Of a stretch of 64,000 bases of DNA, positions 1-64,000 are shown piece after piece. Position numbers and translations under genes: made by a program. The notes beneath the pieces were generated by a model. The model was given only the letters and a program-made list of their open reading frames with translations. It searched no databases and had not been told where the DNA came from. How positions within the stretch are numbered: the first letter of the stretch is position 1; every line of letters starts with the position of its first letter. The DNA lies in contig NZ_JAPFQO010000002.1 in the NCBI RefSeq assembly GCF_026241195.1, positions 372,001-436,000 of the forward strand. Reading direction: 5' to 3'. The DNA comes from Pontibacter anaerobius (lineage in GTDB: Bacteria; Bacteroidota; Bacteroidia; Cytophagales; Hymenobacteraceae).

Positions 1-1
1 T

Positions 2-571
2 GGTGTAAGCATCTGGGACGAGTGGGCGGATGAAAACGGCGACCTGGGGCCTGTATACGGCTCACAGTGGCGCAACTGGCCTACACCCGACGGCCGCCAC
101 ATCGATCAGATAACGCAGGTGGTGAACCAACTGAAAAACAACCCCGACTCGCGACGTATTATTGTGAGTGCCTGGAATGTGGCCGAGATCGAGCACATGA
201 AGCTGCCGCCCTGCCACGCTTTTTTCCAGTTTTATGTAGCCGAGGGCAAACTGAGTTGCCAACTATACCAGCGCTCTGCCGATGTTTTCCTGGGTGTACC
301 GTTCAACATAGCCTCCTACGCGCTGCTGGTGCTGATGATGGCCCAGGTAACGGGCCTGGAGCCTGGCGAGTTTATCTGGACCGGCGGCGATACGCATTTA
401 TACCTCAACCACCTGGAGCAGGCGCAACTACAGCTGACCCGCGAGCCGCGTGAGTTGCCGCAGATGAAGCTGAACCCGGATGTACAGGATATTTTCGGTT
501 TTAAATTTGAAGACTTCGAACTGGTAAACTATAACCCACACCCTGGCATTAAGGCACCTGTAGCTGTGTAA
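2..571 (+). CDS. thyA: Thymidylate synthase, C-terminal part (5' truncated by window edge)
   Basis: Thymidylate synthase methylates dUMP to dTMP with 5,10-methylene-tetrahydrofolate in the cytoplasm. The frame is open from base 2 and closely follows the E. coli enzyme: [17 protein letters not shown] near the start, then [10 protein letters not shown], the nucleophile motif PCHAFFQF (active-site Cys codon at 212-214), [25 protein letters not shown] and the C-terminal [11 protein letters not shown]. About the first 80 residues lie left of the window, so the true start is not visible. The ending with a single Val after APVA is normal for the family. A strong Shine-Dalgarno for the next gene begins 21 bases after the stop. 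Identification is essentially certain. Confidence 0.97.
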
Positions 572-591
572 GTATAAATCAGGATACTAAT

Positions 592-597
592 AGGAGG
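592..597 (+). promoter_or_regulatory. Strong Shine-Dalgarno AGGAGG
   Basis: A perfect AGGAGG six bases upstream of the ATG at 604. Most genes in this window lack a recognisable Shine-Dalgarno, as is usual in Bacteroidota, so this site stands out and supports the chosen start. Confidence 0.6.
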
Positions 598-603
598 TAA
601 AGT

Positions 604-1062
604 ATGCTAGACATTATTCAGGACAGAGATTATATCTTAAACCAGCTGCAACAGCTGAAGCCGGATGCCCAGCCTCAGTTTGGCCTTATGTCGCCGCAGC
701 ACATGGTGGAGCACCTGGCTTATGTAGTGCAGTTCTCTAACGGGAAACAGCCACAAAAGCTTTATTACCGGCAGGAGAAGGCCGAGAAGTTTAAGCAGTA
801 TACCATTTACAGCGAGCAGGAACTTGTACCAGGCTTCAGAGCCCCGATGTTAGGAGAAGAGCCAGCAGCTTTAGAGCATACTGATCTGGAAAATGCAATT
901 AAAAGCTTAGGGAACGAACTTCAGGCTTTTGATTCTTTTTTTCAGGACCGGCCGGCGGCAACGCCTGTTAGCCCCACTCTAGGCAAGTTGAACTACCAGG
1001 AGTGGGTGATATTCCACAGCAAGCATTTCAGGCACCACCTCCGGCAGTTTAACTTGCTTTAG
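604..1062 (+). CDS. DinB-superfamily protein, DUF1569-like
   Basis: 152-residue soluble protein with no signal peptide. Its His pattern, H33 and H37 in MSPQHMVEHL and H138, H141, H144 and H145 in the C-terminal HSKHFRHH, fits the four-helix DinB/DUF1569 fold, whose members bind a metal through three His. A close conserved ending EWVIFHSKHFRHHLRQF is typical of Bacteroidota members, some of which are fused or linked to PaaZ-like proteins. No substrate can be assigned. The start is fixed by AGGAGG at 592-597, six bases before the ATG, which is unusually strong for this phylum. It follows thyA by 32 bases and could be co-transcribed with it. Confidence 0.75.
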   Translation: MLDIIQDRDYILNQLQQLKPDAQPQFGLMSPQHMVEHLAYVVQFSNGKQPQKLYYRQEKAEKFKQYTIYSEQELVPGFRAPMLGEEPAALEHTDLENAIKSLGNELQAFDSFFQDRPAATPVSPTLGKLNYQEWVIFHSKHFRHHLRQFNLL

Positions 1063-1110
1063 CCAAAACATGCTTTTGTTTCGTATGTTAAGAGCTAAAA
1101 ACCTATAACT

Positions 1111-1875
1111 ATGAGATTAAAGTCTATTCTTGCATTCGTATTTGGCCTTGCCTTTGTGCAGGTGCAGGCACAGCAAACTAGCTCACCAGATACCCTCAAG
1201 ACGAGTGGCGGGCCTTTGGTGGTGCAGCCTATTTCACATGGCACGCTCGCACTTAAATTCAAGGCGAAAACCATTTATGTGGACCCAACTGGAGGGGCTG
1301 AGGCTTTTAAAGGTGTAGCCAAGCCAGACCTCATACTTATTACCGATATCCATGGCGATCACCTGGATACAACCACGCTGGGAACGCTCGATACGAAAGG
1401 AGTGAAGCTGGTCGTTCCGCAGGCCGTGGCTGATCAGTTGCCTAATAAGTATAAGCAGCAGCTGGTCATACTCAAAAATAACGGGCAAAGCATGCAGCAG
1501 GGAATTAATATTACAGCGCTGCCCATGTATAACCTGCCGGACACTGCAGGCGTTTTCCACCCGAAAGGCAGGGGCAACGGTTACTTATTAGAAATAGGTG
1601 ACAAGCGCGTGTACATTTCAGGTGATACGGAGGGTATTCCTGAGATGCGCAGCCTCAAAAATATTGATTTGGCTTTTGTAAGTATGAACCTACCCTATAC
1701 CATGGATGTGGACCAGGCAGCCGATGCCGTGCTGGAGTTTCAGCCTAAGATCGTGTACCCGTACCATTACCGCGGCACAGAGGGAATGAGCGATGTAGAA
1801 TCGTTTAAAAATCAGGTGAATGCCAAAAACAAAGACATTGAGGTGAGGCTGAAAGAGTGGTACCCGAAGAAGTAA
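1111..1875 (+). CDS. Secreted MBL-fold metal-dependent hydrolase
   Basis: 254 residues. Residues 1-20 form a Sec signal peptide ending VQAQ, so the protein is probably periplasmic. The rest is a metallo-beta-lactamase fold of the UlaG / Lactamase_B_2 type: H43 in SHGTLAL, a metal motif TDIHGDHLD at 78-86, SGDTEG around 170, and YPYHYRG near 220. The usual HxHxDH is DxHxDH here, with Asp79 in place of the first His; H81, D83 and H84 are kept. The substrate is unknown. It is followed by a strong terminator and stands alone as a transcription unit or as the end of a thyA-led unit. Confidence 0.8.
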   Translation: MRLKSILAFVFGLAFVQVQAQQTSSPDTLKTSGGPLVVQPISHGTLALKFKAKTIYVDPTGGAEAFKGVAKPDLILITDIHGDHLDTTTLGTLDTKGVKLVVPQAVADQLPNKYKQQLVILKNNGQSMQQGINITALPMYNLPDTAGVFHPKGRGNGYLLEIGDKRVYISGDTEGIPEMRSLKNIDLAFVSMNLPYTMDVDQAADAVLEFQPKIVYPYHYRGTEGMSDVESFKNQVNAKNKDIEVRLKEWYPKK

Positions 1876-1898
1876 AAACACTGTAGTTTTAAAGTATA

Positions 1899-1929
1899 AG
1901 CACAGGCTCAGCGGCCTGTGCTTTTTTTG
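1899..1929 (+). terminator. Rho-independent terminator after the MBL gene
   Basis: Nine-base-pair perfect stem AGCACAGGC / GCCTGTGCT around a 6-base loop, followed by seven T residues. Confidence 0.9.
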
Positions 1930-1954
1930 TTTATAAGTGGGGTATTAACAATAG

Positions 1955-2167
1955 TATGGCAATTATTCCACCTACTTAACCGAAAACGGAAATCAAAAAT
2001 GTGGGGGAGTGCCTAATCCCCTCAGCCTAATAGAGCAAAAGCGCATTATTGATTCGGATAATTTTACATTAGGGCAGGTGCACCTGAGGTATAAGCTATA
2101 TTTTCCAGCCATCAGTTTGCATGTCCGTTATGCCATTTTTAACCAGGACAATGACTTAAGTTCTTAA
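1955..2167 (+). other. Open frame without ATG in the 1876-2268 intergenic gap
   Basis: The gap of about 390 bases holds two terminators and this 70-codon open frame, bounded by TAG at 1952 and TAA at 2165. It has no ATG; a GTG at 2009 would be the only conventional start. The translation contains TLGQVHLRYKLYFP and HVRYAIFN, which looks protein-like rather than random, but I do not recognise it. It may be a gene remnant or chance. Confidence 0.2.
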
Positions 2168-2215
2168 CAGAGCCAACCTCACTGCTAATCTAAGCATCTA
2201 ACATTCTAAATTACC

Positions 2216-2248
2216 AAAGCCCGAAGCAATCACTTCGGGCTTTGTTTT
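2216..2248. terminator. Bidirectional terminator
   Basis: Eleven-base-pair perfect stem AAAGCCCGAAG / CTTCGGGCTTT with a 6-base loop and a GTTTT tail on the plus strand. It lies 26 bases beyond the 3' end of the minus-strand SDR gene and is likely its terminator too. Confidence 0.8.
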
Positions 2249-2268
2249 ATACATATGCTTTAGAGCTG

Positions 2269-2985
2269 TTACGGATTAGTAGACCACAAACCGGCCTCCT
2301 TCACGAACACGCGGCGGTTCAGTTTCAGCTGCGCGATGATCAGCTCGGCAAAATCCTCCGGTTGCATCACGCGCTCCGGGTTGCCGTCTGTCAGGTTCAG
2401 GTCGATGGCCATATCGGTGGCTACGGTACTTGGTGTGAGGGCAGTAACGCGGATGTTGTGCTTGCGCACCTCCTGCATCAGCGACTCCGTCATGCCGATC
2501 AATCCGAATTTAGAGGCACTGTAGGCACTTGTTACCGGAGCGCCTTTCTGCCCAGCCGTGGACGACACATTGATAATATCACCAGTCTGTCGCTCTATCA
2601 TTTGCGGCAGCACGGCGCGGGTTACATAGTATGGCCCTAGCAGGTTAACTTTAATGATGTTTTCCCACTTCTTCGGCTCCATCTCCAGGAACTTGGCGAA
2701 GGCACCCACACCAGCATTGTTTATCAAAATATCTATAGCGCCAAACTCATTGCGGGCCTGCTCCACAGCTTTGTTAACAGCTTCCATATCTGTTACATCA
2801 GCAGTAACTACAGCTGCTTTCACGCCTTTTGCTCTTACACCTTCTGCTACCTCTTCCAACTGACTGGTGGTGCGGGCCATCAGGGCCACGTTTACACCTT
2901 CTGCTGCCAGCGCCAGGGCAATGGCCTTTCCTATACCTTTTCCGGCGCCGGTTACCAGCGCATTTTTACCTTTTATAGATTCCAT
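2269..2985 (-). CDS. SDR-family oxidoreductase, FabG-like 3-ketoacyl reductase type
   Basis: 238-residue classical short-chain dehydrogenase. The NAD(P) site TGAGKGIG is at 12-19, NNAG at 89-92, catalytic Ser142 in NVSS, and Tyr155-Lys159 in YSASK. The sequence resembles FabG and YohF-like 3-oxoacyl-ACP reductases, but the genomic setting is not a fatty-acid operon, so the substrate is open. It is a single gene between two terminators, with a possible -7 element TATATTTG on the minus strand (3011-3018). The product is cytoplasmic. Confidence 0.85.
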
Positions 2986-3010
2986 ACTTATAGATTAAAG
3001 TTTGTAGATA

Positions 3011-3018
3011 CAAATATA
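3011..3018 (-). promoter_or_regulatory. Possible Bacteroidota -7 element for the SDR gene
   Basis: Minus-strand TATATTTG matches TAnnTTTG, 26 bases upstream of the start codon. No clear TTTG is present at -33, so support is partial. Confidence 0.4.
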
Positions 3019-3091
3019 CGGTATCGATCGGAAAAGTTTTAGACGCAGCAGCAGGGGCAAGAATAAAAGTACACGGTTAGAGGCAGAAGCC

Positions 3092-3128
3092 TAAAAAAAC
3101 AGCACCCGGCCATGTAGCCGGGTGCTGT
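3092..3128 (-). terminator. Terminator of the M4 protease gene
   Basis: Twelve-base-pair perfect stem ACAGCACCCGGC / GCCGGGTGCTGT with a 6-base loop; on the minus strand it is followed by a run of eight T. Confidence 0.9.
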
Positions 3129-3154
3129 AAGTATAAAGCAGGATAAAAACAAAG

Positions 3155-6100
3155 TTATTCTTTCACGAAGCGCTGGTACAGCTGCTTTTGCCCATCGAAC
3201 ACTTCAATCGTGTAAATACCTTTCGGGAGTTGCGCTATGTTCAGGCGGTTGTTGCCATCCTGCAGCTGCACATGCATCACCTCAGCGCCTGTTACGCTTA
3301 TAATGCGCACCTGTGCGTTTTGCGACGGGGCGGCAACGTTCAGGTAATCGCGTGTAGGGTTAGGGTACACAAGTGCCGAAGCGGCCTTTTCCTCACCCAA
3401 TAGCTCCACTTTTTGCGAAACTGTACCTGTAGAGGCTGCCGCAACGGCAGAAAGCGTACTGCTGATGTTCACGCTGTAATCCTCTACCTCACCGTAGCTG
3501 AAGGTTTCGCAGGCAGTCTGCGCTGCGTTATACTTCATAGACACGCGCATGCGCGTTGTACCTAAAGAGGCAGTGGATGGAACATTCACTGTGGCGCTCA
3601 AGGTGCCGCTGCTGGAGCTGGAGCCGCTTACCACCAGTTCACCCGAGTCGTCAAAATCGCCATCCTTGTTAAAGTCGATCCATACTTTCCAGTACTCGGT
3701 GTAGGCCGTGCTGGCAAAACCCGCGCTGATGTACATGGTGGTACTGCTGCCCGGAGCCACGGTGCCCACCAAGTTGGTGTTATCCCTGTAGCCGCCATCG
3801 TTGCCGGATGTTCTGTTGATGCCCGCAAACTGTACCAGGTCTATCCACTCGTAGGCGGAGTTGCTGCCTTTAGAAGCACAGTAGCTCACGCTGCCGGAGG
3901 TTGTGGTAAAAGTAGCGGAGGAAGAATATGCAGAGCTGCCGCTGCTGCACACGCTGCTTGCCTGAAACTCATAGGTAGTGCCTGCCGTCAGTCCGGTTGC
4001 GCTGGCAGATGTGCTCGTAGCGGTTCCTGTTGTCCAAGTTGAGGTGCCGGTTGGCCTGAAGCGAACATTGTAGCTTGTGGCGTTTGCCACGGCAGACCAG
4101 GAAAGTGTGGCAGAGGTAGTGCCGATGCCGGAAGCTGACAGGCCTGTAGGCACGGAGCATGTAGCCGGGGCCGAGGAGAAGCTAACGGTATAATCCTCCA
4201 CCTCGCCATAGCCAAACGACTCGCAGGCTGTCTGGGCTCCGTTATACTTCATGGAAACACGCATACGCGTTGTGCCTGTGGCAGAAGAGGAAATGTTCAT
4301 AGTACCGGATACGGCTGTTTTGCTTAAGCCGCCTGCGTCAAACACGAGTTCTCCGGCATCATTAAAGTCGCCATCCTTGTTATAGTCAATCCAGATTTTC
4401 CAGTACTCATTGTACGTTGTGCTGGCGAAGCCAGGTGTTAACGTTACGCCGTTGCTGCCAGCGCTCAGGTTCACGGTGGTGCCCGTAAAGTCTGAATAAC
4501 CTGCTGCACCGGACGTTTTGGTAAAGCCTCCGATTTTTACGCTGGAAATCCACTCGTAAGAAGAGTTGTTGCCTTGCGAGATACAGTAGGAAATTTCGCC
4601 ATACTTGCCACCTACCCCCACGGCATTCCAGGCGTTTGTTGTCTGGATAACCTGGTTAGAGCCTGCCCCGAAAAGATCCTCTGCCGATTTAATGGCATAG
4701 GTGCGGGCGTCGGCATAGGTGGAATTAGAGGTCATGTACACACTCTCCATGCGGTAGGCAATTTTGGCAGCATTGTCTATACCAATGCCGGAGATGTTAA
4801 AGCTCACGCCCAGATCGTTGGTGCCAGACTGCCCAACAGACAGGATGTAGAACCAGTAGTTGATGACACCACTGTTGGTGTGCACACCGCCGTTATCGCC
4901 GGTACCGGAGTACCAGTAAGTGCCTTTATAAGTATCTGGCTGGCTTTCTGCGTTCGGGTTGCTCATTGAGCGCAGCGATGGACGCTGCTTGTCAATGTCC
5001 TCGCCAATTAGCCAGGTAGCTTTGCTTGGGGCGGCATAATACTCTACGGCAGCACCCCAGATATCAGAAAGGCCTTCGTTCAGGGCACCTGACTCGTTGC
5101 TATATACCAGGTCTGCGGTGTAGGAACACACTGCGTGGCCTATCTCGTGGGCTCCCACATCAAGGCTTGTTAAGGCATCGAATCGGGTGGCACCATCCCC
5201 ATAGGTCATCACGGAGCCATTCCAGAACGCGTTTTCATAGCTCTTATCATAATGAACGTAGCTCTTGATTTTCGCGCCGGCGTTGTCGTAGCTGTTACGG
5301 TTATGCTTCGTCTGGAAGTAGTCATACGTTTTCTGGGCGGCCCAATGGGCATCCAGCGCAGCATTGTCCTTTGCTGTGTTGTTGTGCTCTGCGGAGGTCC
5401 AGTTATTGTCGCCGTCCGTAAAATCAACAGCAGCCGTGTAGCTGGTTCCTGTATTACAGTCGTAGGTTTCAATGCCATTCCCGCGGGTTACATCGCGCAG
5501 GCGATAAGAGCCATTGTAACTGTCGGTGCTAATGGTTTGTGTGCCGCTGTAACGCGTGGCAGCGGTACCCGAGGCTGAGGCATGCTTGATGATCGCATCC
5601 TTGTGCACAATCTTACCTGAGTGCGCGTCAACATAAATGTAAGCGCGGCTAAGCGGCTCCATGGCATACACATCAAATTTCCAGGCCAGCACATGCTCTC
5701 CCTGGTTAGCCTTGTCCTGGCTCAGGTAGTTTTTCACGATAACCAAATCTCCCTCTGGCAGGAAAGTGGCGTGCGGGTCAGACTTTTCTTTCTTGATCCA
5801 GGCTTCCTGGTCGACATCCTGCCAGGCATAGGTTTTAGCCCCTACATACGCCATTGCTTTTTGCAGGGCAGCACGGGCAGGCAAGGCCGGTTTGGTGTTC
5901 AGGCCCTTTACTTTCTTAAACTCACCGCTCATAGCCTGTACCACGCCGTTTTTAGTGTGCACATTGAAATCCCCATATTCAACGCGCACATTTTGGTAGT
6001 ACTGGTCATAACGCTGGTGCACAAAGCCTAAGTCATCAGTTTCCTGTTTGATGAGCTTCAGCTCTTCATCTGCTGTTAGGCCGAGGTAAGAGCGGATAGC

Positions 6101-6280
6101 CTGGCTGGCTTCGCTGGCGCGCAGCGACTGGTTTCCAGCGGCTTTAAAATCGATGAGCACAGGGTTGCCGTTGGCTTCCTCCATGCTTGCTTTCACACGC
6201 TGCCCGAAGTTGTCTTGTGCAGACACCTGGCAGCTTAACCCGCCGACGAACAGCGAGGCCAAAATGTAAACTTTCCTCAT
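3155..6280 (-). CDS. Secreted M4 (thermolysin-like) metalloprotease with two GEVED domains, Fn3 and T9SS sorting domain
   Basis: 1041 residues. In order: signal peptide 1-21 (ending VSAQ); FTP/PepSY propeptide to about 230; M4 catalytic domain with the zinc motif HEIGH at 378-382 and the downstream Glu in NEGLSDIWG; a first GEVED domain (about 563-692, ending GYGEVEDYTV); a fibronectin type III domain (about 707-792); a second GEVED domain (about 798-936); and a C-terminal sorting domain (about 968-1041) starting YPNPTRDYLNV and ending in YQRFVKE, typical of type IX secretion cargo. The protein should be exported by Sec, then T9SS, and autoprocess outside the cell. It is a single-gene unit with its own terminator, and its 370-base upstream gap is AT-rich. 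Confidence 0.95.
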   Translation of the reverse strand: MRKVYILASLFVGGLSCQVSAQDNFGQRVKASMEEANGNPVLIDFKAAGNQSLRASEASQAIRSYLGLTADEELKLIKQETDDLGFVHQRYDQYYQNVRVEYGDFNVHTKNGVVQAMSGEFKKVKGLNTKPALPARAALQKAMAYVGAKTYAWQDVDQEAWIKKEKSDPHATFLPEGDLVIVKNYLSQDKANQGEHVLAWKFDVYAMEPLSRAYIYVDAHSGKIVHKDAIIKHASASGTAATRYSGTQTISTDSYNGSYRLRDVTRGNGIETYDCNTGTSYTAAVDFTDGDNNWTSAEHNNTAKDNAALDAHWAAQKTYDYFQTKHNRNSYDNAGAKIKSYVHYDKSYENAFWNGSVMTYGDGATRFDALTSLDVGAHEIGHAVCSYTADLVYSNESGALNEGLSDIWGAAVEYYAAPSKATWLIGEDIDKQRPSLRSMSNPNAESQPDTYKGTYWYSGTGDNGGVHTNSGVINYWFYILSVGQSGTNDLGVSFNISGIGIDNAAKIAYRMESVYMTSNSTYADARTYAIKSAEDLFGAGSNQVIQTTNAWNAVGVGGKYGEISYCISQGNNSSYEWISSVKIGGFTKTSGAAGYSDFTGTTVNLSAGSNGVTLTPGFASTTYNEYWKIWIDYNKDGDFNDAGELVFDAGGLSKTAVSGTMNISSSATGTTRMRVSMKYNGAQTACESFGYGEVEDYTVSFSSAPATCSVPTGLSASGIGTTSATLSWSAVANATSYNVRFRPTGTSTWTTGTATSTSASATGLTAGTTYEFQASSVCSSGSSAYSSSATFTTTSGSVSYCASKGSNSAYEWIDLVQFAGINRTSGNDGGYRDNTNLVGTVAPGSSTTMYISAGFASTAYTEYWKVWIDFNKDGDFDDSGELVVSGSSSSSGTLSATVNVPSTASLGTTRMRVSMKYNAAQTACETFSYGEVEDYSVNISSTLSAVAAASTGTVSQKVELLGEEKAASALVYPNPTRDYLNVAAPSQNAQVRIISVTGAEVMHVQLQDGNNRLNIAQLPKGIYTIEVFDGQKQLYQRFVKE

Positions 6281-6651
6281 AAAAGTTATTTATAAAATTG
6301 AACATAAACAATGAGAGAAAGTCGGTTGTGTGAATCTTAATTCTGGTGTTTAGATGTTTTAAATTTAATTAAAATAAAATCCCCGTGCAGAAAATATTTG
6401 TATATCTGCGTATTATAATAGATATCCGCTCCTACGGGGCTACTGCAACTAAGGTTATTTATTGTGCTATAATAAATTTAAACAGGAATGTAAGTAAAGC
6501 TAGGTATGGGATGTTATTAAGTTTATGGATGTTGCTACAGCAATTGATAAATTGCCCTGGCAAGTATAATCAGGCAGTTTAAAGTACAAAGCCAGAATGA
6601 TCGCCGTTTAAAGGTTTGAGTAGGAGAGGTGCAGCTTTTTATTTACATGAC
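6281..6651. other. AT-rich intergenic region upstream of the M4 gene
   Basis: About 370 bases. It must hold the promoter of the minus-strand M4 gene, but I see no convincing TAnnTTTG element. A 65-codon plus-strand frame in it shows no family features and I do not call it. Confidence 0.4.
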
Positions 6652-7470
6652 TTACAAGTTTAAGCCTTCCCTGATCCTTAACAGCAGCTCCTCCCGTTGC
6701 TGAACCGGGGCACCATTTATACTTGCAATCGCCCGTACACCGGTAACATTTGCAGAAAAGACAACATCGGATTGGAAGAGTGCCTCTGGCTTTTGTAGTA
6801 CCTGTTGCAGCGTTAGATTTTTATGGTTGCACCACCTGATGATGTTGCGGCGCAGAATACCATTTACGCAGCCGGTTTGGAGGCTTGGGGTGTAGAGGGT
6901 GCTACCTTTTAGCCAAAATATGTTCGACGAAATTAGCTCTGCCACTATACCTTGCTGGTTCAGCAGCAGCATGTCATCCTGTTGCTGGGACTGTTTTTCA
7001 ACTCCAGCCAGCACATAGAGGGGAGCGTTGGGGCCTTTAAAATGCGAAACAGAAGTATAAGCTGTATGTACGTTCCGGCAGATGCCTATCTGTAGTGGCT
7101 GGTGAGAAGCGGGAGTAGTTGATGTGTACGTAGCCAGCCAGTTCACCTGGTTGGTTTGTGGGGAGTAAAGCCCGGCACCAGCACGCCATACTTTCAGTTT
7201 TAACCTTCCGTACGTTTTATCTTCCGGCTCCTGCGCTAACTGCAACAGTCGCTCGGCAAAGTCATATGTCAGGAAGTAATCCGGTAGTTCCATGTGCAGC
7301 GCTTTAGCGGCTTCCTGCATGCGCTGCTGGTGATCCTTCCAAAACCGGATTTTGCCCTGCTCAACTATAGCTGTTTCAAAAAAACCATCATTGTACTGGA
7401 AAGCCCTGTCGGTGTGGGGCAACTTAAACTCAGGTTCCGGCAGTAGCTGATCGTTATAAAGTATGAACAA
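6652..7470 (-). CDS. Class IV aminotransferase (PabC/IlvE-like, PLP-dependent)
   Basis: Family members are 4-amino-4-deoxychorismate lyase, branched-chain or D-amino-acid aminotransferases. Visible motifs: TDRAFQYNDGFFET near the N-terminus, RLKLKVWR, the probable PLP lysine in SHFKGPNAPLY, VAELISSNIFW and GCVNGILRR. The lack of the branched-chain signature and the short length favour a PabC-like enzyme of folate synthesis, but this is inference. The frame is open to an ATG at 7581, only 5 bases from the divergent msrA gene. The extra 37 residues there look non-homologous, so I place the start at the TTG at 7470, giving LFILYNDQLLPEPEF at the front as in the family. Confidence 0.8.
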   Translation of the reverse strand: MFILYNDQLLPEPEFKLPHTDRAFQYNDGFFETAIVEQGKIRFWKDHQQRMQEAAKALHMELPDYFLTYDFAERLLQLAQEPEDKTYGRLKLKVWRAGAGLYSPQTNQVNWLATYTSTTPASHQPLQIGICRNVHTAYTSVSHFKGPNAPLYVLAGVEKQSQQQDDMLLLNQQGIVAELISSNIFWLKGSTLYTPSLQTGCVNGILRRNIIRWCNHKNLTLQQVLQKPEALFQSDVVFSANVTGVRAIASINGAPVQQREELLLRIREGLNL

Positions 7471-7586
7471 AGCGCAAACAGGTTGGTTAAAGTATAAAAA
7501 TACAGCTTTGGTTTGATACCTGTGTACTCCTGTACAAAAAACAACCCTGGCAGCCACGCGTACTATAAAGTATAAATGCATCTATT

Positions 7587-8261
7587 ATGGTTACCAAAAG
7601 TATACTTCCCTTTCTATCTATCTTATTTTGTTTTATAGCTTGCTCTGAGGCTACCAACGCCGACCGTTTCCAGCTGACGGCGAGCGACGTGCAGGTTCAG
7701 CAGGAAGATACCGCAGGGTTACCCAGCGGCGTTTTTGCGGGTGGTTGTTTCTGGTGTACGGAGGCCTATTTTGAAAGGCTCCAGGGAGTAAAGGCTGTTA
7801 TTTCAGGCTATTCGGGTGGCAGTCAGAAGGAGCCCACTTACAAGCAGGTTAGTGCCGGCAAAACGGACCATGCCGAAGCCGTGCAAGTATACTATGACCC
7901 GCAGCAGATTACCTACCAGGAGTTGGTGGAGGTTTTTTTTGCCACCCATGACCCCACAACCTTAAACCGCCAAGGCCCAGACTATGGCAAGCAGTATCGC
8001 TCCATTGTGTTCTACAAAAATGCGAAAGAAAAAAAGTTGGTCGAGGATTACATCGGGCATTTAAACGAGGCTGGCACCTATAAGAACAAGATCGTGACGT
8101 ATGTGCAGCCGTTTAAGGAATTCTGGCCTGCTGAGGAGTATCACCAGGATTATTACCGCCGTAACCCGCAAGACCCCTATGTCATGTCGGTGGCCAAGCC
8201 GAAGGTGCGGAAGTTTGAAGACAACTACCGCGACAAACTCAAGCCTGAATATATTAAATAA
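7587..8261 (+). CDS. msrA: Peptide-methionine (S)-S-oxide reductase, lipoprotein
   Basis: Reduces methionine-S-sulfoxide in proteins. 224 residues with a lipoprotein signal (FIAC, lipidated Cys19), so it acts in the cell envelope, repairing exported proteins. The catalytic motif GCFWC is at 53-57 with nucleophile Cys54, followed by the family blocks GVKAVISGYSGG, YEVTYDP-like QVYYDP, FATHDPTTLNRQGPDYGKQY and YHQDYY. The start codon region contains the palindrome AAGTATACTT in frame (Lys-Ser-Ile-Leu). Divergent from the aminotransferase gene. Confidence 0.95.
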   Translation: MVTKSILPFLSILFCFIACSEATNADRFQLTASDVQVQQEDTAGLPSGVFAGGCFWCTEAYFERLQGVKAVISGYSGGSQKEPTYKQVSAGKTDHAEAVQVYYDPQQITYQELVEVFFATHDPTTLNRQGPDYGKQYRSIVFYKNAKEKKLVEDYIGHLNEAGTYKNKIVTYVQPFKEFWPAEEYHQDYYRRNPQDPYVMSVAKPKVRKFEDNYRDKLKPEYIK

Positions 8262-8336
8262 TAGATTTCCCCTATCTAATTCAATCCAGTGCACGTAGTA
8301 AGTCAGGAATGAAATTTTGGACTTAAAAATAGAACT

Positions 8337-8744
8337 ATGGGCTTTATTGTAAATTTACTTGTTAGTGCCGGTGTCATTCTGCTGATGGCATACATACTGC
8401 CAAGCGTGCATGTTAAAAGTTTCTGGACTGCGCTTTGGGTGGCTTTTCTGGTCGGTATATTCAATGCTACCATAGGCTGGCTGCTGGGAGGTTTGTTGAA
8501 CCTGGTGTCATTCTTTCTACTGGAGGCGATCGTCGGGTTGATTGTAACGGCGCTTATGATCAAGCTGGTGGATATGCTGGTTGGCAATTTTAAAGTAGAT
8601 GGATTCCTGCCGGCGCTGCTTATTGCTCTGGCAACCGCAGTGGCGCTATACCTGGTGGGCATGGCCCGCGGCGGGGATGATGTGGACTACTCGTTGAAGA
8701 ACCAAAAACAACAGCCTAAAATTGAGTATGTTGCAGTGGCTTAG
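8337..8744 (+). CDS. Phage holin family (YvlD-like) four-helix membrane protein
   Basis: 135 residues with four predicted membrane helices separated by short loops: about 3-22, 30-50, 55-80 and 90-110. Layout and residues such as LPSVHVKSFWTAL and the final helix match the Phage_holin_4_2 / YvlD family of small inner-membrane proteins. Despite the family name there is no prophage here. The charged tail of about 25 residues is probably cytoplasmic. Function unknown; often linked to envelope stress. Followed by a bidirectional terminator. Confidence 0.8.
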   Translation: MGFIVNLLVSAGVILLMAYILPSVHVKSFWTALWVAFLVGIFNATIGWLLGGLLNLVSFFLLEAIVGLIVTALMIKLVDMLVGNFKVDGFLPALLIALATAVALYLVGMARGGDDVDYSLKNQKQQPKIEYVAVA

Positions 8745-8764
8745 CTAAAAGTATAAAGTATAAT

Positions 8765-8800
8765 AAAAGCCTGTGCTACCGCGTGTGGCACAGGCTTTTA
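8765..8800. terminator. Bidirectional terminator
   Basis: Perfect 12-bp stem AAAAGCCTGTGC / GCACAGGCTTTT lying between convergent genes; the A/T flanks serve both strands. Confidence 0.85.
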
Positions 8801-8823
8801 TCTTTCTGTAGAGTATAATATAC

Positions 8824-9189
8824 TTACTGCTGCTGCAACTGCTCCATTTCTTCGGGCGTGAAAATGCGAGAGCGGATAATGAAGCGCAGCCCCAGCGGAA
8901 TCTCTAGCGAGAAACTGGAACCACGGCCAGGGGTAACGTCCAGCGTTAACTGGGTATGTTTCCAGTATTCATACTGGTCGCGGGCAATATAGAACTTGCA
9001 GCCGTGAATTTCTCCGAGCAGCACGTCACTGTCGCCTACCTTAAATTCGCCTTCCTCAAAGCACATAGGCTGTGAGCCATCGCAGCAGCCACCGCTTTGG
9101 TGAAACATGAGAGGCCCGTGCTTTTCACGCAGTTTGTCTATCACCTCTTTGGCGGCCTCTGTAACTTCTACACGCGCTACCTTTTCCAT
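8824..9189 (-). CDS. DUF779 family protein, partner of aldehyde dehydrogenase
   Basis: 121 residues, soluble, with the conserved Cys-rich block SGGCCDGSQPMC at 32-43. DUF779 proteins are almost always encoded next to ExaC/AldB-type aldehyde dehydrogenases, as here (71 bases downstream of the dehydrogenase gene on the same strand). The Cys block suggests metal binding or redox chemistry, but the biochemical role is not established. A hairpin with a short T-run sits between the two genes and may reduce read-through. Confidence 0.88.
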   Translation of the reverse strand: MEKVARVEVTEAAKEVIDKLREKHGPLMFHQSGGCCDGSQPMCFEEGEFKVGDSDVLLGEIHGCKFYIARDQYEYWKHTQLTLDVTPGRGSSFSLEIPLGLRFIIRSRIFTPEEMEQLQQQ

Positions 9190-9210
9190 ACTTATACTTT
9201 ATACTTTTAA

Positions 9211-9245
9211 AAAGAAGCCCTGCCAGTTGTAAACCGGCAGGGCTT
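9211..9245 (-). terminator. Hairpin between ALDH and DUF779 genes
   Basis: Stem AAGCCCTGCC / GGCAGGGCTT with an 11-base loop and a TTCTTTTT tail on the minus strand. It probably acts as a partial terminator setting unequal expression of the two genes. Confidence 0.65.
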
Positions 9246-9260
9246 TGGATTGTGTTTTAA

Positions 9261-10793
9261 TTAAAAGAAACCGAGCTTATTCTTGTTGTAGGAGATAAGC
9301 ATGTTTTTGGTTTGGCGGTAGTGGTTCAGCATCATTTTGTGCGTCTCACGCCCAAAACCAGACTTCTTATACCCACCGAACGGAGCGTGCGCCGGGTAGT
9401 GATGGTAGCAGTTCACCCACACGCGGCCTGCCTGTATGGCACGCGGCATCTGGTAGATCTCATGCGCATCTCGGGTCCAGAGGCCGGCACCAAGTCCGTA
9501 CAGTGTGTCGTTTGCCAGCTCGATGGCTTCCTCCTGCGTTTTAAAGGTGGTTACAGAAGAAACCGGGCCAAAGATCTCCTCCTGGAACACACGCATTTTG
9601 TTGTTGCCCTTGAAGATGGTTGGTTGTATGTAGTATCCGTTTTCCAGGCCACTGTTCAGGCTGGCCACGCTACCTCCGCAAAGCACCTCGGCCCCTTCCT
9701 GCTTACCTATATCCATGTAAGAAAGGATCTTCTCGAACTGATCATTAGAGGCCTGCGCACCCATCATGGTGTCTTCTGCCAACGGGTGACCTACTTTAAT
9801 GTCTTTAGTGCGCTGTATCACACGCTCCATTAAGCGGTCGAAAATGCTCTCGTGCACCAGCATGCGTGATGGGCAGGTACACACCTCGCCCTGGTTCAGG
9901 GCAAACATCACGGCACCCTCCACGCACTTGTCAAAGAACTCGTCATCGGCATCGGCAATGCTTGGCATAAACACGTTCGGCGACTTGCCACCCAGCTCCA
10001 TGGTTACCGGGATAAGGTTTTCTGAGGCATACTGCATGATCAGGCGGCCTGTGGTGGTCTCGCCGGTAAAGGCAACTTTGGCCACGCGCGGGGAGGAGGC
10101 TAGTGGTTTTCCGGCCTCAGGTCCAAAGCCTGTCACCACGTTCAACACACCTTCCGGCAGAATATCCTGTATCAGCTCCATCAGCAGCATGATGCTGGTG
10201 GGGGTCTGCTCGGCCGGTTTCATCACCACGCAGCAGCCGGCGGCCAGGGCAGGGGCCATTTTCCAGGTAGCCATCAGCAGCGGGAAGTTCCAGGGGATGA
10301 TCTGCCCTACCACCCCGATAGGCTCCTGCAGGTTTATACTGATCGTGAACTCATCATGCTCCGACATGGTGCTCTCATCGGCCCGAATAACGCCCGCAAA
10401 GTAGCGGAAATGATCTATGCAGAGCGGAATGTCGGCGGCGCGTGTCTCGCGGATGGCCTTTCCGTTGTCTACGGTTTCGGCACGGGCCAGCATCTCCGCG
10501 TTTTTCTCCATGATGTCGGCAATATCCAACAGAAGCTTACTGCGTGTGGCGGCAGAGGTCTTGGACCATGATTTAAAGGCTTTATGTGCCGCATCCAGGG
10601 CCTTGTCTATGTCTTCTTTGTTGCCGCGTGCGGCTTTGGTAAAGGGCTTTCCGTCGATAGGGGAAACATTCTCGAAATACTCACCGCTGGCGGGGGCTAC
10701 CCACTTACCACCGATAAAGTGATCATACTTTTCTTTGAACTGAGGCCGCTCCAGAACGGCGGACTCTTGTTGAGGCATTGCTACTGAGCTCAT
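9261..10793 (-). CDS. NAD(P)-dependent aldehyde dehydrogenase, ExaC/AldB type
   Basis: Oxidises aldehydes to carboxylic acids in the cytoplasm. 510 residues, the usual length. Visible: [14 protein letters not shown] substrate/NAD region, [16 protein letters not shown] cofactor loop, catalytic Glu266 in MELGGKSPN and nucleophile Cys305 in [11 protein letters not shown], then EEIFGPV and the C-terminal [13 protein letters not shown]. The GEVCTCPSR variant, with a second Cys two residues on, is characteristic of acetaldehyde-type enzymes. Forms a module with DUF779 (downstream) and a divergent AraC regulator (136 bases away), which probably activates it in response to aldehyde or alcohol. Confidence 0.93.
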
Positions 10794-10928
10794 AGGTTAT
10801 ACTTTTAAGTTTTAAAAGAACATTCTCCAAGGTCAGTAATTACTCAATTAATTTCTCAACCTATCGTCTCATTCTGTGTTCTTATCGTATCAATTTGATA
10901 TTAATCAGTAAAATTCCTAGATTAAGCT

Positions 10929-11855
10929 ATGGCTCTAACTCATAAATTACAGTCTGTTCCGCTGCGTGATGAGCGCTCTCTGTTTACGTTAGTAGAAAAC
11001 AGGTCGGTGTATAGTATGGATGCCTGCGAACTGAATATCTTTGAAACACACCAGCAGGCAGAAGGCGTTAACCTGCAGTTCGGGGATTGGGTGCTTACCA
11101 GTATGCTGCGTGGCAAAAAGGTGATGCACCTGTCAGAAAAGCCCGGTTTTGAGTATCTGCCCGGCGAGTCGGTGATTGTTCCGCCAAACGAGCTGATGAA
11201 AATCGATTTTCCGGAGGCGGGCAAAGAGTCGCCGACGCAGTGCCTTGCGCTGGCCATTTCCGCCGAGCAGATCAGCTCCACCATTCAGCTGCTGAACGAG
11301 CGGCACACCAAGGCAGAGGCAGGAGAGGAGTGGAAGGTCGGGGTGGAGCACCTGCACCTGGCCAATAACCTGGAACTTGCTGACATCATCAACCGCATGA
11401 TAAATATCAGCCTGAATGAACACAGCCGCGAAAAGGATATACTGGTAAACCTGGCGCTGCGGGAGCTGCTGGTAAGGCTGATGCAAACGCAGGCGCGCGC
11501 TTTTTTTGAGCAGAACTATAAACGCCTGGCTTGCAGCCACCGCTTCGGCTTTATCATAGCGTATATAAAGGAGAACATCACCTCAAAGATCGATGTAGAC
11601 AAGCTAAGCGAGAAAGCCTGCATGAGCCGAGCCAACTTTTTCCGCAAGTTTAAAGAGGAGTTTGGCTACACCCCGGCAGACTACATCCTGAAAGAGCGCA
11701 TCCGGCTTGCCAAAGAATACCTCAGCAACCCGTTTAACTCTGTTACACAAACCTGTTATATGGCGGGATTCCAGAACCTCAACTACTTTATCCGGGCTTT
11801 TAAGAAAGAAGTGGGCACTACGCCAAAGGCTTTCCAACTGCGTGTACAGGTTTAG
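10929..11855 (+). CDS. AraC-family transcriptional regulator of the aldehyde module
   Basis: 308 residues. The N-terminal half (about 20-190) is an AraC_N-type sensing domain; the C-terminal HTH pair spans about 205-303, with IDVDKLSEKACMSRANFFRKF in the first helix-turn-helix and FNSVTQTCYMAGFQNLNYFIRAFK in the second. It is transcribed divergently from the aldehyde dehydrogenase gene, sharing a 135-base AT-rich promoter region, and this gene order is seen repeatedly in bacteria. Probably a local activator. Its stop codon overlaps the 3' end of the convergent oxidoreductase gene by four bases. Confidence 0.88.
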   Translation: MALTHKLQSVPLRDERSLFTLVENRSVYSMDACELNIFETHQQAEGVNLQFGDWVLTSMLRGKKVMHLSEKPGFEYLPGESVIVPPNELMKIDFPEAGKESPTQCLALAISAEQISSTIQLLNERHTKAEAGEEWKVGVEHLHLANNLELADIINRMINISLNEHSREKDILVNLALRELLVRLMQTQARAFFEQNYKRLACSHRFGFIIAYIKENITSKIDVDKLSEKACMSRANFFRKFKEEFGYTPADYILKERIRLAKEYLSNPFNSVTQTCYMAGFQNLNYFIRAFKKEVGTTPKAFQLRVQV

Positions 11856-12913
11856 CTATACTTTATTCTGCGCTTTTCCCGGCTGCTCAGCATAGCCAGT
11901 TCTATTACTTTAATGGTGTTTCGCGCCTGTTCCGGCTTTACTACCAGTTCCTCCAGGCCAAGTATGGCTTTGTAAACATTCTGATACAGGCCAGTGTAGT
12001 CTCCTTTTTCACTGGTTAACTTGCCTTTATAATCCGCTCCTTTTATTGTGGTATTGAGCGTCCCCCACAGGTTTTTAGGCTCCATACCCCATTTGAGCGT
12101 ATCTTCCGGAAAGCGGCCCGCCTTCAGGTTCTCTTCCTGCACATCCATGCCATACTTTACAAAGGAGCCTTTGGTGCCATGAAGTATAAAGTGCGGACCG
12201 GTTTCCCGCACCAGCATGCCGGCCTTAAGTATAGCTTTCATTTTTTCATAATATAGCACCACCTCGAAGTAATCCGGCACCTGCGAGTTCTGCCGCTGCA
12301 CTTTCACGTCGGCGTATACTTCCTGCGGCTCCCCAAACAAGTTTAAAGCCTGGTCTATGAGATGCGAGCCAAGGTCGTAAAGGATGCCGGCTCCGGGCAA
12401 ATCCTCCTCTTTCCAGGTGTTGGGCTTTATCTCGTTCCGGAAGCGGTCGAAGTGCGCCTCATACTCAACCAGGTTGCCCAGCAACTTCGCCTCCACCACC
12501 TTCTGCACGGTTTTAAAATCTGAGTCCCAGCGGCGGTTCTGGTACACAGTCAGCACTTTCTGTTTCTCCCGGGCAAGCGATACAAGCTCCTCTGCCTCGG
12601 CGCTTGTTATCGTGAACGGTTTATCTACCAATACATGCTTGCCTGCTTGCAGTGCGGCCTTTGCCAGGGTATAGTGCGTCGGGTTTGCCGTGGCAATTAC
12701 AACCAGGTCTATAGTTTCATCGCCTAAGATATCCTGCTCATCAGGTACCACCTTGGCCTCAGGGTAACGCCTATTGGCTAGCTCCACGCTCTCAGCTCGG
12801 TTAGCTCTTATTTTTTTTAAATGAAGGCCCGGTACATTCGAGATAAATGGTGCATGGAAAATTCGCCCGGCCATTCCGAAGCCCAGCAGGCCCACGTTTA
12901 TTTTCTGATTCAT
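11852..12913 (-). CDS. Gfo/Idh/MocA-family NAD(P)-dependent oxidoreductase
   Basis: Family members oxidise or reduce sugars and inositols. From the chosen start the protein is 353 residues: Rossmann motif GLLGFGMAG within the first 15 residues, the family signature HVLVDKPF (normally EKP, here DKP with the catalytic Lys kept), and NRRWDSDF as in YdgJ-like proteins, then a C-terminal alpha/beta domain with LYDLGSHLIDQ. An upstream ATG at 12946 would add 11 residues before the Rossmann strand; the ATG at 12913 gives the normal spacing. Substrate unknown. Convergent with the AraC gene. Confidence 0.88.
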   Translation of the reverse strand: MNQKINVGLLGFGMAGRIFHAPFISNVPGLHLKKIRANRAESVELANRRYPEAKVVPDEQDILGDETIDLVVIATANPTHYTLAKAALQAGKHVLVDKPFTITSAEAEELVSLAREKQKVLTVYQNRRWDSDFKTVQKVVEAKLLGNLVEYEAHFDRFRNEIKPNTWKEEDLPGAGILYDLGSHLIDQALNLFGEPQEVYADVKVQRQNSQVPDYFEVVLYYEKMKAILKAGMLVRETGPHFILHGTKGSFVKYGMDVQEENLKAGRFPEDTLKWGMEPKNLWGTLNTTIKGADYKGKLTSEKGDYTGLYQNVYKAILGLEELVVKPEQARNTIKVIELAMLSSREKRRIKYS

Positions 12914-13091
12914 GTCTTGTTGCAAGTATGGTTTGGTCTCTAACATAGCTGATAAAATTCACTCGCCAGCTTATACATGGTATTGGTTCATTTGTAGCAG
13001 GTTATGCACATCCAGCCGCTCCGGTCAGCGTAAACTATAGCTAACGTTAGGTAGAGCAGATGCTTTACACGTCAATTTAACAATTCTACTT

Positions 13092-14078
13092 ATGAAACAA
13101 AGAAAGCTAGGAAAACAAGGACTTGAAGTATCCGCCCTGGGACTCGGGTGCATGGGCATGTCAGACTTTTACAGTAACCGCGACGACCAGGAATCTATTG
13201 CTACCATACACCTTGCGCTGGAACTGGGCGTGAATTTTCTGGACACAGCAGACATGTATGGCGTAGGTGCAAACGAAGAATTGGTGGGCAAAGCTATAAA
13301 GGGCAAGCGCGACCAGGTGATAGTGGCTACGAAGTTTGGCAATGTGCGCGGCAAAGACGGCAGTTTTCTGGGCGTAAACGGAAAGCCTGAGTATGTGAAG
13401 AAGGCCTGTGAAGCCAGTTTAAAGCACATTGGCGTAGACTACATCGACTTATACTACCAGCACCGGGTGGATAAAGACACACCCATCGAGGAAACTGTTG
13501 GCGCGATGGCAGAACTGGTGAAGGAGGGCAAGGTAAGGTACCTGGGGCTGTCTGAGGCAGGCACGGAGACTATTAGAAGAGCCCACCAGGAACACCCGAT
13601 CTCGGCGCTACAGACGGAGTATTCGCTCTGGAGCCGTGACGTTGAAGTTGAGATCCTTCCCACCTGTCGGGAATTGGGGATCGGGTTTGTGCCTTACAGC
13701 CCGCTTGGTAGAGGCTTTTTAACCGGACAGATCAGGAAGTATGAGGACCTGGCCGAGGATGATTACAGACGCCACTCGCCACGCTTCCAGGGCGAGAATT
13801 TTCAGAAGAACCTGGACCTGGTTAATAAAATTGAGGAGCTGGCTGACCAGAAAAACTGCACCGCATCACAGTTGGCTTTGGCTTGGCTGCTGGCCCAGGG
13901 AGATGATATTATTCCGATTCCGGGCACCAAGCGCCGCAAATACCTGGAGGAAAACGTTGGGGCGCTGGATGTGTACCTGACTCAGGAGGAGATGAAGCAG
14001 ATTGATGCCATCGCACCGAAAGGCGTAGCTGCCGGAGACCGCTACCACGCAGAGCAGATGAAGGCGGTGAATGTATAA
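13092..14078 (+). CDS. Aldo/keto reductase
   Basis: NADPH-dependent carbonyl reductase, 328 residues, TIM barrel. The catalytic tetrad is complete: Asp51 and Tyr56 in [12 protein letters not shown], Lys81 in VIVATKFG, His124 in YYQHRVD. Near the C-terminus, [16 protein letters not shown] is the cofactor-binding segment. It resembles the AKR13 / YakC group, which reduces reactive aldehydes. Near the aldehyde module but on its own promoter, divergent from the Gfo/Idh/MocA gene. Substrate not inferable. Confidence 0.92.
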
Positions 14079-14127
14079 CTCTGTGCAATTTAAAAATGCT
14101 CTATAAACAAACTTAAAATTAAAGCTT

Positions 14128-14514
14128 ATGACTAACTATGTTTTGCTGTATCACTTTGATGATGCACAGGTTACACAGCAATTTGAAGGGAATCTCAGGA
14201 AAGTGTTTAAGAGGAACAAAGAAGTACAGGACAGTGGCTTTAAATACTTTGGTTTTGCCGATGTAGAAGAGCCCGGTGTTGTAGACAAGCTCGATAGCAT
14301 TCTGAATGATTCTGGTATTGGCGTGCGGGGTAATTTTGGACAAAATGATTATGTAGCCCTGTATTTCTCCAGGGAGAAAGACCCCGACAACATCAAGCGC
14401 CAGCTGCTCATCGGCACGGACGAAATGGTGGACAAGGGCGCAGAGCGTATGTCTACAGATGCGCACCGGGATAGTATACAGAACTTGCTGGGATTTAATT
14501 ATCAGAAAGGGTGA
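14128..14514 (+). CDS. Uncharacterised small soluble protein
   Basis: 128 residues, no signal peptide or membrane segment. Sequence reads MTNYVLLYHFDDAQV at the start, with alternating beta and alpha propensity (FKYFGFADVE, NDYVALYFSRE). I do not recognise a family. The compact alpha/beta pattern and a start 49 bases after the aldo/keto reductase stop suggest a real gene and possible co-transcription. It ends just before a strong terminator. Confidence 0.75.
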   Translation: MTNYVLLYHFDDAQVTQQFEGNLRKVFKRNKEVQDSGFKYFGFADVEEPGVVDKLDSILNDSGIGVRGNFGQNDYVALYFSREKDPDNIKRQLLIGTDEMVDKGAERMSTDAHRDSIQNLLGFNYQKG

Positions 14515-14522
14515 TCACAAAT

Positions 14523-14560
14523 AAAACGAGCCTGGGAAAGACGCCCAGGCTCGTTTTATA
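14523..14560. terminator. Terminator, probably bidirectional
   Basis: Fourteen-base-pair stem AAAACGAGCCTGGG / CCCAGGCTCGTTTT with a 7-base loop between convergent genes. Confidence 0.9.
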
Positions 14561-14582
14561 CTTTTTAAAGTATAAAAGCGAG

Positions 14583-15326
14583 TTAATAAAACTTGAATTT
14601 TAATCCGGAACGACTAGCCATATAGCTGCCAATTCTGCTGAAGTTGTTCTCGGGGCTCCACCTGTCTACTAACCAATACCTGTCTTTTAAATGTGCTTCT
14701 ACAATCCAGCGGGAGCCATCAAAACCATATCTGTCAACTGATGGCTTCATACTCCAGTAGCCTGTTTCCTGTAGCAGCTGTTCAAATGTCTGCCAATCGC
14801 ATAAGGAAAGCATTTTTGTTTCATCCAGCACAATGTTGCCTCTAAACTCTGTACTTCGTAGCACGGAATCAGTGAAAACAAAATTGTTAGAAACGGAGTC
14901 AAAATAAGTATACATCTCATTTCCTAATTGAGGATAGCGCACCAGCATTTTTGTCCTGAGCCACACATCATCACCTTCCCTGTACATGGTAAAAGTTACT
15001 GGGGGATCGAATGATCTGAACCATATAAAACGATACTGATCATAGCCGAAGTAGTAGTTGTACAGCACTTTCTCCTGAAGCGCAACCGTCACAACAGAAT
15101 TCATGCTGTTCAGGAGTGTGTCTACATATGTTAAGAACTTTTTATTATCAATATTAATATAATTTGGAAAGTAAGGGGTAACAGAGTCTGCCTGTGTTCC
15201 ACTGCTGCCGGATATCGCAGTATCTTCAGGATAAACTTGAAGTCTAGAAGTTTCCTGAGTGCAACAGATAAAACATATCAGGCTAACAAGTACTGCGACG
15301 AAGGTAGCTTTCCTAGTATGAAGAAC
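14583..15326 (-). CDS. Putative lipoprotein of unknown function lacking a conventional start codon
   Basis: A conventional reading starts at the ATG at 15104 (173 residues), but the frame stays open for 74 more codons, back to the stop of the upstream addB-like gene. Those codons encode a textbook lipoprotein signal: RKATF, then a hydrophobic stretch VAVLVSLICFIC ending in a Cys-Cys lipobox, then TQETSRLQVYPEDT and a Ser/Gly-rich linker. No ATG, GTG or TTG precedes the signal; only GTT, CTT and a CTG inside the hydrophobic core are available. The body (YWSMKPSVDRYGFDGSRW) has no family I recognise. Either initiation is non-canonical, coupled to the preceding TAA, or the start codon is mutated. 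Confidence 0.7.
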   Translation of the reverse strand, partial: VLHTRKATFVAVLVSLICFICCTQETSRLQVYPEDTAISGSSGTQADSVTPYFPNYINIDNKKFLTYVDTLLNSMNSVVTVALQEKVLYNYYFGYDQYRFIWFRSFDPPVTFTMYREGDDVWLRTKMLVRYPQLGNEMYTYFDSVSNNFVFTDSVLRSTEFRGNIVLDETKMLSLCDWQTFEQLLQETGYWSMKPSVDRYGFDGSRWIVEAHLKDRYWLVDRWSPENNFSRIGSYMASRSGLKFKFY

Positions 15327-18236
15327 TTACCTCGCACAAATTCCCCTGTAAGCACACCACTTGCACACATCCAGATCCTTTGTTTTCTGAATCGGCTCGG
15401 ATGGGTCCAGCATCTTTCGCACAAACGCGCTGAGCAGCTCTTCCGATTTTTCTATAAATCCTTTTGGTAAATCATCCTCCTGTGCGAACGAGCTAAAGTC
15501 TGAGGAAAGCACCCCCGGCTCTAAATTACGGAAGGACAGGATGCCGGATTTCGGGTTTATACTTTGCGGCGTGATGTGGGCTGCGTTGCGCAGGATGGCT
15601 CCCGGCTGCTCGTCCAGCACCCGCTTCAATACGTACTCGTAGAGCCACAGCTGGCGGGCCTTGCCATACTTCTGGTCTGTGAGGAAGTGCAGGTCCACCT
15701 CCTCGGGCTTGATGCGCAGCTGGTTTTGCTCCACTTTGCCGGTCTTGTAGTCGATCACGCGCAGCTCGTGGCCGGTCAGGTCGATGCGGTCGGCCTTGCC
15801 GGCGATGCGCACGTGCACCATCTCGTCACCTACCTGCACCGGAAGCGTGGTGGCCAGCGTTTCCTCCAGGCGCAGCACGTAAAGCGGTAACTCGTCCGAC
15901 TCCTTCAGCTGCTGCAGGTATTTCTCCAACACCTCCACGGCCACCTTATAGAGCAGGTAGTTCATGCCGCGCTCCGGTTTGGCGCCCAGCGTCACTTTGC
16001 TGAACTCAGCCTTTACCTTATCCGGCAGCGCCTGCAGCATCTGCTCTACATGGCCGGCAAGTATAGGCTTACCGCTCTGCTCGTGCGGACGGAAGAAATC
16101 TTCCAGCACCTGGTGCACGATGGTACCGAACTGATCGGCCCCCAGCTGTTCCTCCACCTCATCCATCTCCTGCATTTTGGCGATGCGGGTAAAGTAGTAC
16201 TGCAGCGAGCAGTTGATGTACATGTTCAGGTGCGAAGGGTAGAGGCCGCGCTCCAGCTCCTGCCGCAGCTGGGCAATGGTTTCCGGCGATTTTGGCACCA
16301 CGATGTCCTCCTCATACTTGCGCGTCTCCTGCTGCTCTACCGCCGCTATCATGTCCCGGAATTTGATCTTCGGGTTGCGCAGGGCCAGGTCGTTCTGCAA
16401 CTGAAGTATAAAACGGCTCTTCTCGCCCGAGCCATAGGTATCTGAAGGGAGTACATACAGCAGGTTGATTTTCTTGGCGCGCTGCAGCAGGCGGTAGAAG
16501 TTATAGGCCATGGCGCCTTCCGTCTCGGCATAGGTCGGCAGGCCAAACTCCCGCAGCACATCATACGGCATCAGGCTCTCTTGCCGCTTGGGTGCGGGCA
16601 GCACGTTCTCGTTCACCGACAGGATGATCAGGTTCTCAAAATCAAGTGCGCGCGTCTCCAGCATACCCATGATCTGCACCTCCGAGATTGGCTCTCCGCT
16701 GAATGGCAGTCTTGTTTGCCCGATCAGCTCATACAGGAACTTGCGGAAGCTGCGCACCGAAATCTTGTGCTCGCGGCAATCAAAAATGGTATCCAGGCGC
16801 TTCACCAAAGTATAAAATATGTACAGGTACTCCGTCTCGATGCTGTTGTGGCCATGCGTGTATACTTCACGCAAGAGTTCGATGAGTTCATACATGGCCA
16901 CAATGATGTCGTCGCAGTCGCGCCAGGTGCGGAAGAGCACCTCGAACAAGGGGTGGTGCTGGCTAAGCTCGATCAGTTCCTGGGCCGTGATGAGCACCTT
17001 GTTCTCCTGCACCATTTTATCGAGCACCTGCCGGATCATGCCATGGAATCTGGCTTGCTCGGGATCATCATTTAAGTATAATTCATACCGGCGGATGAAG
17101 GGGTGGGTGAGCAGTTTGGTAACGCTCAGGTGATGGTACTGGTATACTTTGTAGCCGGAACTTTGCAGCTGCGTTACGCCTGTCAGGTGCACCTCAAAGA
17201 GCAGGTCGATGAGGTTGAAAAGCGGCGTGCCCCGGAAACTGAGACCCATGGTCACGTTATAAGTCGGTACATCCGCCGGAATGGAGTGCAGCACCGGCAG
17301 CAGCAGGGTTTCGTCGGGCAAAACGATGGCAGTTTGCGCGTGCGGGTTCTGTTCCCGTATCTCCTGCAGCAACTGCCCGGCCAGTTTGCCCTGCATACTG
17401 GCATTGGCCACGCCTATCACGTTGATCTCTTTGTCATCGGTGAGCAGCAGGTTTTGCTGCCAGCGCCACTCCGGCAGGTTCCAGGTGCTTTTATACTTGC
17501 TCAGGAAGCTCCCGGCCCGGTTGCTAAGACCCAGTTCGTCCATGTAAAAATCATCCGAATCAAAAAGCACCTCGGCTTTGTCATGCTTCAGCAGCGTCCG
17601 GATGATTTTTTCCTCGGAGCGGGTAAGGCTGTTAAGTCCGATGAAGATGAACTGGTGGCACTCGGTTTCTTTGGCGATGCGCTCTATGTTCTGGGCAACC
17701 TTGCGGAACGCCATACCTGTGTAGGCCTGCTTGTTCTCCAGCAAACGCTTTTGCAGGCTGTGGTAGGTTTTCTCGATATTATCCCAGAGGCTGAAGTACT
17801 TTTTAAGGGTAGGAGACAGCTCTTTGCCCAAGAATTTGGGGTCCCAGCGCTCCAGGGCCTTTGCCTCGCCCAGGTATTCAAACAGTTTGCCCGTGTCTAC
17901 CAGGTTCTGATCTATCCGGCTGAAATCCTCCAGAAGGGTGCCGGCCCAGGTTACGAAGTTGTCGAAGTCAAGCTTCGGGTCTTGCTCCCGCATCTGGTCG
18001 AAAAGCTCCAGCTGCAGGTTTATCGGCTCCAGCACATCGGTTTTGGAGAGGCTGCGGATAAAGTCCTCCATGGCATACACCTCCGGCGACCAGATCGGCT
18101 CGTCAGACGCCTGCGCCAGCGCGGTCTTAAAGAAGAAGCTGGCACGCCTGGACGGCAGCACTACACACAGTTCGCTGATGTTCTCTTTATACTTTTCGTA
18201 AACGTACTTAGCCGTTAGCTCCAGAAAGGTTTGCAC
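15327..18236 (-). CDS. addB: AddB-like subunit with PD-(D/E)XK nuclease and Fe-S cluster
   Basis: Double-strand break repair helicase-nuclease subunit, 969 residues. The N-terminal two thirds are a helicase-like region beginning VVLPSRRASFFFK, without a canonical Walker A, so likely an inactivated motor used for Chi recognition as in known AddB. The C-terminal nuclease has NCSLQYYF (Cys near 674), FGTIVHQVLEDFF, the catalytic IDYKTGK, and CKWCAYRGIC (Cys958, 961 and 967). Together the four Cys match the AddB 4Fe-4S cluster that clamps the nuclease. Its partner addA-like gene lies 750 bases upstream on the same strand, separated by a VOC gene. No gene follows for 0 bases: the next frame starts immediately after its TAA. 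Confidence 0.85.
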   Translation of the reverse strand: MQTFLELTAKYVYEKYKENISELCVVLPSRRASFFFKTALAQASDEPIWSPEVYAMEDFIRSLSKTDVLEPINLQLELFDQMREQDPKLDFDNFVTWAGTLLEDFSRIDQNLVDTGKLFEYLGEAKALERWDPKFLGKELSPTLKKYFSLWDNIEKTYHSLQKRLLENKQAYTGMAFRKVAQNIERIAKETECHQFIFIGLNSLTRSEEKIIRTLLKHDKAEVLFDSDDFYMDELGLSNRAGSFLSKYKSTWNLPEWRWQQNLLLTDDKEINVIGVANASMQGKLAGQLLQEIREQNPHAQTAIVLPDETLLLPVLHSIPADVPTYNVTMGLSFRGTPLFNLIDLLFEVHLTGVTQLQSSGYKVYQYHHLSVTKLLTHPFIRRYELYLNDDPEQARFHGMIRQVLDKMVQENKVLITAQELIELSQHHPLFEVLFRTWRDCDDIIVAMYELIELLREVYTHGHNSIETEYLYIFYTLVKRLDTIFDCREHKISVRSFRKFLYELIGQTRLPFSGEPISEVQIMGMLETRALDFENLIILSVNENVLPAPKRQESLMPYDVLREFGLPTYAETEGAMAYNFYRLLQRAKKINLLYVLPSDTYGSGEKSRFILQLQNDLALRNPKIKFRDMIAAVEQQETRKYEEDIVVPKSPETIAQLRQELERGLYPSHLNMYINCSLQYYFTRIAKMQEMDEVEEQLGADQFGTIVHQVLEDFFRPHEQSGKPILAGHVEQMLQALPDKVKAEFSKVTLGAKPERGMNYLLYKVAVEVLEKYLQQLKESDELPLYVLRLEETLATTLPVQVGDEMVHVRIAGKADRIDLTGHELRVIDYKTGKVEQNQLRIKPEEVDLHFLTDQKYGKARQLWLYEYVLKRVLDEQPGAILRNAAHITPQSINPKSGILSFRNLEPGVLSSDFSSFAQEDDLPKGFIEKSEELLSAFVRKMLDPSEPIQKTKDLDVCKWCAYRGICAR

Positions 18237-18292
18237 GTGGGAGTAGTTTTGAATGGGTGAATTTTGAACTAGTGATTGAGAATACCTCTTTT

Positions 18293-18367
18293 TGTCATTC
18301 TGGAAGAATCTTGGTTGCTTGAGCTGAGGCTTTTGAAACTCTCTAACAAGATCCTTTCAGGATGACA
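18293..18367. repeat. Imperfect inverted repeat, possible dispersed intergenic element
   Basis: Left arm at 18293-18315 (TGTCATTCTGGAAGAATCTT...) and right arm at 18345-18367 (AACAAGATCCTTTCAGGATG...) pair over about 22 bases with a few mismatches around a 29-base spacer. Words such as CAAGATCCTTTCAGGATGAC are familiar as dispersed intergenic repeats in Bacteroidota. No second copy is seen in this window. It lies between the VOC and addB-like genes. Confidence 0.55.
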
Positions 18368-18458
18368 GCTTAAGTTATGGCTTTTATAGTATAACGCCGG
18401 CTTCGTCTGTCAAAACTGATGATCGTGTCATATTAGGAAATCCCAAAATTCCTGATTT

Positions 18459-18893
18459 TTAATGGATGGAAGTATGCCGATGGCCCTTCGGTTCCTCCGG
18501 AAGTATGAAGGGATTATAAGCGATTTCCCACAGGTTATCGTCCGGGTCGGCGACATAGCCGCTGTAGCCGCCCCAGAACACTTTCTCAGGATGTTTCACA
18601 ACGATGGCGCCCTTTTGCTCCAGTTCAGCCACCAGCTCATCCACCTCTTTTTCGGAACGCACGTTGTGCGCCAAGGAAAACTTCTTGAATCCGCTGCCTT
18701 CTGCGGACACTCCGGCATCATCGGCCAGCGACTCCTGCGGGAAAAGCGACAGTAAAATCCCGTTCAACTGAAAGAATACGATGCTTTCAGAGTCTGTCTC
18801 AACAGGCTGCCAGCCAAACACCTGCTGGTAAAAATCCTTGGATCGCTGCAGGTTTCTAACCCCAAGCGTGATCAATGTGATGCGTTGTTCCAT
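18459..18893 (-). CDS. VOC-superfamily (glyoxalase/bleomycin resistance-like) protein
   Basis: 144 residues with the paired beta-alpha-beta-beta-beta modules of the vicinal oxygen chelate fold: ITLITLGVRNLQRSKDFYQQVFGW at the front and GGYSGYVADPDDNLWEIAYNP at the back, the latter being the usual module ending with the metal-ligand Glu. No specific substrate is indicated. It sits between the two Add subunit genes on the same strand. Whether this is a functional link or chance insertion is unclear. Confidence 0.88.
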   Translation of the reverse strand: MEQRITLITLGVRNLQRSKDFYQQVFGWQPVETDSESIVFFQLNGILLSLFPQESLADDAGVSAEGSGFKKFSLAHNVRSEKEVDELVAELEQKGAIVVKHPEKVFWGGYSGYVADPDDNLWEIAYNPFILPEEPKGHRHTSIH

Positions 18894-18988
18894 GGTTGTC
18901 TATTGTTAAAATCTTAAATGCCTGTAGTCGGGTTGATGTGTATGTTTATACTTTACTGTATCTGATGAACTGTTCTGGCAGGTTAAAA

Positions 18989-21900
18989 TTAAAGCCCTAA
19001 GCCCAGCTGCTCCGTCTTTTTTCCGCCGTACTGCCACTCCTTCACCGCTTCTGTCTCGAAATAGTAGAGGATGCATTTAACTTTCTCGTAGCCCAGCTGC
19101 CTAAAGCGCACCGCGTAATGGTCCAGTTTATACTTGTGCTCCGGCTCGGGCGGCGGTGTTTTAAACTCTATCAATACCACTGTGTCACCGTCAAACACGA
19201 TGCGGTCGGGTTTGTAGAGGTAGGCGCGGGCATCCAGCACTTCCTTCTCGTGCTCCACCACCACCTGGTTTGTAAAGTAGCGGTTTAGATCGGGGTGCTT
19301 GAGCACGGAGGCCAGTTTTTGCTTTAGCTCCGGCTTTTCCCGCTCGCTGATAATCCCCTCGTACACCATTTGCCGCAGCACTTTATCCAGCTCCGGGGTA
19401 AAGGCGATGCGGGCCAGGGCGTAGTGCAGCTTGCGGTTTTGCTGGCGTTGCGCAGTCTGCGTCTCAAAGTCGAACACGTTGTTGGCGTGTTGCTTAATCT
19501 TCAGGCGCTGCTCCCAGTCGGCGGAGGCCAGGTGCTCCAGCAAGTATGAATTCTCGTCTGTCGGGCGGTGATGTATACTTTGCGGCTTGCCCTGCGCCAG
19601 CTGGTAGCAATGTTTCCCGAATTCCCATAGCTCCTTGTGCACCAGGTAACGGTAAAGCAGGTGGCTCACGTTCTTCGCCTGACCGTCCAGCTTCGGCGCT
19701 TTGCGCTCCTCCTGCAGGTCTTTGGCGTTGCCGATCAAATACAGCCTGTCGATGGGGCGGGTGAGGGCCACGTAGAGCATGTTCAGGTTCTCTATAAAGG
19801 TTTTCTCTATCTCGGTGCTGTATTGTTTGGCAAGAATGGTGTTCTCCAACTTAGAGCTTATGTTAACTGCCACGCTGCGCAGCTTGCCAGTCACGCTCAC
19901 CTCATCCGGCAGCGGGCTCCACATTAGCGAGCCGCGCTTGGGTTCAGTGCCCCAGTCTGCAAACGGGATGATCACGATGGGGTAGGCCAGTCCCTTTGAT
20001 TTGTGGATACTGGTGATGGTGATGGCGTTTCGGTCTTTGGGCGTGTTGATGCTCAGCTTGTCTTTCTGCACATCCCAGTATGCCAGGAAATTGTTCAGGT
20101 TATTGCTGTGCTTCAGGCTGTACTCCAGCACCAGGTCCAGGAAGCGGAACAGGTACTCGCTCTCGTTGTTCTTGCCCAGCAGGTCAAAAATGCGGATTAG
20201 CTTCTCCGTCAGCTCATAAATGGAGAGGTTTCCGGTTTCGCGCTCCTGCACATCAAAATCAAACAGCCGCAACTGATCAAAGAAAGACTGGTTCTCCTTG
20301 TCGTTGGCGATATCAGCGATGGTCTTGGTCATCTCCACATCCGGAATCACGCCCAGCGACACCTTGCACACCAGGTATAGCGCCTCAGATTTGGCCAGGG
20401 AATCATTAGGCCGGTTAAAGACCCGGAACATGGCGATGATCAGGTTAATGACCTCGGCAAACTGCAGCGAGAGCGAGTCTTGTGAGATGATGTCAAACTT
20501 GCGCTCCTTCAGGAAATTGGCGATCAGCTTGCTCTTTATATTGGTGCGGCAAAGTATAGCCATGTCTTTCAAGGTGTAGCCTTCGGCCATAGCCTGCTGC
20601 ACCAGGTGCAGCACCATATTCAGCGTGCTCTCGTCGTAAGTAAGCGCCTTTTCAGAAGTATAGCCGTCGTACAGTTGCTCGGTGCGTTCGCAGCTGTTCA
20701 GGTCATACTTCAGGTTCAGGTCATCATCATGCGTAAACATGATCTGGATATGGCCGCCGCTTTTGTCGCTGCCCGGGGGCACTTGCTGCGCAAAGTCCTT
20801 GTCGTAAATGGAGGTGAACATGCCGAACTCCTGGTGCTCCTGGCTGATGAACGTGAAGAGCTCGTTGTTAAAGTCGATGATCTCGGAGCGGCTGCGGTAG
20901 TTCACGCTCAGGTTCTGCGGCTGCAGCGCCTGGTCCACCGACTCATACCGTTCCCGGATCAGCGGCCCGTGGCGGCGGTTCTCGTACAGTTGGCGTGTGT
21001 TGTTTTTATAGAGATGCAGAATCTGCTCCATCTCGCCGCCGCGCCAACGGTAAATGGCCTGCTTGGCGTCACCAACCACCATGCTGAAGTGCCCGGAAGC
21101 CAGGGCATTATCCACCAACGGCAGCAGGTTGTTCCATTGCAGCACCGAGGTGTCCTGAAACTCGTCGATCAGGATGTGCCTGTACTTCTCGCCCAGCCTT
21201 TCATAGATAAACGGCACCGGCTCTTTCAGCACAATATCAATGATGCGCTTGTTGAACTCGGAGATATGCACTGTGTTCTTGTCCAGCTTGATCTCCTGCA
21301 GGCATTTTTCCAGCTCGTTCAGCAAGGATACTTTATAGAGGTGCGGCACCACCTGCTGCACTAGCGTAAAAGTGGCGGCGTACTGCTCTTTTATACTTTC
21401 GATGTGATAGTACAGGTCCGTGAGCGGCTGTTTTATACTTTCTATTTGCGCTTTGGCATAGGCAGAGGCTTTGCCGCCGAACCACTTATCATCCTCAATC
21501 GTTTTCTGCGCGTTGCTGTTGCTGTAGTTCAGGTCTACCTCTTTCAGCCACTTGTTAAAGTATGACCATATGCCGCGGTTGCCCTGGTACAGGTCGGCAG
21601 GGGAGACGTCGGCTTTCTCGAACAGCTGCATGGCCTGCTGCGCCGCTTCTTCCACCGTTTCAGCTACCTGCTGCTGTACAAGGAAGAGCTGCTCCCGCAC
21701 CTCCCGAAAACTCTCCAGGCTCAGTTGCTGCAGGTCGGTGATGGCTTCGTATACCTGCTCGTTCAGGAGGTTCTTGGCAAAGTCCCTCAGGTCGTCGGGC
21801 AGCATAGTCCAGCTTTTCCCTTCGCGGGCTTTCTCCAGCGCATACTGCTCCAGGGTTTGTGAGAGCAGGTCGTCTTTCGAGTCGGTTACTTTATCGAGCA

Positions 21901-22387
21901 GTAGCGACACGGCAGTGCTGACCAGCGTATTGGAGTCCAGGTCCACCTCAAAGTTTTGAGGGATGTTGAGCTCTCTGGTAAAAGCCTGCACGATCTTGTT
22001 CACGAAACTATCGATGGTGCTCACGCTAAAGTCGGAGTAGTTATAGAGTATCTGCCGGAAAAGCACGGCTGCCCTTTTCCGAACCTCCTCCACATCGAAC
22101 TGCTCCTCCGGGTACTCATTCTGTAACTCTTCCGTTATCTGGCGCAACAGGTTTTCGCTTTTCTGCTTGTCTTTTTCCGGCAGGCTGGTGTCGTTGAACT
22201 GGCGAAGCGCGGCCATGATGCGCTCCTTCATTTCGGCAGCGGCATCGTTGGTGAAGGTGATAGCCAGTATGCCGCGGTAGTAGTCCGGGTCGGAGGTGTG
22301 CAGGGCCAGCTTCAGGTATTCCTTGGTCAGGTTATAGGTTTTGCCGGAGCCGGCAGAGGAGGAGTATATCTTAAAGACAGATGGCAT
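18989..22387 (-). CDS. addA: AddA-like UvrD/RecB helicase-nuclease
   Basis: 1132-residue superfamily 1A helicase fused to a RecB-type nuclease, for DNA double-strand break repair and recombination. Motifs: Walker A SSAGSGKT (10-17), AITFTNDAAAEMKERI, Walker B LIDEFQDTS (about 406-414), AIYRWRGGE, VNYRSRSEIIDFN, TIHKSKGLAYP and MLYVALTRPIDRLYL. The C-terminal nuclease carries YKPDRIVFDGDTVVLIEFKT around 1055-1075, with the Asp and the ExK needed for PD-(D/E)XK catalysis, so it should be active. Pairs with the AddB-like gene about 750 bases downstream on the same strand. Confidence 0.88.
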   Translation of the reverse strand: MPSVFKIYSSSAGSGKTYNLTKEYLKLALHTSDPDYYRGILAITFTNDAAAEMKERIMAALRQFNDTSLPEKDKQKSENLLRQITEELQNEYPEEQFDVEEVRKRAAVLFRQILYNYSDFSVSTIDSFVNKIVQAFTRELNIPQNFEVDLDSNTLVSTAVSLLLDKVTDSKDDLLSQTLEQYALEKAREGKSWTMLPDDLRDFAKNLLNEQVYEAITDLQQLSLESFREVREQLFLVQQQVAETVEEAAQQAMQLFEKADVSPADLYQGNRGIWSYFNKWLKEVDLNYSNSNAQKTIEDDKWFGGKASAYAKAQIESIKQPLTDLYYHIESIKEQYAATFTLVQQVVPHLYKVSLLNELEKCLQEIKLDKNTVHISEFNKRIIDIVLKEPVPFIYERLGEKYRHILIDEFQDTSVLQWNNLLPLVDNALASGHFSMVVGDAKQAIYRWRGGEMEQILHLYKNNTRQLYENRRHGPLIRERYESVDQALQPQNLSVNYRSRSEIIDFNNELFTFISQEHQEFGMFTSIYDKDFAQQVPPGSDKSGGHIQIMFTHDDDLNLKYDLNSCERTEQLYDGYTSEKALTYDESTLNMVLHLVQQAMAEGYTLKDMAILCRTNIKSKLIANFLKERKFDIISQDSLSLQFAEVINLIIAMFRVFNRPNDSLAKSEALYLVCKVSLGVIPDVEMTKTIADIANDKENQSFFDQLRLFDFDVQERETGNLSIYELTEKLIRIFDLLGKNNESEYLFRFLDLVLEYSLKHSNNLNNFLAYWDVQKDKLSINTPKDRNAITITSIHKSKGLAYPIVIIPFADWGTEPKRGSLMWSPLPDEVSVTGKLRSVAVNISSKLENTILAKQYSTEIEKTFIENLNMLYVALTRPIDRLYLIGNAKDLQEERKAPKLDGQAKNVSHLLYRYLVHKELWEFGKHCYQLAQGKPQSIHHRPTDENSYLLEHLASADWEQRLKIKQHANNVFDFETQTAQRQQNRKLHYALARIAFTPELDKVLRQMVYEGIISEREKPELKQKLASVLKHPDLNRYFTNQVVVEHEKEVLDARAYLYKPDRIVFDGDTVVLIEFKTPPPEPEHKYKLDHYAVRFRQLGYEKVKCILYYFETEAVKEWQYGGKKTEQLGLGL

Positions 22388-22559
22388 GGCAGTGGTATCT
22401 ATACTTTAAAGATACAGTTTTGCCAGCGCATGTATCAAGTATAAGGCTAAAAATATTAGCAAAAAAGGTGTAAGTGTAACAGCAGCAAGAGAATAAAAAA
22501 AGAGCCTCCGCCTGTTTCAGGTCAGAGACTCTTGTAATCTTTGCAAAACCTTACAGCTT

Positions 22560-23096
22560 TTAGCCAGCATACACCAGCTCTCCCTTTGCTTCCTGTGAAA
22601 TAGGGGCGAAGTCTTTTACGCAAACATGGTACATGATACGGGCCATAGATAGCGAGTAGTCTGTGATCAGGCAGCGCTGTTGCTCGGCACTTATCAGGGC
22701 TTTGCTTGTGCCCAGGTTAAATTTGTTCAGTTCAATTACCTCATCAAAGTTCTGGCGCAGTGTTTTCAGGGCTTTAAAGGAGGGCTCGTTGTAGTACAGT
22801 GGGATAACCTGGCACACCGCGTAGCTTCCTTTTTTGCGCTCCTGAGCTATCAGTTCACAAAGTGCTTCTATATTCGTTCTGTCTACGTCCGACAGGATCA
22901 CATAGAACACATTGCGGCGGTCAGCATTCAGGGCTTTGGCAGGCGCACTGCCTAGCAGCATGTTACGGCTGATCTTAGCACCTTTGTGGTAGGTTTCATC
23001 TTTTAAAATCTTGTTGTGGATTTTAAAAGCAAGCGCACCTGATGCGATAAGGTTGAAGTCTTTACCTTTGGTCGAGATTTTGGAGAAGTGCAACAT
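22560..23096 (-). CDS. Uncharacterised protein, possible degenerate tubulin/FtsZ-like fold
   Basis: 178 residues, soluble, no signal. I do not recognise a family with certainty. The run NVFYVILSDVDRTNIEALCEL, then AVCQVIPLYYNEPSFKALKTL and NFDEVIELNKF has the pattern of FtsZ strands S4-H4-S5-H5-S6 (VTKPFSFEG...R...L..VDTLIVIPN), but the GTP-binding GGGTGTG loop is absent. If this is right the protein is a GTPase-dead relative. Single gene upstream of the addA-like gene (172 bases), preceded by a long AT-rich gap. Confidence 0.7.
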   Translation of the reverse strand: MLHFSKISTKGKDFNLIASGALAFKIHNKILKDETYHKGAKISRNMLLGSAPAKALNADRRNVFYVILSDVDRTNIEALCELIAQERKKGSYAVCQVIPLYYNEPSFKALKTLRQNFDEVIELNKFNLGTSKALISAEQQRCLITDYSLSMARIMYHVCVKDFAPISQEAKGELVYAG

Positions 23097-23739
23097 AATA
23101 CCGGGCTTAATGATTTAAAAATATTTTCTATATATTATAAGAATCTTTATAGCTTTCAGAATAAACACTAAAATGCTGTTACATAGTCGCTTGCAAGCTT
23201 GTTAGCGTTGCAAAATGCTTTGTAGTGATGCAATTTTCTGGTAAGCGGATCAGGAAAAAAGGAACATTACTCTTAAAAATCTAACTGATTTTATGAGTAT
23301 ACTACGCAGGGTTTGTCTAAATAATTCACCATAAAATCTTATCCATGGCGAATAGGTGTATTTTACTGGTGAATATAAACTTTTAACGAGTGGTGATTAA
23401 GTTAGTTGCCTTTATTTTATATTTATTTAGAATTAAAGCGTAATTTAAGAGAAAAATTTAAGTATACATATTTAAATTATAAAAATGAGTAAAAGGACTG
23501 ATTTTGAGGGTGAAAATCTTAAAATGGTGTCCAATTAAGGATTTGTGGTAATTTATGGCAGGTATTAGTTAATTTGGAATTAAGTCAGTACCTTTGCACC
23601 TTATTTGGAACAGTCTGATTTACAGATAACTGGTTACTACACTGTTGGCTACTTAGTTGTTTTTATTTGTCGCTCTCTTAATTGCAGAGAATGGTTGATT
23701 AGCAGGCTGCCTCCAGATGTATCAGTTATAAAAAGTTAG
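23097..23739. other. 640-base AT-rich intergenic region with deaD leader
   Basis: The longest gap in the window, with GC content clearly below its neighbours. It contains the promoters of the divergent genes. On the plus strand TACCTTTG at 23589-23596 is a good -7 element, implying an untranslated leader of roughly 140 bases before the DEAD-box gene, which is longer than usual and consistent with cold-shock-type leader control. No protein-coding frame of note. Confidence 0.5.
23589..23596 (+). promoter_or_regulatory. Bacteroidota -7 element TACCTTTG of the DEAD-box gene
   Basis: Exact match to TAnnTTTG in the form TACCTTTGC common for housekeeping genes in this phylum. The -33 TTTG is not at the expected spacing (a TTTG at 23572 is too close). 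Confidence 0.55.
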
Positions 23740-25581
23740 ATGAACAAAATCAGATTTGAAGAGCTTCCGCTTTCGCCGGAAGTACAGCGTGCCATCGCTG
23801 ACATGGGTTTCGAAGAAGCCTCCCCAATCCAGACACAAGCAATCCCGGTTGTTTTAGAAGGAAAAGACATCATCGGCCAGGCCCAGACCGGCACTGGCAA
23901 AACCGCCGCTTTCGGCATCCCAACCATTGAAACCATTGACCCGAATGACCGTCGTGTGCAGGCGCTTATCTTATGCCCAACGCGCGAGCTGGCCATTCAG
24001 GTATCCGGAGAGATCCAGAAACTGGCAAAGTATAAGCCAGGAATCAGCGTGGTGCCTATTTATGGCGGCCAAAGCTACGACCGCCAGCTGCGCGCCCTTA
24101 AACAAGGTGTTCAGATCGTAATCGGTACGCCGGGCCGCGTGATGGACCACATTAACCGTGGCACCCTGCAACTGGACGGTGTGAAGAAGATCATACTTGA
24201 CGAAGCGGACGAAATGCTGGACATGGGCTTCCGTGAAGACATTGAGTATGTGCTGGAGCGTATTCCGGAAGATCGCCAGACAATCTTCTTCTCGGCTACT
24301 ATGTCTAAGCCGATTATGGAGATGACCAAGCGTTACCAGACCGACCCGGTTATTGTGAAAGTGGTACACCAGGAGCTGACCGTAACCAACATCGACCAGG
24401 CTTATTTTGAAGTACGTAACAGCGCCAAGCAGGAGGTTCTTTCCCGCTTGCTGGACATGTATAACATGAAGTCGGTGATCATCTTCTGTAACACGAAGCG
24501 TATGGTGGACGACCTGGTAAGCGGCCTGCAGGCTCGCGGCTATTTCTCAGACGCCCTGCATGGTGACCTGAACCAGAACCAGCGTACTGCCGTGATGAAC
24601 AAATTCAGAAACGGTACCCTTGAAATACTGGTAGCAACCGATGTGGCTGCCCGTGGACTTGACGTAGAGAATGTGGAGGCCGTGTTTAACTACGACCTGC
24701 CGCAGGACGAAGAATCTTATGTACACCGCATTGGCCGTACCGGCCGTGCCGGTAAGTCTGGCAAGGCATTCTCTTTTGTAGGAGGCCGCTCGGATGGTTA
24801 CAAACTGAAGGACATCATGCGCTATACCAAGGCGAAGATCGTGTTGCAGCAAGTCCCATCCCTGGAGGACGTAAACGAGATCCGCACCAATATTTTCTTC
24901 GACAAAGTGAAGGAAGTGCTGGAGAAGGGCCACCTGGCCAAGCACGTGGCGCGCATCGAGCGTTTTGTGAACGAGACAGAGGGCTACACCCCGCTTGACC
25001 TGGCTGCAGCGCTCCTGAAAATGAGCCTGAAGGAGCAGAAGGTGAAGGAGAAAGGTGCTGAGGCTGAAAAAGGCCTGAATGCTGCCAAAGAAGGTATGGA
25101 CCGCCTGTTCATCACTATCGGTAAGAAAGACCGCGTACACCCACGCGACCTGATCGACCTGTTGGCGCAGAACTCCAGCATTCCGGAAGGGCGTGTAGGC
25201 GATATTGATTTGTACGACAAGTTCAGCTTTGTAGAGGTGCCAACCGAATACACGGCTGAAATCGTGGAGAGCATTGGACGCGTGGAGTATGATGGCCGTA
25301 TGGTGATCGTTGAAAAGTCACAGAAGAAAGGTTCAGGCCCGAAAGAAGGCGGAGAAGACTTCGGCTTCGGTGGCGGCGGTGACCGTGGAGGAGACAGAGG
25401 CGGCCGCAGAGGCGGCGGCGGTTTCCGTGGCGGTGATCGTGACCGAGGTGGCGATCGCGGAGGTTTCGGCGGCGATCGTGGTGGCTTCAGAGACCGCCGT
25501 AGCGGCGGTGGCGGCGGCGACCGTGACCGAGGCGGCGATAGAAGAGGCGGCGGCGGCGGTTTCCGTAAAAGAAGGTTTTAA
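23740..25581 (+). CDS. deaD: DEAD-box RNA helicase with DbpA-type RNA-binding domain and RGG tail
   Basis: ATP-dependent RNA helicase for ribosome assembly and RNA unfolding, especially in the cold. 613 residues: Q motif (MGFEEASPIQTQAI), Walker A AQTGTGKT 48-55, PTRELAIQ, TPGR, DEAD 154-157, FFSATM, then the second RecA domain with ATDVAARGLD and HRIGRTGRAG. A DbpA-like RRM follows (about 455-525, DRLFITIGKK...DKFSFVEV). Residues from about 540 to 613 are a low-complexity GGDRGG/RGG tail ending RKRRF, likely disordered and RNA-binding, with potential for condensates. Long leader and own terminator; a single-gene unit. Confidence 0.95.
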   Translation: MNKIRFEELPLSPEVQRAIADMGFEEASPIQTQAIPVVLEGKDIIGQAQTGTGKTAAFGIPTIETIDPNDRRVQALILCPTRELAIQVSGEIQKLAKYKPGISVVPIYGGQSYDRQLRALKQGVQIVIGTPGRVMDHINRGTLQLDGVKKIILDEADEMLDMGFREDIEYVLERIPEDRQTIFFSATMSKPIMEMTKRYQTDPVIVKVVHQELTVTNIDQAYFEVRNSAKQEVLSRLLDMYNMKSVIIFCNTKRMVDDLVSGLQARGYFSDALHGDLNQNQRTAVMNKFRNGTLEILVATDVAARGLDVENVEAVFNYDLPQDEESYVHRIGRTGRAGKSGKAFSFVGGRSDGYKLKDIMRYTKAKIVLQQVPSLEDVNEIRTNIFFDKVKEVLEKGHLAKHVARIERFVNETEGYTPLDLAAALLKMSLKEQKVKEKGAEAEKGLNAAKEGMDRLFITIGKKDRVHPRDLIDLLAQNSSIPEGRVGDIDLYDKFSFVEVPTEYTAEIVESIGRVEYDGRMVIVEKSQKKGSGPKEGGEDFGFGGGGDRGGDRGGRRGGGGFRGGDRDRGGDRGGFGGDRGGFRDRRSGGGGGDRDRGGDRRGGGGGFRKRRF

Positions 25582-25669
25582 TCTTTCATTTTGCTGAAAC
25601 ACTGCATTTTACTGCACGTATAAATAAATGTAATCAGCGCAAGAAGTGTTAAACTTCCGAGCTTGAAGA

Positions 25670-25698
25670 AAAGGCCGACTTGAAACGTCGGCCTTTTT
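25670..25698 (+). terminator. Terminator of deaD
   Basis: Ten-base-pair stem AAAGGCCGAC / GTCGGCCTTT with a 7-base loop, then five T. Confidence 0.9.
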
Positions 25699-25739
25699 GA
25701 TTTAAAAATTTTTCAGAAAAGCATAACCTAATTTTAGCC

Positions 25740-25846
25740 CGTCCGTTAATAGAGTATCATAAAAAGGTTGGAAGATTAAGCTGACTGTTAACGCAGTTAG
25801 ATATGACAAGGGTAACATCAGACGGATGTTGCCCTTGTTGTTTTTT
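25740..25846 (+). ncRNA. Candidate small RNA between deaD terminator and the next gene
   Basis: A second complete terminator (below) lies 110 bases after the deaD terminator with no coding frame between them. An imperfect promoter-like TAATTTTA occurs near 25730. The interval could be a small non-coding transcript of about 100 bases ending at 25846. Alternatively the second hairpin is just a back-up terminator. Confidence 0.25.
25807..25846 (+). terminator. Second terminator downstream of deaD
   Basis: Thirteen-base-pair stem CAAGGGTAACATC / GATGTTGCCCTTG (one G-T pair) with a 5-base loop and a TTGTTTTTT tail on the plus strand. Confidence 0.8.
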
Positions 25847-25869
25847 AAAGGCTTTCATTTCTGTATAAC

Positions 25870-26658
25870 TTAGCTTTTTGGGGAGCTCAGGTTATAGTCT
25901 ACCTTTTTGATGATGGCCCTGAAGTACTCGAAATCCTGGTTATCGGGCATATGCCAGACCGCCCTGATTGATGTAGGCATTCTTATGCCGTTCCGCTCTT
26001 CAAATTTTTCATAAAAAGCAGACCAGGGCCTGCGCACATATTCTGCGCCCTCCGAGAAAAACCTGTCTTCTGTCTTGAACCTATGCAGCTGGTTGTTTTT
26101 GTTGAAGTAAAACTCTCCGGTTACTGTCATGCCTGCATCTGTTAAGCTGGCCTTTATGTGGTCGGCTGCTATAGCCTGCCAGCTAATGTTATTCTGCAGC
26201 AACGCTGCAGGCAGCAAGATTGATTCTGCCAGGTAAGTTACCAGAGCAGCACGGTCCATTTCCATCCCTGAGTTTTTATTGATTGTTAGGCCGGCAAGCT
26301 TCACGTGCATGTCTCCATGGCCGTGCTGGTACCTGTCTATGGCTCCAAACTGTACAAAACCATACAGTTTGCTCTGCAGTAGCGCAATACGGACAGGAGG
26401 ATAGGCCGAATTGAATTGCTGACAGGTAAGGTGCAGCCATTTTTTGCCCGGCTTCATCTTTATTTCAGCGTCTTCAAAGTGTAACAGGATGTTTTGATGT
26501 TTTGGGCTCCCGATATACCCGCAGGACTCCAAGTAGTTCTTAAGTATAAAAGGTATGTTGTTAAAATCTTGATGCGTAAAATATTTACGTGGGTGATCCA
26601 AGTAGTTATCTGCCAGCGCTTCTTTCAACCCCTCCTCATATAACTTTCTAAGAGACAT
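25870..26658 (-). CDS. DUF6544 (DUF6920)-like protein
   Basis: 262 residues, no signal peptide. The pattern of a basic, aromatic-rich N-terminal half with KLYGFVQFGAIDRYQHGHGDMHVKLAGL followed by GMEMDRAALVTYLAESILLPAALL is that of the family annotated as DUF6544, whose members are found widely in Bacteroidota and Actinobacteria with no known function. The C-terminal half ends RMPTSIRAVWHMPDNQDFEYFRAIIKKVDYN, predicted mostly beta. Single gene, divergent context on neither side; convergent with the deaD region. Confidence 0.65.
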   Translation of the reverse strand: MSLRKLYEEGLKEALADNYLDHPRKYFTHQDFNNIPFILKNYLESCGYIGSPKHQNILLHFEDAEIKMKPGKKWLHLTCQQFNSAYPPVRIALLQSKLYGFVQFGAIDRYQHGHGDMHVKLAGLTINKNSGMEMDRAALVTYLAESILLPAALLQNNISWQAIAADHIKASLTDAGMTVTGEFYFNKNNQLHRFKTEDRFFSEGAEYVRRPWSAFYEKFEERNGIRMPTSIRAVWHMPDNQDFEYFRAIIKKVDYNLSSPKS

Positions 26659-26726
26659 AGGCTTTATATTTAACTGAGAAAAAATCCCCTATAGTTATAA
26701 ACGCAAACAAACAGAGTAAAGGGCAC

Positions 26727-26753
26727 AAAAAAAGGAGCCTTACAGCTCCTTTT
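26727..26753 (-). terminator. Terminator of the PA2169-family gene
   Basis: Nine-base-pair stem AAAAGGAGC / GCTCCTTTT with a 6-base loop; on the minus strand a run of seven T follows. Confidence 0.85.
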
Positions 26754-26772
26754 AGTGAGAGATTCGATATTT

Positions 26773-27222
26773 TTAGTCTCTAGCAGCATCTCGCAGTGAG
26801 CGGATGTGGTCGTGGGCGTGTTTCACATCCATGTACTGCTGCTCAATAATCTGCTTCAGCTGTGCAGGAAGGTCTTTTTCAAGAGCTTCCTTATAGGCTT
26901 TTACTGCATAGTCCTCGCCGCGCTCGCACTCTTCCAGCACGCGCACCCTGTCTCTAGAAGTAAGCGCAGATTTCAGGTCGATCCAGGCACGGTGCATGGT
27001 GCCTTCAATGGAGCTGGACTCATCATCTACGTGGCCCATTTTGTGCAGTTGATCCTGCAGCTCCGTGATCATGCTGTCGCGCTGCACGGCATACTTGCGG
27101 AACAGGTCTTTCAGATCCTGGTCCTCCACATCCTCCGATGCTGTTTTGTAGCCTTTGGCACCATCTTTACAACGCTCAATCAGGTGGTGTACAGTGGACT
27201 GTACTTCTTTATTAATTTCCAT
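26773..27222 (-). CDS. PA2169-family four-helix-bundle protein (DUF2383)
   Basis: 149 residues, all helical, resembling ferritin-like stress proteins: STVHHLIERCKDGAKGYKTASEDV at the front, LKDLFRKYAVQRDSMITELQDQL in helix two and IIEQQYMDVKHAHDHIRSLRD at the end. The family is linked to stress and stationary phase; enzymatic activity is not established. Single gene with own terminator. Confidence 0.88.
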   Translation of the reverse strand: MEINKEVQSTVHHLIERCKDGAKGYKTASEDVEDQDLKDLFRKYAVQRDSMITELQDQLHKMGHVDDESSSIEGTMHRAWIDLKSALTSRDRVRVLEECERGEDYAVKAYKEALEKDLPAQLKQIIEQQYMDVKHAHDHIRSLRDAARD

Positions 27223-27303
27223 AGTTTTATCAGTTTTGTTCTAATATGCATTAATACTGATATGGAAGTGCTTTGGTTGCCAATTAGGGCGCTTGAACGA
27301 AAT

Positions 27304-28527
27304 TTAAGCCAATGACTTGCCTGCCAGGTAACCGGTGGTCCAGGCAGCCTGGAAGTTAAAGCCTCCGGTAATGCCATCAATATCCAGCACTTCGCCTGCA
27401 AAGTATAACCCCGGCTGTAGGCGGCTTTCCATTGTTTTCATGTTCACCTGACGTAAATCTATGCCGCCGCACGTCACAAACTCTTCCTTAAAGGTCGTTT
27501 TACCGTTTACCGGCACCGGCATGCGCAGTAGTGCTTCTACCAGTTTATTTGTATTTTTTGCAGGGAGATCTGCCCACCTTACCTGTTCCGGTACTTCGGC
27601 AAGCTGCGTAAGTTCCTGCCAAAGCCGCTGCGGTAAACCAAAAAGGGAGTTGCCGGCTACTATTTTCTTCGGGTGTGCCTGCCGATACTGCTGCAGTTGC
27701 TCCCGCAGGCTTTCTTCGGTTTGCTCCGGCACCCACTGGATGAGGGCCGTGAAAGCATACTTTTGCTCGTAAAAATAACGGGCACCCCAGGCCGATAGCT
27801 TCAGCACCGCCGGACCGGAGTAGCCCCAGTGGGTGATGAGCAGCGGCCCCTCATACTCCAGCTTTTGTCCGGCAATACGTACCCGTGCATGCGGTACAGA
27901 TACCCCCTGTAACTCTTTAAGCGGGGAAGAGGGGACGTTGAACGTAAACAGCGATGGTACCGGTTCCTGTATAGTATGGCCCAGCTGCCGCAGCCAGTCG
28001 TAGCCCTGGCTTTTGGGGTTGCCGCCGGTACTAACAAGCACCTTGTCGGCTTTTATAATTTCGCCGTTGCTGAGGTTAAGCAGAAAGTATGTTTTATTCC
28101 CGTCCCGGACAGGTTTTATACTTTCTACGGCTGCACTGGTTTTTATCTGCACCCCGGCTATACGGGCTTGCTGCTGCAGACATTCGATGATGGTCTCGGA
28201 GTTATCGGTAACGGGAAACATCCGGCCATCGGACTCAGCCTTCAGCTTTACGCCGCGCCGCTCAAACCACTCCACTGTCTCGCGAGCACCGAAAACTTTT
28301 AACGCCTCTTTCAGCTGCTTGCCTCCGCGCGGGTAATACTGCGAAAAAACGGTTGGCACAAAGCAGTTGTGGGTAACATTGCAGCGCCCACCGCCCGAAA
28401 CGCGTACTTTAGAGAGCAGCTTGTTCGTCTTTTCCAATAGCAGCACCTTTGCCTGTGGGTTTGCCTCCGCACACGTTATTGCCCCGAAAAACCCTGCGGC
28501 TCCGCCACCGATTACTGCTATCTGCAT
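27304..28527 (-). CDS. FAD-dependent oxidoreductase, HI0933/YhiN (BaiN/RdsA) family
   Basis: 407 residues. The dinucleotide-binding GGGAAG is at 7-12 (MQIAVIGGGAAGFFGAI), followed by KTNKLLSKVRVSGGGRCNVTH, which is diagnostic of the HI0933 family, then VSTGGNPKSQGYDWLRQLGH and a C-terminal YFAGEVLDIDGITGGFNFQAAWTTG FAD-binding signature. Some members have been proposed to saturate double bonds in steroid metabolism and others to act in tRNA or nucleotide maturation, so no substrate is assigned. Cytoplasmic. Confidence 0.9.
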   Translation of the reverse strand: MQIAVIGGGAAGFFGAITCAEANPQAKVLLLEKTNKLLSKVRVSGGGRCNVTHNCFVPTVFSQYYPRGGKQLKEALKVFGARETVEWFERRGVKLKAESDGRMFPVTDNSETIIECLQQQARIAGVQIKTSAAVESIKPVRDGNKTYFLLNLSNGEIIKADKVLVSTGGNPKSQGYDWLRQLGHTIQEPVPSLFTFNVPSSPLKELQGVSVPHARVRIAGQKLEYEGPLLITHWGYSGPAVLKLSAWGARYFYEQKYAFTALIQWVPEQTEESLREQLQQYRQAHPKKIVAGNSLFGLPQRLWQELTQLAEVPEQVRWADLPAKNTNKLVEALLRMPVPVNGKTTFKEEFVTCGGIDLRQVNMKTMESRLQPGLYFAGEVLDIDGITGGFNFQAAWTTGYLAGKSLA

Positions 28528-28621
28528 CTGCTAATTTGCTCGTTAGTTTTTGGGAGGTGGCCGCTTTTATACTTTGTCATCAATGCTTCCCGGCGCATTA
28601 CCCTCCATTTAAAAAGCAAAA

Positions 28622-29452
28622 TTACGAAAAGAATGTCATTGGCTCAGGGTGGATGAACGTATACGACAGTTCATCCTTCAGTTTTTGGCTATTAATAAGC
28701 TTAAACTTTGTCTCCTCCATATCTGCAAACTCTGGTGGCGTAAGACTTAATGCTTGGGCTGTAGCAGTATAAAATTCCTTGCGGAGCGGGTGGCCATCGG
28801 CACAGGCGTTGTATACTTTGCCCCATTTTTCCTGCTCTAGAATACGGTAAAGGATATTCACGCAATCATCGAGGTGGATGAGGTTGACCGGGGCATCGCC
28901 GTTAAGCACATTCTTTTTACCAGCTAACCAGCGACCCGGCTGCCGGTTGCCGCCCACCAGGCCGCCAAAGCGCACAATGGTCGTAACCCAATCTTCCCGG
29001 TCCTGGAAAAGCAGCTCCGCCTGCAGCAGCATATTGTCAGGGTCTGCCTCTTCCGTAAAACTGATATCCTCTTCTGTAACCACCCTGTTCAAGTCCTGGT
29101 ACACGGAGGTGGAGGAAACGAAAAGTATGCGGCTTACCAGCGAAGAGAGAAGGGCTTTCAGCAGGAGGTGCATCTGGCTTAGATAGGCCTCGCCGCCATC
29201 GGAGCGAAGGTGAGGGGGAATGTTCAGCACAAGCACATCAGCGTCCAGAAAATCCTCCAGTGCGGCTTTGTCAAGCTGTTCGCTGCCCAGGTCTAGCAGG
29301 AAAGGCTGTATGCCCTTCTCCAGCATCACCTCTATCTTCTCCGGGGTAGTGGTAGAGCCCTTCACGGTATAACCATGCAACATCAGTTGCTCGGCCAGCG
29401 GCATGCCCAGCCATCCGCACCCCATGATGCTGATTGTCTTTTTATCCTCCAT
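28622..29452 (-). CDS. NAD(P)-dependent SDR, YeeZ-like atypical group
   Basis: 276 residues. The glycine motif GCGWLG at 11-16 replaces the classical TGxxGxxG, as in YeeZ-like atypical SDRs (SDR_a5). Further motifs are VLNIPPHLRS, the SSTSVYQD segment with catalytic Ser and Tyr, and IVRFGGLVGGNRQPG. The family includes proteins of unknown role; no pathway context is evident. It precedes the HI0933-family gene on the same strand by 95 bases, possibly an operon. Its 5' end lies about 100 bases from a divergent FAD oxidoreductase. Confidence 0.82.
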   Translation of the reverse strand: MEDKKTISIMGCGWLGMPLAEQLMLHGYTVKGSTTTPEKIEVMLEKGIQPFLLDLGSEQLDKAALEDFLDADVLVLNIPPHLRSDGGEAYLSQMHLLLKALLSSLVSRILFVSSTSVYQDLNRVVTEEDISFTEEADPDNMLLQAELLFQDREDWVTTIVRFGGLVGGNRQPGRWLAGKKNVLNGDAPVNLIHLDDCVNILYRILEQEKWGKVYNACADGHPLRKEFYTATAQALSLTPPEFADMEETKFKLINSQKLKDELSYTFIHPEPMTFFS

Positions 29453-29548
29453 CTTTTCTTCTTGAGTTTATACTTCCACAACAATACGTGCCCCACATGG
29501 TTTAGAATGGCAATACTTCTGTTAAAAGTGGCACAAAGTAAAGTATAA

Positions 29549-31006
29549 ATGAAATATGATGTGGCGATAATTGGCTCCGGCTTCGGTTCTCTGACGGCGG
29601 CGGCCCTGCTTTCGAAGCGTGGGCTGAAGGTGTGCGTGCTGGAACAGGCCAAGTACCCAGGCGGCTGCGCCACTTCCTATAAACGAAAAGGCTACTGGTT
29701 CGAAACAGGCGCCACCACATTGGTTGGCCTGGACAAGCACATGCCGCTGCGCCATTTTCTGGATGAAACCGGTATTCAGGTGCCGCTTCAGCAACTACAG
29801 ATACCGATGCAGGTACACCTGCCGGATGGGCAAACCCTAACCAGGCATGCCCACCTGCACGATTGGATTGCTGAAGCGGAAAGAGTGTTCGGTAAGTATA
29901 ACCAGCGCCCGTTCTGGGAGCATTGCTTCAGCATGAGCCAGCAAGTATGGCGCTCCTCGCTGCAGCAGCAGAGTTTTCCTTTCTCCAATTTTAAAGATCT
30001 GCTGCTTTCGGGGCTACGTGCCAGACCCGGTCAGGTGAAGCTTTTGCCCGGGGCATTTCTGACGATGGAAGACGTGCTGCGCAAGTATGATCTGCTGCAA
30101 AACCAGTTGTTTGTCGATTTTGTGAACGAGCAGCTGCTGATAACGGCGCAGAGCTACCTGCCAGAGGTTAATGAGCTGTTCGGAGCAACAGCACTTTGCT
30201 ACACCCTCTATAGCAATTACTATGTACCCGGTGGGCTGATCAACCTGGTTAAACCTGTGGAGCAATATATTCTTGCTAATGGATCAAGTATAAAATATGG
30301 CCAAGAAGTACAGGCGGTGGCAACTCTAGCTGATGGATACAGATTGGACACAAATAAAGAAAGCTTCGAAAGCAGGTTTGTGATCTCCGGGATTCCGTTG
30401 AACAATACGCTGCTGCTCTTTCAGGATCAAAAAACTAAGCAACGCCTAAAGCCATACTTGCTTGAGAGCGAACAATTGAACGGAGCGTTTACCATGTCGC
30501 TGGTACTGCGCGCTGAGGAGAAGCGGCAGGAGGTGCTGCACCACCAGGTACATGTGCCGCAGGGGGTCCCCGGAATAGGCGGCAAGAGTATCTTTATCAG
30601 CTTCAGCCATCCGCAGGATACCGCAAGAGCACCGGCAGGGGAGATGGTGGCCAGCATTAGCACCCATGTGCATGATCCGCAGCTGCACGTGGTCAAGGAT
30701 AAACAAAGTATAGAAATGGCCATACTTGACGTGCTGGTTGAGCGCGGCCTAATCCGCAGGGAAAGTATACTTTCTGTACAGGCTGCGACTCCCGGTGCCT
30801 GGATCTTCTGGACCAAACGGGCTTACGGTGCAGTGGGCGGCTACCCCCAGTACCGCCGCATAAAGCCCTGGCAGATGAAAGATGCCCGTTTAGACCACCG
30901 CGGTGCCTACCTCTGCGGCGATACCGTGTACCCCGGCCAGGGAATTCCTGGTGTTTGCCTGAGCGGTATCATAGCTGTAAACAAGCTGCTGCAGGATCAT
31001 TTTTAG
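29549..31006 (+). CDS. CrtI/CRTISO-like FAD-dependent oxidoreductase
   Basis: 485 residues, phytoene-desaturase superfamily. N-terminal AIIGSGFGSLTAAALLSKRG with KVCVLEQAKYPGGCATSY, and the C-terminal signature GAYLCGDTVYPGQGIPGVCLSG. Members desaturate or isomerise carotenoids or retinols; the lone position, away from crt genes, leaves the substrate open. This gene has nine copies of the AAGTATR word described below (about six per kilobase), more than most. It is divergent from the YeeZ-like gene and converges on the NuiA-like gene with a 7-base gap. Confidence 0.85.
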   Translation: MKYDVAIIGSGFGSLTAAALLSKRGLKVCVLEQAKYPGGCATSYKRKGYWFETGATTLVGLDKHMPLRHFLDETGIQVPLQQLQIPMQVHLPDGQTLTRHAHLHDWIAEAERVFGKYNQRPFWEHCFSMSQQVWRSSLQQQSFPFSNFKDLLLSGLRARPGQVKLLPGAFLTMEDVLRKYDLLQNQLFVDFVNEQLLITAQSYLPEVNELFGATALCYTLYSNYYVPGGLINLVKPVEQYILANGSSIKYGQEVQAVATLADGYRLDTNKESFESRFVISGIPLNNTLLLFQDQKTKQRLKPYLLESEQLNGAFTMSLVLRAEEKRQEVLHHQVHVPQGVPGIGGKSIFISFSHPQDTARAPAGEMVASISTHVHDPQLHVVKDKQSIEMAILDVLVERGLIRRESILSVQAATPGAWIFWTKRAYGAVGGYPQYRRIKPWQMKDARLDHRGAYLCGDTVYPGQGIPGVCLSGIIAVNKLLQDHF

Positions 31007-31013
31007 GAAAAGG

Positions 31014-31445
31014 CTACTCCTCCTGTTCCTTTATCGTCGCTTCGTCCTGAATTACCATGGTGCGCAAGCCTGCGTATTTCCCTTTTTCTGCTCTGCCGAG
31101 TATGTATACTTCCGTTCCGATCTGGGAAATGCTGTACACTTTCACGTTCTGCAGCAGGCGCTTCAGTGTAGATGTTAAGTGCCGGAAGGCAGCCTTGCCG
31201 TCTGGCGTTTCTTCCCTCACATCGGAGTCTACGCCTTGCACCTGTTGCATAAATTCATCCAGTTCCTGCACCTTAACGGCCATACCCGAAGGTTTACCGG
31301 CGTGCTCCACTACATCGTCAGGTGTCAGCTGCTTGTCACCGGGCAGCTCGAGGTATACAAACTCGAAAGGGGCCTCTATCTCACTTTGCATCAGCAGCCC
31401 GTCCACAGCCTGCATCAGCTCTTTCTGTATTTGCTCTTTATTCAT
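31014..31445 (-). CDS. Nuclease A inhibitor (NuiA)-like protein
   Basis: 143 residues. Similarity by eye to the cyanobacterial inhibitor of the non-specific nuclease NucA: QAVDGLLMQSE followed by PFEFVYLE aligns with the NuiA start, the middle with VQELDEFMQQVQ, and the end VYSISQIGTEVYILGRAE with VYRLGEVELDVYVIGET. No NucA-type nuclease is seen in this window. No signal peptide. Single gene converging on the CrtI-like gene. Confidence 0.8.
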   Translation of the reverse strand: MNKEQIQKELMQAVDGLLMQSEIEAPFEFVYLELPGDKQLTPDDVVEHAGKPSGMAVKVQELDEFMQQVQGVDSDVREETPDGKAAFRHLTSTLKRLLQNVKVYSISQIGTEVYILGRAEKGKYAGLRTMVIQDEATIKEQEE

Positions 31446-31558
31446 TTGCCTTTAATTTTGATAAAAGGAGTATATTGATAAAAATGAGATCAACACTATA
31501 CTTATCTCTGGTTTAAACCTAGATAACGTATAGCCGCATAACCTTAAACGATAGACCT

Positions 31559-32434
31559 ATGATTAAAGCTGAACCAATGTTAAAAGAGGGCGCTCTGAAA
31601 GGCAAAACCATCATCGTAACCGGTGGTGGTACGGGACTGGGCCGTTCTATGGTGAAATACTTTCTGGAACTGGGCGCCAATGCCGCTATCTGCAGCCGCA
31701 AGCTGGAAGTGCTCGAGCAGACAGCCAAAGAGCTGGAGGAGGAGACAGGTGGCACTGTTTTGCCCATCGCCTGCGATGTGCGCAAGTATGGCGAGATAGA
31801 AGCGATGCTGAAAGCAACCATCGACCGCTTCGGCAGCGTAGATGTGCTGGTGAACAACGCCGCCGGCAACTTTGTCAGCCCCACCGAGCGCCTGAGCCAT
31901 AAAGCTTTTGACGTGATCACGGACATCGTGCTGAAGGGTAGTTATAATTGCACCCTGGCCCTTGGCAAGCATTGGATTGAGCAGAAGCAGGAAGCAGCCA
32001 TACTTAACATTGTAACCACCTATGCCTGGACCGGCTCAGGGTATGTAGTGCCTTCAGCCTGCGCCAAAGCCGGTGTGCTGGCCATGACACGCTCGCTGGC
32101 ATCGGAGTGGGCCAAGTATGGTATCCGTTCCAATGCCATTGCGCCTGGCCCTTTCCCGACCGAAGGTGCCTGGACACGCCTATTCCCAAAACAACTCGCC
32201 GAAAAGCTGGACCCCGTAAAAAGAATTCCTGTAGGTCGTTTCGGGGAGCACCAGGAATTGGCTAACCTAGCGGCATACTTAGTCTCTGATTATGCAGCCT
32301 TTGTGAATGGAGAGGTGGTAACCATAGACGGAGGGGAGTGGCTTTATGGTGCCGGGGAATTCAATTCGTTCGACCAGATACCACAGGAAATGTGGGATGC
32401 CATGGAGAAGCAGATGCGCGGCAAAGGCCAATAG
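31559..32434 (+). CDS. 2,4-dienoyl-CoA reductase-type SDR
   Basis: 291 residues. NADPH motif TGGGTGLG at 21-28. The classical YxxxK Tyr is a Ser here (SACAK, 166-170), but the active site fits mitochondrial DECR1 exactly: Asn104, Tyr155 (in TTYAWTGSG), Ser166 and Lys170 have the same spacing as DECR1 Asn148, Tyr199, Ser210 and Lys214. The likely reaction is NADPH-dependent reduction of 2,4-dienoyl-CoA during unsaturated fatty-acid beta-oxidation. Single gene, followed by a long stem-loop. Confidence 0.88.
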   Translation: MIKAEPMLKEGALKGKTIIVTGGGTGLGRSMVKYFLELGANAAICSRKLEVLEQTAKELEEETGGTVLPIACDVRKYGEIEAMLKATIDRFGSVDVLVNNAAGNFVSPTERLSHKAFDVITDIVLKGSYNCTLALGKHWIEQKQEAAILNIVTTYAWTGSGYVVPSACAKAGVLAMTRSLASEWAKYGIRSNAIAPGPFPTEGAWTRLFPKQLAEKLDPVKRIPVGRFGEHQELANLAAYLVSDYAAFVNGEVVTIDGGEWLYGAGEFNSFDQIPQEMWDAMEKQMRGKGQ

Positions 32435-32732
32435 TATAAAGCATTCGCTAACACAAGAGCCTCTGCTGTTATGGCAGGGGCTCTTGTGTTATGGCTATCT
32501 TTAACTTTTCATGTTTATTGAAATATCAATGGATTTACCCTATGTTACTTTTGGCATTTATTAACCCGTGAATAATGCGTGAATTACTAGTAACAAGTGA
32601 ATTACAGCCTAGTAAAGAGGTGTAATCAAGTAGTTTATGCTATGTTACTTTAGTGGCAAACATTTCCTTGAGAACAGCAATAATATTTCTTCTATTTAGA
32701 TTATTAAAATATCTCACCTAAAAATTAAGTAC
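32435..32732. other. Intergenic region upstream of the S8 protease
   Basis: About 300 bases: the terminator above, a -7-like TACTTTTG at 32546-32553, and a direct repeat CTATGTTACTTT at about 32539 and 32638. The repeat could reflect duplicated promoter elements; nothing stronger is visible. Confidence 0.35.
32450..32490. terminator. Strong stem-loop terminator
   Basis: Seventeen-base-pair stem AACACAAGAGCCTCTGC / GCAGGGGCTCTTGTGTT with a 7-base loop; no long T-run follows, but stem strength supports a role in 3'-end formation. Confidence 0.7.
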
Positions 32733-34139
32733 ATGAAGAAAAATTATTTCAGAGTAGGTAAGCCTGCTCTTGCTTTAGCTGTTGTGTCGGCTATGTTTCT
32801 GACCAGCTGCGACAAAGAATCGGTTTTAGAGGATGACGCGTTTGCCGCGACTGATGAGGCACAGGCAAAGGGTGCTATTGGCCAGCAAATGGTGGCAAAC
32901 GAAGTGCTGGTAAAATTCAAAGCAGGGACATCAAACGATGTAAAAGCAGCAGTGTTAACGCGCATCAATGGTAAGGTGAAGGAGCGAATTCTGACCAAAA
33001 CGATGGAGCGTTTCGGCGACAAGGAAGGTTTGCACCTTGTGTACACCCCAATGGCAGCTCTAGAGGCTATCGGTAAAATTAAAGGTTCGGCAGAGATTGA
33101 GTATGCGGAACCAAATTACATTTACACACATAATGCAACTTCGTCAGATCCATACTTTACCAACGGTTCGCTTTGGGGTATGTACGGCGATGCATCTTCG
33201 CCTGCCAACCAGTTTGGCAGCCAGGCAGCCGAGGCTTGGGCAAGTGGCAGCACAGGTTCTGCCTCTGTAGTAGTGGGTATTATAGATGAAGGTATTCAGT
33301 ATTCCCACCCGGACCTGCAGGGCCAGGTATGGACAAACCCTTATGATCCGGTTGATGGAGTAGATAATGATGGTAATGGCTATGTTGATGACACTCATGG
33401 CTGGGACTTTGATGGCAACGACAACGAAGTATACGACGGTGGCAACAGAGGAAGCCTTGACGACCATGGCACACACGTAGCAGGTACTATTGGTGCCAAA
33501 AACGATGGTGCTGGCGTGGTGGGTGTAAACTGGAACGTGGCCATGATCTCATGCAAATTCCTGGGTCGCAGAGGCGGCTCTACTGCCAACGCGATCAAAG
33601 CAGTCGATTACCTGACTGACCTGAAGAATCGCCATGGCATGAACATCGTAGCCAGCAATAACTCATGGGGTGGCGGCGGCTTCTCTCAGGCGCTTTACGA
33701 TGCCATAGAACGTGCTCAGGCCAATGATATCCTGTTTGTGGCTGCAGCTGGCAACGGTGGCAGCGATGGCGTAGGCGATGACAATGATGCAGTAGCTAGC
33801 TACCCGTCTAATTACACGCTGGACAACATTATAGCTGTTGCGGCTATAACCTCTTCAGGCGCGAAGTCCTCCTTCTCTAACTATGGTGCTACTACTGTAG
33901 ACATTGGCGCCCCGGGTTCTGCTATTTACTCAACCACAGCCTTTAACTCGTATTCGTCTTACAATGGTACTTCCATGGCAACTCCGCATGTAACCGGTGG
34001 CGTGGCGCTTTATGCTTCATCACACCCTGGTTCTTCTGCTGCTGCCATTAAGAGCGCTATCATGAGCAGCGCAGTGCCTACCTCATCTTTATCCGGTAAA
34101 TGTGTATCTGGCGGAAGACTGAATGTAAGTGGCTTTTAA
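32733..34139 (+). CDS. S8-family subtilisin-like serine protease, lipoprotein
   Basis: 468 residues. Lipobox FLTSC with lipidated Cys26, so anchored in the envelope. Residues about 50-115 form an I9-like propeptide (EVLVKFKAGTSND). The catalytic triad is complete: Asp185 in GIIDEGI, His245 in DDHGTHVAG, Ser414 in NGTSMATPHV. An acidic repeat-like stretch NDGNGYVDD and DNDGNGYVDDTHGWDFDGND is a probable calcium-binding insert. Together with the M4, S46 and M1 proteins here it adds to an exported proteolytic set. Single-gene unit with own terminator. Confidence 0.94.
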   Translation: MKKNYFRVGKPALALAVVSAMFLTSCDKESVLEDDAFAATDEAQAKGAIGQQMVANEVLVKFKAGTSNDVKAAVLTRINGKVKERILTKTMERFGDKEGLHLVYTPMAALEAIGKIKGSAEIEYAEPNYIYTHNATSSDPYFTNGSLWGMYGDASSPANQFGSQAAEAWASGSTGSASVVVGIIDEGIQYSHPDLQGQVWTNPYDPVDGVDNDGNGYVDDTHGWDFDGNDNEVYDGGNRGSLDDHGTHVAGTIGAKNDGAGVVGVNWNVAMISCKFLGRRGGSTANAIKAVDYLTDLKNRHGMNIVASNNSWGGGGFSQALYDAIERAQANDILFVAAAGNGGSDGVGDDNDAVASYPSNYTLDNIIAVAAITSSGAKSSFSNYGATTVDIGAPGSAIYSTTAFNSYSSYNGTSMATPHVTGGVALYASSHPGSSAAAIKSAIMSSAVPTSSLSGKCVSGGRLNVSGF

Positions 34140-34168
34140 TAGCTTAGGTTAAAAGTAATTTATACTTC

Positions 34169-34205
34169 AAAAGCCGTTCCTTAAGTTAAGGAGCGGCTTT
34201 TTTTA
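34169..34205 (+). terminator. Terminator of the S8 protease gene
   Basis: Sixteen-base stem AAAAGCCGTTCCTTAA pairing with TTAAGGAGCGGCTTTT (near perfect), followed by a T-run. Confidence 0.9.
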
Positions 34206-34404
34206 TTCTTTGACTTGTAGCTAAAGGTAACAGCGCTAAGCAGTCTTACATGCCCTTATCCGACATGGCGGAAAGGCTGGAGGTAGCAGATTGGCCCTTA
34301 TATGTTCGTTCAGGGTAGGTCATTATATTACCTGAAGTATAAAGTTTGTTGGAATACAGCGATATGAGGTAGCATGTACAATCAAAACTGAGTTTAACAA
34401 AGGA

Positions 34405-34443
34405 GGAGAAAAAAAACAGCCCCACCTCAGTAAGGCAGGGCTG
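34405..34443 (-). terminator. Terminator of the RND operon
   Basis: Minus-strand stem around CAGCCC / GGGCTG followed by a run of eight T, 32 bases after the permease stop codon. Between the two terminators at 34206-34404 I see no feature. Confidence 0.75.
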
Positions 34444-34474
34444 CTTAACAATTTAAATAGGTTATTCTGGTAGT

Positions 34475-37400
34475 TTATTGGTGCGGATTGACATAGGCAG
34501 GATCTCCTCCTTCGTCTTCGTCAGGTGAGGTATTGCCTTGTGCCTGTAGCGCGGCCAAACCTTTTTTACCATAGGCCAGCCTGGTGATGACCACAAATAG
34601 TACCGGCACCACAAAGATAGCCAGAAACGTAGCGGCTAACATGCCACCAATTACCACCCAGCCAATTGTTTGCCGCGACACGGCACCTGCACCTGAGGCC
34701 AGCACCAACGGAACCACACCAAGTATAAAGGCAAGGGAGGTCATGATGATCGGGCGCAGACGCAACTTAACGGCTTCTATCGTCGCCTCTATCAACTCCA
34801 TCCCCCGGTCCACGCGCTCTTTGGCAAACTCCACGATCAGAATGGCGTTTTTGGCGGCCAAACCGATCAGTGTGATCATACCCACCTGTGCATACACGTT
34901 GTTATCCAGTTTAGGCAGCAGGGTTAAGGCCAGGATAGCACCAAACATTCCTAAAGGTATGGCAAACAGGATGGAGAACGGCACCGACCAGCTTTCATAA
35001 AGGGCCGCCAGCAACAGCAACACCAGCAGGATGGATAGCGAGAAAATATAGATCGTGCTACTGCCGGCGGCAAGTTCTTCGCGGCTGAGGCCGGTAAATT
35101 CGTAGCCATAGCCTGCCGGTAATACCAGCTCTGCCACTTCTTCCAGGGCCTGTAAAGCCTGGCCACTGCTGTAGCCAGGGGCTGCGCTACCGTTAATATC
35201 CACGGAGCGGAACAGGTTATAGTGTGAAATCACCGGGGCTCGTTCCTCTACTTCTGTCGTTACCAACGCACTTAACGGAACCGATTCGCCTTGCCTGTTC
35301 ATTACATAGAATTGCTTCAGGCTTTCGATATTCATCCTGAAAGAGGTGTCGGCCTGGGCCACCACTCTAAAGTTTCGTCCGTAGCGGGTAAAGTCGTTTA
35401 CATAGCGGCTACCCATAAACGTTGACATGGTGGCATACACATCCGCTATATTCACGCCCAGTCTTTTGGCTTTCTCCCGATCCACCTCCACGTGGTAGCC
35501 GGGGGTTTTGGCCGTAAAGAAGCTGTAGGCCATGGCAATCTCCGGGCGTTGGTTGGCGGCTGCCAGGAACTGGCCCATTACCTGCTCCAATGCTTTTACA
35601 TCACCAGCCTGGCGCTGCTGCAGCACAAAGCTGAAACCACCGGACTGGCCGAGACCAGGTATGGCCGGAGGAGCTACCACAATGATATTTGCCTCTTTGA
35701 TCACAGCGAATTTCTGCTGCAGCGCAGCCATCACTCCCTCTAACTGGTCAGCTTTCTCCTGCCGCTGGTCCCACGGCTCCAGCTGCAGGAAGATGGTGCC
35801 ACTGTTTGACTTAAAGGAGAAGTTAATGGCGTTCAAGCCGGAGATGGCAGTGTAGTTTCTTATAGCAGGCACTGTTTCCATAATCTCACCCATCTGCTGC
35901 AGTATCGCCTCTGATCTGGACTTTGAGGCACCTTCCGGTAACTCCATGGAAACAAACATGCGGCCTTCGTCCTCAGTAGGTATAAAACCGGTTGGTTTAT
36001 TCATAAACAGGCCTGTTGTACCCACATAAAGGCAGGCAAGCAGGATAAGCACCAGCGGCGTAGCTTTTATACTTCTGCGTACACCCGCAGAATAAGATTC
36101 CGTAGTGCGGGCAAACCAGCTGTTAAATCGGTAGAAGAACCTGTTAATACCTTTCGAGTTCTTGTTCACGTTCATCGGCTTCAGCATGAGCGAGCACAAG
36201 GCAGGCGTAAGCGTAAGGGCCACGAAAGCGGAGATAAGTACCGAAATGGCAATGGTGATCGCGAACTGCTGATACAGCCGGCCTACGATACCAGGTATAA
36301 AACCTACCGGAATAAATACTGCCGCAAGTATAAGCGCAATGGCAATTACAGGTGCCGTAATGTCTTTCATGGCTTTGCGCGTTGCCTCCCGGGCCGAAAT
36401 CCGCTCATGGTCGATGTAGTGCTGTACAGCCTCTACCACCACAATGGCATCATCCACCACGATACCGATCGAGAGTACGAAACCGAACAGGGTGAGCGTG
36501 TTGATGGTAAAGCCCAGCGGTATAAAGAACACGAATGTACCGATAATAGACACCGGGATTGCCAGGATAGGCACCAGGGTGGCTCGCCAGCTCTGCAGGA
36601 ACAGGAATACAACGATAATAACAAGTATAAGCGCCTCCACCAGCGTTCGTACCACCTCGTTAATAGATGCCTCTACAACCGATACAGTCTCAAAAGAAAC
36701 AATATAGTCTACATCGGCAGGGAAGGATTCTTTCAGTTCATCCAGTGCGGCATAAATACCTTCTGCTGTGTCGAGGGCATTACTGCCCGGTGCCTGGTAG
36801 AGGAGCAGCATCGTGGCAGGGTTACCGTTGATACGGGCTGATCTGCCATAGTCGAACTGGCCAAACTCAATCCTGGCCACGTCGCGCAGGTATACTATAG
36901 AGCCATCAACCGGATTAGTTCGAACAATAATATTCCCAAACTCTTCCTGGGTCTGCAGGCGCCCGGTCACTGTAATCGGGTACTGGAAAGCCTGCGAGCT
37001 GTATTGCGGTGCACCACCCACTGTTCCGGCAGCCACCTGCAGGTTCTGCTCCTGTATGGATGCAGTAACCTCGCTTACTCCAATGTTATACTGCGCCAGC
37101 TTATCCGGCTGTAGCCACAGGCGCATACTAAAATCCTGGCCTATGGAGAAAATATCACCCACGCCCTTTACACGCATCAGGGCATCTTTTACATAAATAT
37201 TCGTGTAGTTATCCAGGAACTGCACATCGTGCGTGCGGTTCGGCGAGTATATACCGATCACCATCATGATGCTTGGGTTACGCTTGCGAACAGTTACGCC
37301 CAATCTTCTTACCTCTTCCGGTAGGCTGGGCTCTGCAATACTGGCTCGGTTCTGCACATCAAGGGTGGCAATATCTATGTCAGTGCCAATCTCAAAGGTT

Positions 37401-37676
37401 ACTGACATACTCATTTGGCCGGTACTGGTATTGGTAGACGTGATATAGGCCATGCCAGGCGTACCGTTGATCTGTGTCTCAACAGGAGTGGCCAAGGTCT
37501 GTTCCACCGTCTGCGCATCTGCACCAGTATAGTTTGCAGAAACAGATACCGTAGGAGGGGAGATATCCGGGTACTGCGTAACGGGCAGGTTTAACATGGC
37601 CAGCACACCCACCAGCACGATCACGATGGAGATCACGATGGAGGACGGGCCTTCTTATAAATACATCTGAAATCAT
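34475..37676 (-). CDS. acrB: RND efflux permease (AcrB/HAE1 type), frameshifted near the N-terminus
   Basis: Inner-membrane drug/proton antiporter of a tripartite pump. The long frame from 37636 (GTG) runs 1053 residues with SLPVTQYPDISPPTVSVSA-like TM1 end, VGDIFSIG, AIVVVEAVQ, FIPTEDEG and GAVSRQTIGW. The genuine start is the ATG at 37676, 37 bases after the adaptor gene, giving MISDVFIRRPV, the family N-terminus. After Val11 only CTCC (37640-37643) separates it from the ATC GTG ATC frame, where six bases would be expected, so two bases appear to be missing and the two frames do not join. Either the gene is disrupted, re-initiates at the GTG without its first helix, or the assembly has an error. 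Confidence 0.9.
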
Positions 37677-37713
37677 GTTTCTTTAATAAATTCGTTAGCA
37701 GGTTAATTAGAAA

Positions 37714-38859
37714 TTACTTCTTGCCTGTGGCCTTCGGCTGGTCCCCTTCCGGAGCGCCTACCTGTACTTTGGCACCCTGGCGAAGCCTCTGAATACCCTC
37801 CACTACAATCTGTTGGCCTTCTTTAAGACCCTCGCGTACTACAATGTTGCTATTAAATCTGGTGCCAAGCTCCACGTTCTGTTGCACAGCCGAGTCGCCC
37901 TGCACCACGTAGACAAAGAACTCCCCGAGCTGCTCCGAAACGGCCTTGTACGGAATCACGATCTGGTTGCCTATGTCCTGATTCAGCACGTTGAGGTTAA
38001 CCGTCATGCCCGGTATCAGCTCCTCGTCAGGATTCGGGAATTGCACCCTTACCGTAGTTGTGCCCGACTGGCGCCCGATAGCCCTGTCTATGGCCAACAG
38101 TTTACCAGAGTGTGGATAGGTTTCGCCGCTGTTGAGCGTAATGGTAAAGAGAGAGTCTGGCTGATCACCTCTCTGAAATTTACTGAAGCGGGCTATTTCC
38201 TGTTCGTTGATGGCAAAGTCCACCGCGATAGGATCCACAGAAGAGATGGTGTTAAGCAAGGGCTGGCCCGGAGATACCTGTGCACCAACCCTAACCTGAG
38301 ATATACCTATTACACCACTAAACGGAGCATTAATAACGGCATAACCGATATCGGTAGAGGCGCTTTGTACCTGTGCCTCTGCAGACGCAACCTGAGCTTT
38401 TGCCGTCTGTACCTCTGTGCGGGCGTAATCTAACTGCTGCTTCGCAATAGCGTCTTTCTCGGCAAGTCTTTCGTAGCGCTCCAGGTCTTTTTGCACGCGG
38501 GCAAGGTTAGCTTTAGCGCTTTGAAGGTTTGCCTGCGCCTGCTGCAGGCCCGCCCGGTACTTGCTCTGGTCTATTTCATAGAGCTTCTGGCCTTTCTTTA
38601 CGCGCTGCCCGTCCTGCACATAAATATTCGTAATGTATCCGGCCACCTGTGGGCGCAGTTCTACCTCCTGTAGCGGTACAACTGTTGCCGGGTAAGTATC
38701 TTGGCCCGTAACATTTTCAGCAGCAACTTTATAGGTGGTTACTGGCACGGCCATGGCTGCTGGGTTCATCTGCTGCTGACCGGCATTATCTCCTCCGCAG
38801 GATGTAAGTATAGTTGAGCCGAGTATGGCTGAAAGCAGCCAAGCGTTTCTATTTTTCAT
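37714..38859 (-). CDS. acrA: RND efflux periplasmic adaptor, lipoprotein
   Basis: 381 residues; membrane fusion protein linking the AcrB-like permease to the TolC-like channel. Lipobox LTSC with lipidated Cys21. Order: barrel-sandwich half (QEVELRPQVAGYITNIYVQDGQRVKKGQKLYEID), a helical hairpin with long heptads (about 105-175), the second lipoyl half (YAVINAPFSGVIGISQVRVGAQV), then the beta-barrel and membrane-proximal domains. Organised as tolC - adaptor - permease on one strand, 22 bases after the tolC-like stop. Confidence 0.93.
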   Translation of the reverse strand: MKNRNAWLLSAILGSTILTSCGGDNAGQQQMNPAAMAVPVTTYKVAAENVTGQDTYPATVVPLQEVELRPQVAGYITNIYVQDGQRVKKGQKLYEIDQSKYRAGLQQAQANLQSAKANLARVQKDLERYERLAEKDAIAKQQLDYARTEVQTAKAQVASAEAQVQSASTDIGYAVINAPFSGVIGISQVRVGAQVSPGQPLLNTISSVDPIAVDFAINEQEIARFSKFQRGDQPDSLFTITLNSGETYPHSGKLLAIDRAIGRQSGTTTVRVQFPNPDEELIPGMTVNLNVLNQDIGNQIVIPYKAVSEQLGEFFVYVVQGDSAVQQNVELGTRFNSNIVVREGLKEGQQIVVEGIQRLRQGAKVQVGAPEGDQPKATGKK

Positions 38860-38881
38860 TCTCTTTGTTTCTGTGATGATG

Positions 38882-40213
38882 TTATGGGTTGATGTCGATG
38901 TTGCCCAGCGCTCTTTGGTAATCGAGCTTGCTTGCCAGCACGTTGTAAAGCGAATTGTAGTAATTCAGTTGCGTGGTGCGCAGCTCCGATTCCGCCACGA
39001 TGAGGTCAACATAAGCCTTTACTCCCTCATCGTACTGCAGCTTGATGATATCGTACACCTCTTGCGCCATTTCCAGATTTGTCTGCAAGGTGCGCCACTC
39101 TGTATAATCGCTCTTATAGTTGGCCAGCGCAGTTTGGTATTCAGTGTTAATGGCTTTTCGGGTATTCTCGATCTCAATATCAAGCCGATCTTCCTGCAGC
39201 TGCGCAATCCTCAGGTTTTGAATTCTTCGGGTGCCCTGGAAAATAGGGACAGAAACCCTTAAACCAACGGCTGAGGTGGGGTATGACTGGGAGTAGAGTT
39301 TAGAGAACTGATCGTTAAAGAAGAGCCAGTTATAGTTGCCGAAAGCTGAAACCGTAGGCAGGAAGCTCCATTTGTTGTAGGCGGTGTTTAGCTGTAGCAG
39401 TTGCTGCTGTGTTTGCAGTTGCTGCAACTCAACCCTGTTCGCGAACTCAATCACCTCTGATGTATCCACCAATACAGCCTGCTCCATTTTATCATAGGCA
39501 TACACCAACTCTACTTCCTGCTCTATTGGCAACCCCATCAGCTGCTTCAGGTATGCAACTTTTGCCTTAATCCCCTCCTGAGCCCGCTTTATGTCGCTGC
39601 GGATGTTAGCCAGGGTAATGGCGGCCCGCTGATAATCGGTTTTATCCACCAGACCCACTTCATACCTGCTTTTGGCATCGTTATACTGCTTTTCCTGGCG
39701 GGCCAGATTCACGTTCAGAATCCGGAGCTGCTCCTGCGTAAGCAGTACATCATAGAAGGCCTTGCTTACCTCTACCACCGTGTTAATCTTGGTGTTGAGG
39801 GTTTGCTGGTCCAGTTGCAGCCTGCTGAAACGTGCGGCTTTGGATGCTAGTAACAACTCACTGCTGTACAAGGTCTGATTCGCCTCCAACAGCACATTAG
39901 ACGTATACTTCTGGCCCAGCGTAATGATCTGGTCTCCGAAGGGCTGCTGCTGCAGCTTTATGTTGTGGGTGCCACCATAAGTAGCGTTTAACTGCGGGAA
40001 CCAGCCCGAAAGGTTTGCTTTTATCTCCCGGTCGCCTATGGCCTCATCCAGCAGGGCCTGCTCCACGGCGGCCCTGTTCTCCAGCGCATAGTCTACGCAC
40101 TGCTCCAGTGTCAGGCTTTCAGCTGTCGGCGGGGTCGCTGCCTGTCCTAGCGCGAGGCCAGGACTAAACAGAAATCCTAGCATCCAGGGCCTAAAACGTT
40201 TTATGAATTTCAT
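38882..40213 (-). CDS. tolC: TolC-family outer membrane efflux channel
   Basis: 443 residues from the chosen start. Signal peptide KFIKRFRPWMLGFLFSPGLALG; an ATG at 40243 would add ten residues ahead of it without a signal and is disfavoured. Two repeated OEP domains with long amphipathic helices: LTLEQCVDYALENRAAVEQA (start of repeat one) and YDEGVKAYVDLIVAESELRTTQLNYYNS (end of repeat two). First structural gene of the tetR-regulated efflux operon, which reads tetR, tolC, adaptor, permease. Confidence 0.92.
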   Translation of the reverse strand: MKFIKRFRPWMLGFLFSPGLALGQAATPPTAESLTLEQCVDYALENRAAVEQALLDEAIGDREIKANLSGWFPQLNATYGGTHNIKLQQQPFGDQIITLGQKYTSNVLLEANQTLYSSELLLASKAARFSRLQLDQQTLNTKINTVVEVSKAFYDVLLTQEQLRILNVNLARQEKQYNDAKSRYEVGLVDKTDYQRAAITLANIRSDIKRAQEGIKAKVAYLKQLMGLPIEQEVELVYAYDKMEQAVLVDTSEVIEFANRVELQQLQTQQQLLQLNTAYNKWSFLPTVSAFGNYNWLFFNDQFSKLYSQSYPTSAVGLRVSVPIFQGTRRIQNLRIAQLQEDRLDIEIENTRKAINTEYQTALANYKSDYTEWRTLQTNLEMAQEVYDIIKLQYDEGVKAYVDLIVAESELRTTQLNYYNSLYNVLASKLDYQRALGNIDINP

Positions 40214-40392
40214 TCTATAAAATTGATATACTTGGTGTTGCAAATATGCTTTTATCCTAAGCAGCCTCTATCGAGTAGAAATGTAAAGGTGTCTGCCATG
40301 CCGGTTTTCTCATAGTGGTTGATCATGCTGATTTAAGAGTTAAAAAACAAATTGAATGTAAATGGGGAGTCTCGCGTATTGTGAAGCAATGT

Positions 40393-40965
40393 TTACCTGT
40401 TTCGCATGCCGTCCCATAGTATAAGCGGGATCTGCTCCAGCTCACCATCCTGAAGTGTAAGCCTGCCCGAGGCCTGTATCTTTACGGTGGAGATGATGTT
40501 GCTATGGGCCAGAGTTCCGAGAATCTTCGGGCTAACTGGTCTGAGATGGCCTTCTTTGATGCCACGCTCAAAAAAGCGGAAAAGCAGCCGGTGAAATTCA
40601 TCTTTCCCAAACTCATCTTTATTGGTGTTATAAGGCGAGTTAACAAACTGCTCAAAGAAACGCAGTATACTAGGCTTTTCAGTGTAGTAGGTAAAGAGGG
40701 CGTACCATAGATTAAAAAAGCACTCTTTAAAGGAGATGTCGGTGCAGTCCTCGTGCTTAACGATTTCGATAACCTGCTGCTGTATGTAGTGGTAGAGCTC
40801 ACAGATTAGCTTTTCCTTGCTGTCGAAATAATGGTAGATGGTGCCTGCCGCCACACCCGCTCTTTTGGCAACCATGCTCATAGGGGTGCCATGGAATCCT
40901 TTCTCTTTGACCAGCTCCAGCATACTTTCAAAAATTGCTCTCTTCTTATCTGCTATGGGTTCCAT
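40393..40965 (-). CDS. TetR-family repressor of the efflux operon
   Basis: 190 residues; N-terminal HTH (about 10-55) with MSMVAKRAGVAAGTIYHYFDSKEKL, C-terminal helical ligand domain. It lies directly upstream of, and on the same strand as, the tolC-adaptor-permease genes (180 bases), and is most likely their local repressor and its own. Its promoter region carries the palindrome and promoter entered below, which support autoregulation. Confidence 0.92.
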   Translation of the reverse strand: MEPIADKKRAIFESMLELVKEKGFHGTPMSMVAKRAGVAAGTIYHYFDSKEKLICELYHYIQQQVIEIVKHEDCTDISFKECFFNLWYALFTYYTEKPSILRFFEQFVNSPYNTNKDEFGKDEFHRLLFRFFERGIKEGHLRPVSPKILGTLAHSNIISTVKIQASGRLTLQDGELEQIPLILWDGMRNR

Positions 40966-40980
40966 GTATGGTTGTTAATT

Positions 40981-40992
40981 GAATGTTCATTC
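40981..40992. promoter_or_regulatory. Perfect palindrome GAATGTTCATTC, candidate TetR operator
   Basis: Five-base half-sites GAATG / CATTC with a 2-base centre, similar to palindromes bound by TetR-family repressors such as TGAATG-type sites. It sits between the tetR start codon and its -7 element, at the predicted transcription start, the right place for autorepression. Confidence 0.6.
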
Positions 40993-40998
40993 GGTTTG

Positions 40999-41029
40999 CA
41001 AAGATATAGCGGCTCGTTTAAGTGCCAAA
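40999..41029 (-). promoter_or_regulatory. Bacteroidota promoter of the tetR efflux operon
   Basis: Minus strand: TTTG (41029-41026), 19 bases, then TATCTTTG (41006-40999). Both elements and the spacing match the phylum's primary sigma consensus (TTTG -33, TAnnTTTG -7). This is the best complete promoter in the window. Confidence 0.75.
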
Positions 41030-41118
41030 AGAATACATTATTTAGCGTAGGAGCAGCTGCACCCTTTTATACTTTGGTTAAATCTTCTGAAGCCTAAAAT
41101 GTTTAAGCTATTGTAAAA

Positions 41119-41586
41119 TTACGTAGCAGGTTGTTTTTCCTGTAGGCGCTCTATCCAGAAAATCAGAAAAAGCGCGACTAGGTTTATCCCAATATATTTC
41201 TGTCCCAGATCAGTCTCTATGCTGAAATGAAAAGAGGATAGGGCTATCCTGAACTTAAAGATCCAGCTGCCAACCAGATCCATGCCTATGCCAACCCTGA
41301 GGCCGGCCACATACTGGAAACTAATAGACCCAAAAGAGAAATACAGCACCTGTAGCACCTGATTTACAAGGGAAAGTCGCAGTCCCCGCTTTCGGTTACG
41401 GAAAAGTACGCGTCCGCAAAGTATGGAAAACACATACAGCAAACCGGCAAACACCCCCATGCGCAACACCTGCTGGGTCACGGTTATATCGCCGTTCAAC
41501 ATGACCAAAATGGTGAGTACAAGGCCCAACAGGCCACCCAAGATCTGATAAATGGCCATTGCCTTAACCTGGTTGTTGCTGCTCAA
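41119..41586 (-). CDS. Uncharacterised four-helix membrane protein
   Basis: 155 residues, strongly hydrophobic, with about four membrane segments: AIYQILGGLLGLVLTILVML, LRMGVFAGLLYVFSILCG, SLVNQVLQVLYFSFGSISFQ and YIGINLVALFLIFWIERL. I do not recognise the family. A single gene with a candidate -7 element TACTTTTG on the minus strand at 41650-41657. Confidence 0.75.
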   Translation of the reverse strand: MSSNNQVKAMAIYQILGGLLGLVLTILVMLNGDITVTQQVLRMGVFAGLLYVFSILCGRVLFRNRKRGLRLSLVNQVLQVLYFSFGSISFQYVAGLRVGIGMDLVGSWIFKFRIALSSFHFSIETDLGQKYIGINLVALFLIFWIERLQEKQPAT

Positions 41587-41649
41587 TGTATTTTATACTT
41601 TAGGATGGATGCTGAAGCAACAGGTTTAATTGTAGCTACAACAGTTTGG

Positions 41650-41657
41650 CAAAAGTA
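41650..41657 (-). promoter_or_regulatory. Candidate -7 element TACTTTTG
   Basis: Matches TAnnTTTG on the minus strand 63 bases upstream of the membrane-protein gene; no clear -33 TTTG. Confidence 0.35.
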
Positions 41658-41780
41658 AATAATTTAAGCTTCTAAAACGGTCCTAGGGATAATTTATAAG
41701 ACGAAAAGTGGCAAGAGCCAGACGAAGAGCAAAAGGATTCAGGCTAACAGCAGCTACAGACAGTGTGGCTAAGCTTCTGA

Positions 41781-42518
41781 TCATACTTGCCCAAGCTGCA
41801 TAAATACTGGGAAGCGGAGGCCTATGCTCTTATCGGATGGCCACCGGTTTTGTAACAGCCCTTCGAAAGCAGGTATAGGCGATTCACCGTTCTGCCGCAG
41901 GTAATGCTGTACGCTGGACCACGAACTTAGGTAGCCTAAAAACTGCTGCCGCGTCCAGTCCACCGCTATATTTAATTCAGGAGTTGTAGTTTCTTTAAAT
42001 GGGAAAGGAATGGAGGTATACTTTTCGTCGATGTAACGACGCTCCGCATCCCAGTACGGACCTAACGTATGCGCGTAGAACTGCTGAATCAAGTTATTTA
42101 GCCCCTCATCATCCGTTTGCAGCAGGCCATAGCCCCAGATCGCCAGCCAACCATGAGGTCTTAACATACGTCGCACTTCCTGGTTAAACTTGTCGAACTG
42201 GAACCAGTGCACCGCCTGGGCCACTGTAACCAGATCTATACTTTTGTCGGGTATGGGTGTGCTTTCAGCGGGACAGGTGAGGTAGGAGATATTGGGTAGT
42301 TTAGGCGCATGCTGCAGCTGCGCCGCGCTGATGTCAGATGCGTATACTTTTTTATACACTTTTGCCAGCACTGCCGCCACCTGCCCGTTGCCGGTGGCGC
42401 AGTCCCAGGCTGTGTCTTTTGGTATGGGCAGGCTGTAAAGGAAATCATACAGCTCCTGCGGGTAATGCGGCCTAAAAGCGGCATAAGCGGCAGCCTGTAC
42501 AGAGAAATTATCCTTCAT
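41781..42518 (-). CDS. Class I SAM-dependent methyltransferase
   Basis: 245 residues, cytoplasmic. Motif I AWDCATGNGQVAA (SAM glycine loop), motif II YASDIS with the acidic ribose contact, VTVAQAVHWFQFDKF (the AVHW segment is typical of a group of small-molecule methyltransferases related to TMT-type and UbiE-like enzymes), and RRMLRPHGWLAIWGYG. Substrate unknown. It is 25 bases downstream of the dipeptidase gene on the same strand and may be read with it. Confidence 0.88.
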   Translation of the reverse strand: MKDNFSVQAAAYAAFRPHYPQELYDFLYSLPIPKDTAWDCATGNGQVAAVLAKVYKKVYASDISAAQLQHAPKLPNISYLTCPAESTPIPDKSIDLVTVAQAVHWFQFDKFNQEVRRMLRPHGWLAIWGYGLLQTDDEGLNNLIQQFYAHTLGPYWDAERRYIDEKYTSIPFPFKETTTPELNIAVDWTRQQFLGYLSSWSSVQHYLRQNGESPIPAFEGLLQNRWPSDKSIGLRFPVFMQLGQV

Positions 42519-42543
42519 TGCCCATCCTTTCTAAAAGTATAGA

Positions 42544-43731
42544 TCAGCCTGCATTGGCTTTGAAAACTCGCAGGAAATTCGCACCGAGAATCTTTTTGAT
42601 GTCTTCTTCGCTGTAGCCGCGAGCCAGCAGTTCTTTGGTGATTACCGGGAAATCCTGCACACCGTCCAGCTGTTTCGGGGAAGAGGAGATGCCGTCAAAG
42701 TCGGAGCCGAGGCCAACGTAATCCACGCCTACCAGCTTCACGATGTGATCCAGGTGGTCCAGGAGCAGGGAGAGGGGAGGGCGCAGGTCCTGGACAGCAA
42801 CCGGGTAGTTTTCCGCCAGAAAATCCATGATGGCATCGTTCTTCCATCCCTCATTCTTCAGCGAGTCGATCTCGCTCTTGTGCTCTTTCCCGAAGTTATC
42901 GATGCGGTTGGTAAACTCAGGATCCAGGAAACCGGAAAAGAAGTTGAGGTGCACAACGCCGCCATTCTTTGCTACTGCTTTGATCTGCTCATCTGTCAGG
43001 TTGCGGAATACGGGGTTAATGTCGTGAACACAGCTGTGCGATACCAGCACAGGTTTTTTGGTGACAGCCATTACGTCCCAGAAGGTTTTCTCCCCTACGT
43101 GGCTCACGTCCACCATCATGCCCAGCTCGTTCATGCGGTGCACCACTTTTTGCCCGAATTTGGTCAGGCCTTTTTTGGAGTTGGGCAATTTCCCGGAGCT
43201 TTCGTCCAGGGCAGAGGTGGCCCAGGGCGTGGAGTTGTTCCAGGTGAGGGTCAGGTAACGGGCACCCCGCTTGTGCAGCTGTTCCAGCTTTTTCAGGTCG
43301 CTTTCAATCATGTGGCCGCCTTCCACACCTATCAAAGATGCTAATTTGCCCTCCTGTACCGCCTGCTTTATGTCCTGGGTGTTGTTGGCCAGCATCATTT
43401 TGTCAGGGTGGCGCTTCACTATGGCCTGCAGGGAGTCTATCTGCTGGTTGGCATACTTAAATGTGCCGGTTTCATCACTCCATACAGAAAAAAACTGCGC
43501 ATCCACACCACCTTCCTTAAAGCGCGCCAGGTCGGAGTGCGTTTTTCCGCGGAGGTCCAGAGAAATATCCAGCCCCTCCATCACCGAGATAAGCACATCG
43601 TTATGGGTATCAATAAGAATGGCTTCTTTGTGCAGTTGCTTGTAATCCTGTTCCTGTGCCAGTAAAGTATGGCTGCCAAGTGTCAGGCCAATGGCTGCAG
43701 CGATGCTTAAGTATGCGTGGGGCTTTTTCAT
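42544..43731 (-). CDS. Secreted membrane dipeptidase-like metallopeptidase (M19)
   Basis: 395 residues, TIM-barrel amidohydrolase hydrolysing dipeptides. Signal peptide MKKPHAYLSIAAAIGLTLGS ending LLAQ. The HxD metal motif DTHND places His43 and Asp45; GVEGGHMIES supplies the bridging Glu, and DVSHVGEKTFWDV and PVLVSHSCVHDI contribute the two distal metal-ligand histidines. GVDYVGLGSDFDG is the C-terminal signature. Extracytoplasmic, likely in peptide or dehydropeptide turnover. Confidence 0.93.
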   Translation of the reverse strand: MKKPHAYLSIAAAIGLTLGSHTLLAQEQDYKQLHKEAILIDTHNDVLISVMEGLDISLDLRGKTHSDLARFKEGGVDAQFFSVWSDETGTFKYANQQIDSLQAIVKRHPDKMMLANNTQDIKQAVQEGKLASLIGVEGGHMIESDLKKLEQLHKRGARYLTLTWNNSTPWATSALDESSGKLPNSKKGLTKFGQKVVHRMNELGMMVDVSHVGEKTFWDVMAVTKKPVLVSHSCVHDINPVFRNLTDEQIKAVAKNGGVVHLNFFSGFLDPEFTNRIDNFGKEHKSEIDSLKNEGWKNDAIMDFLAENYPVAVQDLRPPLSLLLDHLDHIVKLVGVDYVGLGSDFDGISSSPKQLDGVQDFPVITKELLARGYSEEDIKKILGANFLRVFKANAG

Positions 43732-43835
43732 GTATCTGAAGAATAAAGTATAAACGACACCAGCAGTATGCCTGCTCTACCAGTCTTTAGTTTCTTAAAT
43801 ATACTTTTTTTGCCGGAAAATTCGAAATGAAGGAT

Positions 43836-44642
43836 TTATAGAAGTATGGCCTTGATGAAAGCGGCGGACTGACTTAATACTACATACTTGGCTTCGCGGT
43901 GAGGAGAATGGCCGATTTCCGGAATAAGGAGCTGCTGCGCCGGCCCCTGCACTTGCGTCTCAATTGCTTCAACCTGGGCTTGGGTCCCATACTCATCAGC
44001 CTCTCCCTGGATCACCAGCACCGGGCAACGTATGGATGGCAGGTAATGCTCGATGTTCCAGTTCCTGAAATTTTCTGAAAGCCACGTATCGGCCCAGGCG
44101 TGGAATACGTCATCCGTTTTGTCGCCATGGTATTTCTGCAGCTTCTCCGGCAGGTTGGTGGTTTGGTAAGCAGTAACGGCTGCCCGAATCCCTGCTAAGG
44201 TCACTTCCTCCACAAATACATGCGCCCCTTCGGTGATGATGCCTGCAATACGGGATTTATATTTTGCCGCCGCTATCAGGGCTATACTTCCGCCATCGGA
44301 GTGGCCGAAAAGTATGGCTTTGGTTACCTGAAGCTGCTCCAGTAATTGCTCCAGCACATCCGCCTCTCGCTCAAGGTAATCCTGCCCACGTTTTATACTT
44401 TGGAAAGGGGACGATTCACCATAACCCTGCCTGTCGTACACAAGTGCGGAACAGCCTGTTGCCTTCGCCAATTGCTCCGGGAAATCGCGCCATAGTTTGA
44501 TGCAGCCCAGCGAGTCGTGCAGGAATACCAGTACAGGCTTATCTGCCACTGCCTTAGCACCCGGGTAAAGCCACTTCAGATGCAGGGTGGCCTTTTCTAT
44601 AAGTATACTTTCTTCTTTGGTTGAGAGGGATTTTTGCGGCAT
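43836..44642 (-). CDS. Alpha/beta-hydrolase
   Basis: 268 residues from the ATG at 44642 (MPQKSLSTKEE). A longer start at 44708 would run through the terminator of the next gene, so it is rejected. Fold motifs: LVFLHDSLGCIKLWRDFPEQLA oxyanion region, LVYDRQGYGESS, nucleophile elbow GHSDGGS, VIQGEADEYG with the acid, and EIGHSPHRE with the catalytic His. No signal peptide. Substrate unknown; resembles proline iminopeptidase/lipase-like hydrolases. Confidence 0.88.
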   Translation of the reverse strand: MPQKSLSTKEESILIEKATLHLKWLYPGAKAVADKPVLVFLHDSLGCIKLWRDFPEQLAKATGCSALVYDRQGYGESSPFQSIKRGQDYLEREADVLEQLLEQLQVTKAILFGHSDGGSIALIAAAKYKSRIAGIITEGAHVFVEEVTLAGIRAAVTAYQTTNLPEKLQKYHGDKTDDVFHAWADTWLSENFRNWNIEHYLPSIRCPVLVIQGEADEYGTQAQVEAIETQVQGPAQQLLIPEIGHSPHREAKYVVLSQSAAFIKAILL

Positions 44643-44697
44643 AAAAGTATAAGTATGGTAATAGAACCTGAAATTAGCACCTGGATGTGCTAAAACA

Positions 44698-44731
44698 AAA
44701 ATCCCCACCCGGAAAACCGAATGGGGATTTT
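44698..44731 (-). terminator. Terminator of the S46 peptidase gene
   Basis: Ten-base-pair stem AAAATCCCCA / TGGGGATTTT around a GC-rich 14-base loop, just past the stop codon. Confidence 0.8.
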
Positions 44732-44746
44732 ATACTTGCCGCTAGC

Positions 44747-47026
44747 TTAGATAGTAGCTTCGGCCTTTTCTTTTTTCTTCTTCTTACGGTCTTTCTTCTT
44801 GTCTTTTTGGGATGGCTCCTTTTTGCGTGCATCCACCTGCGGCAGGCCGGATGTATCATCCGTCACCAGCGTCATTTCCTCTATCAGGTGACCGGCGCCG
44901 GCAAATTTGTCCACGATGAACAGCATGTAGCGCACATCCACCGAAATGTTACGCACCTGGTCCGGGTTGTACACGATGTCGCTCATAGTCCCTTCCCAGT
45001 TACGGTCGAAGTTGGTGCCGATCAGCTGTCCGTTGGCGTTGATTACAGGTGAGCCGGAGTTACCACCTGTAGTATGGTTAGACGCGATGAAAGCCACTGG
45101 CATTTTGCCGTTCACACCATAGCGGCCGTAATCCTTCTTCTCGTATAGTTCACGCAGCCTGGCCGGGATGGCATAATCCTCGGCTATGCCGGAGGCGGCT
45201 TTCTCCATCACGCCTTCCAGGGTAGTGTAGTAAGTATAATGCACCCCATCGATCGGGTTGTAAGGCTCCACTTTACCGTAAGCTACGCGCAAGGTAGAAT
45301 TGGCATCCGGGTAAAACGTCTTGTCCTGCTGCATCTCGCGGAGCCCCGCTACATACGTGCGGTACAGCAGGCTCAAGTTATCGTTCACAGAAGTATACGT
45401 TGGCATTACATTAACGCGGTAATAATCTGCCACACTGCTGGCCAGCGCAAAAGCCGGGTCGTTCTTAATGGCGTCTTTCCCTTTCTTCGCATCTGCCAAA
45501 ACGCTCTTCACGCCAGCCTCTGAGGCAAAGGCAGACTTGGCGAATACATCCTCCGCATACTTGGCGAAGTCGCCTTTATACTTGCTGCGCACCATGTTAA
45601 AGATCTCCGGGTGCAGTTTCTGGTCGATGTTGTTGTAGTACAGACTCAGCAGGGCGGCAAACACCTTCTTGTCTGACGGGGCATTGTAGTCTTTAAAGAA
45701 ATCCGCTGCATACTTCTCCAGCTTCACCACCTGTGCGTCAATATCGCTCTGAGGCGCTTTTTTAGCCAGCATGCTCTGCAGCGTGGTAAAGTTGTTGGCC
45801 AGTTTCACGATCTCAACACCATATACGGCTTCGTTGATGTAATCGCGAGAGATAGTGATGCCTTCCAGCGCCTTGTAGTTCTTGTCGAACTCAGCTAGCA
45901 GGTTGCCATACTTCTGTTGGCGCGATGCGTCGGTAGCCACCCACTGCGCGAATTGCTGCTCCAACTCCTCCTTTTCGGCTATGGCGTTTGCCTTCTGTAT
46001 ACCGCGGTTCTCACCGATCCACTTTTTCCAGTAGTTGGCGATGCTGGCATACTTGGCGGCATACTTAATGCGCACCTCATCAGAGGCTTTCATGTCCTTG
46101 TCCAGGATATTCAGCTTGGTCTCGCGGATGTTGATCTTGGCAGGGTTAGATACCTCGTAAATCTCCCTCACGGCCTGTGACGTCAGGTACTCGTTCGTAC
46201 GCCCCGGGAAGCCGAACACCATGGTAAAGTCACCTTCCTTAACCCCATTCAGGGAGATTGGCAGGTGATGCTTTGGCTTGTAAGGCTTGTTCTCAGGAGA
46301 ATACTCTGCTGGCTCGTTGTTAGGGCCGGCGTATACACGGAACAGGGAGAAGTCGCCGGTATGGCGAGGCCACATCCAGTTATCCGTATCACCACCGAAC
46401 TTTCCGATAGATGATGGCGGTGCCCCCACCAGGCGCACGTCCTTAAACGTCTCGGTGACGTACATATAGTACTCGTTGCCATAGAAGAACGGCTTGATCA
46501 CGGCGTTGTAATGTGTGCCGGCAGTGGCCTCCTTGCTTACCTTGGACATGTTGCGCTGGATAATGGATTCGCGCTCCGCCTCGGTTTTAGCACCTTCTGT
46601 GCCTGCCATTACCTGCTTGGTCACATCTTCCATACGCACGATAAAAGTGGCGGTAAGACCAGGGTTCGGCAGCTCCTGCTCCCGATTCATGGCCCAGAAG
46701 CCCTCTGTCAGGTAGTCGTTCTCCACGGTGCTGTGCTGCTGCACCTGGCCGTAGCCGCAGTGGTGGTTGGTTAGCAGCAGGCCCTCTGGTGAGATCATTT
46801 CGCCGGTGCAAAAGCCTCCGAAAGAAACGATTGCATCTTTCAGGCTCGACTGGTTGACATTGTAAATGTCATCGGCCGTGAGCTTCATGCCCTTGTTCTG
46901 CATCTCTGCTTCGTTCAGCTGTTTCAACAGCATCGGCAGCCACATGCCCTCATCCGGGCGAGCGGTAGTTATGCCAATGCTCAGTAAAGCAGCCGCAAAA
47001 AAAGATAATATGCGTTTACTGATCAT
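44747..47026 (-). CDS. S46-family dipeptidyl peptidase, DPP11-like
   Basis: 759 residues; periplasmic serine exopeptidase releasing dipeptides from peptide N-termini. Signal peptide to about residue 21. Catalytic His in LLTNHHCGYG (HH at 88-89), Asp in GGDTDNWMWPRHTGDFSLFR, Ser657 in GGNSGSPV. After the Ser, GTNFDRNWEGTMSD has Arg where DPP7 has Gly and DPP11 Arg, which sets preference for acidic P1 residues, so Asp/Glu-releasing activity is likely. The C-terminus is a Lys-rich tail KKEPSQKDKKKDRKKKKK with no sorting domain. Own terminator. Confidence 0.93.
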   Translation of the reverse strand: MISKRILSFFAAALLSIGITTARPDEGMWLPMLLKQLNEAEMQNKGMKLTADDIYNVNQSSLKDAIVSFGGFCTGEMISPEGLLLTNHHCGYGQVQQHSTVENDYLTEGFWAMNREQELPNPGLTATFIVRMEDVTKQVMAGTEGAKTEAERESIIQRNMSKVSKEATAGTHYNAVIKPFFYGNEYYMYVTETFKDVRLVGAPPSSIGKFGGDTDNWMWPRHTGDFSLFRVYAGPNNEPAEYSPENKPYKPKHHLPISLNGVKEGDFTMVFGFPGRTNEYLTSQAVREIYEVSNPAKINIRETKLNILDKDMKASDEVRIKYAAKYASIANYWKKWIGENRGIQKANAIAEKEELEQQFAQWVATDASRQQKYGNLLAEFDKNYKALEGITISRDYINEAVYGVEIVKLANNFTTLQSMLAKKAPQSDIDAQVVKLEKYAADFFKDYNAPSDKKVFAALLSLYYNNIDQKLHPEIFNMVRSKYKGDFAKYAEDVFAKSAFASEAGVKSVLADAKKGKDAIKNDPAFALASSVADYYRVNVMPTYTSVNDNLSLLYRTYVAGLREMQQDKTFYPDANSTLRVAYGKVEPYNPIDGVHYTYYTTLEGVMEKAASGIAEDYAIPARLRELYEKKDYGRYGVNGKMPVAFIASNHTTGGNSGSPVINANGQLIGTNFDRNWEGTMSDIVYNPDQVRNISVDVRYMLFIVDKFAGAGHLIEEMTLVTDDTSGLPQVDARKKEPSQKDKKKDRKKKKKEKAEATI

Positions 47027-47186
47027 GTGATAAGTATAGATTGGTTTTTGTTTTTAACCCTTAAAGTTAACCATTTTTAGCCGATGATGTATGGGCAGGC
47101 ATTAAAAGTGATTATAGGAGCAGGAGAGACGGCATGCTTAGTTCTGGAAGAAGCTGTTTTGTACTTATAAACCGAGCGAGATTTAA

Positions 47187-47224
47187 TTAAAGAGGCATCC
47201 TGGTTGCTCAGGATGCCTCTTTAA
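47187..47224. terminator. Strong terminator, probably bidirectional
   Basis: Sixteen-base-pair perfect stem TTAAAGAGGCATCCTG / CAGGATGCCTCTTTAA with a 6-base loop, between the S46 and YkvA genes. Confidence 0.9.
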
Positions 47225-47255
47225 ACGTGTAATAGTTGTTAAGTTGAAAAACTGG

Positions 47256-47702
47256 TCAGAAACGGCCGATGTTCTCGTAGCTTGTATGGACTTCCCATTC
47301 GCGGTACTTCGTTATTTCCTTGCTAAAGGCATCCACAAACCAGGCCATTAGGCTTATGTCATCCATCAGGCCAATAACAGGTATAAAATCCGGGATAATG
47401 TCGAGGGGTGTAACCAGATAGAGCAGCACGGCCACCCCGATTACCATCGATTTTTTTGAGATGTCCCTGTAATCGCCCCGCACATAGGCCCTGACCATCC
47501 GCATGAAGGTCATCATGAGGTTCTTTAGCTGCTGAAACCCCGATTCGGTGTCGTTTACATCCACCAGTTTATTGTACGCTGTTGTAAGCAGAAGCCCAAT
47601 TTTCATGGGCTTGGAAAGTAACGCCCCGGCTTTGCCTGCAAACCTCTTGAAAATAGGGTTCTGGGAGTACTTATATCCTTTCTGTATCCAATCTTGTAGC
47701 AT
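47256..47702 (-). CDS. YkvA-family (DUF1232) membrane protein
   Basis: 148 residues. The DUF1232 core YLVTPLDIIPDFIPVIGLMDDI lies at about 95-117. One or two hydrophobic segments flank it (VIGVAVLLYLV). Function unknown in the family; widely distributed in Bacteroidota. Single gene, divergent from the SRPBCC gene. Confidence 0.85.
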   Translation of the reverse strand: MLQDWIQKGYKYSQNPIFKRFAGKAGALLSKPMKIGLLLTTAYNKLVDVNDTESGFQQLKNLMMTFMRMVRAYVRGDYRDISKKSMVIGVAVLLYLVTPLDIIPDFIPVIGLMDDISLMAWFVDAFSKEITKYREWEVHTSYENIGRF

Positions 47703-47906
47703 ATAGCATCTTCTATTTAATATCTTTTAATCCACTGTACGTGTATCGCCTGTTAAAAGCTGCCTCTTGGCAGGCAGGCTGTTGTTGCTGCATAAAATTA
47801 TGATAAATAATTAAACCTTAAACGCTTGTTTTGGTCAGGAATGCTCCTTAAAATTGATGCATAATTGCCTGCTTATAATACAAGCCTATACTTTCAACCA
47901 GATTTT

Positions 47907-48452
47907 ATGAAATTGCTCAGATATGTGCTGATTGCGCTGCCGCTTGGTGCAGCTGCCATTTATGGTGCTTCCTACTTTCTGCCAACTGAGATTGAGGTGC
48001 AACAGGCTGTTTACCTGCAGCTTCCGGCGGAGGAGGTGTATCCCTACCTGAACAACCCCGCCAAGTGGCAGGAGTGGAGCCTGCTGAATAAGGAAAATGA
48101 CCCAAGTATGATTCATCTCTACGGCGGACCAATGCAGGGCAAAGGCGCTCGACTTGAGTGGAGCGGCGACAAAGTAGGCAACGGACAGATCCTCCTGACC
48201 GAAAGCACCCAGCCCAACACCATAGCATACCGACAGTCAGCACCGGATAATGCATCCGCCATACTTGGCACTTTTATACTTATACCAACCAAAGGCGGCA
48301 CAAACGTAGTATGGCGGCAGCAAACGGTTTTGCCGCAATCTTCTCTGGCCAAGCTGCATGGTGTGCTCCGGAAGTATAAAATGAAGCAGGAGGCCGAACA
48401 GGGATTGCAGGGGCTACAGAAGCTATTGGGAGTTAAAGGGTTAAAGAGTTAG
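47907..48452 (+). CDS. SRPBCC (START/polyketide cyclase-like) membrane-anchored protein
   Basis: 181 residues from the ATG at 47907, which opens the hydrophobic anchor LLRYVLIALPLGAAAIYGASYF; an upstream ATG at 47865 adds 14 residues without support. The ligand-binding SRPBCC fold follows: VQQAVYLQLPAEEVYPYLNNPAKWQEW is the first strand-helix signature and the final helix is at about 145-180. Likely binds a lipid-like molecule; no ligand inferable. A direct-repeat-like stretch AACTCCTAAACT lies downstream at 48540-48575. Confidence 0.8.
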   Translation: MKLLRYVLIALPLGAAAIYGASYFLPTEIEVQQAVYLQLPAEEVYPYLNNPAKWQEWSLLNKENDPSMIHLYGGPMQGKGARLEWSGDKVGNGQILLTESTQPNTIAYRQSAPDNASAILGTFILIPTKGGTNVVWRQQTVLPQSSLAKLHGVLRKYKMKQEAEQGLQGLQKLLGVKGLKS

Positions 48453-48573
48453 AGAATCTATATAAAACTTCGACGGTTTTTTTTAAAACAACCACTGCTG
48501 AATGCTCTCACCTACGATGGCTTTGTTACAAACTCAGTAACTCCTAAACTCTATAACCCACAAACTCCTAAAC

Positions 48574-50016
48574 TTATAACAGTTCATTGGCAAGATTTGC
48601 CAGCTCCGAGCGTTCGCCTTTTTGCAGGGTAATATGCGCATAGAGTGGGTGGTTGCGAGCGCGGTCTATCAGGTAGGAAAGGCCGTTACTCTGCGAATCG
48701 AGGTAGGGTGTGTCTATCTGGTAAATATCGCCTGTAAAAATGATCTTGGTGTTCTCTCCGGCCCTGGAAATAATTGTTTTTACCTCATGCGGCGTCAGGT
48801 TCTGCGCCTCATCCACTATAAAGAAAATGTTGGACAGGCTACGCCCGCGAATATAAGCCAGCGGTGTGATCATCAGTTTCTCCAACTCTACCATCTCACG
48901 CAGCCGCTGGTATTCCTTGCTCGTTTCCGGGTACTGGTTCTGTATGTACTTCAGGTTATCCCAAAGCGGCTCCATGTAGGGGTTCAGCTTCGATTTGATA
49001 TCGCCAGGCAAGTAACCAATGTCCTTGTTGCTGAGGGGCACGACGGGTCGCGCCAGGTAAATCTGCTTGTACTCACGGCGTTGCTCGAGGGCGCTGGCCA
49101 GGGCCAGCAGCGTTTTGCCTGTACCGGCTACTCCCTGCACACTGATTAGCTTTATGTGCGGGTTGGTGAGCGCATGCAGGGCAAAGGCCTGCTCCGCGTT
49201 ACGGGGCTTTATACCATAGGCCGTTTGTTTGTCCACCCGCTCCAGCCGCTTCTCTGCAATGTTGTAAAAGGCAAGTACAGAATTTTTAAAGCTCTTCAAC
49301 ACAAAGAAGTGATTGTCAGTAGGTGGTGCAGGCAGCACTTTCTCCGCATCGCAGAAGCCATGCTCATAGAGTTCGTTCACCGCTCCGGCAGCCACGTCTT
49401 CCAGGGTGTCGCAGCCGGTATACAGGTCAGCCACATCCTGTATCTTGCCGGTCTCATAATCTTCGGAAATTATGTTCAGGGAACGGGCCTTAAGACGCAG
49501 GTTAATGTCTTTCGTGACCAGCACGACTTTATTGCCGGGCTTGTCCTGCTGTAGTTTTAGAGCTGAGTTGAGGATGTGGTGGTCGTTCTTATCTCCAAAG
49601 ATATTGATAGCATCGACCCCGGAGATAGTGTTGTTCATCAGTACTTTAAAACTGCCTTTGTTCCTCCCGTTCAAAGGGATCCAATCCTGCAACTTATGCT
49701 CTGAGGATAGTTTGTCGATGAAGCGGATAAACTCACGCGCCTCGAAGTTCTTGATGTCGTTGCCTTTCTTAAAGTTATCCAGCTCCTCTAAAACCGTAAT
49801 GGGTATGGCCACGTCATGCTCCTGAAAGTTCTTCACGGCGCTGTGGTCGTAGAGAATGACGGAGGTGTCCAACACAAAAATTTTCTTGCTGTGATTGTCT
49901 AGCGGTGGTAGTTTAGCAGCAGAGACTTTTGCGGGTTTATTGTTACTGCCGGCTGCTTTACGGGTAGTTTTGCTGGTGGTGCCAGCTATACTGGTTTCGG
50001 GCGATGCTTTAGGCAT
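48574..50016 (-). CDS. PhoH-family ATPase with N-terminal PIN domain (PhoH2-like)
   Basis: 480 residues. A low-complexity N-terminus (1-40), then a PIN nuclease domain (about 45-190; acidic residues in VLDTSVILYD, LEELDNFKKGN, NDHHIL and VTKDINLRLKA), then a PhoH ATPase with Walker A VQGVAGTGKT (about 291-300) and Walker B FIVDEAQN. This fusion, PhoH2, is thought to be an RNA helicase-ribonuclease. Own transcription unit, preceded by a 270-base gap. Confidence 0.92.
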   Translation of the reverse strand: MPKASPETSIAGTTSKTTRKAAGSNNKPAKVSAAKLPPLDNHSKKIFVLDTSVILYDHSAVKNFQEHDVAIPITVLEELDNFKKGNDIKNFEAREFIRFIDKLSSEHKLQDWIPLNGRNKGSFKVLMNNTISGVDAINIFGDKNDHHILNSALKLQQDKPGNKVVLVTKDINLRLKARSLNIISEDYETGKIQDVADLYTGCDTLEDVAAGAVNELYEHGFCDAEKVLPAPPTDNHFFVLKSFKNSVLAFYNIAEKRLERVDKQTAYGIKPRNAEQAFALHALTNPHIKLISVQGVAGTGKTLLALASALEQRREYKQIYLARPVVPLSNKDIGYLPGDIKSKLNPYMEPLWDNLKYIQNQYPETSKEYQRLREMVELEKLMITPLAYIRGRSLSNIFFIVDEAQNLTPHEVKTIISRAGENTKIIFTGDIYQIDTPYLDSQSNGLSYLIDRARNHPLYAHITLQKGERSELANLANELL

Positions 50017-50287
50017 AAGCGTGGGGGTTTGGGTGAAACCTTGATTTAGAAGCTGTATTGCGCTGATGCTCCTGTTTACGTTTTAATTACAAGCATGGCT
50101 GAATTCCGCGTCCCACACTTCCTCAGCTTTTTAAGTGCTTCAGCCGCTATAAATTTACACTTTACTATATAGTGTTGGTTCTTAATAAATTATACTTGAG
50201 AGAGGTGGATAACTAAATATTTAGTTATACGTAAAAATTTTATACATTGCTCCGTAAAGGATACATTAGGGACTTTAATCATACTTT

Positions 50288-50794
50288 ATGAAGTTGGTAT
50301 ACTACGCTTTCCTTTTCCTGCTGCTTTCGCTGTGGCCTTTAGCAGTAAACGGACAGGAAAAGGTTTTTGCAGAGGAGAAACCAAAGAAACATGGCTTCTT
50401 ATTCTTCAGGATTAACCGGTTCGATAAGGAGGGGAAATACCATGGTCGCTGGAAAGTATACTTTGGGGAGGATGAGCAAGTGATCCGGAACGGGCGCTTC
50501 AGACATGGCGTGGAGGTTGGCAAGTGGAAGTATTACTACCCGGACGGCACCCCTTACATGCTTGAGAAGTATAACCGCCGGAACAATATAATACTAGTGG
50601 AAAAGTTCCATGAAAACGGTAACCTAGCCCGAAAAGGTACTGCCCGATTGATAAGAACCCCCACCAGGGATCACTACTTCTGGTTCGGGGAGTGGCAGGT
50701 GTATGACGAATCGGGCAGCTTCTCCCACACCGAAACCTATAAAAGCGGAAACCTGGTTAGCAGCACCAAAGGGAGTAAAGAGGTCAGAGATTAA
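50288..50794 (+). CDS. Secreted MORN/YwqK-repeat protein
   Basis: 168 residues with a signal peptide (LFLLLSLWPLAVNGQ, cut after Gln). The body has repeated aromatic-glycine units in MORN/YwqK style: HGRWKVYFGEDEQVIRNGRF, GKWKYYYPDGTPYMLEKY, VEKFHENGNLARKG, GEWQVYDESGSFSHTETYKSG. Function unknown; families of this kind sit outside the cytoplasm in Bacteroidota. Its 3' end overlaps the convergent AlbA_2 gene by four bases. Confidence 0.75.
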   Translation: MKLVYYAFLFLLLSLWPLAVNGQEKVFAEEKPKKHGFLFFRINRFDKEGKYHGRWKVYFGEDEQVIRNGRFRHGVEVGKWKYYYPDGTPYMLEKYNRRNNIILVEKFHENGNLARKGTARLIRTPTRDHYFWFGEWQVYDESGSFSHTETYKSGNLVSSTKGSKEVRD

Positions 50795-51411
50795 ACCAAA
50801 GTATAAAAGTCTTCTTTTTCTTTATCGTGGAGCAGGATGTAACCGTGGATGACAAGTTTAACCAAGGTGCGGTAGGCGCGTCGCTCAGATAGGTTGGCCA
50901 GCTTCATAAACTGCCTTACCGTGATACGCGGGTGCAGCCGCAGGTACTCCAGCAAGGTTTCCTCATGGCGGTTGAGGGGGAGGGGCTCGAACTGCTCCGG
51001 AGCCTGATGCAAGGCTTTATTCACCATCTTACTCGTTTGCACGCTGGTGTCTTTCACGCGCACGAAGCCGCGCCAGTCATCCTCCTTCAGCTTGGCAAAG
51101 TGTGGTTTGTGCATACTTTCCGGCACCGTTACCTTCAGCACCACCCTGTCGTCCTGGTCTATCTCCTCGTAAAGCAAATGCACCGGTGGGTCGCAGTAAA
51201 AGTCTGCTGCCAGCTGCAAGGTATGTTTTTCCTCTTCAGGATCCACGCCGCAGACGTAGCCATTATCTTTAACGCCCACTAATATCACTCCGCCACGTGT
51301 ATTGGCAAAAGAAACCAGTGTTCTTGAGATTTTCTCGGGTTTGGTAATACGCTGCTTAAAGTCAACGGTGTCATTTTCGCCTTCCCAGATAAGGCGCTGT
51401 AGCTCGTCCAT
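50791..51411 (-). CDS. AlbA_2-domain protein with winged helix
   Basis: 206 residues. The N-terminal AlbA_2 (Schlafen-like) domain has DFKQRITKPEKISRTLVSFANTRGGVILVGV (10-50), similar to the ATP-binding-like Alba domain found in putative transcriptional regulators. The C-terminal 60 residues (LEYLRLHPRITVRQFMKLANLSERRAYRTLVKLVIHGYI) form a winged-helix DNA-binding domain. Likely a nucleic-acid-associated regulator of unknown target. Converges with the YwqK-like gene, overlapping by four bases. Confidence 0.82.
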   Translation of the reverse strand: MDELQRLIWEGENDTVDFKQRITKPEKISRTLVSFANTRGGVILVGVKDNGYVCGVDPEEEKHTLQLAADFYCDPPVHLLYEEIDQDDRVVLKVTVPESMHKPHFAKLKEDDWRGFVRVKDTSVQTSKMVNKALHQAPEQFEPLPLNRHEETLLEYLRLHPRITVRQFMKLANLSERRAYRTLVKLVIHGYILLHDKEKEDFYTLV

Positions 51412-51546
51412 AGTAGTAGGTAGGGTGCTGTAAGTATAACCAAGGAATAAGTGCGTTTGTTTCGCTTGCAGGGTTCTGCCTAAGCAGCTTTACTCTATAT
51501 CAATATACTGATTTTTCCTGATCAGACGCATACATTTACCTAAAAC

Positions 51547-51574
51547 AAAAAGCGAGCCTTGTTGGGCCCGCTTT
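51547..51574 (-). terminator. Terminator of the DUF3127 gene
   Basis: Imperfect stem AAAGCGAGCC / GGCCCGCTTT; on the minus strand a T-run follows. Confidence 0.65.
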
Positions 51575-51611
51575 ATACTTTATCTGCAGCAAAAAAGCTA
51601 CCGTTTATACT

Positions 51612-51989
51612 TTAGAAAGGAAGGTCGTTGTCTGCGTCGCTGCTGTAGAACGAAGGAGCGTCTTGCTGAGGCGCAGCAGCACCAGGGGCGCCACCGAACT
51701 CATTACCGGCAGGTTCCATTCTCCAGGCTTGCAGGTTTGTGAAGTACATGGTCTGGCCGTTCTTTGTGAATGGCTTACCTGTCAGGTTAAAGGTAACTTT
51801 CACCTCATCACCGTTCTTATAGGAGTCAAGCAGGCTGCATTTGTCCTGCGTCAGCTGAAACTTCACGTACTGCGTGTAAGAGCCATCCGGAATCTCCAGC
51901 ACAAACTCGCGCTTTCTGAATTTGTCGCTGATCTGTTGCTCATCAAAGATTTCGTACAGCTTACCTTGGATATCAAAAGACATAATCAA
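51612..51989 (-). CDS. DUF3127 family protein with SSB-like C-terminal tip
   Basis: 125 residues (or 123 from the second ATG at 51983). The N-terminal 95 residues match DUF3127: YEIFDEQQISDKFRKREFVLEI, YTQYVKFQLTQDKCSLLDSY, NGDEVKVTFNLTGKPFTKNG, YFTNLQAWRME, predicted as an OB-fold. A disordered Gly/Ala/Gln linker then leads to the end SSDADNDLPF, which closely resembles the DDDIPF tip of single-stranded DNA-binding protein. Suggests a ssDNA-related role. -7 element TATCTTTG at 52018-52025 (minus strand). Confidence 0.88.
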   Translation of the reverse strand: MIMSFDIQGKLYEIFDEQQISDKFRKREFVLEIPDGSYTQYVKFQLTQDKCSLLDSYKNGDEVKVTFNLTGKPFTKNGQTMYFTNLQAWRMEPAGNEFGGAPGAAAPQQDAPSFYSSDADNDLPF

Positions 51990-52017
51990 TAAGTTAATTG
52001 GTTGTTTTTACTATAGA

Positions 52018-52025
52018 CAAAGATA
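52018..52025 (-). promoter_or_regulatory. -7 element TATCTTTG of the DUF3127 gene
   Basis: Exact TAnnTTTG match 28 bases upstream of the start codon; the -33 element is not clear. Confidence 0.5.
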
Positions 52026-52159
52026 ACTGTTTTTCCCCGGATTTAGGTCCATACCCTCGGCTCAATTGCACAAAAAATTCGTAATAAAAAAGGCCGCCTG
52101 AACAGCCGCTGCACAATCGGCGTAGAGGGTAGCTACAAAAGTATAAACAGCAAACAAAC

Positions 52160-53092
52160 ATGCAGAAAACAGCGATAGCCATACATGGCGGGGCAGGAAC
52201 CATCACGCAATCATCCTTAACAGCAGAGCAGGACAAAGCTTACAGAGCAGCTTTACAGGAGGCCGTGGAAGCCGGAAGCAACGTGCTGGAGCAGGATGGT
52301 ACGGCACTAGAGGCGGTGGAACTGGCCGTGGTGCACCTCGAGGACTCGCCTTTGTTTAACGCGGGCAGGGGATCGGTGTTCACCAAAGAGGGAAAGCATG
52401 AGATGGACGCGGCCATTATGTGCGGCAAAACACTGGAAGCCGGTGCCATAGCTGGTGTCAGAAGTATAAAAAACCCCATTAAACTTGCCGCTGCCATCAT
52501 GCAGCACTCGGACCATGTGATGCTAAGCGGCTACGGCGCAGAGGAGTTTGCACTGGCTTACGGGCTGGAGTTTGCACCGGAAAAATATTTCTTCGACAAG
52601 TATAGGTATGAGCAATGGAGCGAGGTGCGCGACTCCGATATCTTTATGCTGGACCACACGGAGCAACGGGATGAGAAATTCGGGACGGTGGGAGCCGTGG
52701 CTGTAGACAAGGCGGGCAATGTAGCCGCTGCCACCTCCACGGGCGGCATGACGAACAAGCGTTACAACCGCGTCGGGGATACGCCAATCATAGGCTCCGG
52801 CACCTATGCCAACAACCGCACCTGCGCCATCTCCTGCACCGGCCATGGCGAATACTTTATGCGAGCGGTAGTGGCCTACGATGTTTCTTGTTTGATGGAG
52901 TACAAAGGTTATACTTTGCAACAGGCTTGTGATGAGGTGGTGCTGAAAAAACTGGTGCAATTCGGTGGTGAGGGAGGCCTTATAGCCGTGACAGCTACCG
53001 GGGAGATTGCCTTACCCTTTAACTCCGAGGGGATGTACCGTGCCAGTAAGAGAGGGCAGGATGAAACCTTCGTCGGTATCTATAAACGCTAA
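52160..53092 (+). CDS. Isoaspartyl peptidase / plant-type L-asparaginase (Ntn hydrolase)
   Basis: 310 residues, cytoplasmic, self-cleaving to alpha and beta subunits before Thr176, the N-terminal nucleophile, in KFGTVGAVAVDKAGNVAAATSTGG. N-terminal AIAIHGGAGTIT and the AGRGSVFTKEGKHEMDAAIM block are typical. Cleaves beta-aspartyl dipeptides and asparagine. With the cyanophycinase 0.7 kb downstream (convergent side) it could finish the breakdown of cyanophycin: cyanophycinase makes beta-Asp-Arg, and this enzyme splits it. Confidence 0.93.
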   Translation: MQKTAIAIHGGAGTITQSSLTAEQDKAYRAALQEAVEAGSNVLEQDGTALEAVELAVVHLEDSPLFNAGRGSVFTKEGKHEMDAAIMCGKTLEAGAIAGVRSIKNPIKLAAAIMQHSDHVMLSGYGAEEFALAYGLEFAPEKYFFDKYRYEQWSEVRDSDIFMLDHTEQRDEKFGTVGAVAVDKAGNVAAATSTGGMTNKRYNRVGDTPIIGSGTYANNRTCAISCTGHGEYFMRAVVAYDVSCLMEYKGYTLQQACDEVVLKKLVQFGGEGGLIAVTATGEIALPFNSEGMYRASKRGQDETFVGIYKR

Positions 53093-53102
53093 AGCAATGC
53101 GG

Positions 53103-53735
53103 TTATACTTTGTTTTGCGCGATCAGCTCTTTCAGCTGCCCGAAATCCACTATGCTATGCGAGGCACCGGAGCTAAACGCTCCGTCTTTGGTGTACAGTA
53201 CCGTACGAATGCCAAGCTCTCTGCCCGCTTTTAATTCCGACTCCGGATCGTCGCCGATAACCATTACTTCTGTGGTTTTATACTTGTAACGCTCCAGAAT
53301 ACTCTGGAAAATGTCTTTTTTGGTTTGATTAGTTTTACTGGGGTCTACAATGTGCACCTCCTCAAAATATTCTCTAATGCCAAGGTTCTCAACTTTGCTT
53401 TGCTGCATTTTGGTATATCCTGTTGTCACCAGGAATCTTTTATAAGGTAAGGCTCTCACTTCAGCAAAATCTGGGAAAGGTGGTATATCTTTCTCATAAA
53501 CCAGGTCCTGCAATATCCTGTCACCCTTTTCTGTAAGCTGTTCGCTGAATGCATACTCCTTGGCCACTTTCTGGAATGGCTTCCGCATCATGTCCCGCTT
53601 TATGTCCTCAAAATCACCCTCATAGTCATTCCTTTCCCTGATCAAATCAAAAAGAGGTTGAAATAGCTCATCTCCAATCGAAGGAACGGGAAAGACTGTG
53701 TTGTCGAGGTCTAGTATGAGGGCTTTTATGCTCAT
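53103..53735 (-). CDS. HAD-family phosphatase
   Basis: 210 residues. DLDNT nucleophile motif at residues 8-12 (LILDLDNTVFP), cap region (20-95), motif II in FLVTTGYTK and motif IV in VMVIGDDPESELKAGRELGIRTV. Small-molecule phosphatase; specific substrate unknown. It lies between the isoaspartyl peptidase and cyanophycinase genes, on the cyanophycinase strand, 77 bases from it. Confidence 0.85.
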   Translation of the reverse strand: MSIKALILDLDNTVFPVPSIGDELFQPLFDLIRERNDYEGDFEDIKRDMMRKPFQKVAKEYAFSEQLTEKGDRILQDLVYEKDIPPFPDFAEVRALPYKRFLVTTGYTKMQQSKVENLGIREYFEEVHIVDPSKTNQTKKDIFQSILERYKYKTTEVMVIGDDPESELKAGRELGIRTVLYTKDGAFSSGASHSIVDFGQLKELIAQNKV

Positions 53736-53812
53736 GCTTTTATATGTGGTGTTTTATGGATGATGATTACGAAACAAAGCATAAATCAGGCTGCGGTAAG
53801 CTCTTTTACTTT

Positions 53813-54706
53813 TTAGCGGTTAAGCTCCTGCAGTTGGGCATAGTGGTAGGCTTCTTCGTTCTGGTAAAAGATGCGGGCGTTCATGTCGAAGAGGTTGCCT
53901 TTAGCCAATACGTGCATCACCATATGGTCTATGGCTACCGGGCGGCCTGGCTCCACGTCCCTGATATTGGTATACTTTACTTCATGGCCATCCACAATCA
54001 CTACCAGGTTGGAGCCTATGGTTTCAATCATATGGCCCTCGGTTATCAATACCCCCGTATCCTCGCCAAGGCCAACCCCAATCGTTTTAGGGTGTGTCAC
54101 CACCGCTTCCATCAGGCGTCCGAACCTGCCCCTAATTACAAAATGGGTATCGATGATCACACCATCCAGAAAATGTAGCCCTCGCCCCATCTTAATCGCT
54201 CCCTTCAGTAGTGATTCGGTTGCGCTGCCGCCCTTTATCATCTCTTTAGACATGGCCATGGCTCCCGCGCTGGTACCGGCAATTATAAAATCTTCGTTTT
54301 GATAGCGTTGCTTGAGTATTTCCAGAATTTCGGTATCCAGAAACATGCGCGTAATACGCGACTGGTCACCGCCACTGAACATAATGCCGTCGCACTCGCG
54401 CACCCGCTTAATGTACTCCGGGTTAAGGGCATCCTCTTCGGTACGGATATGCATGAGCTGCACATTTTCAATCCCCAGGATGCCGAAGGCACTCATATAG
54501 CGCTCCCCAACTTCCTCGGGAATCATGGAGGCGGTGGTAACCACCTCGATGTGCGGTTTTTTGGCCGGAATCTCCTTCAGGAAACGCTTCAGTATGCCCA
54601 GCTCAAAAAAGTCGAGGTAGTACTTCTTCTTAGATTTTGGGTTCGGGTAACTGCCTTTGTCTTCGTTACCACCTACTGCAATCAGTTTTCCTTTAGGTGT
54701 ATTCAC
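53813..54706 (-). CDS. cphB: Cyanophycinase
   Basis: 297 residues; serine-type exopeptidase of the class I glutamine amidotransferase-like family that cleaves cyanophycin (arginine-aspartate polymer) to beta-Asp-Arg dipeptides. GKLIAVGGNEDKG at the start, GIMFSGGDQSRI, and the nucleophile Ser146 in GTSAGAMAMS, all with the spacing of cyanophycinases; GLGEDTGVLI and VDGHEV follow. No signal peptide. Neighbouring isoaspartyl peptidase supports the role. No cyanophycin synthetase gene is visible. Confidence 0.92.
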   Translation of the reverse strand: MNTPKGKLIAVGGNEDKGSYPNPKSKKKYYLDFFELGILKRFLKEIPAKKPHIEVVTTASMIPEEVGERYMSAFGILGIENVQLMHIRTEEDALNPEYIKRVRECDGIMFSGGDQSRITRMFLDTEILEILKQRYQNEDFIIAGTSAGAMAMSKEMIKGGSATESLLKGAIKMGRGLHFLDGVIIDTHFVIRGRFGRLMEAVVTHPKTIGVGLGEDTGVLITEGHMIETIGSNLVVIVDGHEVKYTNIRDVEPGRPVAIDHMVMHVLAKGNLFDMNARIFYQNEEAYHYAQLQELNR

Positions 54707-55031
54707 GGGTGATTTTATAGGTTAATTTATTCTTAGAATTATTCTGTAACAAAATTGCAAACCAATGCTTGTACAGTAAGAGTACCGCTTTTAGCTAATT
54801 TCGTTTCACTTTAAACAAAGTATGATGCCTGGTGCAACACTAAAACAGCAAGTATGCAAAGGACCATATGCCGCTATATATGTTTTATTATATTTAGCAT
54901 AGCAACAACCAGCATTTTGTGCATGTTGACAAATAAAAAATGATATAGCTAAACCCACCCTGCATCAGGCCGTATAGTAGGTCTGTAACAAGCGAAAGCA
55001 TAATTACAACAACGCGTAACCTTTCCAAGCT
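54707..55031. other. AT-rich intergenic region with a possible small ORF
   Basis: About 325 bases. It holds the divergent promoters of the cyanophycinase and DUF892 genes. A 29-codon frame at 54854-54943 (MQRTICRYICFIIFSIATTS then ILCMLTNKK) encodes a putative membrane-spanning micropeptide, but I see no ribosome-binding site or conservation evidence. Confidence 0.2.
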
Positions 55032-55523
55032 ATGAAATTAAACAACTTAAAGGATCTCCTGATCCACGAACTGAAAGACATCTATAATGCAGAGCAGCAA
55101 ATCACGAAGGCACTGCCCAAAATGATAAAAGCAACCTCTTCCAAGCAGCTGAAAGGCGCTTTTGAAGACCACCTGAGCGTAACAGAAAAACAGATTGAGC
55201 GCCTTGAGCAGGTGTTTGACCTGATAGGTGAGAAAGCAAAAGGGGAGAAGTGCAAAGCCATGGAGGGCATCATCAGGGAAGCTGATTCTATGATGAGCGA
55301 GAAAGCCGACGCCAATGTGATGGATGCAGCATTGATCGCCTCCGCCCAGCGGGTTGAGCACTATGAGATTGCAGCCTACGGTACAGTTTGCACCTATGCC
55401 AAGCAATTAGGTATGACAGATGTGCTGGACCTGTTGCACCAGACTCTGGAGGAGGAGAAACAAACAGACGAGCAACTGACCATGATTGCCGAGCAACATA
55501 TAAATATTAAAGCTGAAAAATAA
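55032..55523 (+). CDS. YciE/YciF-like ferritin-like protein (DUF892)
   Basis: 163 residues, four-helix bundle: LLIHELKDIYNAEQQI, DHLSVTEKQIERLEQVF, ALIASAQRVEHYEIAAYG and LDLLHQTLEEEKQTDEQLTMIA carry the conserved Glu and His that can form a diiron site. The family responds to osmotic or general stress. Single gene followed by a strong terminator. Confidence 0.9.
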   Translation: MKLNNLKDLLIHELKDIYNAEQQITKALPKMIKATSSKQLKGAFEDHLSVTEKQIERLEQVFDLIGEKAKGEKCKAMEGIIREADSMMSEKADANVMDAALIASAQRVEHYEIAAYGTVCTYAKQLGMTDVLDLLHQTLEEEKQTDEQLTMIAEQHINIKAEK

Positions 55524-55539
55524 CTTTTGAAGAAACGCA

Positions 55540-55605
55540 GGAAGGCTCTGTACCTTCACCTGGCTCCACCAAGCAGGTCAGAAGGTTACAGAGCCTTCCG
55601 TTTTT
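55540..55605 (+). terminator. Terminator of the DUF892 gene
   Basis: Long hairpin: GGAAGGCTCTGTACCTTC (55540-55557) pairs with GAAGGTTACAGAGCCTTCC (55581-55599), with a GTTTTT tail. Confidence 0.85.
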
Positions 55606-55617
55606 ACCTACCCGTAA

Positions 55618-55656
55618 AACAAAAGCGGCTGCCAAAGTATGGCAGCCGCTTTTGTT
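55618..55656. terminator. Terminator of the M1 aminopeptidase gene, bidirectional
   Basis: Seventeen-base perfect stem AACAAAAGCGGCTGCCA / TGGCAGCCGCTTTTGTT with a 5-base loop (the loop contains AAGTA). Confidence 0.9.
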
Positions 55657-55674
55657 ATGTATAGCTGATACCGG

Positions 55675-57573
55675 TTATTTCAGCATCTCGTCAAGCGTTA
55701 CCGTAGACACGGCATGGTAGTTAGGGCGTGCCTTGGCATAGATAGCCAGGGCCTTTTTCTTGCCCTCCGGTGTGGCCGTAAGCGCCTTGTAGATAGGCAC
55801 CAGGAACTTGCGGCGGCCTACATTGGTCAGGAATGTCTCCAGCGCCTGATCTGCGGTAGTATACTTATTGCGGATGGCGTGAATGAACCAAGCGGCCAGC
55901 ACTTCAGAGTTACCGGAGTTGGTGAAGTTGAAAGCCTTATCCAGCTCAGCCATCTGCTGCTGGCTCATGTTCTCAGGCAGCATTCGTATAAAGTGCAGCC
56001 ACTCATGGCTCGACCAGTCTTTAGTGTTTAGCTGCGCGGCTGGCTTACCGTTTTTCCAGCTTTGGAAAGCCTCCTCAACTTTAGCAAAACGGCTGCTGGT
56101 AGGCGCTTCAAATCCTTCTGGCAAGCCCGGCGAGAACACCCAGCCCTCAATGTTGATTTTCTCCGCCAACTCTTCGTCTCCCTTTATCAGTTCCGTGCGC
56201 AGGAAGTTGAGAAACTTTTCGGTATCGGTGCTCTGGAACGCAAACGTGTTGAAGTAGTTGTTCAGGAACGCATCAAACCGTTCACGGCCAACAGCCTTCT
56301 CGATATTCTGCAGGAAGAAGTTACCTTTCTCATAGGCAATATCCGTCAGGCCCTCATCCGGATCGCGGCCTTCCAGGTCCAACTTCAGGCGTGTATCTTC
56401 GCTTTCAGCACCAATATCGTTAATGGTATTCATCATATCCTGGTAACCCAGCACGTTCAGCATCGCAGCATACTCCTTGCCATAGATCTCCTCCATAATG
56501 CGGCGCTCAAAGTATACGGTAAAGCCTTCGTTCAGCCAGAAATCATCCCAGGTGCCGTTCGTAACAAGGTTGCCACTCCAGCTATGCGCCAGTTCGTGTG
56601 CGATCAGGCTTGTAAGGGAGCGGTCCTTAGCCAGCACGGTTGGCGTCACGAATGTAAGGCGCGGGTTTTCCATACCTCCAAACGGGAATGATGGCGGCAG
56701 CACCAGCAGGTCGTAACGATCCCAGCGGTATTTTCCGTAAATCGTTTCAGCGGCTTCCAGCATTTTGTCCATCTCGGCAAACTCGTAAGTGGCTGCCTTA
56801 ATAGTAGCCGGCTCGGCATAGATACCTGTCTGCGGCCCTATTTTCTCGAATACTAAATCGCCTACCGACAGAGCCATCAGGTAAGAAGGGATCGGCTGCT
56901 TCATCTCGAAAGTATAAACGCCGGAATCATTCTTCTCTACCGGGTTCTCTGCACTCATCACAGCCAGCAGCTCTTTCGGCACCTTTACCTTGGCGCTGTA
57001 CGTAATGCGGATGCCCGGGCTGTCCTGGATCGGAATCCAGGTGCGGGCAAGTATGGCCTGCGACTGCGTGAACAGGAAAGGGTATTTCTTGCCGGCTGTC
57101 TGCTGCGGGTTAAGCCACTGCAGGGCGGCGGCATCCGGAGAGGTTTTATACTTGATGGTTACCTTTTTGGTATCGGGTTTGATCTTTACGGTCAACGGCC
57201 GCCCCAGAAACTCCTTCTCTTCGCCGAGCTCAAATGTCGTTTCCTCCATACTTTCGCCCAGGTATACTTTCTCTATCTGAAGCCCCCTGGTGTCGAAGAT
57301 AATTTGATCTGTACCTGTTTTATTCTCGATCAGGTAAGAGGCAGTGCCGTTGAGCACTTTCTGACCAAAGTTCACCTCAATGTCCAGGTCCAGGTGTTTT
57401 GCCACGGCTTCAGCTGCTTTGGCAAAGCTATGAACGTCACCAGGGGTTTGCTCCATGGCGCTTTGTTCTGCAGTCATAGTTTCGTTATCGTTTGTAGTAG
57501 TGGTTGAGCAGGAGGCAAGCTGAAGGCTACCGGCCAGTCCAAGCCCAAGTAAATAACGGTTGTAAAATTTCAT
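55675..57573 (-). CDS. M1-family zinc aminopeptidase, lipoprotein
   Basis: 632 residues. Lipobox LASC with lipidated Cys22. GGMENPRL exopeptidase motif and zinc site HELAH (326-330) with the distal Glu349 in WLNEGF, exactly the M1 spacing. N-terminal beta domain 60-260, catalytic thermolysin-like domain 265-500, then a helical C-terminal domain resembling leukotriene A4 hydrolase. Releases N-terminal amino acids in the envelope. Single-gene unit with own terminator. Confidence 0.94.
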   Translation of the reverse strand: MKFYNRYLLGLGLAGSLQLASCSTTTTNDNETMTAEQSAMEQTPGDVHSFAKAAEAVAKHLDLDIEVNFGQKVLNGTASYLIENKTGTDQIIFDTRGLQIEKVYLGESMEETTFELGEEKEFLGRPLTVKIKPDTKKVTIKYKTSPDAAALQWLNPQQTAGKKYPFLFTQSQAILARTWIPIQDSPGIRITYSAKVKVPKELLAVMSAENPVEKNDSGVYTFEMKQPIPSYLMALSVGDLVFEKIGPQTGIYAEPATIKAATYEFAEMDKMLEAAETIYGKYRWDRYDLLVLPPSFPFGGMENPRLTFVTPTVLAKDRSLTSLIAHELAHSWSGNLVTNGTWDDFWLNEGFTVYFERRIMEEIYGKEYAAMLNVLGYQDMMNTINDIGAESEDTRLKLDLEGRDPDEGLTDIAYEKGNFFLQNIEKAVGRERFDAFLNNYFNTFAFQSTDTEKFLNFLRTELIKGDEELAEKINIEGWVFSPGLPEGFEAPTSSRFAKVEEAFQSWKNGKPAAQLNTKDWSSHEWLHFIRMLPENMSQQQMAELDKAFNFTNSGNSEVLAAWFIHAIRNKYTTADQALETFLTNVGRRKFLVPIYKALTATPEGKKKALAIYAKARPNYHAVSTVTLDEMLK

Positions 57574-57913
57574 AGGTTTAGGGATACATTTTGACGTAAG
57601 ATAGGCAATCCGTACGAATCCTGAAAACTACGGATGCAGCAAAGACCTTTCCAGTTTTCTAACTGTGGCATACTTATGGCACTTTAGGGAGTGACAAGTA
57701 TAGTAGCCCGCTCCACAAGTATAAAAAGAAGCGGAAGCAGAAGAGCCGTTAAAACATTTTACCTCTTTTTGAAGTACTAAAGCCTGAAATGCATTAAAAA
57801 CCCACTCGGCTACTTCAGCATTGTATTAAAGCAATATCAGCACAGGCAAGTATAAAAATAAAATAGCCGCTGGCTTTAGTATCTGAAGTATGTCCGGTTA
57901 AAATAGAGAAAAC
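57574..57913. other. Intergenic region rich in the AAGTATR word
   Basis: 340 bases with no coding frame. It contains five copies of AAGTAT/ATACTT (57670, 57696, 57717, 57848, 57886), about 15 per kilobase, versus an expected 0.5 per kilobase. It should also hold the promoter of the L,D-transpeptidase gene; none is recognisable by consensus. Confidence 0.5.
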
Positions 57914-59659
57914 ATGATCCCTTATAAATTTAAGCTATTCGCTTTAAGTATACTTTCGCCGCTTCTCCTCGGGGCTATAACAAGCTGTAACCAAGGCGAC
58001 TCCGAAGAAGGCGAATCATCAAATGGCGTAGCAGATCTGTTTAAGAAAAAGGAGCTGCCACAAGCCACCACCGATAGCCTTTTCGTTCAGAAATACATTG
58101 CCCAGGAGCCGGAGTTTAAGGAGCACGAAGCGCTGATGTATAAATTCTACGGCGACCGCAACTATGAGCTGGCATGGTTTAAGGAGAATGAGCTGGTGCC
58201 GCAGGCAAACAAATTCCTGAACGTGATTGATTCTTCCTCAGTGGAGGGCCTCAACCCGGACAGGTATAAACTTGTGAAGTTTAACGATATGTTCCAGAAG
58301 TATGAGCAGATGGACCCACAGGACTCCGCCCGCCTTGACTTACAGCAGCAGATCGATATTGCGCTTACAGCCTCGTACTTCAATTACGCCTCCGACTTTT
58401 ACCGTGGCCGCGTAGACCCCACTACCCAGAAAAACGTGAACTGGTCTGTTAAAAAGAACAAGATCAAGCTGCATAAGGCCCTGCAAACTATCCTGCAGGA
58501 GCGCGAAAGCACCTATCCTTACTATGAGTTCGACGCTTTGCATGCCGGCTATACCAGGCTACGCGACGCCCTGCAGGAGTACCGTAGGATACAGGAAAAA
58601 GGGGGCTGGCCAAAAGTGGAGCTGGGAGGAAAAAAAACGCTGCAGAAAGGCGATAGTGCCCAGGCGGTAGCTACTATCCGAAAACGTCTAAACCCGAATC
58701 AGCCTATTGATGTGAACGACAAGCGCCAGTGGTATTTTGACGAAAAGCTTGACAAGCAGGTAAGACAGTTCCAGATGCTGCACGGGTTAAAAGAAGATGG
58801 GGTAGTGGGTGGAAATACCCTTGCCACCATGAACGTGCCGCTGGAAGACCGTATCGAGCAGATCATGATAAACATGGAGCGCTGGCGCTGGATACCAAAA
58901 CGCATGGTGCCCAAAAGCCTGGATCAAAAGTATATTTGGGTAAACATCCCGGAGTATAAACTATACATTTACGAAGACCCGAACAACGATCCGGAAGCCG
59001 AGAGAGCTTATGAAGAAGTGATGAGCATGCGCGTGGTGGTGGGTAAAACCATGAACGCCACGCCAATATTCAGTGAGAAAATGGAGTATGTGGTGCTGGC
59101 GCCCTATTGGAACGTACCCAACAGCATCGTTGAGAAAGAGATAAAGCCCCACATGCTGACCAACCCGGGCTGGTTAGACACACAGAACATGGAGATCGTG
59201 ACGAAAGAGAAGAACCCGAAGCCTATCTCCCCATCCTCCATAGATTGGGAAAACGTGACGGAGAAGAACTTCCAGTACATGGTGCGTCAGAAGCCGGGAC
59301 CTAAAAACTCCCTGGGTCAGCTAAAATTCCTGTTCCCGAATCAGCATGCCATTTACCTGCACGACACACCTGCAGACGCGCTTTTCAGCCAGACTGAGCG
59401 TAATTTCAGCCACGGCTGTGTGCGCCTGGAGAAACCTGTGGAACTGGCTAAGTATATCCTTCAGGATATGCCGGAGTGGGATGAGTCAAGGATTAGAGAA
59501 ACCATGAATGGCGGAGAGGAAAAGTGGGTAACGCTGCCTAAAAAGATGCAGGTTTACCTGGTATACTTCACCAGTTGGGTGGATGATCAGGGAAACGTAC
59601 ATTTCCGTGAGGACCTGTACGGCCATGACAAGAAATTGAAGCAGGAATATTTTGGATAA
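57914..59659 (+). CDS. L,D-transpeptidase (YcbB-like), lipoprotein
   Basis: 581 residues; crosslinks peptidoglycan 3-3 bonds or attaches envelope proteins. Lipobox ITSC, lipidated Cys25. N-terminal scaffold domain (about 50-235), peptidoglycan-binding repeat (about 240-305, with DSAQAVATIRKRLNP and LKEDGVVGGNTLATMNV), then the YkuD catalytic domain (about 340-525) with SHGCVRLEKP, nucleophile Cys502. Same organisation as YcbB. The start codon region contains AAGTATACTT in frame. Gap of 52 bases to the azurin-like gene. Confidence 0.93.
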   Translation: MIPYKFKLFALSILSPLLLGAITSCNQGDSEEGESSNGVADLFKKKELPQATTDSLFVQKYIAQEPEFKEHEALMYKFYGDRNYELAWFKENELVPQANKFLNVIDSSSVEGLNPDRYKLVKFNDMFQKYEQMDPQDSARLDLQQQIDIALTASYFNYASDFYRGRVDPTTQKNVNWSVKKNKIKLHKALQTILQERESTYPYYEFDALHAGYTRLRDALQEYRRIQEKGGWPKVELGGKKTLQKGDSAQAVATIRKRLNPNQPIDVNDKRQWYFDEKLDKQVRQFQMLHGLKEDGVVGGNTLATMNVPLEDRIEQIMINMERWRWIPKRMVPKSLDQKYIWVNIPEYKLYIYEDPNNDPEAERAYEEVMSMRVVVGKTMNATPIFSEKMEYVVLAPYWNVPNSIVEKEIKPHMLTNPGWLDTQNMEIVTKEKNPKPISPSSIDWENVTEKNFQYMVRQKPGPKNSLGQLKFLFPNQHAIYLHDTPADALFSQTERNFSHGCVRLEKPVELAKYILQDMPEWDESRIRETMNGGEEKWVTLPKKMQVYLVYFTSWVDDQGNVHFREDLYGHDKKLKQEYFG

Positions 59660-59663
59660 CATA

Positions 59664-59698
59664 AGCCGGAGCAGCCATCGCGGTTGCTCCGGGCTTTA
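59664..59698 (+). terminator. Weak terminator-like hairpin
   Basis: Stem AGCC-GGAGCA / TGCTCC-GGGCT with mismatches and a TTTAT tail, between the transpeptidase and azurin-like genes. It may only partly stop transcription. Confidence 0.4.
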
Positions 59699-59711
59699 TA
59701 AAGTATAGCAG

Positions 59712-60251
59712 ATGAAAAAGCTATTTCTAAGCATTTTACCCTTAATGCTTTTACTTTGGAGCTGCAACCCTCCTGAAGTGGAGGGAGACCCGGAGGCAAC
59801 GGAAACCTCCAAGGATACCGCCACTGCCGCCAGTGCGCCCATACTAGAGGAGCAAGACACCACTCTACAGGATATACAGCACCTGGAACTACATGCGCTG
59901 GGTAATAATATTGAAGAGATCAGGTACAGCAAAGATACCCTTGAAACGAAGGCAGGATCACTGGTAAAACTAAAGTTCATAAACGAAGGCGTGGATATGC
60001 CCATGGTGCATAATGTAGTGTTTACCGCGCCGGGCAAGTATAAACAAGTGGCACTTGCGGGGGCCAGGGTAGGCGCTTCAGGCAACTACATACCGCAAAG
60101 CGAGGCAGTAATTGCGGCATCACCGATGGCATTGCCTGGGCAGACAGTTGAAATGGAGTTTACAGCTCCCACTAAGCCAGGGCTTTACGATTTCGTGTGC
60201 ACCTATCCGGGGTACTGGAAAAGAATGAACGGCGTGCTGGTGGTAAAGTAG
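59712..60251 (+). CDS. Azurin/plastocyanin-like cupredoxin lipoprotein with an altered copper site
   Basis: 179 residues. Lipobox LWSC, lipidated Cys18, followed by an acidic linker (30-55). The cupredoxin domain has the first copper-ligand His100 in PMVHNVVF and Cys163 in FVCTYPGYWKRMNG with Met172. The expected second His ligand after PG is Tyr168 here (PGY instead of PGH), a one-base change (CAC to TAC). The type 1 site would be incomplete, so the protein may be an electron carrier with altered properties, or a non-copper derivative. Neighbours suggest copper and respiratory biology. Confidence 0.85.
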   Translation: MKKLFLSILPLMLLLWSCNPPEVEGDPEATETSKDTATAASAPILEEQDTTLQDIQHLELHALGNNIEEIRYSKDTLETKAGSLVKLKFINEGVDMPMVHNVVFTAPGKYKQVALAGARVGASGNYIPQSEAVIAASPMALPGQTVEMEFTAPTKPGLYDFVCTYPGYWKRMNGVLVVK

Positions 60252-60388
60252 ACCTGAAATGGCGTTTATAGTGTAGCAGATGCACTAAAAGCATGATCAT
60301 TCCGAACGTTATGGAAAAAAAGCATGTTACCAGCGATAGAGTTTAATACGCTATTGCCTATTTTTACGCCCTAATCACTGAAGCCAGC

Positions 60389-61093
60389 ATGAAGTTCACA
60401 CCACCGGATTGCCAACAATGTATGAGCAGAAAAAACTCGCTGCTGAGCTGTTGCCGTGGCGATGAACTGGAGGGACTCTCTGCCAGCAAATCGAGCTGCC
60501 TGTATAAAAAAGGGCAGGTGATCTTTAACGAGGGCTCTAAACCCTCTGGCTTACACTGTGTGCACTCGGGCAAAGTGAAAGTATGCAAAATGGGGAGTGA
60601 TGGCAAAGAGCAGATCATCCGCCTGGCTAAGCCGGGGGATGTGATAGGCTACCGGGCCCTTATGGCCGACTCTAACTATTCTGCTTCGGCGGTGGCCATG
60701 GATGATGCCGTGGTGTGCTACGTGCCAAAGTCTCAGTTCATGGAGCTCATCCACGAGAACATGGATTTCTCCAATGGCCTGATGAAACTACTCTCTAAGG
60801 CCCTTGGCGAGGCGGAAGAGCGCATGACGCAGATGGCCTATAAACCTGTACGCGAGCGTTTGGCAGAGGCCCTGCTGCTGCTGCAGAAGACTTACCAACA
60901 GGATGAGAATAAGGAAAACTTCACGATTGCTATTTCACGCGAAGACTTGGCTTCCATAGTTGGCACTGCCAAGGAAACCACCATTCGCCTTTTATCCGAG
61001 TTCAAAGACGAGCAGATCATTGCCACAAAAGGCAGCAGCATTACCATCCTGGATGCGGATAAACTTTACAGCATCTGCCATTTGTACGACTAA
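60389..61093 (+). CDS. Crp/Fnr-family regulator with FNR-like cysteines
   Basis: 234 residues: cyclic-nucleotide-type beta-roll (about 30-140) and HTH (about 180-225, FTIAISREDLASIVGTAKETTIRLLSEFKDEQI). Cys8, 11, 21, 22 and 37 near the N-terminus and Cys111 in VVCYVPK (where FNR has Cys122) are candidate 4Fe-4S ligands, so oxygen or redox sensing is likely. In the recognition helix ETTIR replaces FNR ETISR, with Ile for Ser212, so site preference may differ. It lies directly upstream of a promoter region with two matching boxes and the CcoI-type ATPase gene, its probable target. Confidence 0.88.
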   Translation: MKFTPPDCQQCMSRKNSLLSCCRGDELEGLSASKSSCLYKKGQVIFNEGSKPSGLHCVHSGKVKVCKMGSDGKEQIIRLAKPGDVIGYRALMADSNYSASAVAMDDAVVCYVPKSQFMELIHENMDFSNGLMKLLSKALGEAEERMTQMAYKPVRERLAEALLLLQKTYQQDENKENFTIAISREDLASIVGTAKETTIRLLSEFKDEQIIATKGSSITILDADKLYSICHLYD

Positions 61094-61136
61094 GCAAAGT
61101 ATAAAAAGCCCTGCGTTTACAGGTGCAAAAAAATAC

Positions 61137-61168
61137 AAAAGGCCGGCTGCAAAACAGCCGGCCTTTTT
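61137..61168 (+). terminator. Terminator of the Crp/Fnr gene
   Basis: Thirteen-base-pair stem AAAAGGCCGGCTG / CAGCCGGCCTTTT with a 5-base loop and five T. Confidence 0.9.
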
Positions 61169-61452
61169 GCGTCCGTATGGTCTATACGACACGCCAACAC
61201 CATGTATACTTAACTAAACACTAAACTTCTTTAATAAAGAGTGGCTTTGCGCCAAAGCTGGTTTGAAGTCAGTATCATCCTCTAAACACCTCATTCTCTA
61301 ACCCCAGCCACAGCTCTGGCAAAAGCAGCTATCTCACCTTAAACTACTGCAAAGCACTGTTCCTTTATATATAAAGTCACCAAATCAGCCACCTAAGGCC
61401 TCTTCGATAAACTTGACAGCAGCAAATGTCCGGCTTTGTATCTGCATACACA

Positions 61453-61466
61453 CTGATAAGTGTCAA
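61453..61466. promoter_or_regulatory. FNR-like box 1, CTGATAAGTGTCAA
   Basis: Matches TTGAT-N4-ATCAA at 8 of 10 positions; core TGA-N6-TCA. Centre at 61459.5, about 64 bases upstream of the predicted start of transcription. Confidence 0.5.
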
Positions 61467-61474
61467 CTTCTAAA

Positions 61475-61488
61475 ATGATAAAAGTCAT
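61475..61488. promoter_or_regulatory. FNR-like box 2, ATGATAAAAGTCAT
   Basis: Same TGAT-N4-GTCA core as box 1, centred 22 bases (two helical turns) further downstream, and about -41.5 from the predicted start, the class II activator position. The -33 TTTG is absent, as often when an activator sits there. Confidence 0.55.
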
Positions 61489-61510
61489 CTTTTAGGGCAA
61501 CCGCCAAAAC

Positions 61511-61518
61511 TACCTTTG
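61511..61518 (+). promoter_or_regulatory. -7 element TACCTTTG of the CcoI-type gene
   Basis: Exact TAnnTTTG match placing transcription start near 61523 and a short leader of under 20 bases to the start codon. Confidence 0.6.
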
Positions 61519-61530
61519 TATTAGTTAGAT

Positions 61531-61536
61531 AGGAGG
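61531..61536 (+). promoter_or_regulatory. Shine-Dalgarno AGGAGG
   Basis: Perfect AGGAGG four bases before the ATG at 61541; unusual for this phylum and decisive for the start. Confidence 0.6.
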
Positions 61537-61540
61537 AATT

Positions 61541-63952
61541 ATGGCGACTAAAGCTGCTTTAAGCACTGAAATACAAACCTGCTACCACTGTGGAGATAAG
61601 TGTGTGGATGAGTTGATTGTGGCGAATGACAAAACCTTTTGCTGCACCGGCTGCAAGAATGTTTACGAGCTGCTGGAGGAGAATAACCTGTGCACCTATT
61701 ACTCGCTGGACAGCACCCCAGGTATAACCGGTAATCAACCAGCCAACGAGGCTCGTTTTGCCTACCTGGACGATGAAGGCGTGGAGGCACAGCTGCTCAA
61801 CTTTAAAAACGACAGCATCGCAAAAGTAACGTTTTATGCGCCCCAGATGCACTGCAGTTCGTGTATCTGGCTGCTGGAAAACCTGTTCAAGCTTAACCCC
61901 GGCATCTCGGAGTCTACCGTTAACTTCCTGCGGAAGGAAATCTCCGTTACCTTTTTTCATCAGAAAACAACCTTGCGAGAGGTCGTAACCCTGCTTGCCC
62001 GCATCGGGTATGAGCCGTCTATTACGTTGGCTGATACGGATGGCAAGAAGGAGACGAAGAAAAACTACTCCCTCATCTATAAATTAGGAATAGCAGGTTT
62101 CAGCTTCGGCAATGTCATGTTGCTGGCCTTTCCGGACTACCTTTCGCTGGGAGAAGAAGTGCAGCGTGACTTCGGGAAGTTTTTTGGCTACCTGAGTATA
62201 CTGCTCTCGCTGCCCGTGCTGTTTTACAGTGCCCGTGGCTTTTTCGAATCAGCCTGGGCTGGTATACAGCAGCGCATGGTCAACATTGACCTTCCGATTG
62301 CAACCGGTTTGCTGGCGCTTTTCATTACCAGTACCTACCAGATCATCTCTGCCACAGGCCCCGGCTACTTGGATTCCTTTACGGGTCTGGTCTTCTTTAT
62401 GCTGATCGGGAAGTATTTCCAGCAGAAAACATACGATACGCTCTCATTCGACAGAGACTATACTTCCTACTTCCCGGTATCAGTTACGGTGCTGAAAGAG
62501 AACGGTGAGGAAGAGTCGGTGGCAGTTCGGAACCTGAAAGTAGGCGACCGAATCCGTATCCGAAACCAGGAGCTTATACCGGCTGATGCCATGCTGCTGC
62601 GCGGCACTGCCATGGTAGACTACAGCTTTGTGAGCGGAGAATCTGAGCTGGTTGAGAAAGTGGTGGGCGAGGTAATATACGCCGGTGGCCGCCAGGCTGG
62701 TGAAAGTATAGAGCTGGAGGTTGTGAAAGAGGTATCGCAAGGGTATTTGACACAGCTTTGGAACAACAGTGTTTTCTCTAAGAATGAGGAGCAAAGTATG
62801 GAAACCTATGCCAACGTAGCCGGCAAGTGGTTTATCATCGTTACGCTTCTTGTTGCTGCCGGTGCCCTTATTTACTGGGTACCGCGTGACACAAGTATGG
62901 CCATGCGTGCCTTTACTTCTGTCTTGATTATAGCGTGCCCGTGTGCGCTGTCGCTCTCTACACCTTTTGTACACGGCAACACACTCCGCATTTTCGGTAA
63001 GCACAAGTTTTTCTTAAAGAATACAGGCGTAGTGGAAACATTAGCCAAAATAGACACCGTTGTTTTTGACAAGACAGGCACTTTAACCGAGCCTAGCGCG
63101 GCAGAACTAAGCTATTCAGGAAAGATACTTACACCGGAGCAGGAGCAGAGTTTGAAATCTGTACTCCGCCACTCCACACACCCGCTCAGCCAGCGTATTT
63201 TCCAGGCTATTGCAGGCGAAGCGCAGGAGGTGCATGGCTTTGAGGAGTTTGCAGGAAAAGGACTTGTTGGGGAAGTAAATGGCCACTTCATAAGATTAGG
63301 ATCGGCCTCATACTTAGGCGTTAAGGCAGACACATCTCAAGATACACTTAAAACGCGCGTATATGTATCTATAGACGGTGTAGTGTACGGTTACTATACT
63401 TTCCAGAACGTTTACCGGTCCGGATTACAAGATGTACTTCAGGGGCTGGAGGTCGGCCGAGTTGCAGTCTTGTCAGGTGACAATAACCACGAAGAGGCGC
63501 GCCTACGGGAGTTGCTGGGGCAGGAGGCAGAGCTAAACTTTAACCAGAGCCCGGTTCAGAAGCTGGAGTACATTAAAGAGCTTAAAAACCAGAACCGTCA
63601 TGTGCTGATGGTAGGAGATGGTTTGAACGATGCCGGTGCACTGAAGCAAAGCGACGCAGGTATAGCGCTGACAAATAGTGTTACTAACTTCTCACCATCC
63701 TGCGACGCCATACTGGACGCCACCGCTTTTAACAAGCTGAGTAAGTTCATCGGCTTCTCTAAAAAGAGCATGAACATTATCCTGGCGAGCTTTGCAGTTT
63801 CATTGGTGTATAACGTGGTGGGCCTGACAATGGCGGTACAGGGAATTTTCACGCCCATCGTTTCTGCCATACTTATGCCTATCAGTTCCGTCAGCGTAAT
63901 TGTTTTCGCGACACTCTCCGTGAGGTATGCTGCTAAAAAAGCAGGGCTTTAA
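61541..63952 (+). CDS. ccoI: CcoI/FixI-type copper-translocating P-type ATPase
   Basis: 803 residues. Supplies copper to cytochrome cbb3 oxidase assembly. N-terminal CYHCGDKC and CCTGC (residues 14-40) followed by an HMA domain with MHCSSC (Cys105 and Cys108), transmembrane helices from about 180, CPC at 466-468 (IACPCALSLSTP), phosphorylation Asp510 in DKTGTLTEP, GDGLNDAGAL and two final helices. The N-terminal Cys cluster is typical of the CcoI branch. The gene opens towards the window edge; ccoS/ccoN-type genes would be expected next but lie outside. Preceded by FNR-like boxes. Confidence 0.9.
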   Translation: MATKAALSTEIQTCYHCGDKCVDELIVANDKTFCCTGCKNVYELLEENNLCTYYSLDSTPGITGNQPANEARFAYLDDEGVEAQLLNFKNDSIAKVTFYAPQMHCSSCIWLLENLFKLNPGISESTVNFLRKEISVTFFHQKTTLREVVTLLARIGYEPSITLADTDGKKETKKNYSLIYKLGIAGFSFGNVMLLAFPDYLSLGEEVQRDFGKFFGYLSILLSLPVLFYSARGFFESAWAGIQQRMVNIDLPIATGLLALFITSTYQIISATGPGYLDSFTGLVFFMLIGKYFQQKTYDTLSFDRDYTSYFPVSVTVLKENGEEESVAVRNLKVGDRIRIRNQELIPADAMLLRGTAMVDYSFVSGESELVEKVVGEVIYAGGRQAGESIELEVVKEVSQGYLTQLWNNSVFSKNEEQSMETYANVAGKWFIIVTLLVAAGALIYWVPRDTSMAMRAFTSVLIIACPCALSLSTPFVHGNTLRIFGKHKFFLKNTGVVETLAKIDTVVFDKTGTLTEPSAAELSYSGKILTPEQEQSLKSVLRHSTHPLSQRIFQAIAGEAQEVHGFEEFAGKGLVGEVNGHFIRLGSASYLGVKADTSQDTLKTRVYVSIDGVVYGYYTFQNVYRSGLQDVLQGLEVGRVAVLSGDNNHEEARLRELLGQEAELNFNQSPVQKLEYIKELKNQNRHVLMVGDGLNDAGALKQSDAGIALTNSVTNFSPSCDAILDATAFNKLSKFIGFSKKSMNIILASFAVSLVYNVVGLTMAVQGIFTPIVSAILMPISSVSVIVFATLSVRYAAKKAGL

Positions 63953-64000
63953 CAAGCGCCACTGGTAAGCTGAATTCATAATCCGAACCTTTAAATCATA

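What the first reader, a model, noticed from the sequence alone, without database searches (positions are those of the whole stretch)
1..64000. Extreme over-representation of the word AAGTATR (both strands) across the whole window
By manual count, AAGTAT or its complement ATACTT occurs about 204 times; equal-base expectation for a hexamer on both strands of 64 kb is about 31. About 95% of copies are followed by A or G (AAGTATA, AAGTATG). Copies lie between genes and inside genes, where they appear as Lys-Tyr (AAG TAT), Ser-Ile (AGT ATA), Ser-Met (AGT ATG) or Ile-Leu (ATA CTT). They are sparse in thyA, aldehyde dehydrogenase, deaD and the RND permease (about 1 per kb or less) and dense in less conserved genes (9 in the 1.46 kb CrtI-like gene) and in gaps. 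This recalls HIP1 in cyanobacteria or uptake sequences, but the word fits neither. Candidates are a site for a nucleoid or repair protein, an uptake or methylation signal, or a mutation bias. I know of no description.
Basis: partly seen in the sequence, partly recalled or inferred. Interest (0 to 1): 0.8.

Follow-up and report, generated by a model that had tools for sequence, protein, structure and literature searches.

The report
Genome-wide DNA word with species dialects
A seven-letter DNA word is scattered thousands of times through this Pontibacter genome, and related species use altered spellings of it or seem to have lost it, much like the self-recognition words of bacteria that take up DNA, although these bacteria appear to lack the pili that read such words elsewhere.

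Summary
AAGTAT occurs 205 times in the window; AAGTATR occurs 12,788 times in the 4.65 Mb genome against 1,176 for the reversed word. Resampling synonymous codons predicts 130 copies in ORFs of a 456 kb stretch; 938 are there. The genome is a Pontibacter. Of 50 genomes of the genus, 20 carry this word (D1), 12 AGGTATA (D2), 4 AACTATA (D3), 3 both D1 and D3, 11 none of the three; of these, G115 resembles a GGGTATR species (D4) and G002 uses TATATAR (D5) in samples. D1 looks ancestral, with switches and losses. Places are often kept while the spelling changes. Strand bias is absent or slight; no single-mismatch neighbour of AAGTATA is drained. This is how Neisseriaceae DNA uptake sequence dialects behave, but the pilus platform protein PF00482 is absent (0 of 50) and no methyltransferase of three families is shared. 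ComEC and a ComEA-like gene are in all 50, as in pilus-less transformation of Riemerella. Best reading: the uptake word of a pilus-independent competence system; the receptor was not found. Another Bacteroidota genome has AGGCRAG, 17,449 copies.

The parts
1..64000 (.). 205 dispersed copies of AAGTAT (102 on +, 103 on -), 194 of them AAGTATR
29549..31006 (+). CrtI-like FAD-dependent amine oxidoreductase gene with 9 copies (6.2/kb); used to fetch 73 named loci
43836..44708 (-). alpha/beta hydrolase gene, densest of the ORFs counted: 9 copies (10.3/kb)
48574..50016 (-). PIN/PhoH gene, 1.44 kb without a copy
18989..22387 (-). AddA-like UvrD/RecB-family helicase (relevant to the Chi rival)
   Evidence: Pfam PF00580 and PF13361; NCBIfam addA/recB models match but below their cut-offs
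15327..18236 (-). AddB-like PD-(D/E)XK nuclease (relevant to the Chi rival)
   Evidence: Pfam PF12705; NCBIfam TIGR02786 addB_alphas matches but below its cut-off

Best explanation
AAGTATR is a genome-wide recognition word of a sequence-specific DNA-handling process, most likely a DNA uptake word: a surface or periplasmic receptor of a pilus-independent natural transformation system binds DNA that carries the word, so alleles with the word are taken up and recombined more often and the word accumulates by drive wherever proteins tolerate it. When the receptor's specificity shifts by a base or two, old copies are re-spelled or decay while new ones rise (AAGTATR, AGGTATA(G), AACTATAG, GGGTATR, TATATAR: three variable bases before a TAT-purine core); when the process is lost, the word decays. 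Shown here: word, dialects, two-dialect genomes, species without a strong word, conservation above background, near-absence of strand bias, absence of PF00482, presence of ComEC and a ComEA-like gene. Inferred: that the process is uptake, and that a receptor sets the dialect.
For: Dialects: 39 of 50 genomes carry D1, D2, D3 or D1+D3 above 1.1 per kb; 31 of 38 named Pontibacter loci show a word, incl. D4 in L039; G002 has TATATAR at 2.24/kb in 40 kb of 54.6% G+C DNA, against 0-0.61 in the other Pontibacter stretches. Three genomes carry two dialects (G018, G033, G058), as Simonsiella muelleri does for DUS (PMC3630211, abstract and one results section read); 2.75/kb is like kingDUS there (5918 in 2.4 Mb). 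D2 and D3 are clades. At the homologous place of a D1 site, D2 species have AGGTATA in 10.3% of cells, D3 species AACTATA 10.7%, the D4 species GGGTATA 9.4%; species without a strong word have AGGTATA 1.6%. Sites are kept in 59-87% of comparisons in ten word-bearing pairs against 22-60% for other 7-mers; for D1 an A/G change at the last base counts as kept. Asymmetric word, strand-balanced. Four of 20 sampled 20 kb stretches of the D3 genome G083 hold 5-19 copies, the other sixteen 35-82; a sample of the 74 kb second contig of G129 is also poor, as expected for recent arrivals. ComEC 50 of 50; ComEA-like gene in all 50, open in 49. Riemerella, also Bacteroidota, transforms without pili using ComEC, an HhH protein and outer-membrane proteins (PMC8459023; abstract, passages and one section read).
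Against: No receptor found. ComEC and the HhH gene have open frames in all 11 genomes without D1-D3, so loss of the word is not loss of these genes. G087 has both genes broken yet has 7,936 copies, and a comparison with G000 and G071 showed no special decay there (losses 15 in G087, 25 in G071, 5 in G000); G046, with a stop in comEC, has 9,303 D2 copies (100 contigs, so possibly a sequence error). The DUF5689 family of the Riemerella surface protein is found in only 22 of 50 genomes, in two unlike forms, and not in G000. Whether any Pontibacter transforms is unknown to me (one search listed ten of 1,577 partial matches; the one paper with all terms was not read). Cells are not independent: by distinct places 22 of 51 D2 sites lie on D1 places, but so do 11 of the 15 AGGTATR sites of species without a strong word. 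L016 (D3 only) branches before the mixed species L018 and L022, so mixed genomes are not plainly one-way intermediates.
Confidence: 0.45

Rival explanations
1. The word is read inside the cell by a chromosome-acting protein unrelated to uptake (nucleoid, repair or segregation factor), and selection keeps many sites.
For: Sites are conserved above background, denser in gaps than in genes and densest in convergent gaps; no receptor was found; com genes are kept in genomes without the word. A 20 kb stretch of the 204 kb second contig of G071 carries it at chromosomal density.
Against: Missing from at least four places on the tree, so not essential; thousands of copies inside genes with no fixed spacing; two spellings at once in three genomes.
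Confidence: 0.22
2. The word is the Chi site of the AddAB-like recombinase whose genes lie in the window itself (15327-22387).
For: Chi words are asymmetric, 5-8 bases long and differ between species (recalled, not from a call); an AddAB-like pair is present; the D1 genome G071 has a slight leading-strand excess (295 against 232, nominal p 0.007).
Against: Chi words are usually strongly leading-strand biased (recalled); the D3 genome G083 has 515 leading against 508 lagging. AddA is present in seven of seven named species without a strong word and AddB is whole in L009 (for L020 only its first 323 residues were fetched). AddA was not in the fetched stretch of L006, a D1 species.
Confidence: 0.14
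3. A HIP-like word made or kept by an orphan DNA methyltransferase and methyl-directed mismatch repair, as proposed for cyanobacterial HIP1 (PMC4390886).
For: Similar abundance, and spelling shifts between related genomes (PMC4390886: abstract, section 3.5 and the first of three parts of the Discussion read).
Against: The word is asymmetric and AT-rich, not a GC-rich palindrome. PF02086 and PF07669 were not searched.
Confidence: 0.08
4. A pure mutation or repair bias favours the word in its sequence context.
For: Spread over genes and gaps, both strands.
Against: Neighbours one base away from AAGTATA stand at 0.53-2.3 of expectation (leaving out AAGTATG), none drained (for the D2 and D3 8-mers the expectations are too small to judge). 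A 7-8 base context, spelling switches and losses within one genus would need several changes of bias.
Confidence: 0.08

Closest known systems
DNA uptake sequence (DUS) dialects of Neisseriaceae (Frye et al. 2013, PMC3630211)
   Same: Thousands of copies, short word, one- or two-base dialects that follow phylogeny, a genome with two dialects, relatives without any, similar top density (kingDUS 5918 in 2.4 Mb).
   Different: Different word; phylum Bacteroidota; no PF00482 (pilus/T2SS platform) hit in 50 genomes, so a type IV minor pilin such as ComP is an unlikely reader; uptake not shown.
Uptake signal sequences (USS) of Pasteurellaceae (PMC12616744, passages read)
   Same: Two dialects in one family; abundant short word.
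   Different: Receptor there predicted to be a type IV minor pilin; different word.
HIP1 and alternate HIPs of cyanobacteria (Elhai 2015, PMC4390886)
   Same: Highly iterated word of unknown function, replaced by other words in some genomes, low or absent in others.
   Different: HIPs are GC-rich palindromes with matching methyltransferases; here asymmetric, AT-rich, and no shared methyltransferase of three families.
Pilus-less natural transformation of Riemerella anatipestifer (Huang et al. 2021, PMC8459023)
   Same: Bacteroidota without pili; ComEC and an HhH ComEA-like gene are also in all 50 Pontibacter genomes.
   Different: The term 'uptake sequence' does not occur in that paper's main text; its DUF5689 family is not general in Pontibacter.
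Chi sites of RecBCD/AddAB (recalled)
   Same: Short, asymmetric, abundant, species-specific.
   Different: Strand bias absent (G083) or slight (G071) here; AddA also kept in species without a strong word.

Membership tests
DNA uptake sequence (DUS/USS) | Short word present in thousands of copies, far above chance | tested here: met
   12,788 AAGTATR against 1,176 reversed
DNA uptake sequence (DUS/USS) | Dialects consistent with phylogeny, some genomes with two dialects | tested here: met
DNA uptake sequence (DUS/USS) | Type IV pilus machinery with minor-pilin receptor | tested here: not met
   PF00482 in 0 of 50 genomes, 13 of 14 control genomes ring; other pilus families not searched
DNA uptake sequence (DUS/USS) | Inner-membrane channel ComEC and periplasmic ComEA | tested here: met
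   ComEC 50 of 50, stop inside in G046 and G087; HhH gene in all 50, broken in G087; TIGR00426 ComEA HhH over its cut-off for the G000 protein
DNA uptake sequence (DUS/USS) | Word raises DNA uptake or transformation | not testable with these tools
   needs an assay
HIP1-like words | GC-rich palindrome | tested here: not met
   AAGTATRR, AGGTATAG, AACTATAG, GGGTATR, TATATAR
HIP1-like words | Matching DNA methyltransferase in every word-bearing genome | tested here: not met
   PF01555 31 of 50, PF00145 23 of 50, G077 and G000 without either; PF02384 patchy; PF02086 and PF07669 not searched
Chi site | Strong leading-strand bias | tested here: not met
   G083 515 against 508; G071 295 against 232 (400 kb sampled of each)
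Chi site | Recognised by AddAB/RecBCD | not testable with these tools
   AddA found in species with and without a strong word

The most novel reading that the evidence does not exclude
Bacteroidota have their own class of DNA uptake words, read by an unknown receptor of a pilus-independent transformation machine. The words form at least four, perhaps five, dialects within Pontibacter, and other words of the same class exist elsewhere in Bacteroidota (AGGCRAG, 17,449 copies in one genome).
Probability: 0.4. Interest if true: 0.92.

Novelty: new variant of a known kind. Interest (0 to 1): 0.8.

Why it matters
Self-recognising uptake words are known from Neisseriaceae and Pasteurellaceae, both pilus users. 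A dialect-forming word in a genus without the pilus platform would show that such drive arose independently with another receptor, would give a sequence handle to find how Bacteroidota take up DNA, and would offer about 50 sequenced species with switches, mixtures and losses in which to watch a reader and its word co-evolve.

Tried and rejected
Type IV pilus reader: disfavoured, PF00482 absent in 50 of 50. Loss of ComEC or of the HhH protein as cause of word loss: not supported, open frames in all 11 genomes without D1-D3, read in full for ComEC in G002, G028, G095, G109, G125, G127 and for the HhH gene in G028 and G125 (in G002 my ORF caller picked an overlapping frame instead). DUF5689 surface protein as receptor: hits of about 413-450 aa occur in 12 genomes, all with a D1-D3 word, but most D1 genomes incl. 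G000 have none, and several of these genes follow a SusD-like gene by my reading of the translations, so not a general receptor. Neighbours of comEC and of the HhH gene: one lipoprotein family was near the HhH gene in 5 of 5 genomes with a D1-D3 word and in none of G002, G028 and G125, but by my reading of its sequence it is an alpha/beta hydrolase, so dropped. G087 as a natural competence knock-out: inconclusive; G071 with intact genes has no higher density. Methyltransferases: rejected for three families. Strongly strand-biased recombination or segregation word: rejected. Literature: ten searches showed no report of this word or of an uptake word in Bacteroidota among the listed titles; for AAGTATA 15 of 82 papers were listed and none was opened, for ten of 1,577. 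The library holds open-licence papers only. So absence from print is not shown. PMC1939737 was seen as abstract only.

Dropped rows and limits: loci shorter than 10 kb were left out of the word table; D4 and D5 were not counted genome-wide; of the 11 genomes without D1-D3 I looked for other words in samples of 20-40 kb of G002, G028, G095, G109, G115, G125 and G127 only, so G013, G073, G113 and G131 could hold another spelling. G002 counted as word-less in my first tables and was found to use TATATAR on re-check. The tree uses 8 genes and its support values were not printed; D1 as ancestral and the number of losses are read from it by eye. ORFs were called mechanically.
Full report
Observation. 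The count is right. AAGTAT occurs 205 times in 64 kb, evenly on both strands, and 194 copies go on with A or G. In the whole genome (4,648,497 bases, 29 contigs) AAGTATR occurs 12,788 times, the reversed word 1,176 times. A high-order Markov model reduces the excess but does not remove it (AAGTAT 205 against 153), and such a model is partly circular because the word inflates its own sub-words. A test free of that, resampling synonymous codons in 456 kb of the same genome, predicts 130 +/- 11 copies inside mechanically called ORFs; 938 are there. The reversed word as control gave 87 seen and 91.5 predicted. Density is 2.35 per kb in ORFs, 5.83 in gaps and 8.74 in gaps between convergent genes.

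The site. In G000 the six bases AAGTAT are followed by R (A 62%, G 30%) and then a preference for A or G; the flanking positions beyond carry about 0.1 bit or less. Words one base away from AAGTATA stand at 0.53 to 2.3 times their second-order expectation, leaving out the R alternative AAGTATG. A bias that converts one neighbour into the word should leave that neighbour depleted; none is. For the D2 and D3 8-mers the expectations are too small for this test.

Who has it. The CrtI-like gene brought 73 named loci, 38 of them Pontibacter, so the window is from Pontibacter (Hymenobacteraceae). In a family search of 150 genomes, only the window's own genus shows strong enrichment, and there only in part of the genomes; genera g2, g4, g5 and g6 sit at roughly 0.75 to 1.5 times the control, and g3 at 1.3 to 2 times. 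The orthologous stretches of named sister species show other words: AGGTATAG(C) (D2), AACTATAG (D3), GGGTATR (D4, one species). Of the 38 named Pontibacter, I read 13 as D1, 12 as D2, 3 as D3, 2 as D1 plus D3, 1 as D4 and 7 as without a strong word. Genome-wide counts for D1, D2 and D3 in all 50 genomes of the genus give 20 D1, 12 D2, 4 D3, 3 D1 plus D3 and 11 below 1.1 per kb for all three. Of these 11, G115 looks like D4 in a 20 kb sample (GGGTATR 1.17/kb). G002 carries TATATAR, dispersed on both strands, at 2.24 per kb in 40 kb of 54.6% G+C DNA, where the other Pontibacter stretches have 0 to 0.61; I take it as a fifth spelling (D5), not yet counted genome-wide. G131 (0.83 per kb, 87% complete) has a weak D1. 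In the 20-40 kb samples of G028, G095, G109, G125 and G127 I saw no comparable dispersed word; local repeats explain the top words of G125. In 400 kb of the D3 genome G083, AACTATA is 1,023 against 74 expected. Written over one another, the spellings are AAG, AGG, AAC, GGG or ATA followed by TAT and mostly a purine.

History. On a tree of eight concatenated proteins, D1 is spread over the early branches, D2 and D3 are each one clade, and species without a strong word fall in at least four places. The two named mixed species lie inside the D3 clade, after L016, which is D3 only, so they need not be simple intermediates. I take D1 as ancestral; this is a reading of the tree, not a formal reconstruction. 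At places where a D1 species has AAGTATA, D2 species most often have AGGTATA (303 of 2,952 cells), D3 species AAGTATA (71) or AACTATA (69 of 647), the D4 species GGGTATA (23 of 245), and species without a strong word AGGTATA in only 28 of 1,735. Cells share ancestry. By distinct places, 22 of 51 D2 places, 12 of 49 D3 places and 5 of 16 D4 places coincide with a D1 place, where frame-preserving shifts give about 0.1 to 0.5; but 11 of the 15 AGGTATR places of species without a strong word coincide as well, so the number of independent re-spellings is modest. Sites are kept better than other 7-mers in all ten word-bearing pairs compared (59-87% against 22-60%; for D1 an A/G change at the last base counts as kept), and only a little better in the one pair without a strong word (59% against 47%, 28 sites).

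Placement. Taking the sign of GC skew as guide, the word is 515 leading against 508 lagging in 400 kb sampled along the D3 genome G083, and 295 against 232 (nominal p 0.007) along the D1 genome G071. Four of the 20 stretches of G083 hold only 5 to 19 copies, the other sixteen 35 to 82; the four have 40-43% G+C, but so low a G+C also occurs in two stretches with 49 and 60 copies. A 20 kb sample of the 74 kb second contig of G129 has 0.5 per kb where the genome has 2.4; a sample of the 204 kb second contig of G071 has the chromosomal density. This fits DNA that gains the word with residence time.

Machinery. PF00482, the platform protein of type IV pili and type II secretion, is absent from all 50 genomes while 13 of 14 control genomes ring. 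ComEC is in 50 of 50, with a stop inside in G046 and G087. A gene of about 304-346 codons with ComEA-type helix-hairpin-helix repeats is in all 50 and broken in G087; the G000 copy passes the cut-off of TIGR00426. Huang et al. 2021 (PMC8459023; abstract, passages and the protein section read) found that Riemerella anatipestifer, a pilus-less Bacteroidota, needs ComEC, DprA, ComF, RecA, an HhH protein, a DUF1343 protein and an operon of a DUF5689 protein and a predicted outer-membrane protein for transformation. So a pilus-less route exists in the phylum, and two of its parts are general in Pontibacter; the others were not searched, except DUF5689, which is not general (22 of 50, in two unlike forms).

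Mechanism. A dialect-forming, asymmetric, strand-balanced word that spreads into genes, shifts by one or two bases, can coexist with another spelling and is missing in some lineages is what Frye et al. 2013 (PMC3630211; abstract and one results section read) describe for DUS dialects, including one genome with two dialects in near-equal number and relatives without any. I therefore put a word-specific uptake step, read by an unknown receptor, first (0.45). Against it stand the missing receptor, the open comEC and HhH frames in genomes without D1-D3, G046, and G087, where both genes are broken while the word is still abundant; a three-way comparison gave no sign of special decay there. An intracellular reader (0.22) and Chi for the AddAB-like pair in the window (0.14) remain. 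The Chi reading lacks the strong strand bias, and AddA, and AddB where read, are kept in species without a strong word. The HIP/methyltransferase reading (0.08) lacks a shared methyltransferase: G077, with 12,353 copies, has no PF01555 or PF00145 hit and only two PF02384 hits just above the cut-off. A pure mutation bias has 0.08. The re-check changed facts (G002, G046, strand sums) but in both directions, so I left the odds as they were.

Generality. One fetched locus from another Bacteroidota MAG (L050) carried its own dispersed word; its genome holds 17,449 copies of AGGCRAG in 4.6 Mb against 361 reversed, and in the 14 kb locus the word extends to G-Y-AGGCRAG. The other eleven genomes in that search were not strongly enriched (at most about 2.2 times the control). 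The phenomenon is thus not confined to Pontibacter, and this word shares no spelling with the first.

Size. Genomes without D1-D3 are larger (median 5.8 Mb, 11 genomes, against 4.6 Mb, 39 genomes; Mann-Whitney p = 3.6e-6). With G002 and G115 moved to the word-bearing side it is 9 against 41 genomes, p = 1.9e-5. Neither is corrected for relatedness. This would fit loss of a recombination route that limits foreign DNA, but is only a correlation.

Noticed in passing
L050 (whole genome G150): A Bacteroidota MAG with its own genome-wide asymmetric word, (G-Y-)AGGCRAG: 17,449 copies against 361 reversed, in a 4.6 Mb genome.
   Followed up: partly
L241 and L253 (G002): TATATAR is dispersed at 2.24 per kb in 40 kb of a 54.6% G+C Pontibacter genome: a likely fifth spelling. 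CCGTAGC in the same sample is a local repeat.
   Followed up: partly
L097-L106 (G119): In this D3 genome the word often forms the palindrome AACTATAGTT or close pairs 8 or 12 bp apart; gaps between convergent genes hold 16.6 copies per kb amid mosaics of short hairpin-like repeats.
   Followed up: partly
L097-L106 (G119 C1:1-200000): The D3 word is 247 on + against 420 on - over 200 kb, where called genes are 51 on + and 107 on -; no such bias in samples along G083.
   Followed up: partly
L247 and L256 (G087): Single-contig Pontibacter genome with both comEC and the ComEA-like HhH gene broken; it may be a natural competence-loss lineage.
   Followed up: partly
window 15327-22387: AddAB-like helicase and nuclease pair lies in the window; AddA is present in the seven named species without a strong word.
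   Followed up: yes
genus-wide table: Pontibacter genomes without a D1-D3 word are larger (median 5.8 against 4.6 Mb).
   Followed up: partly
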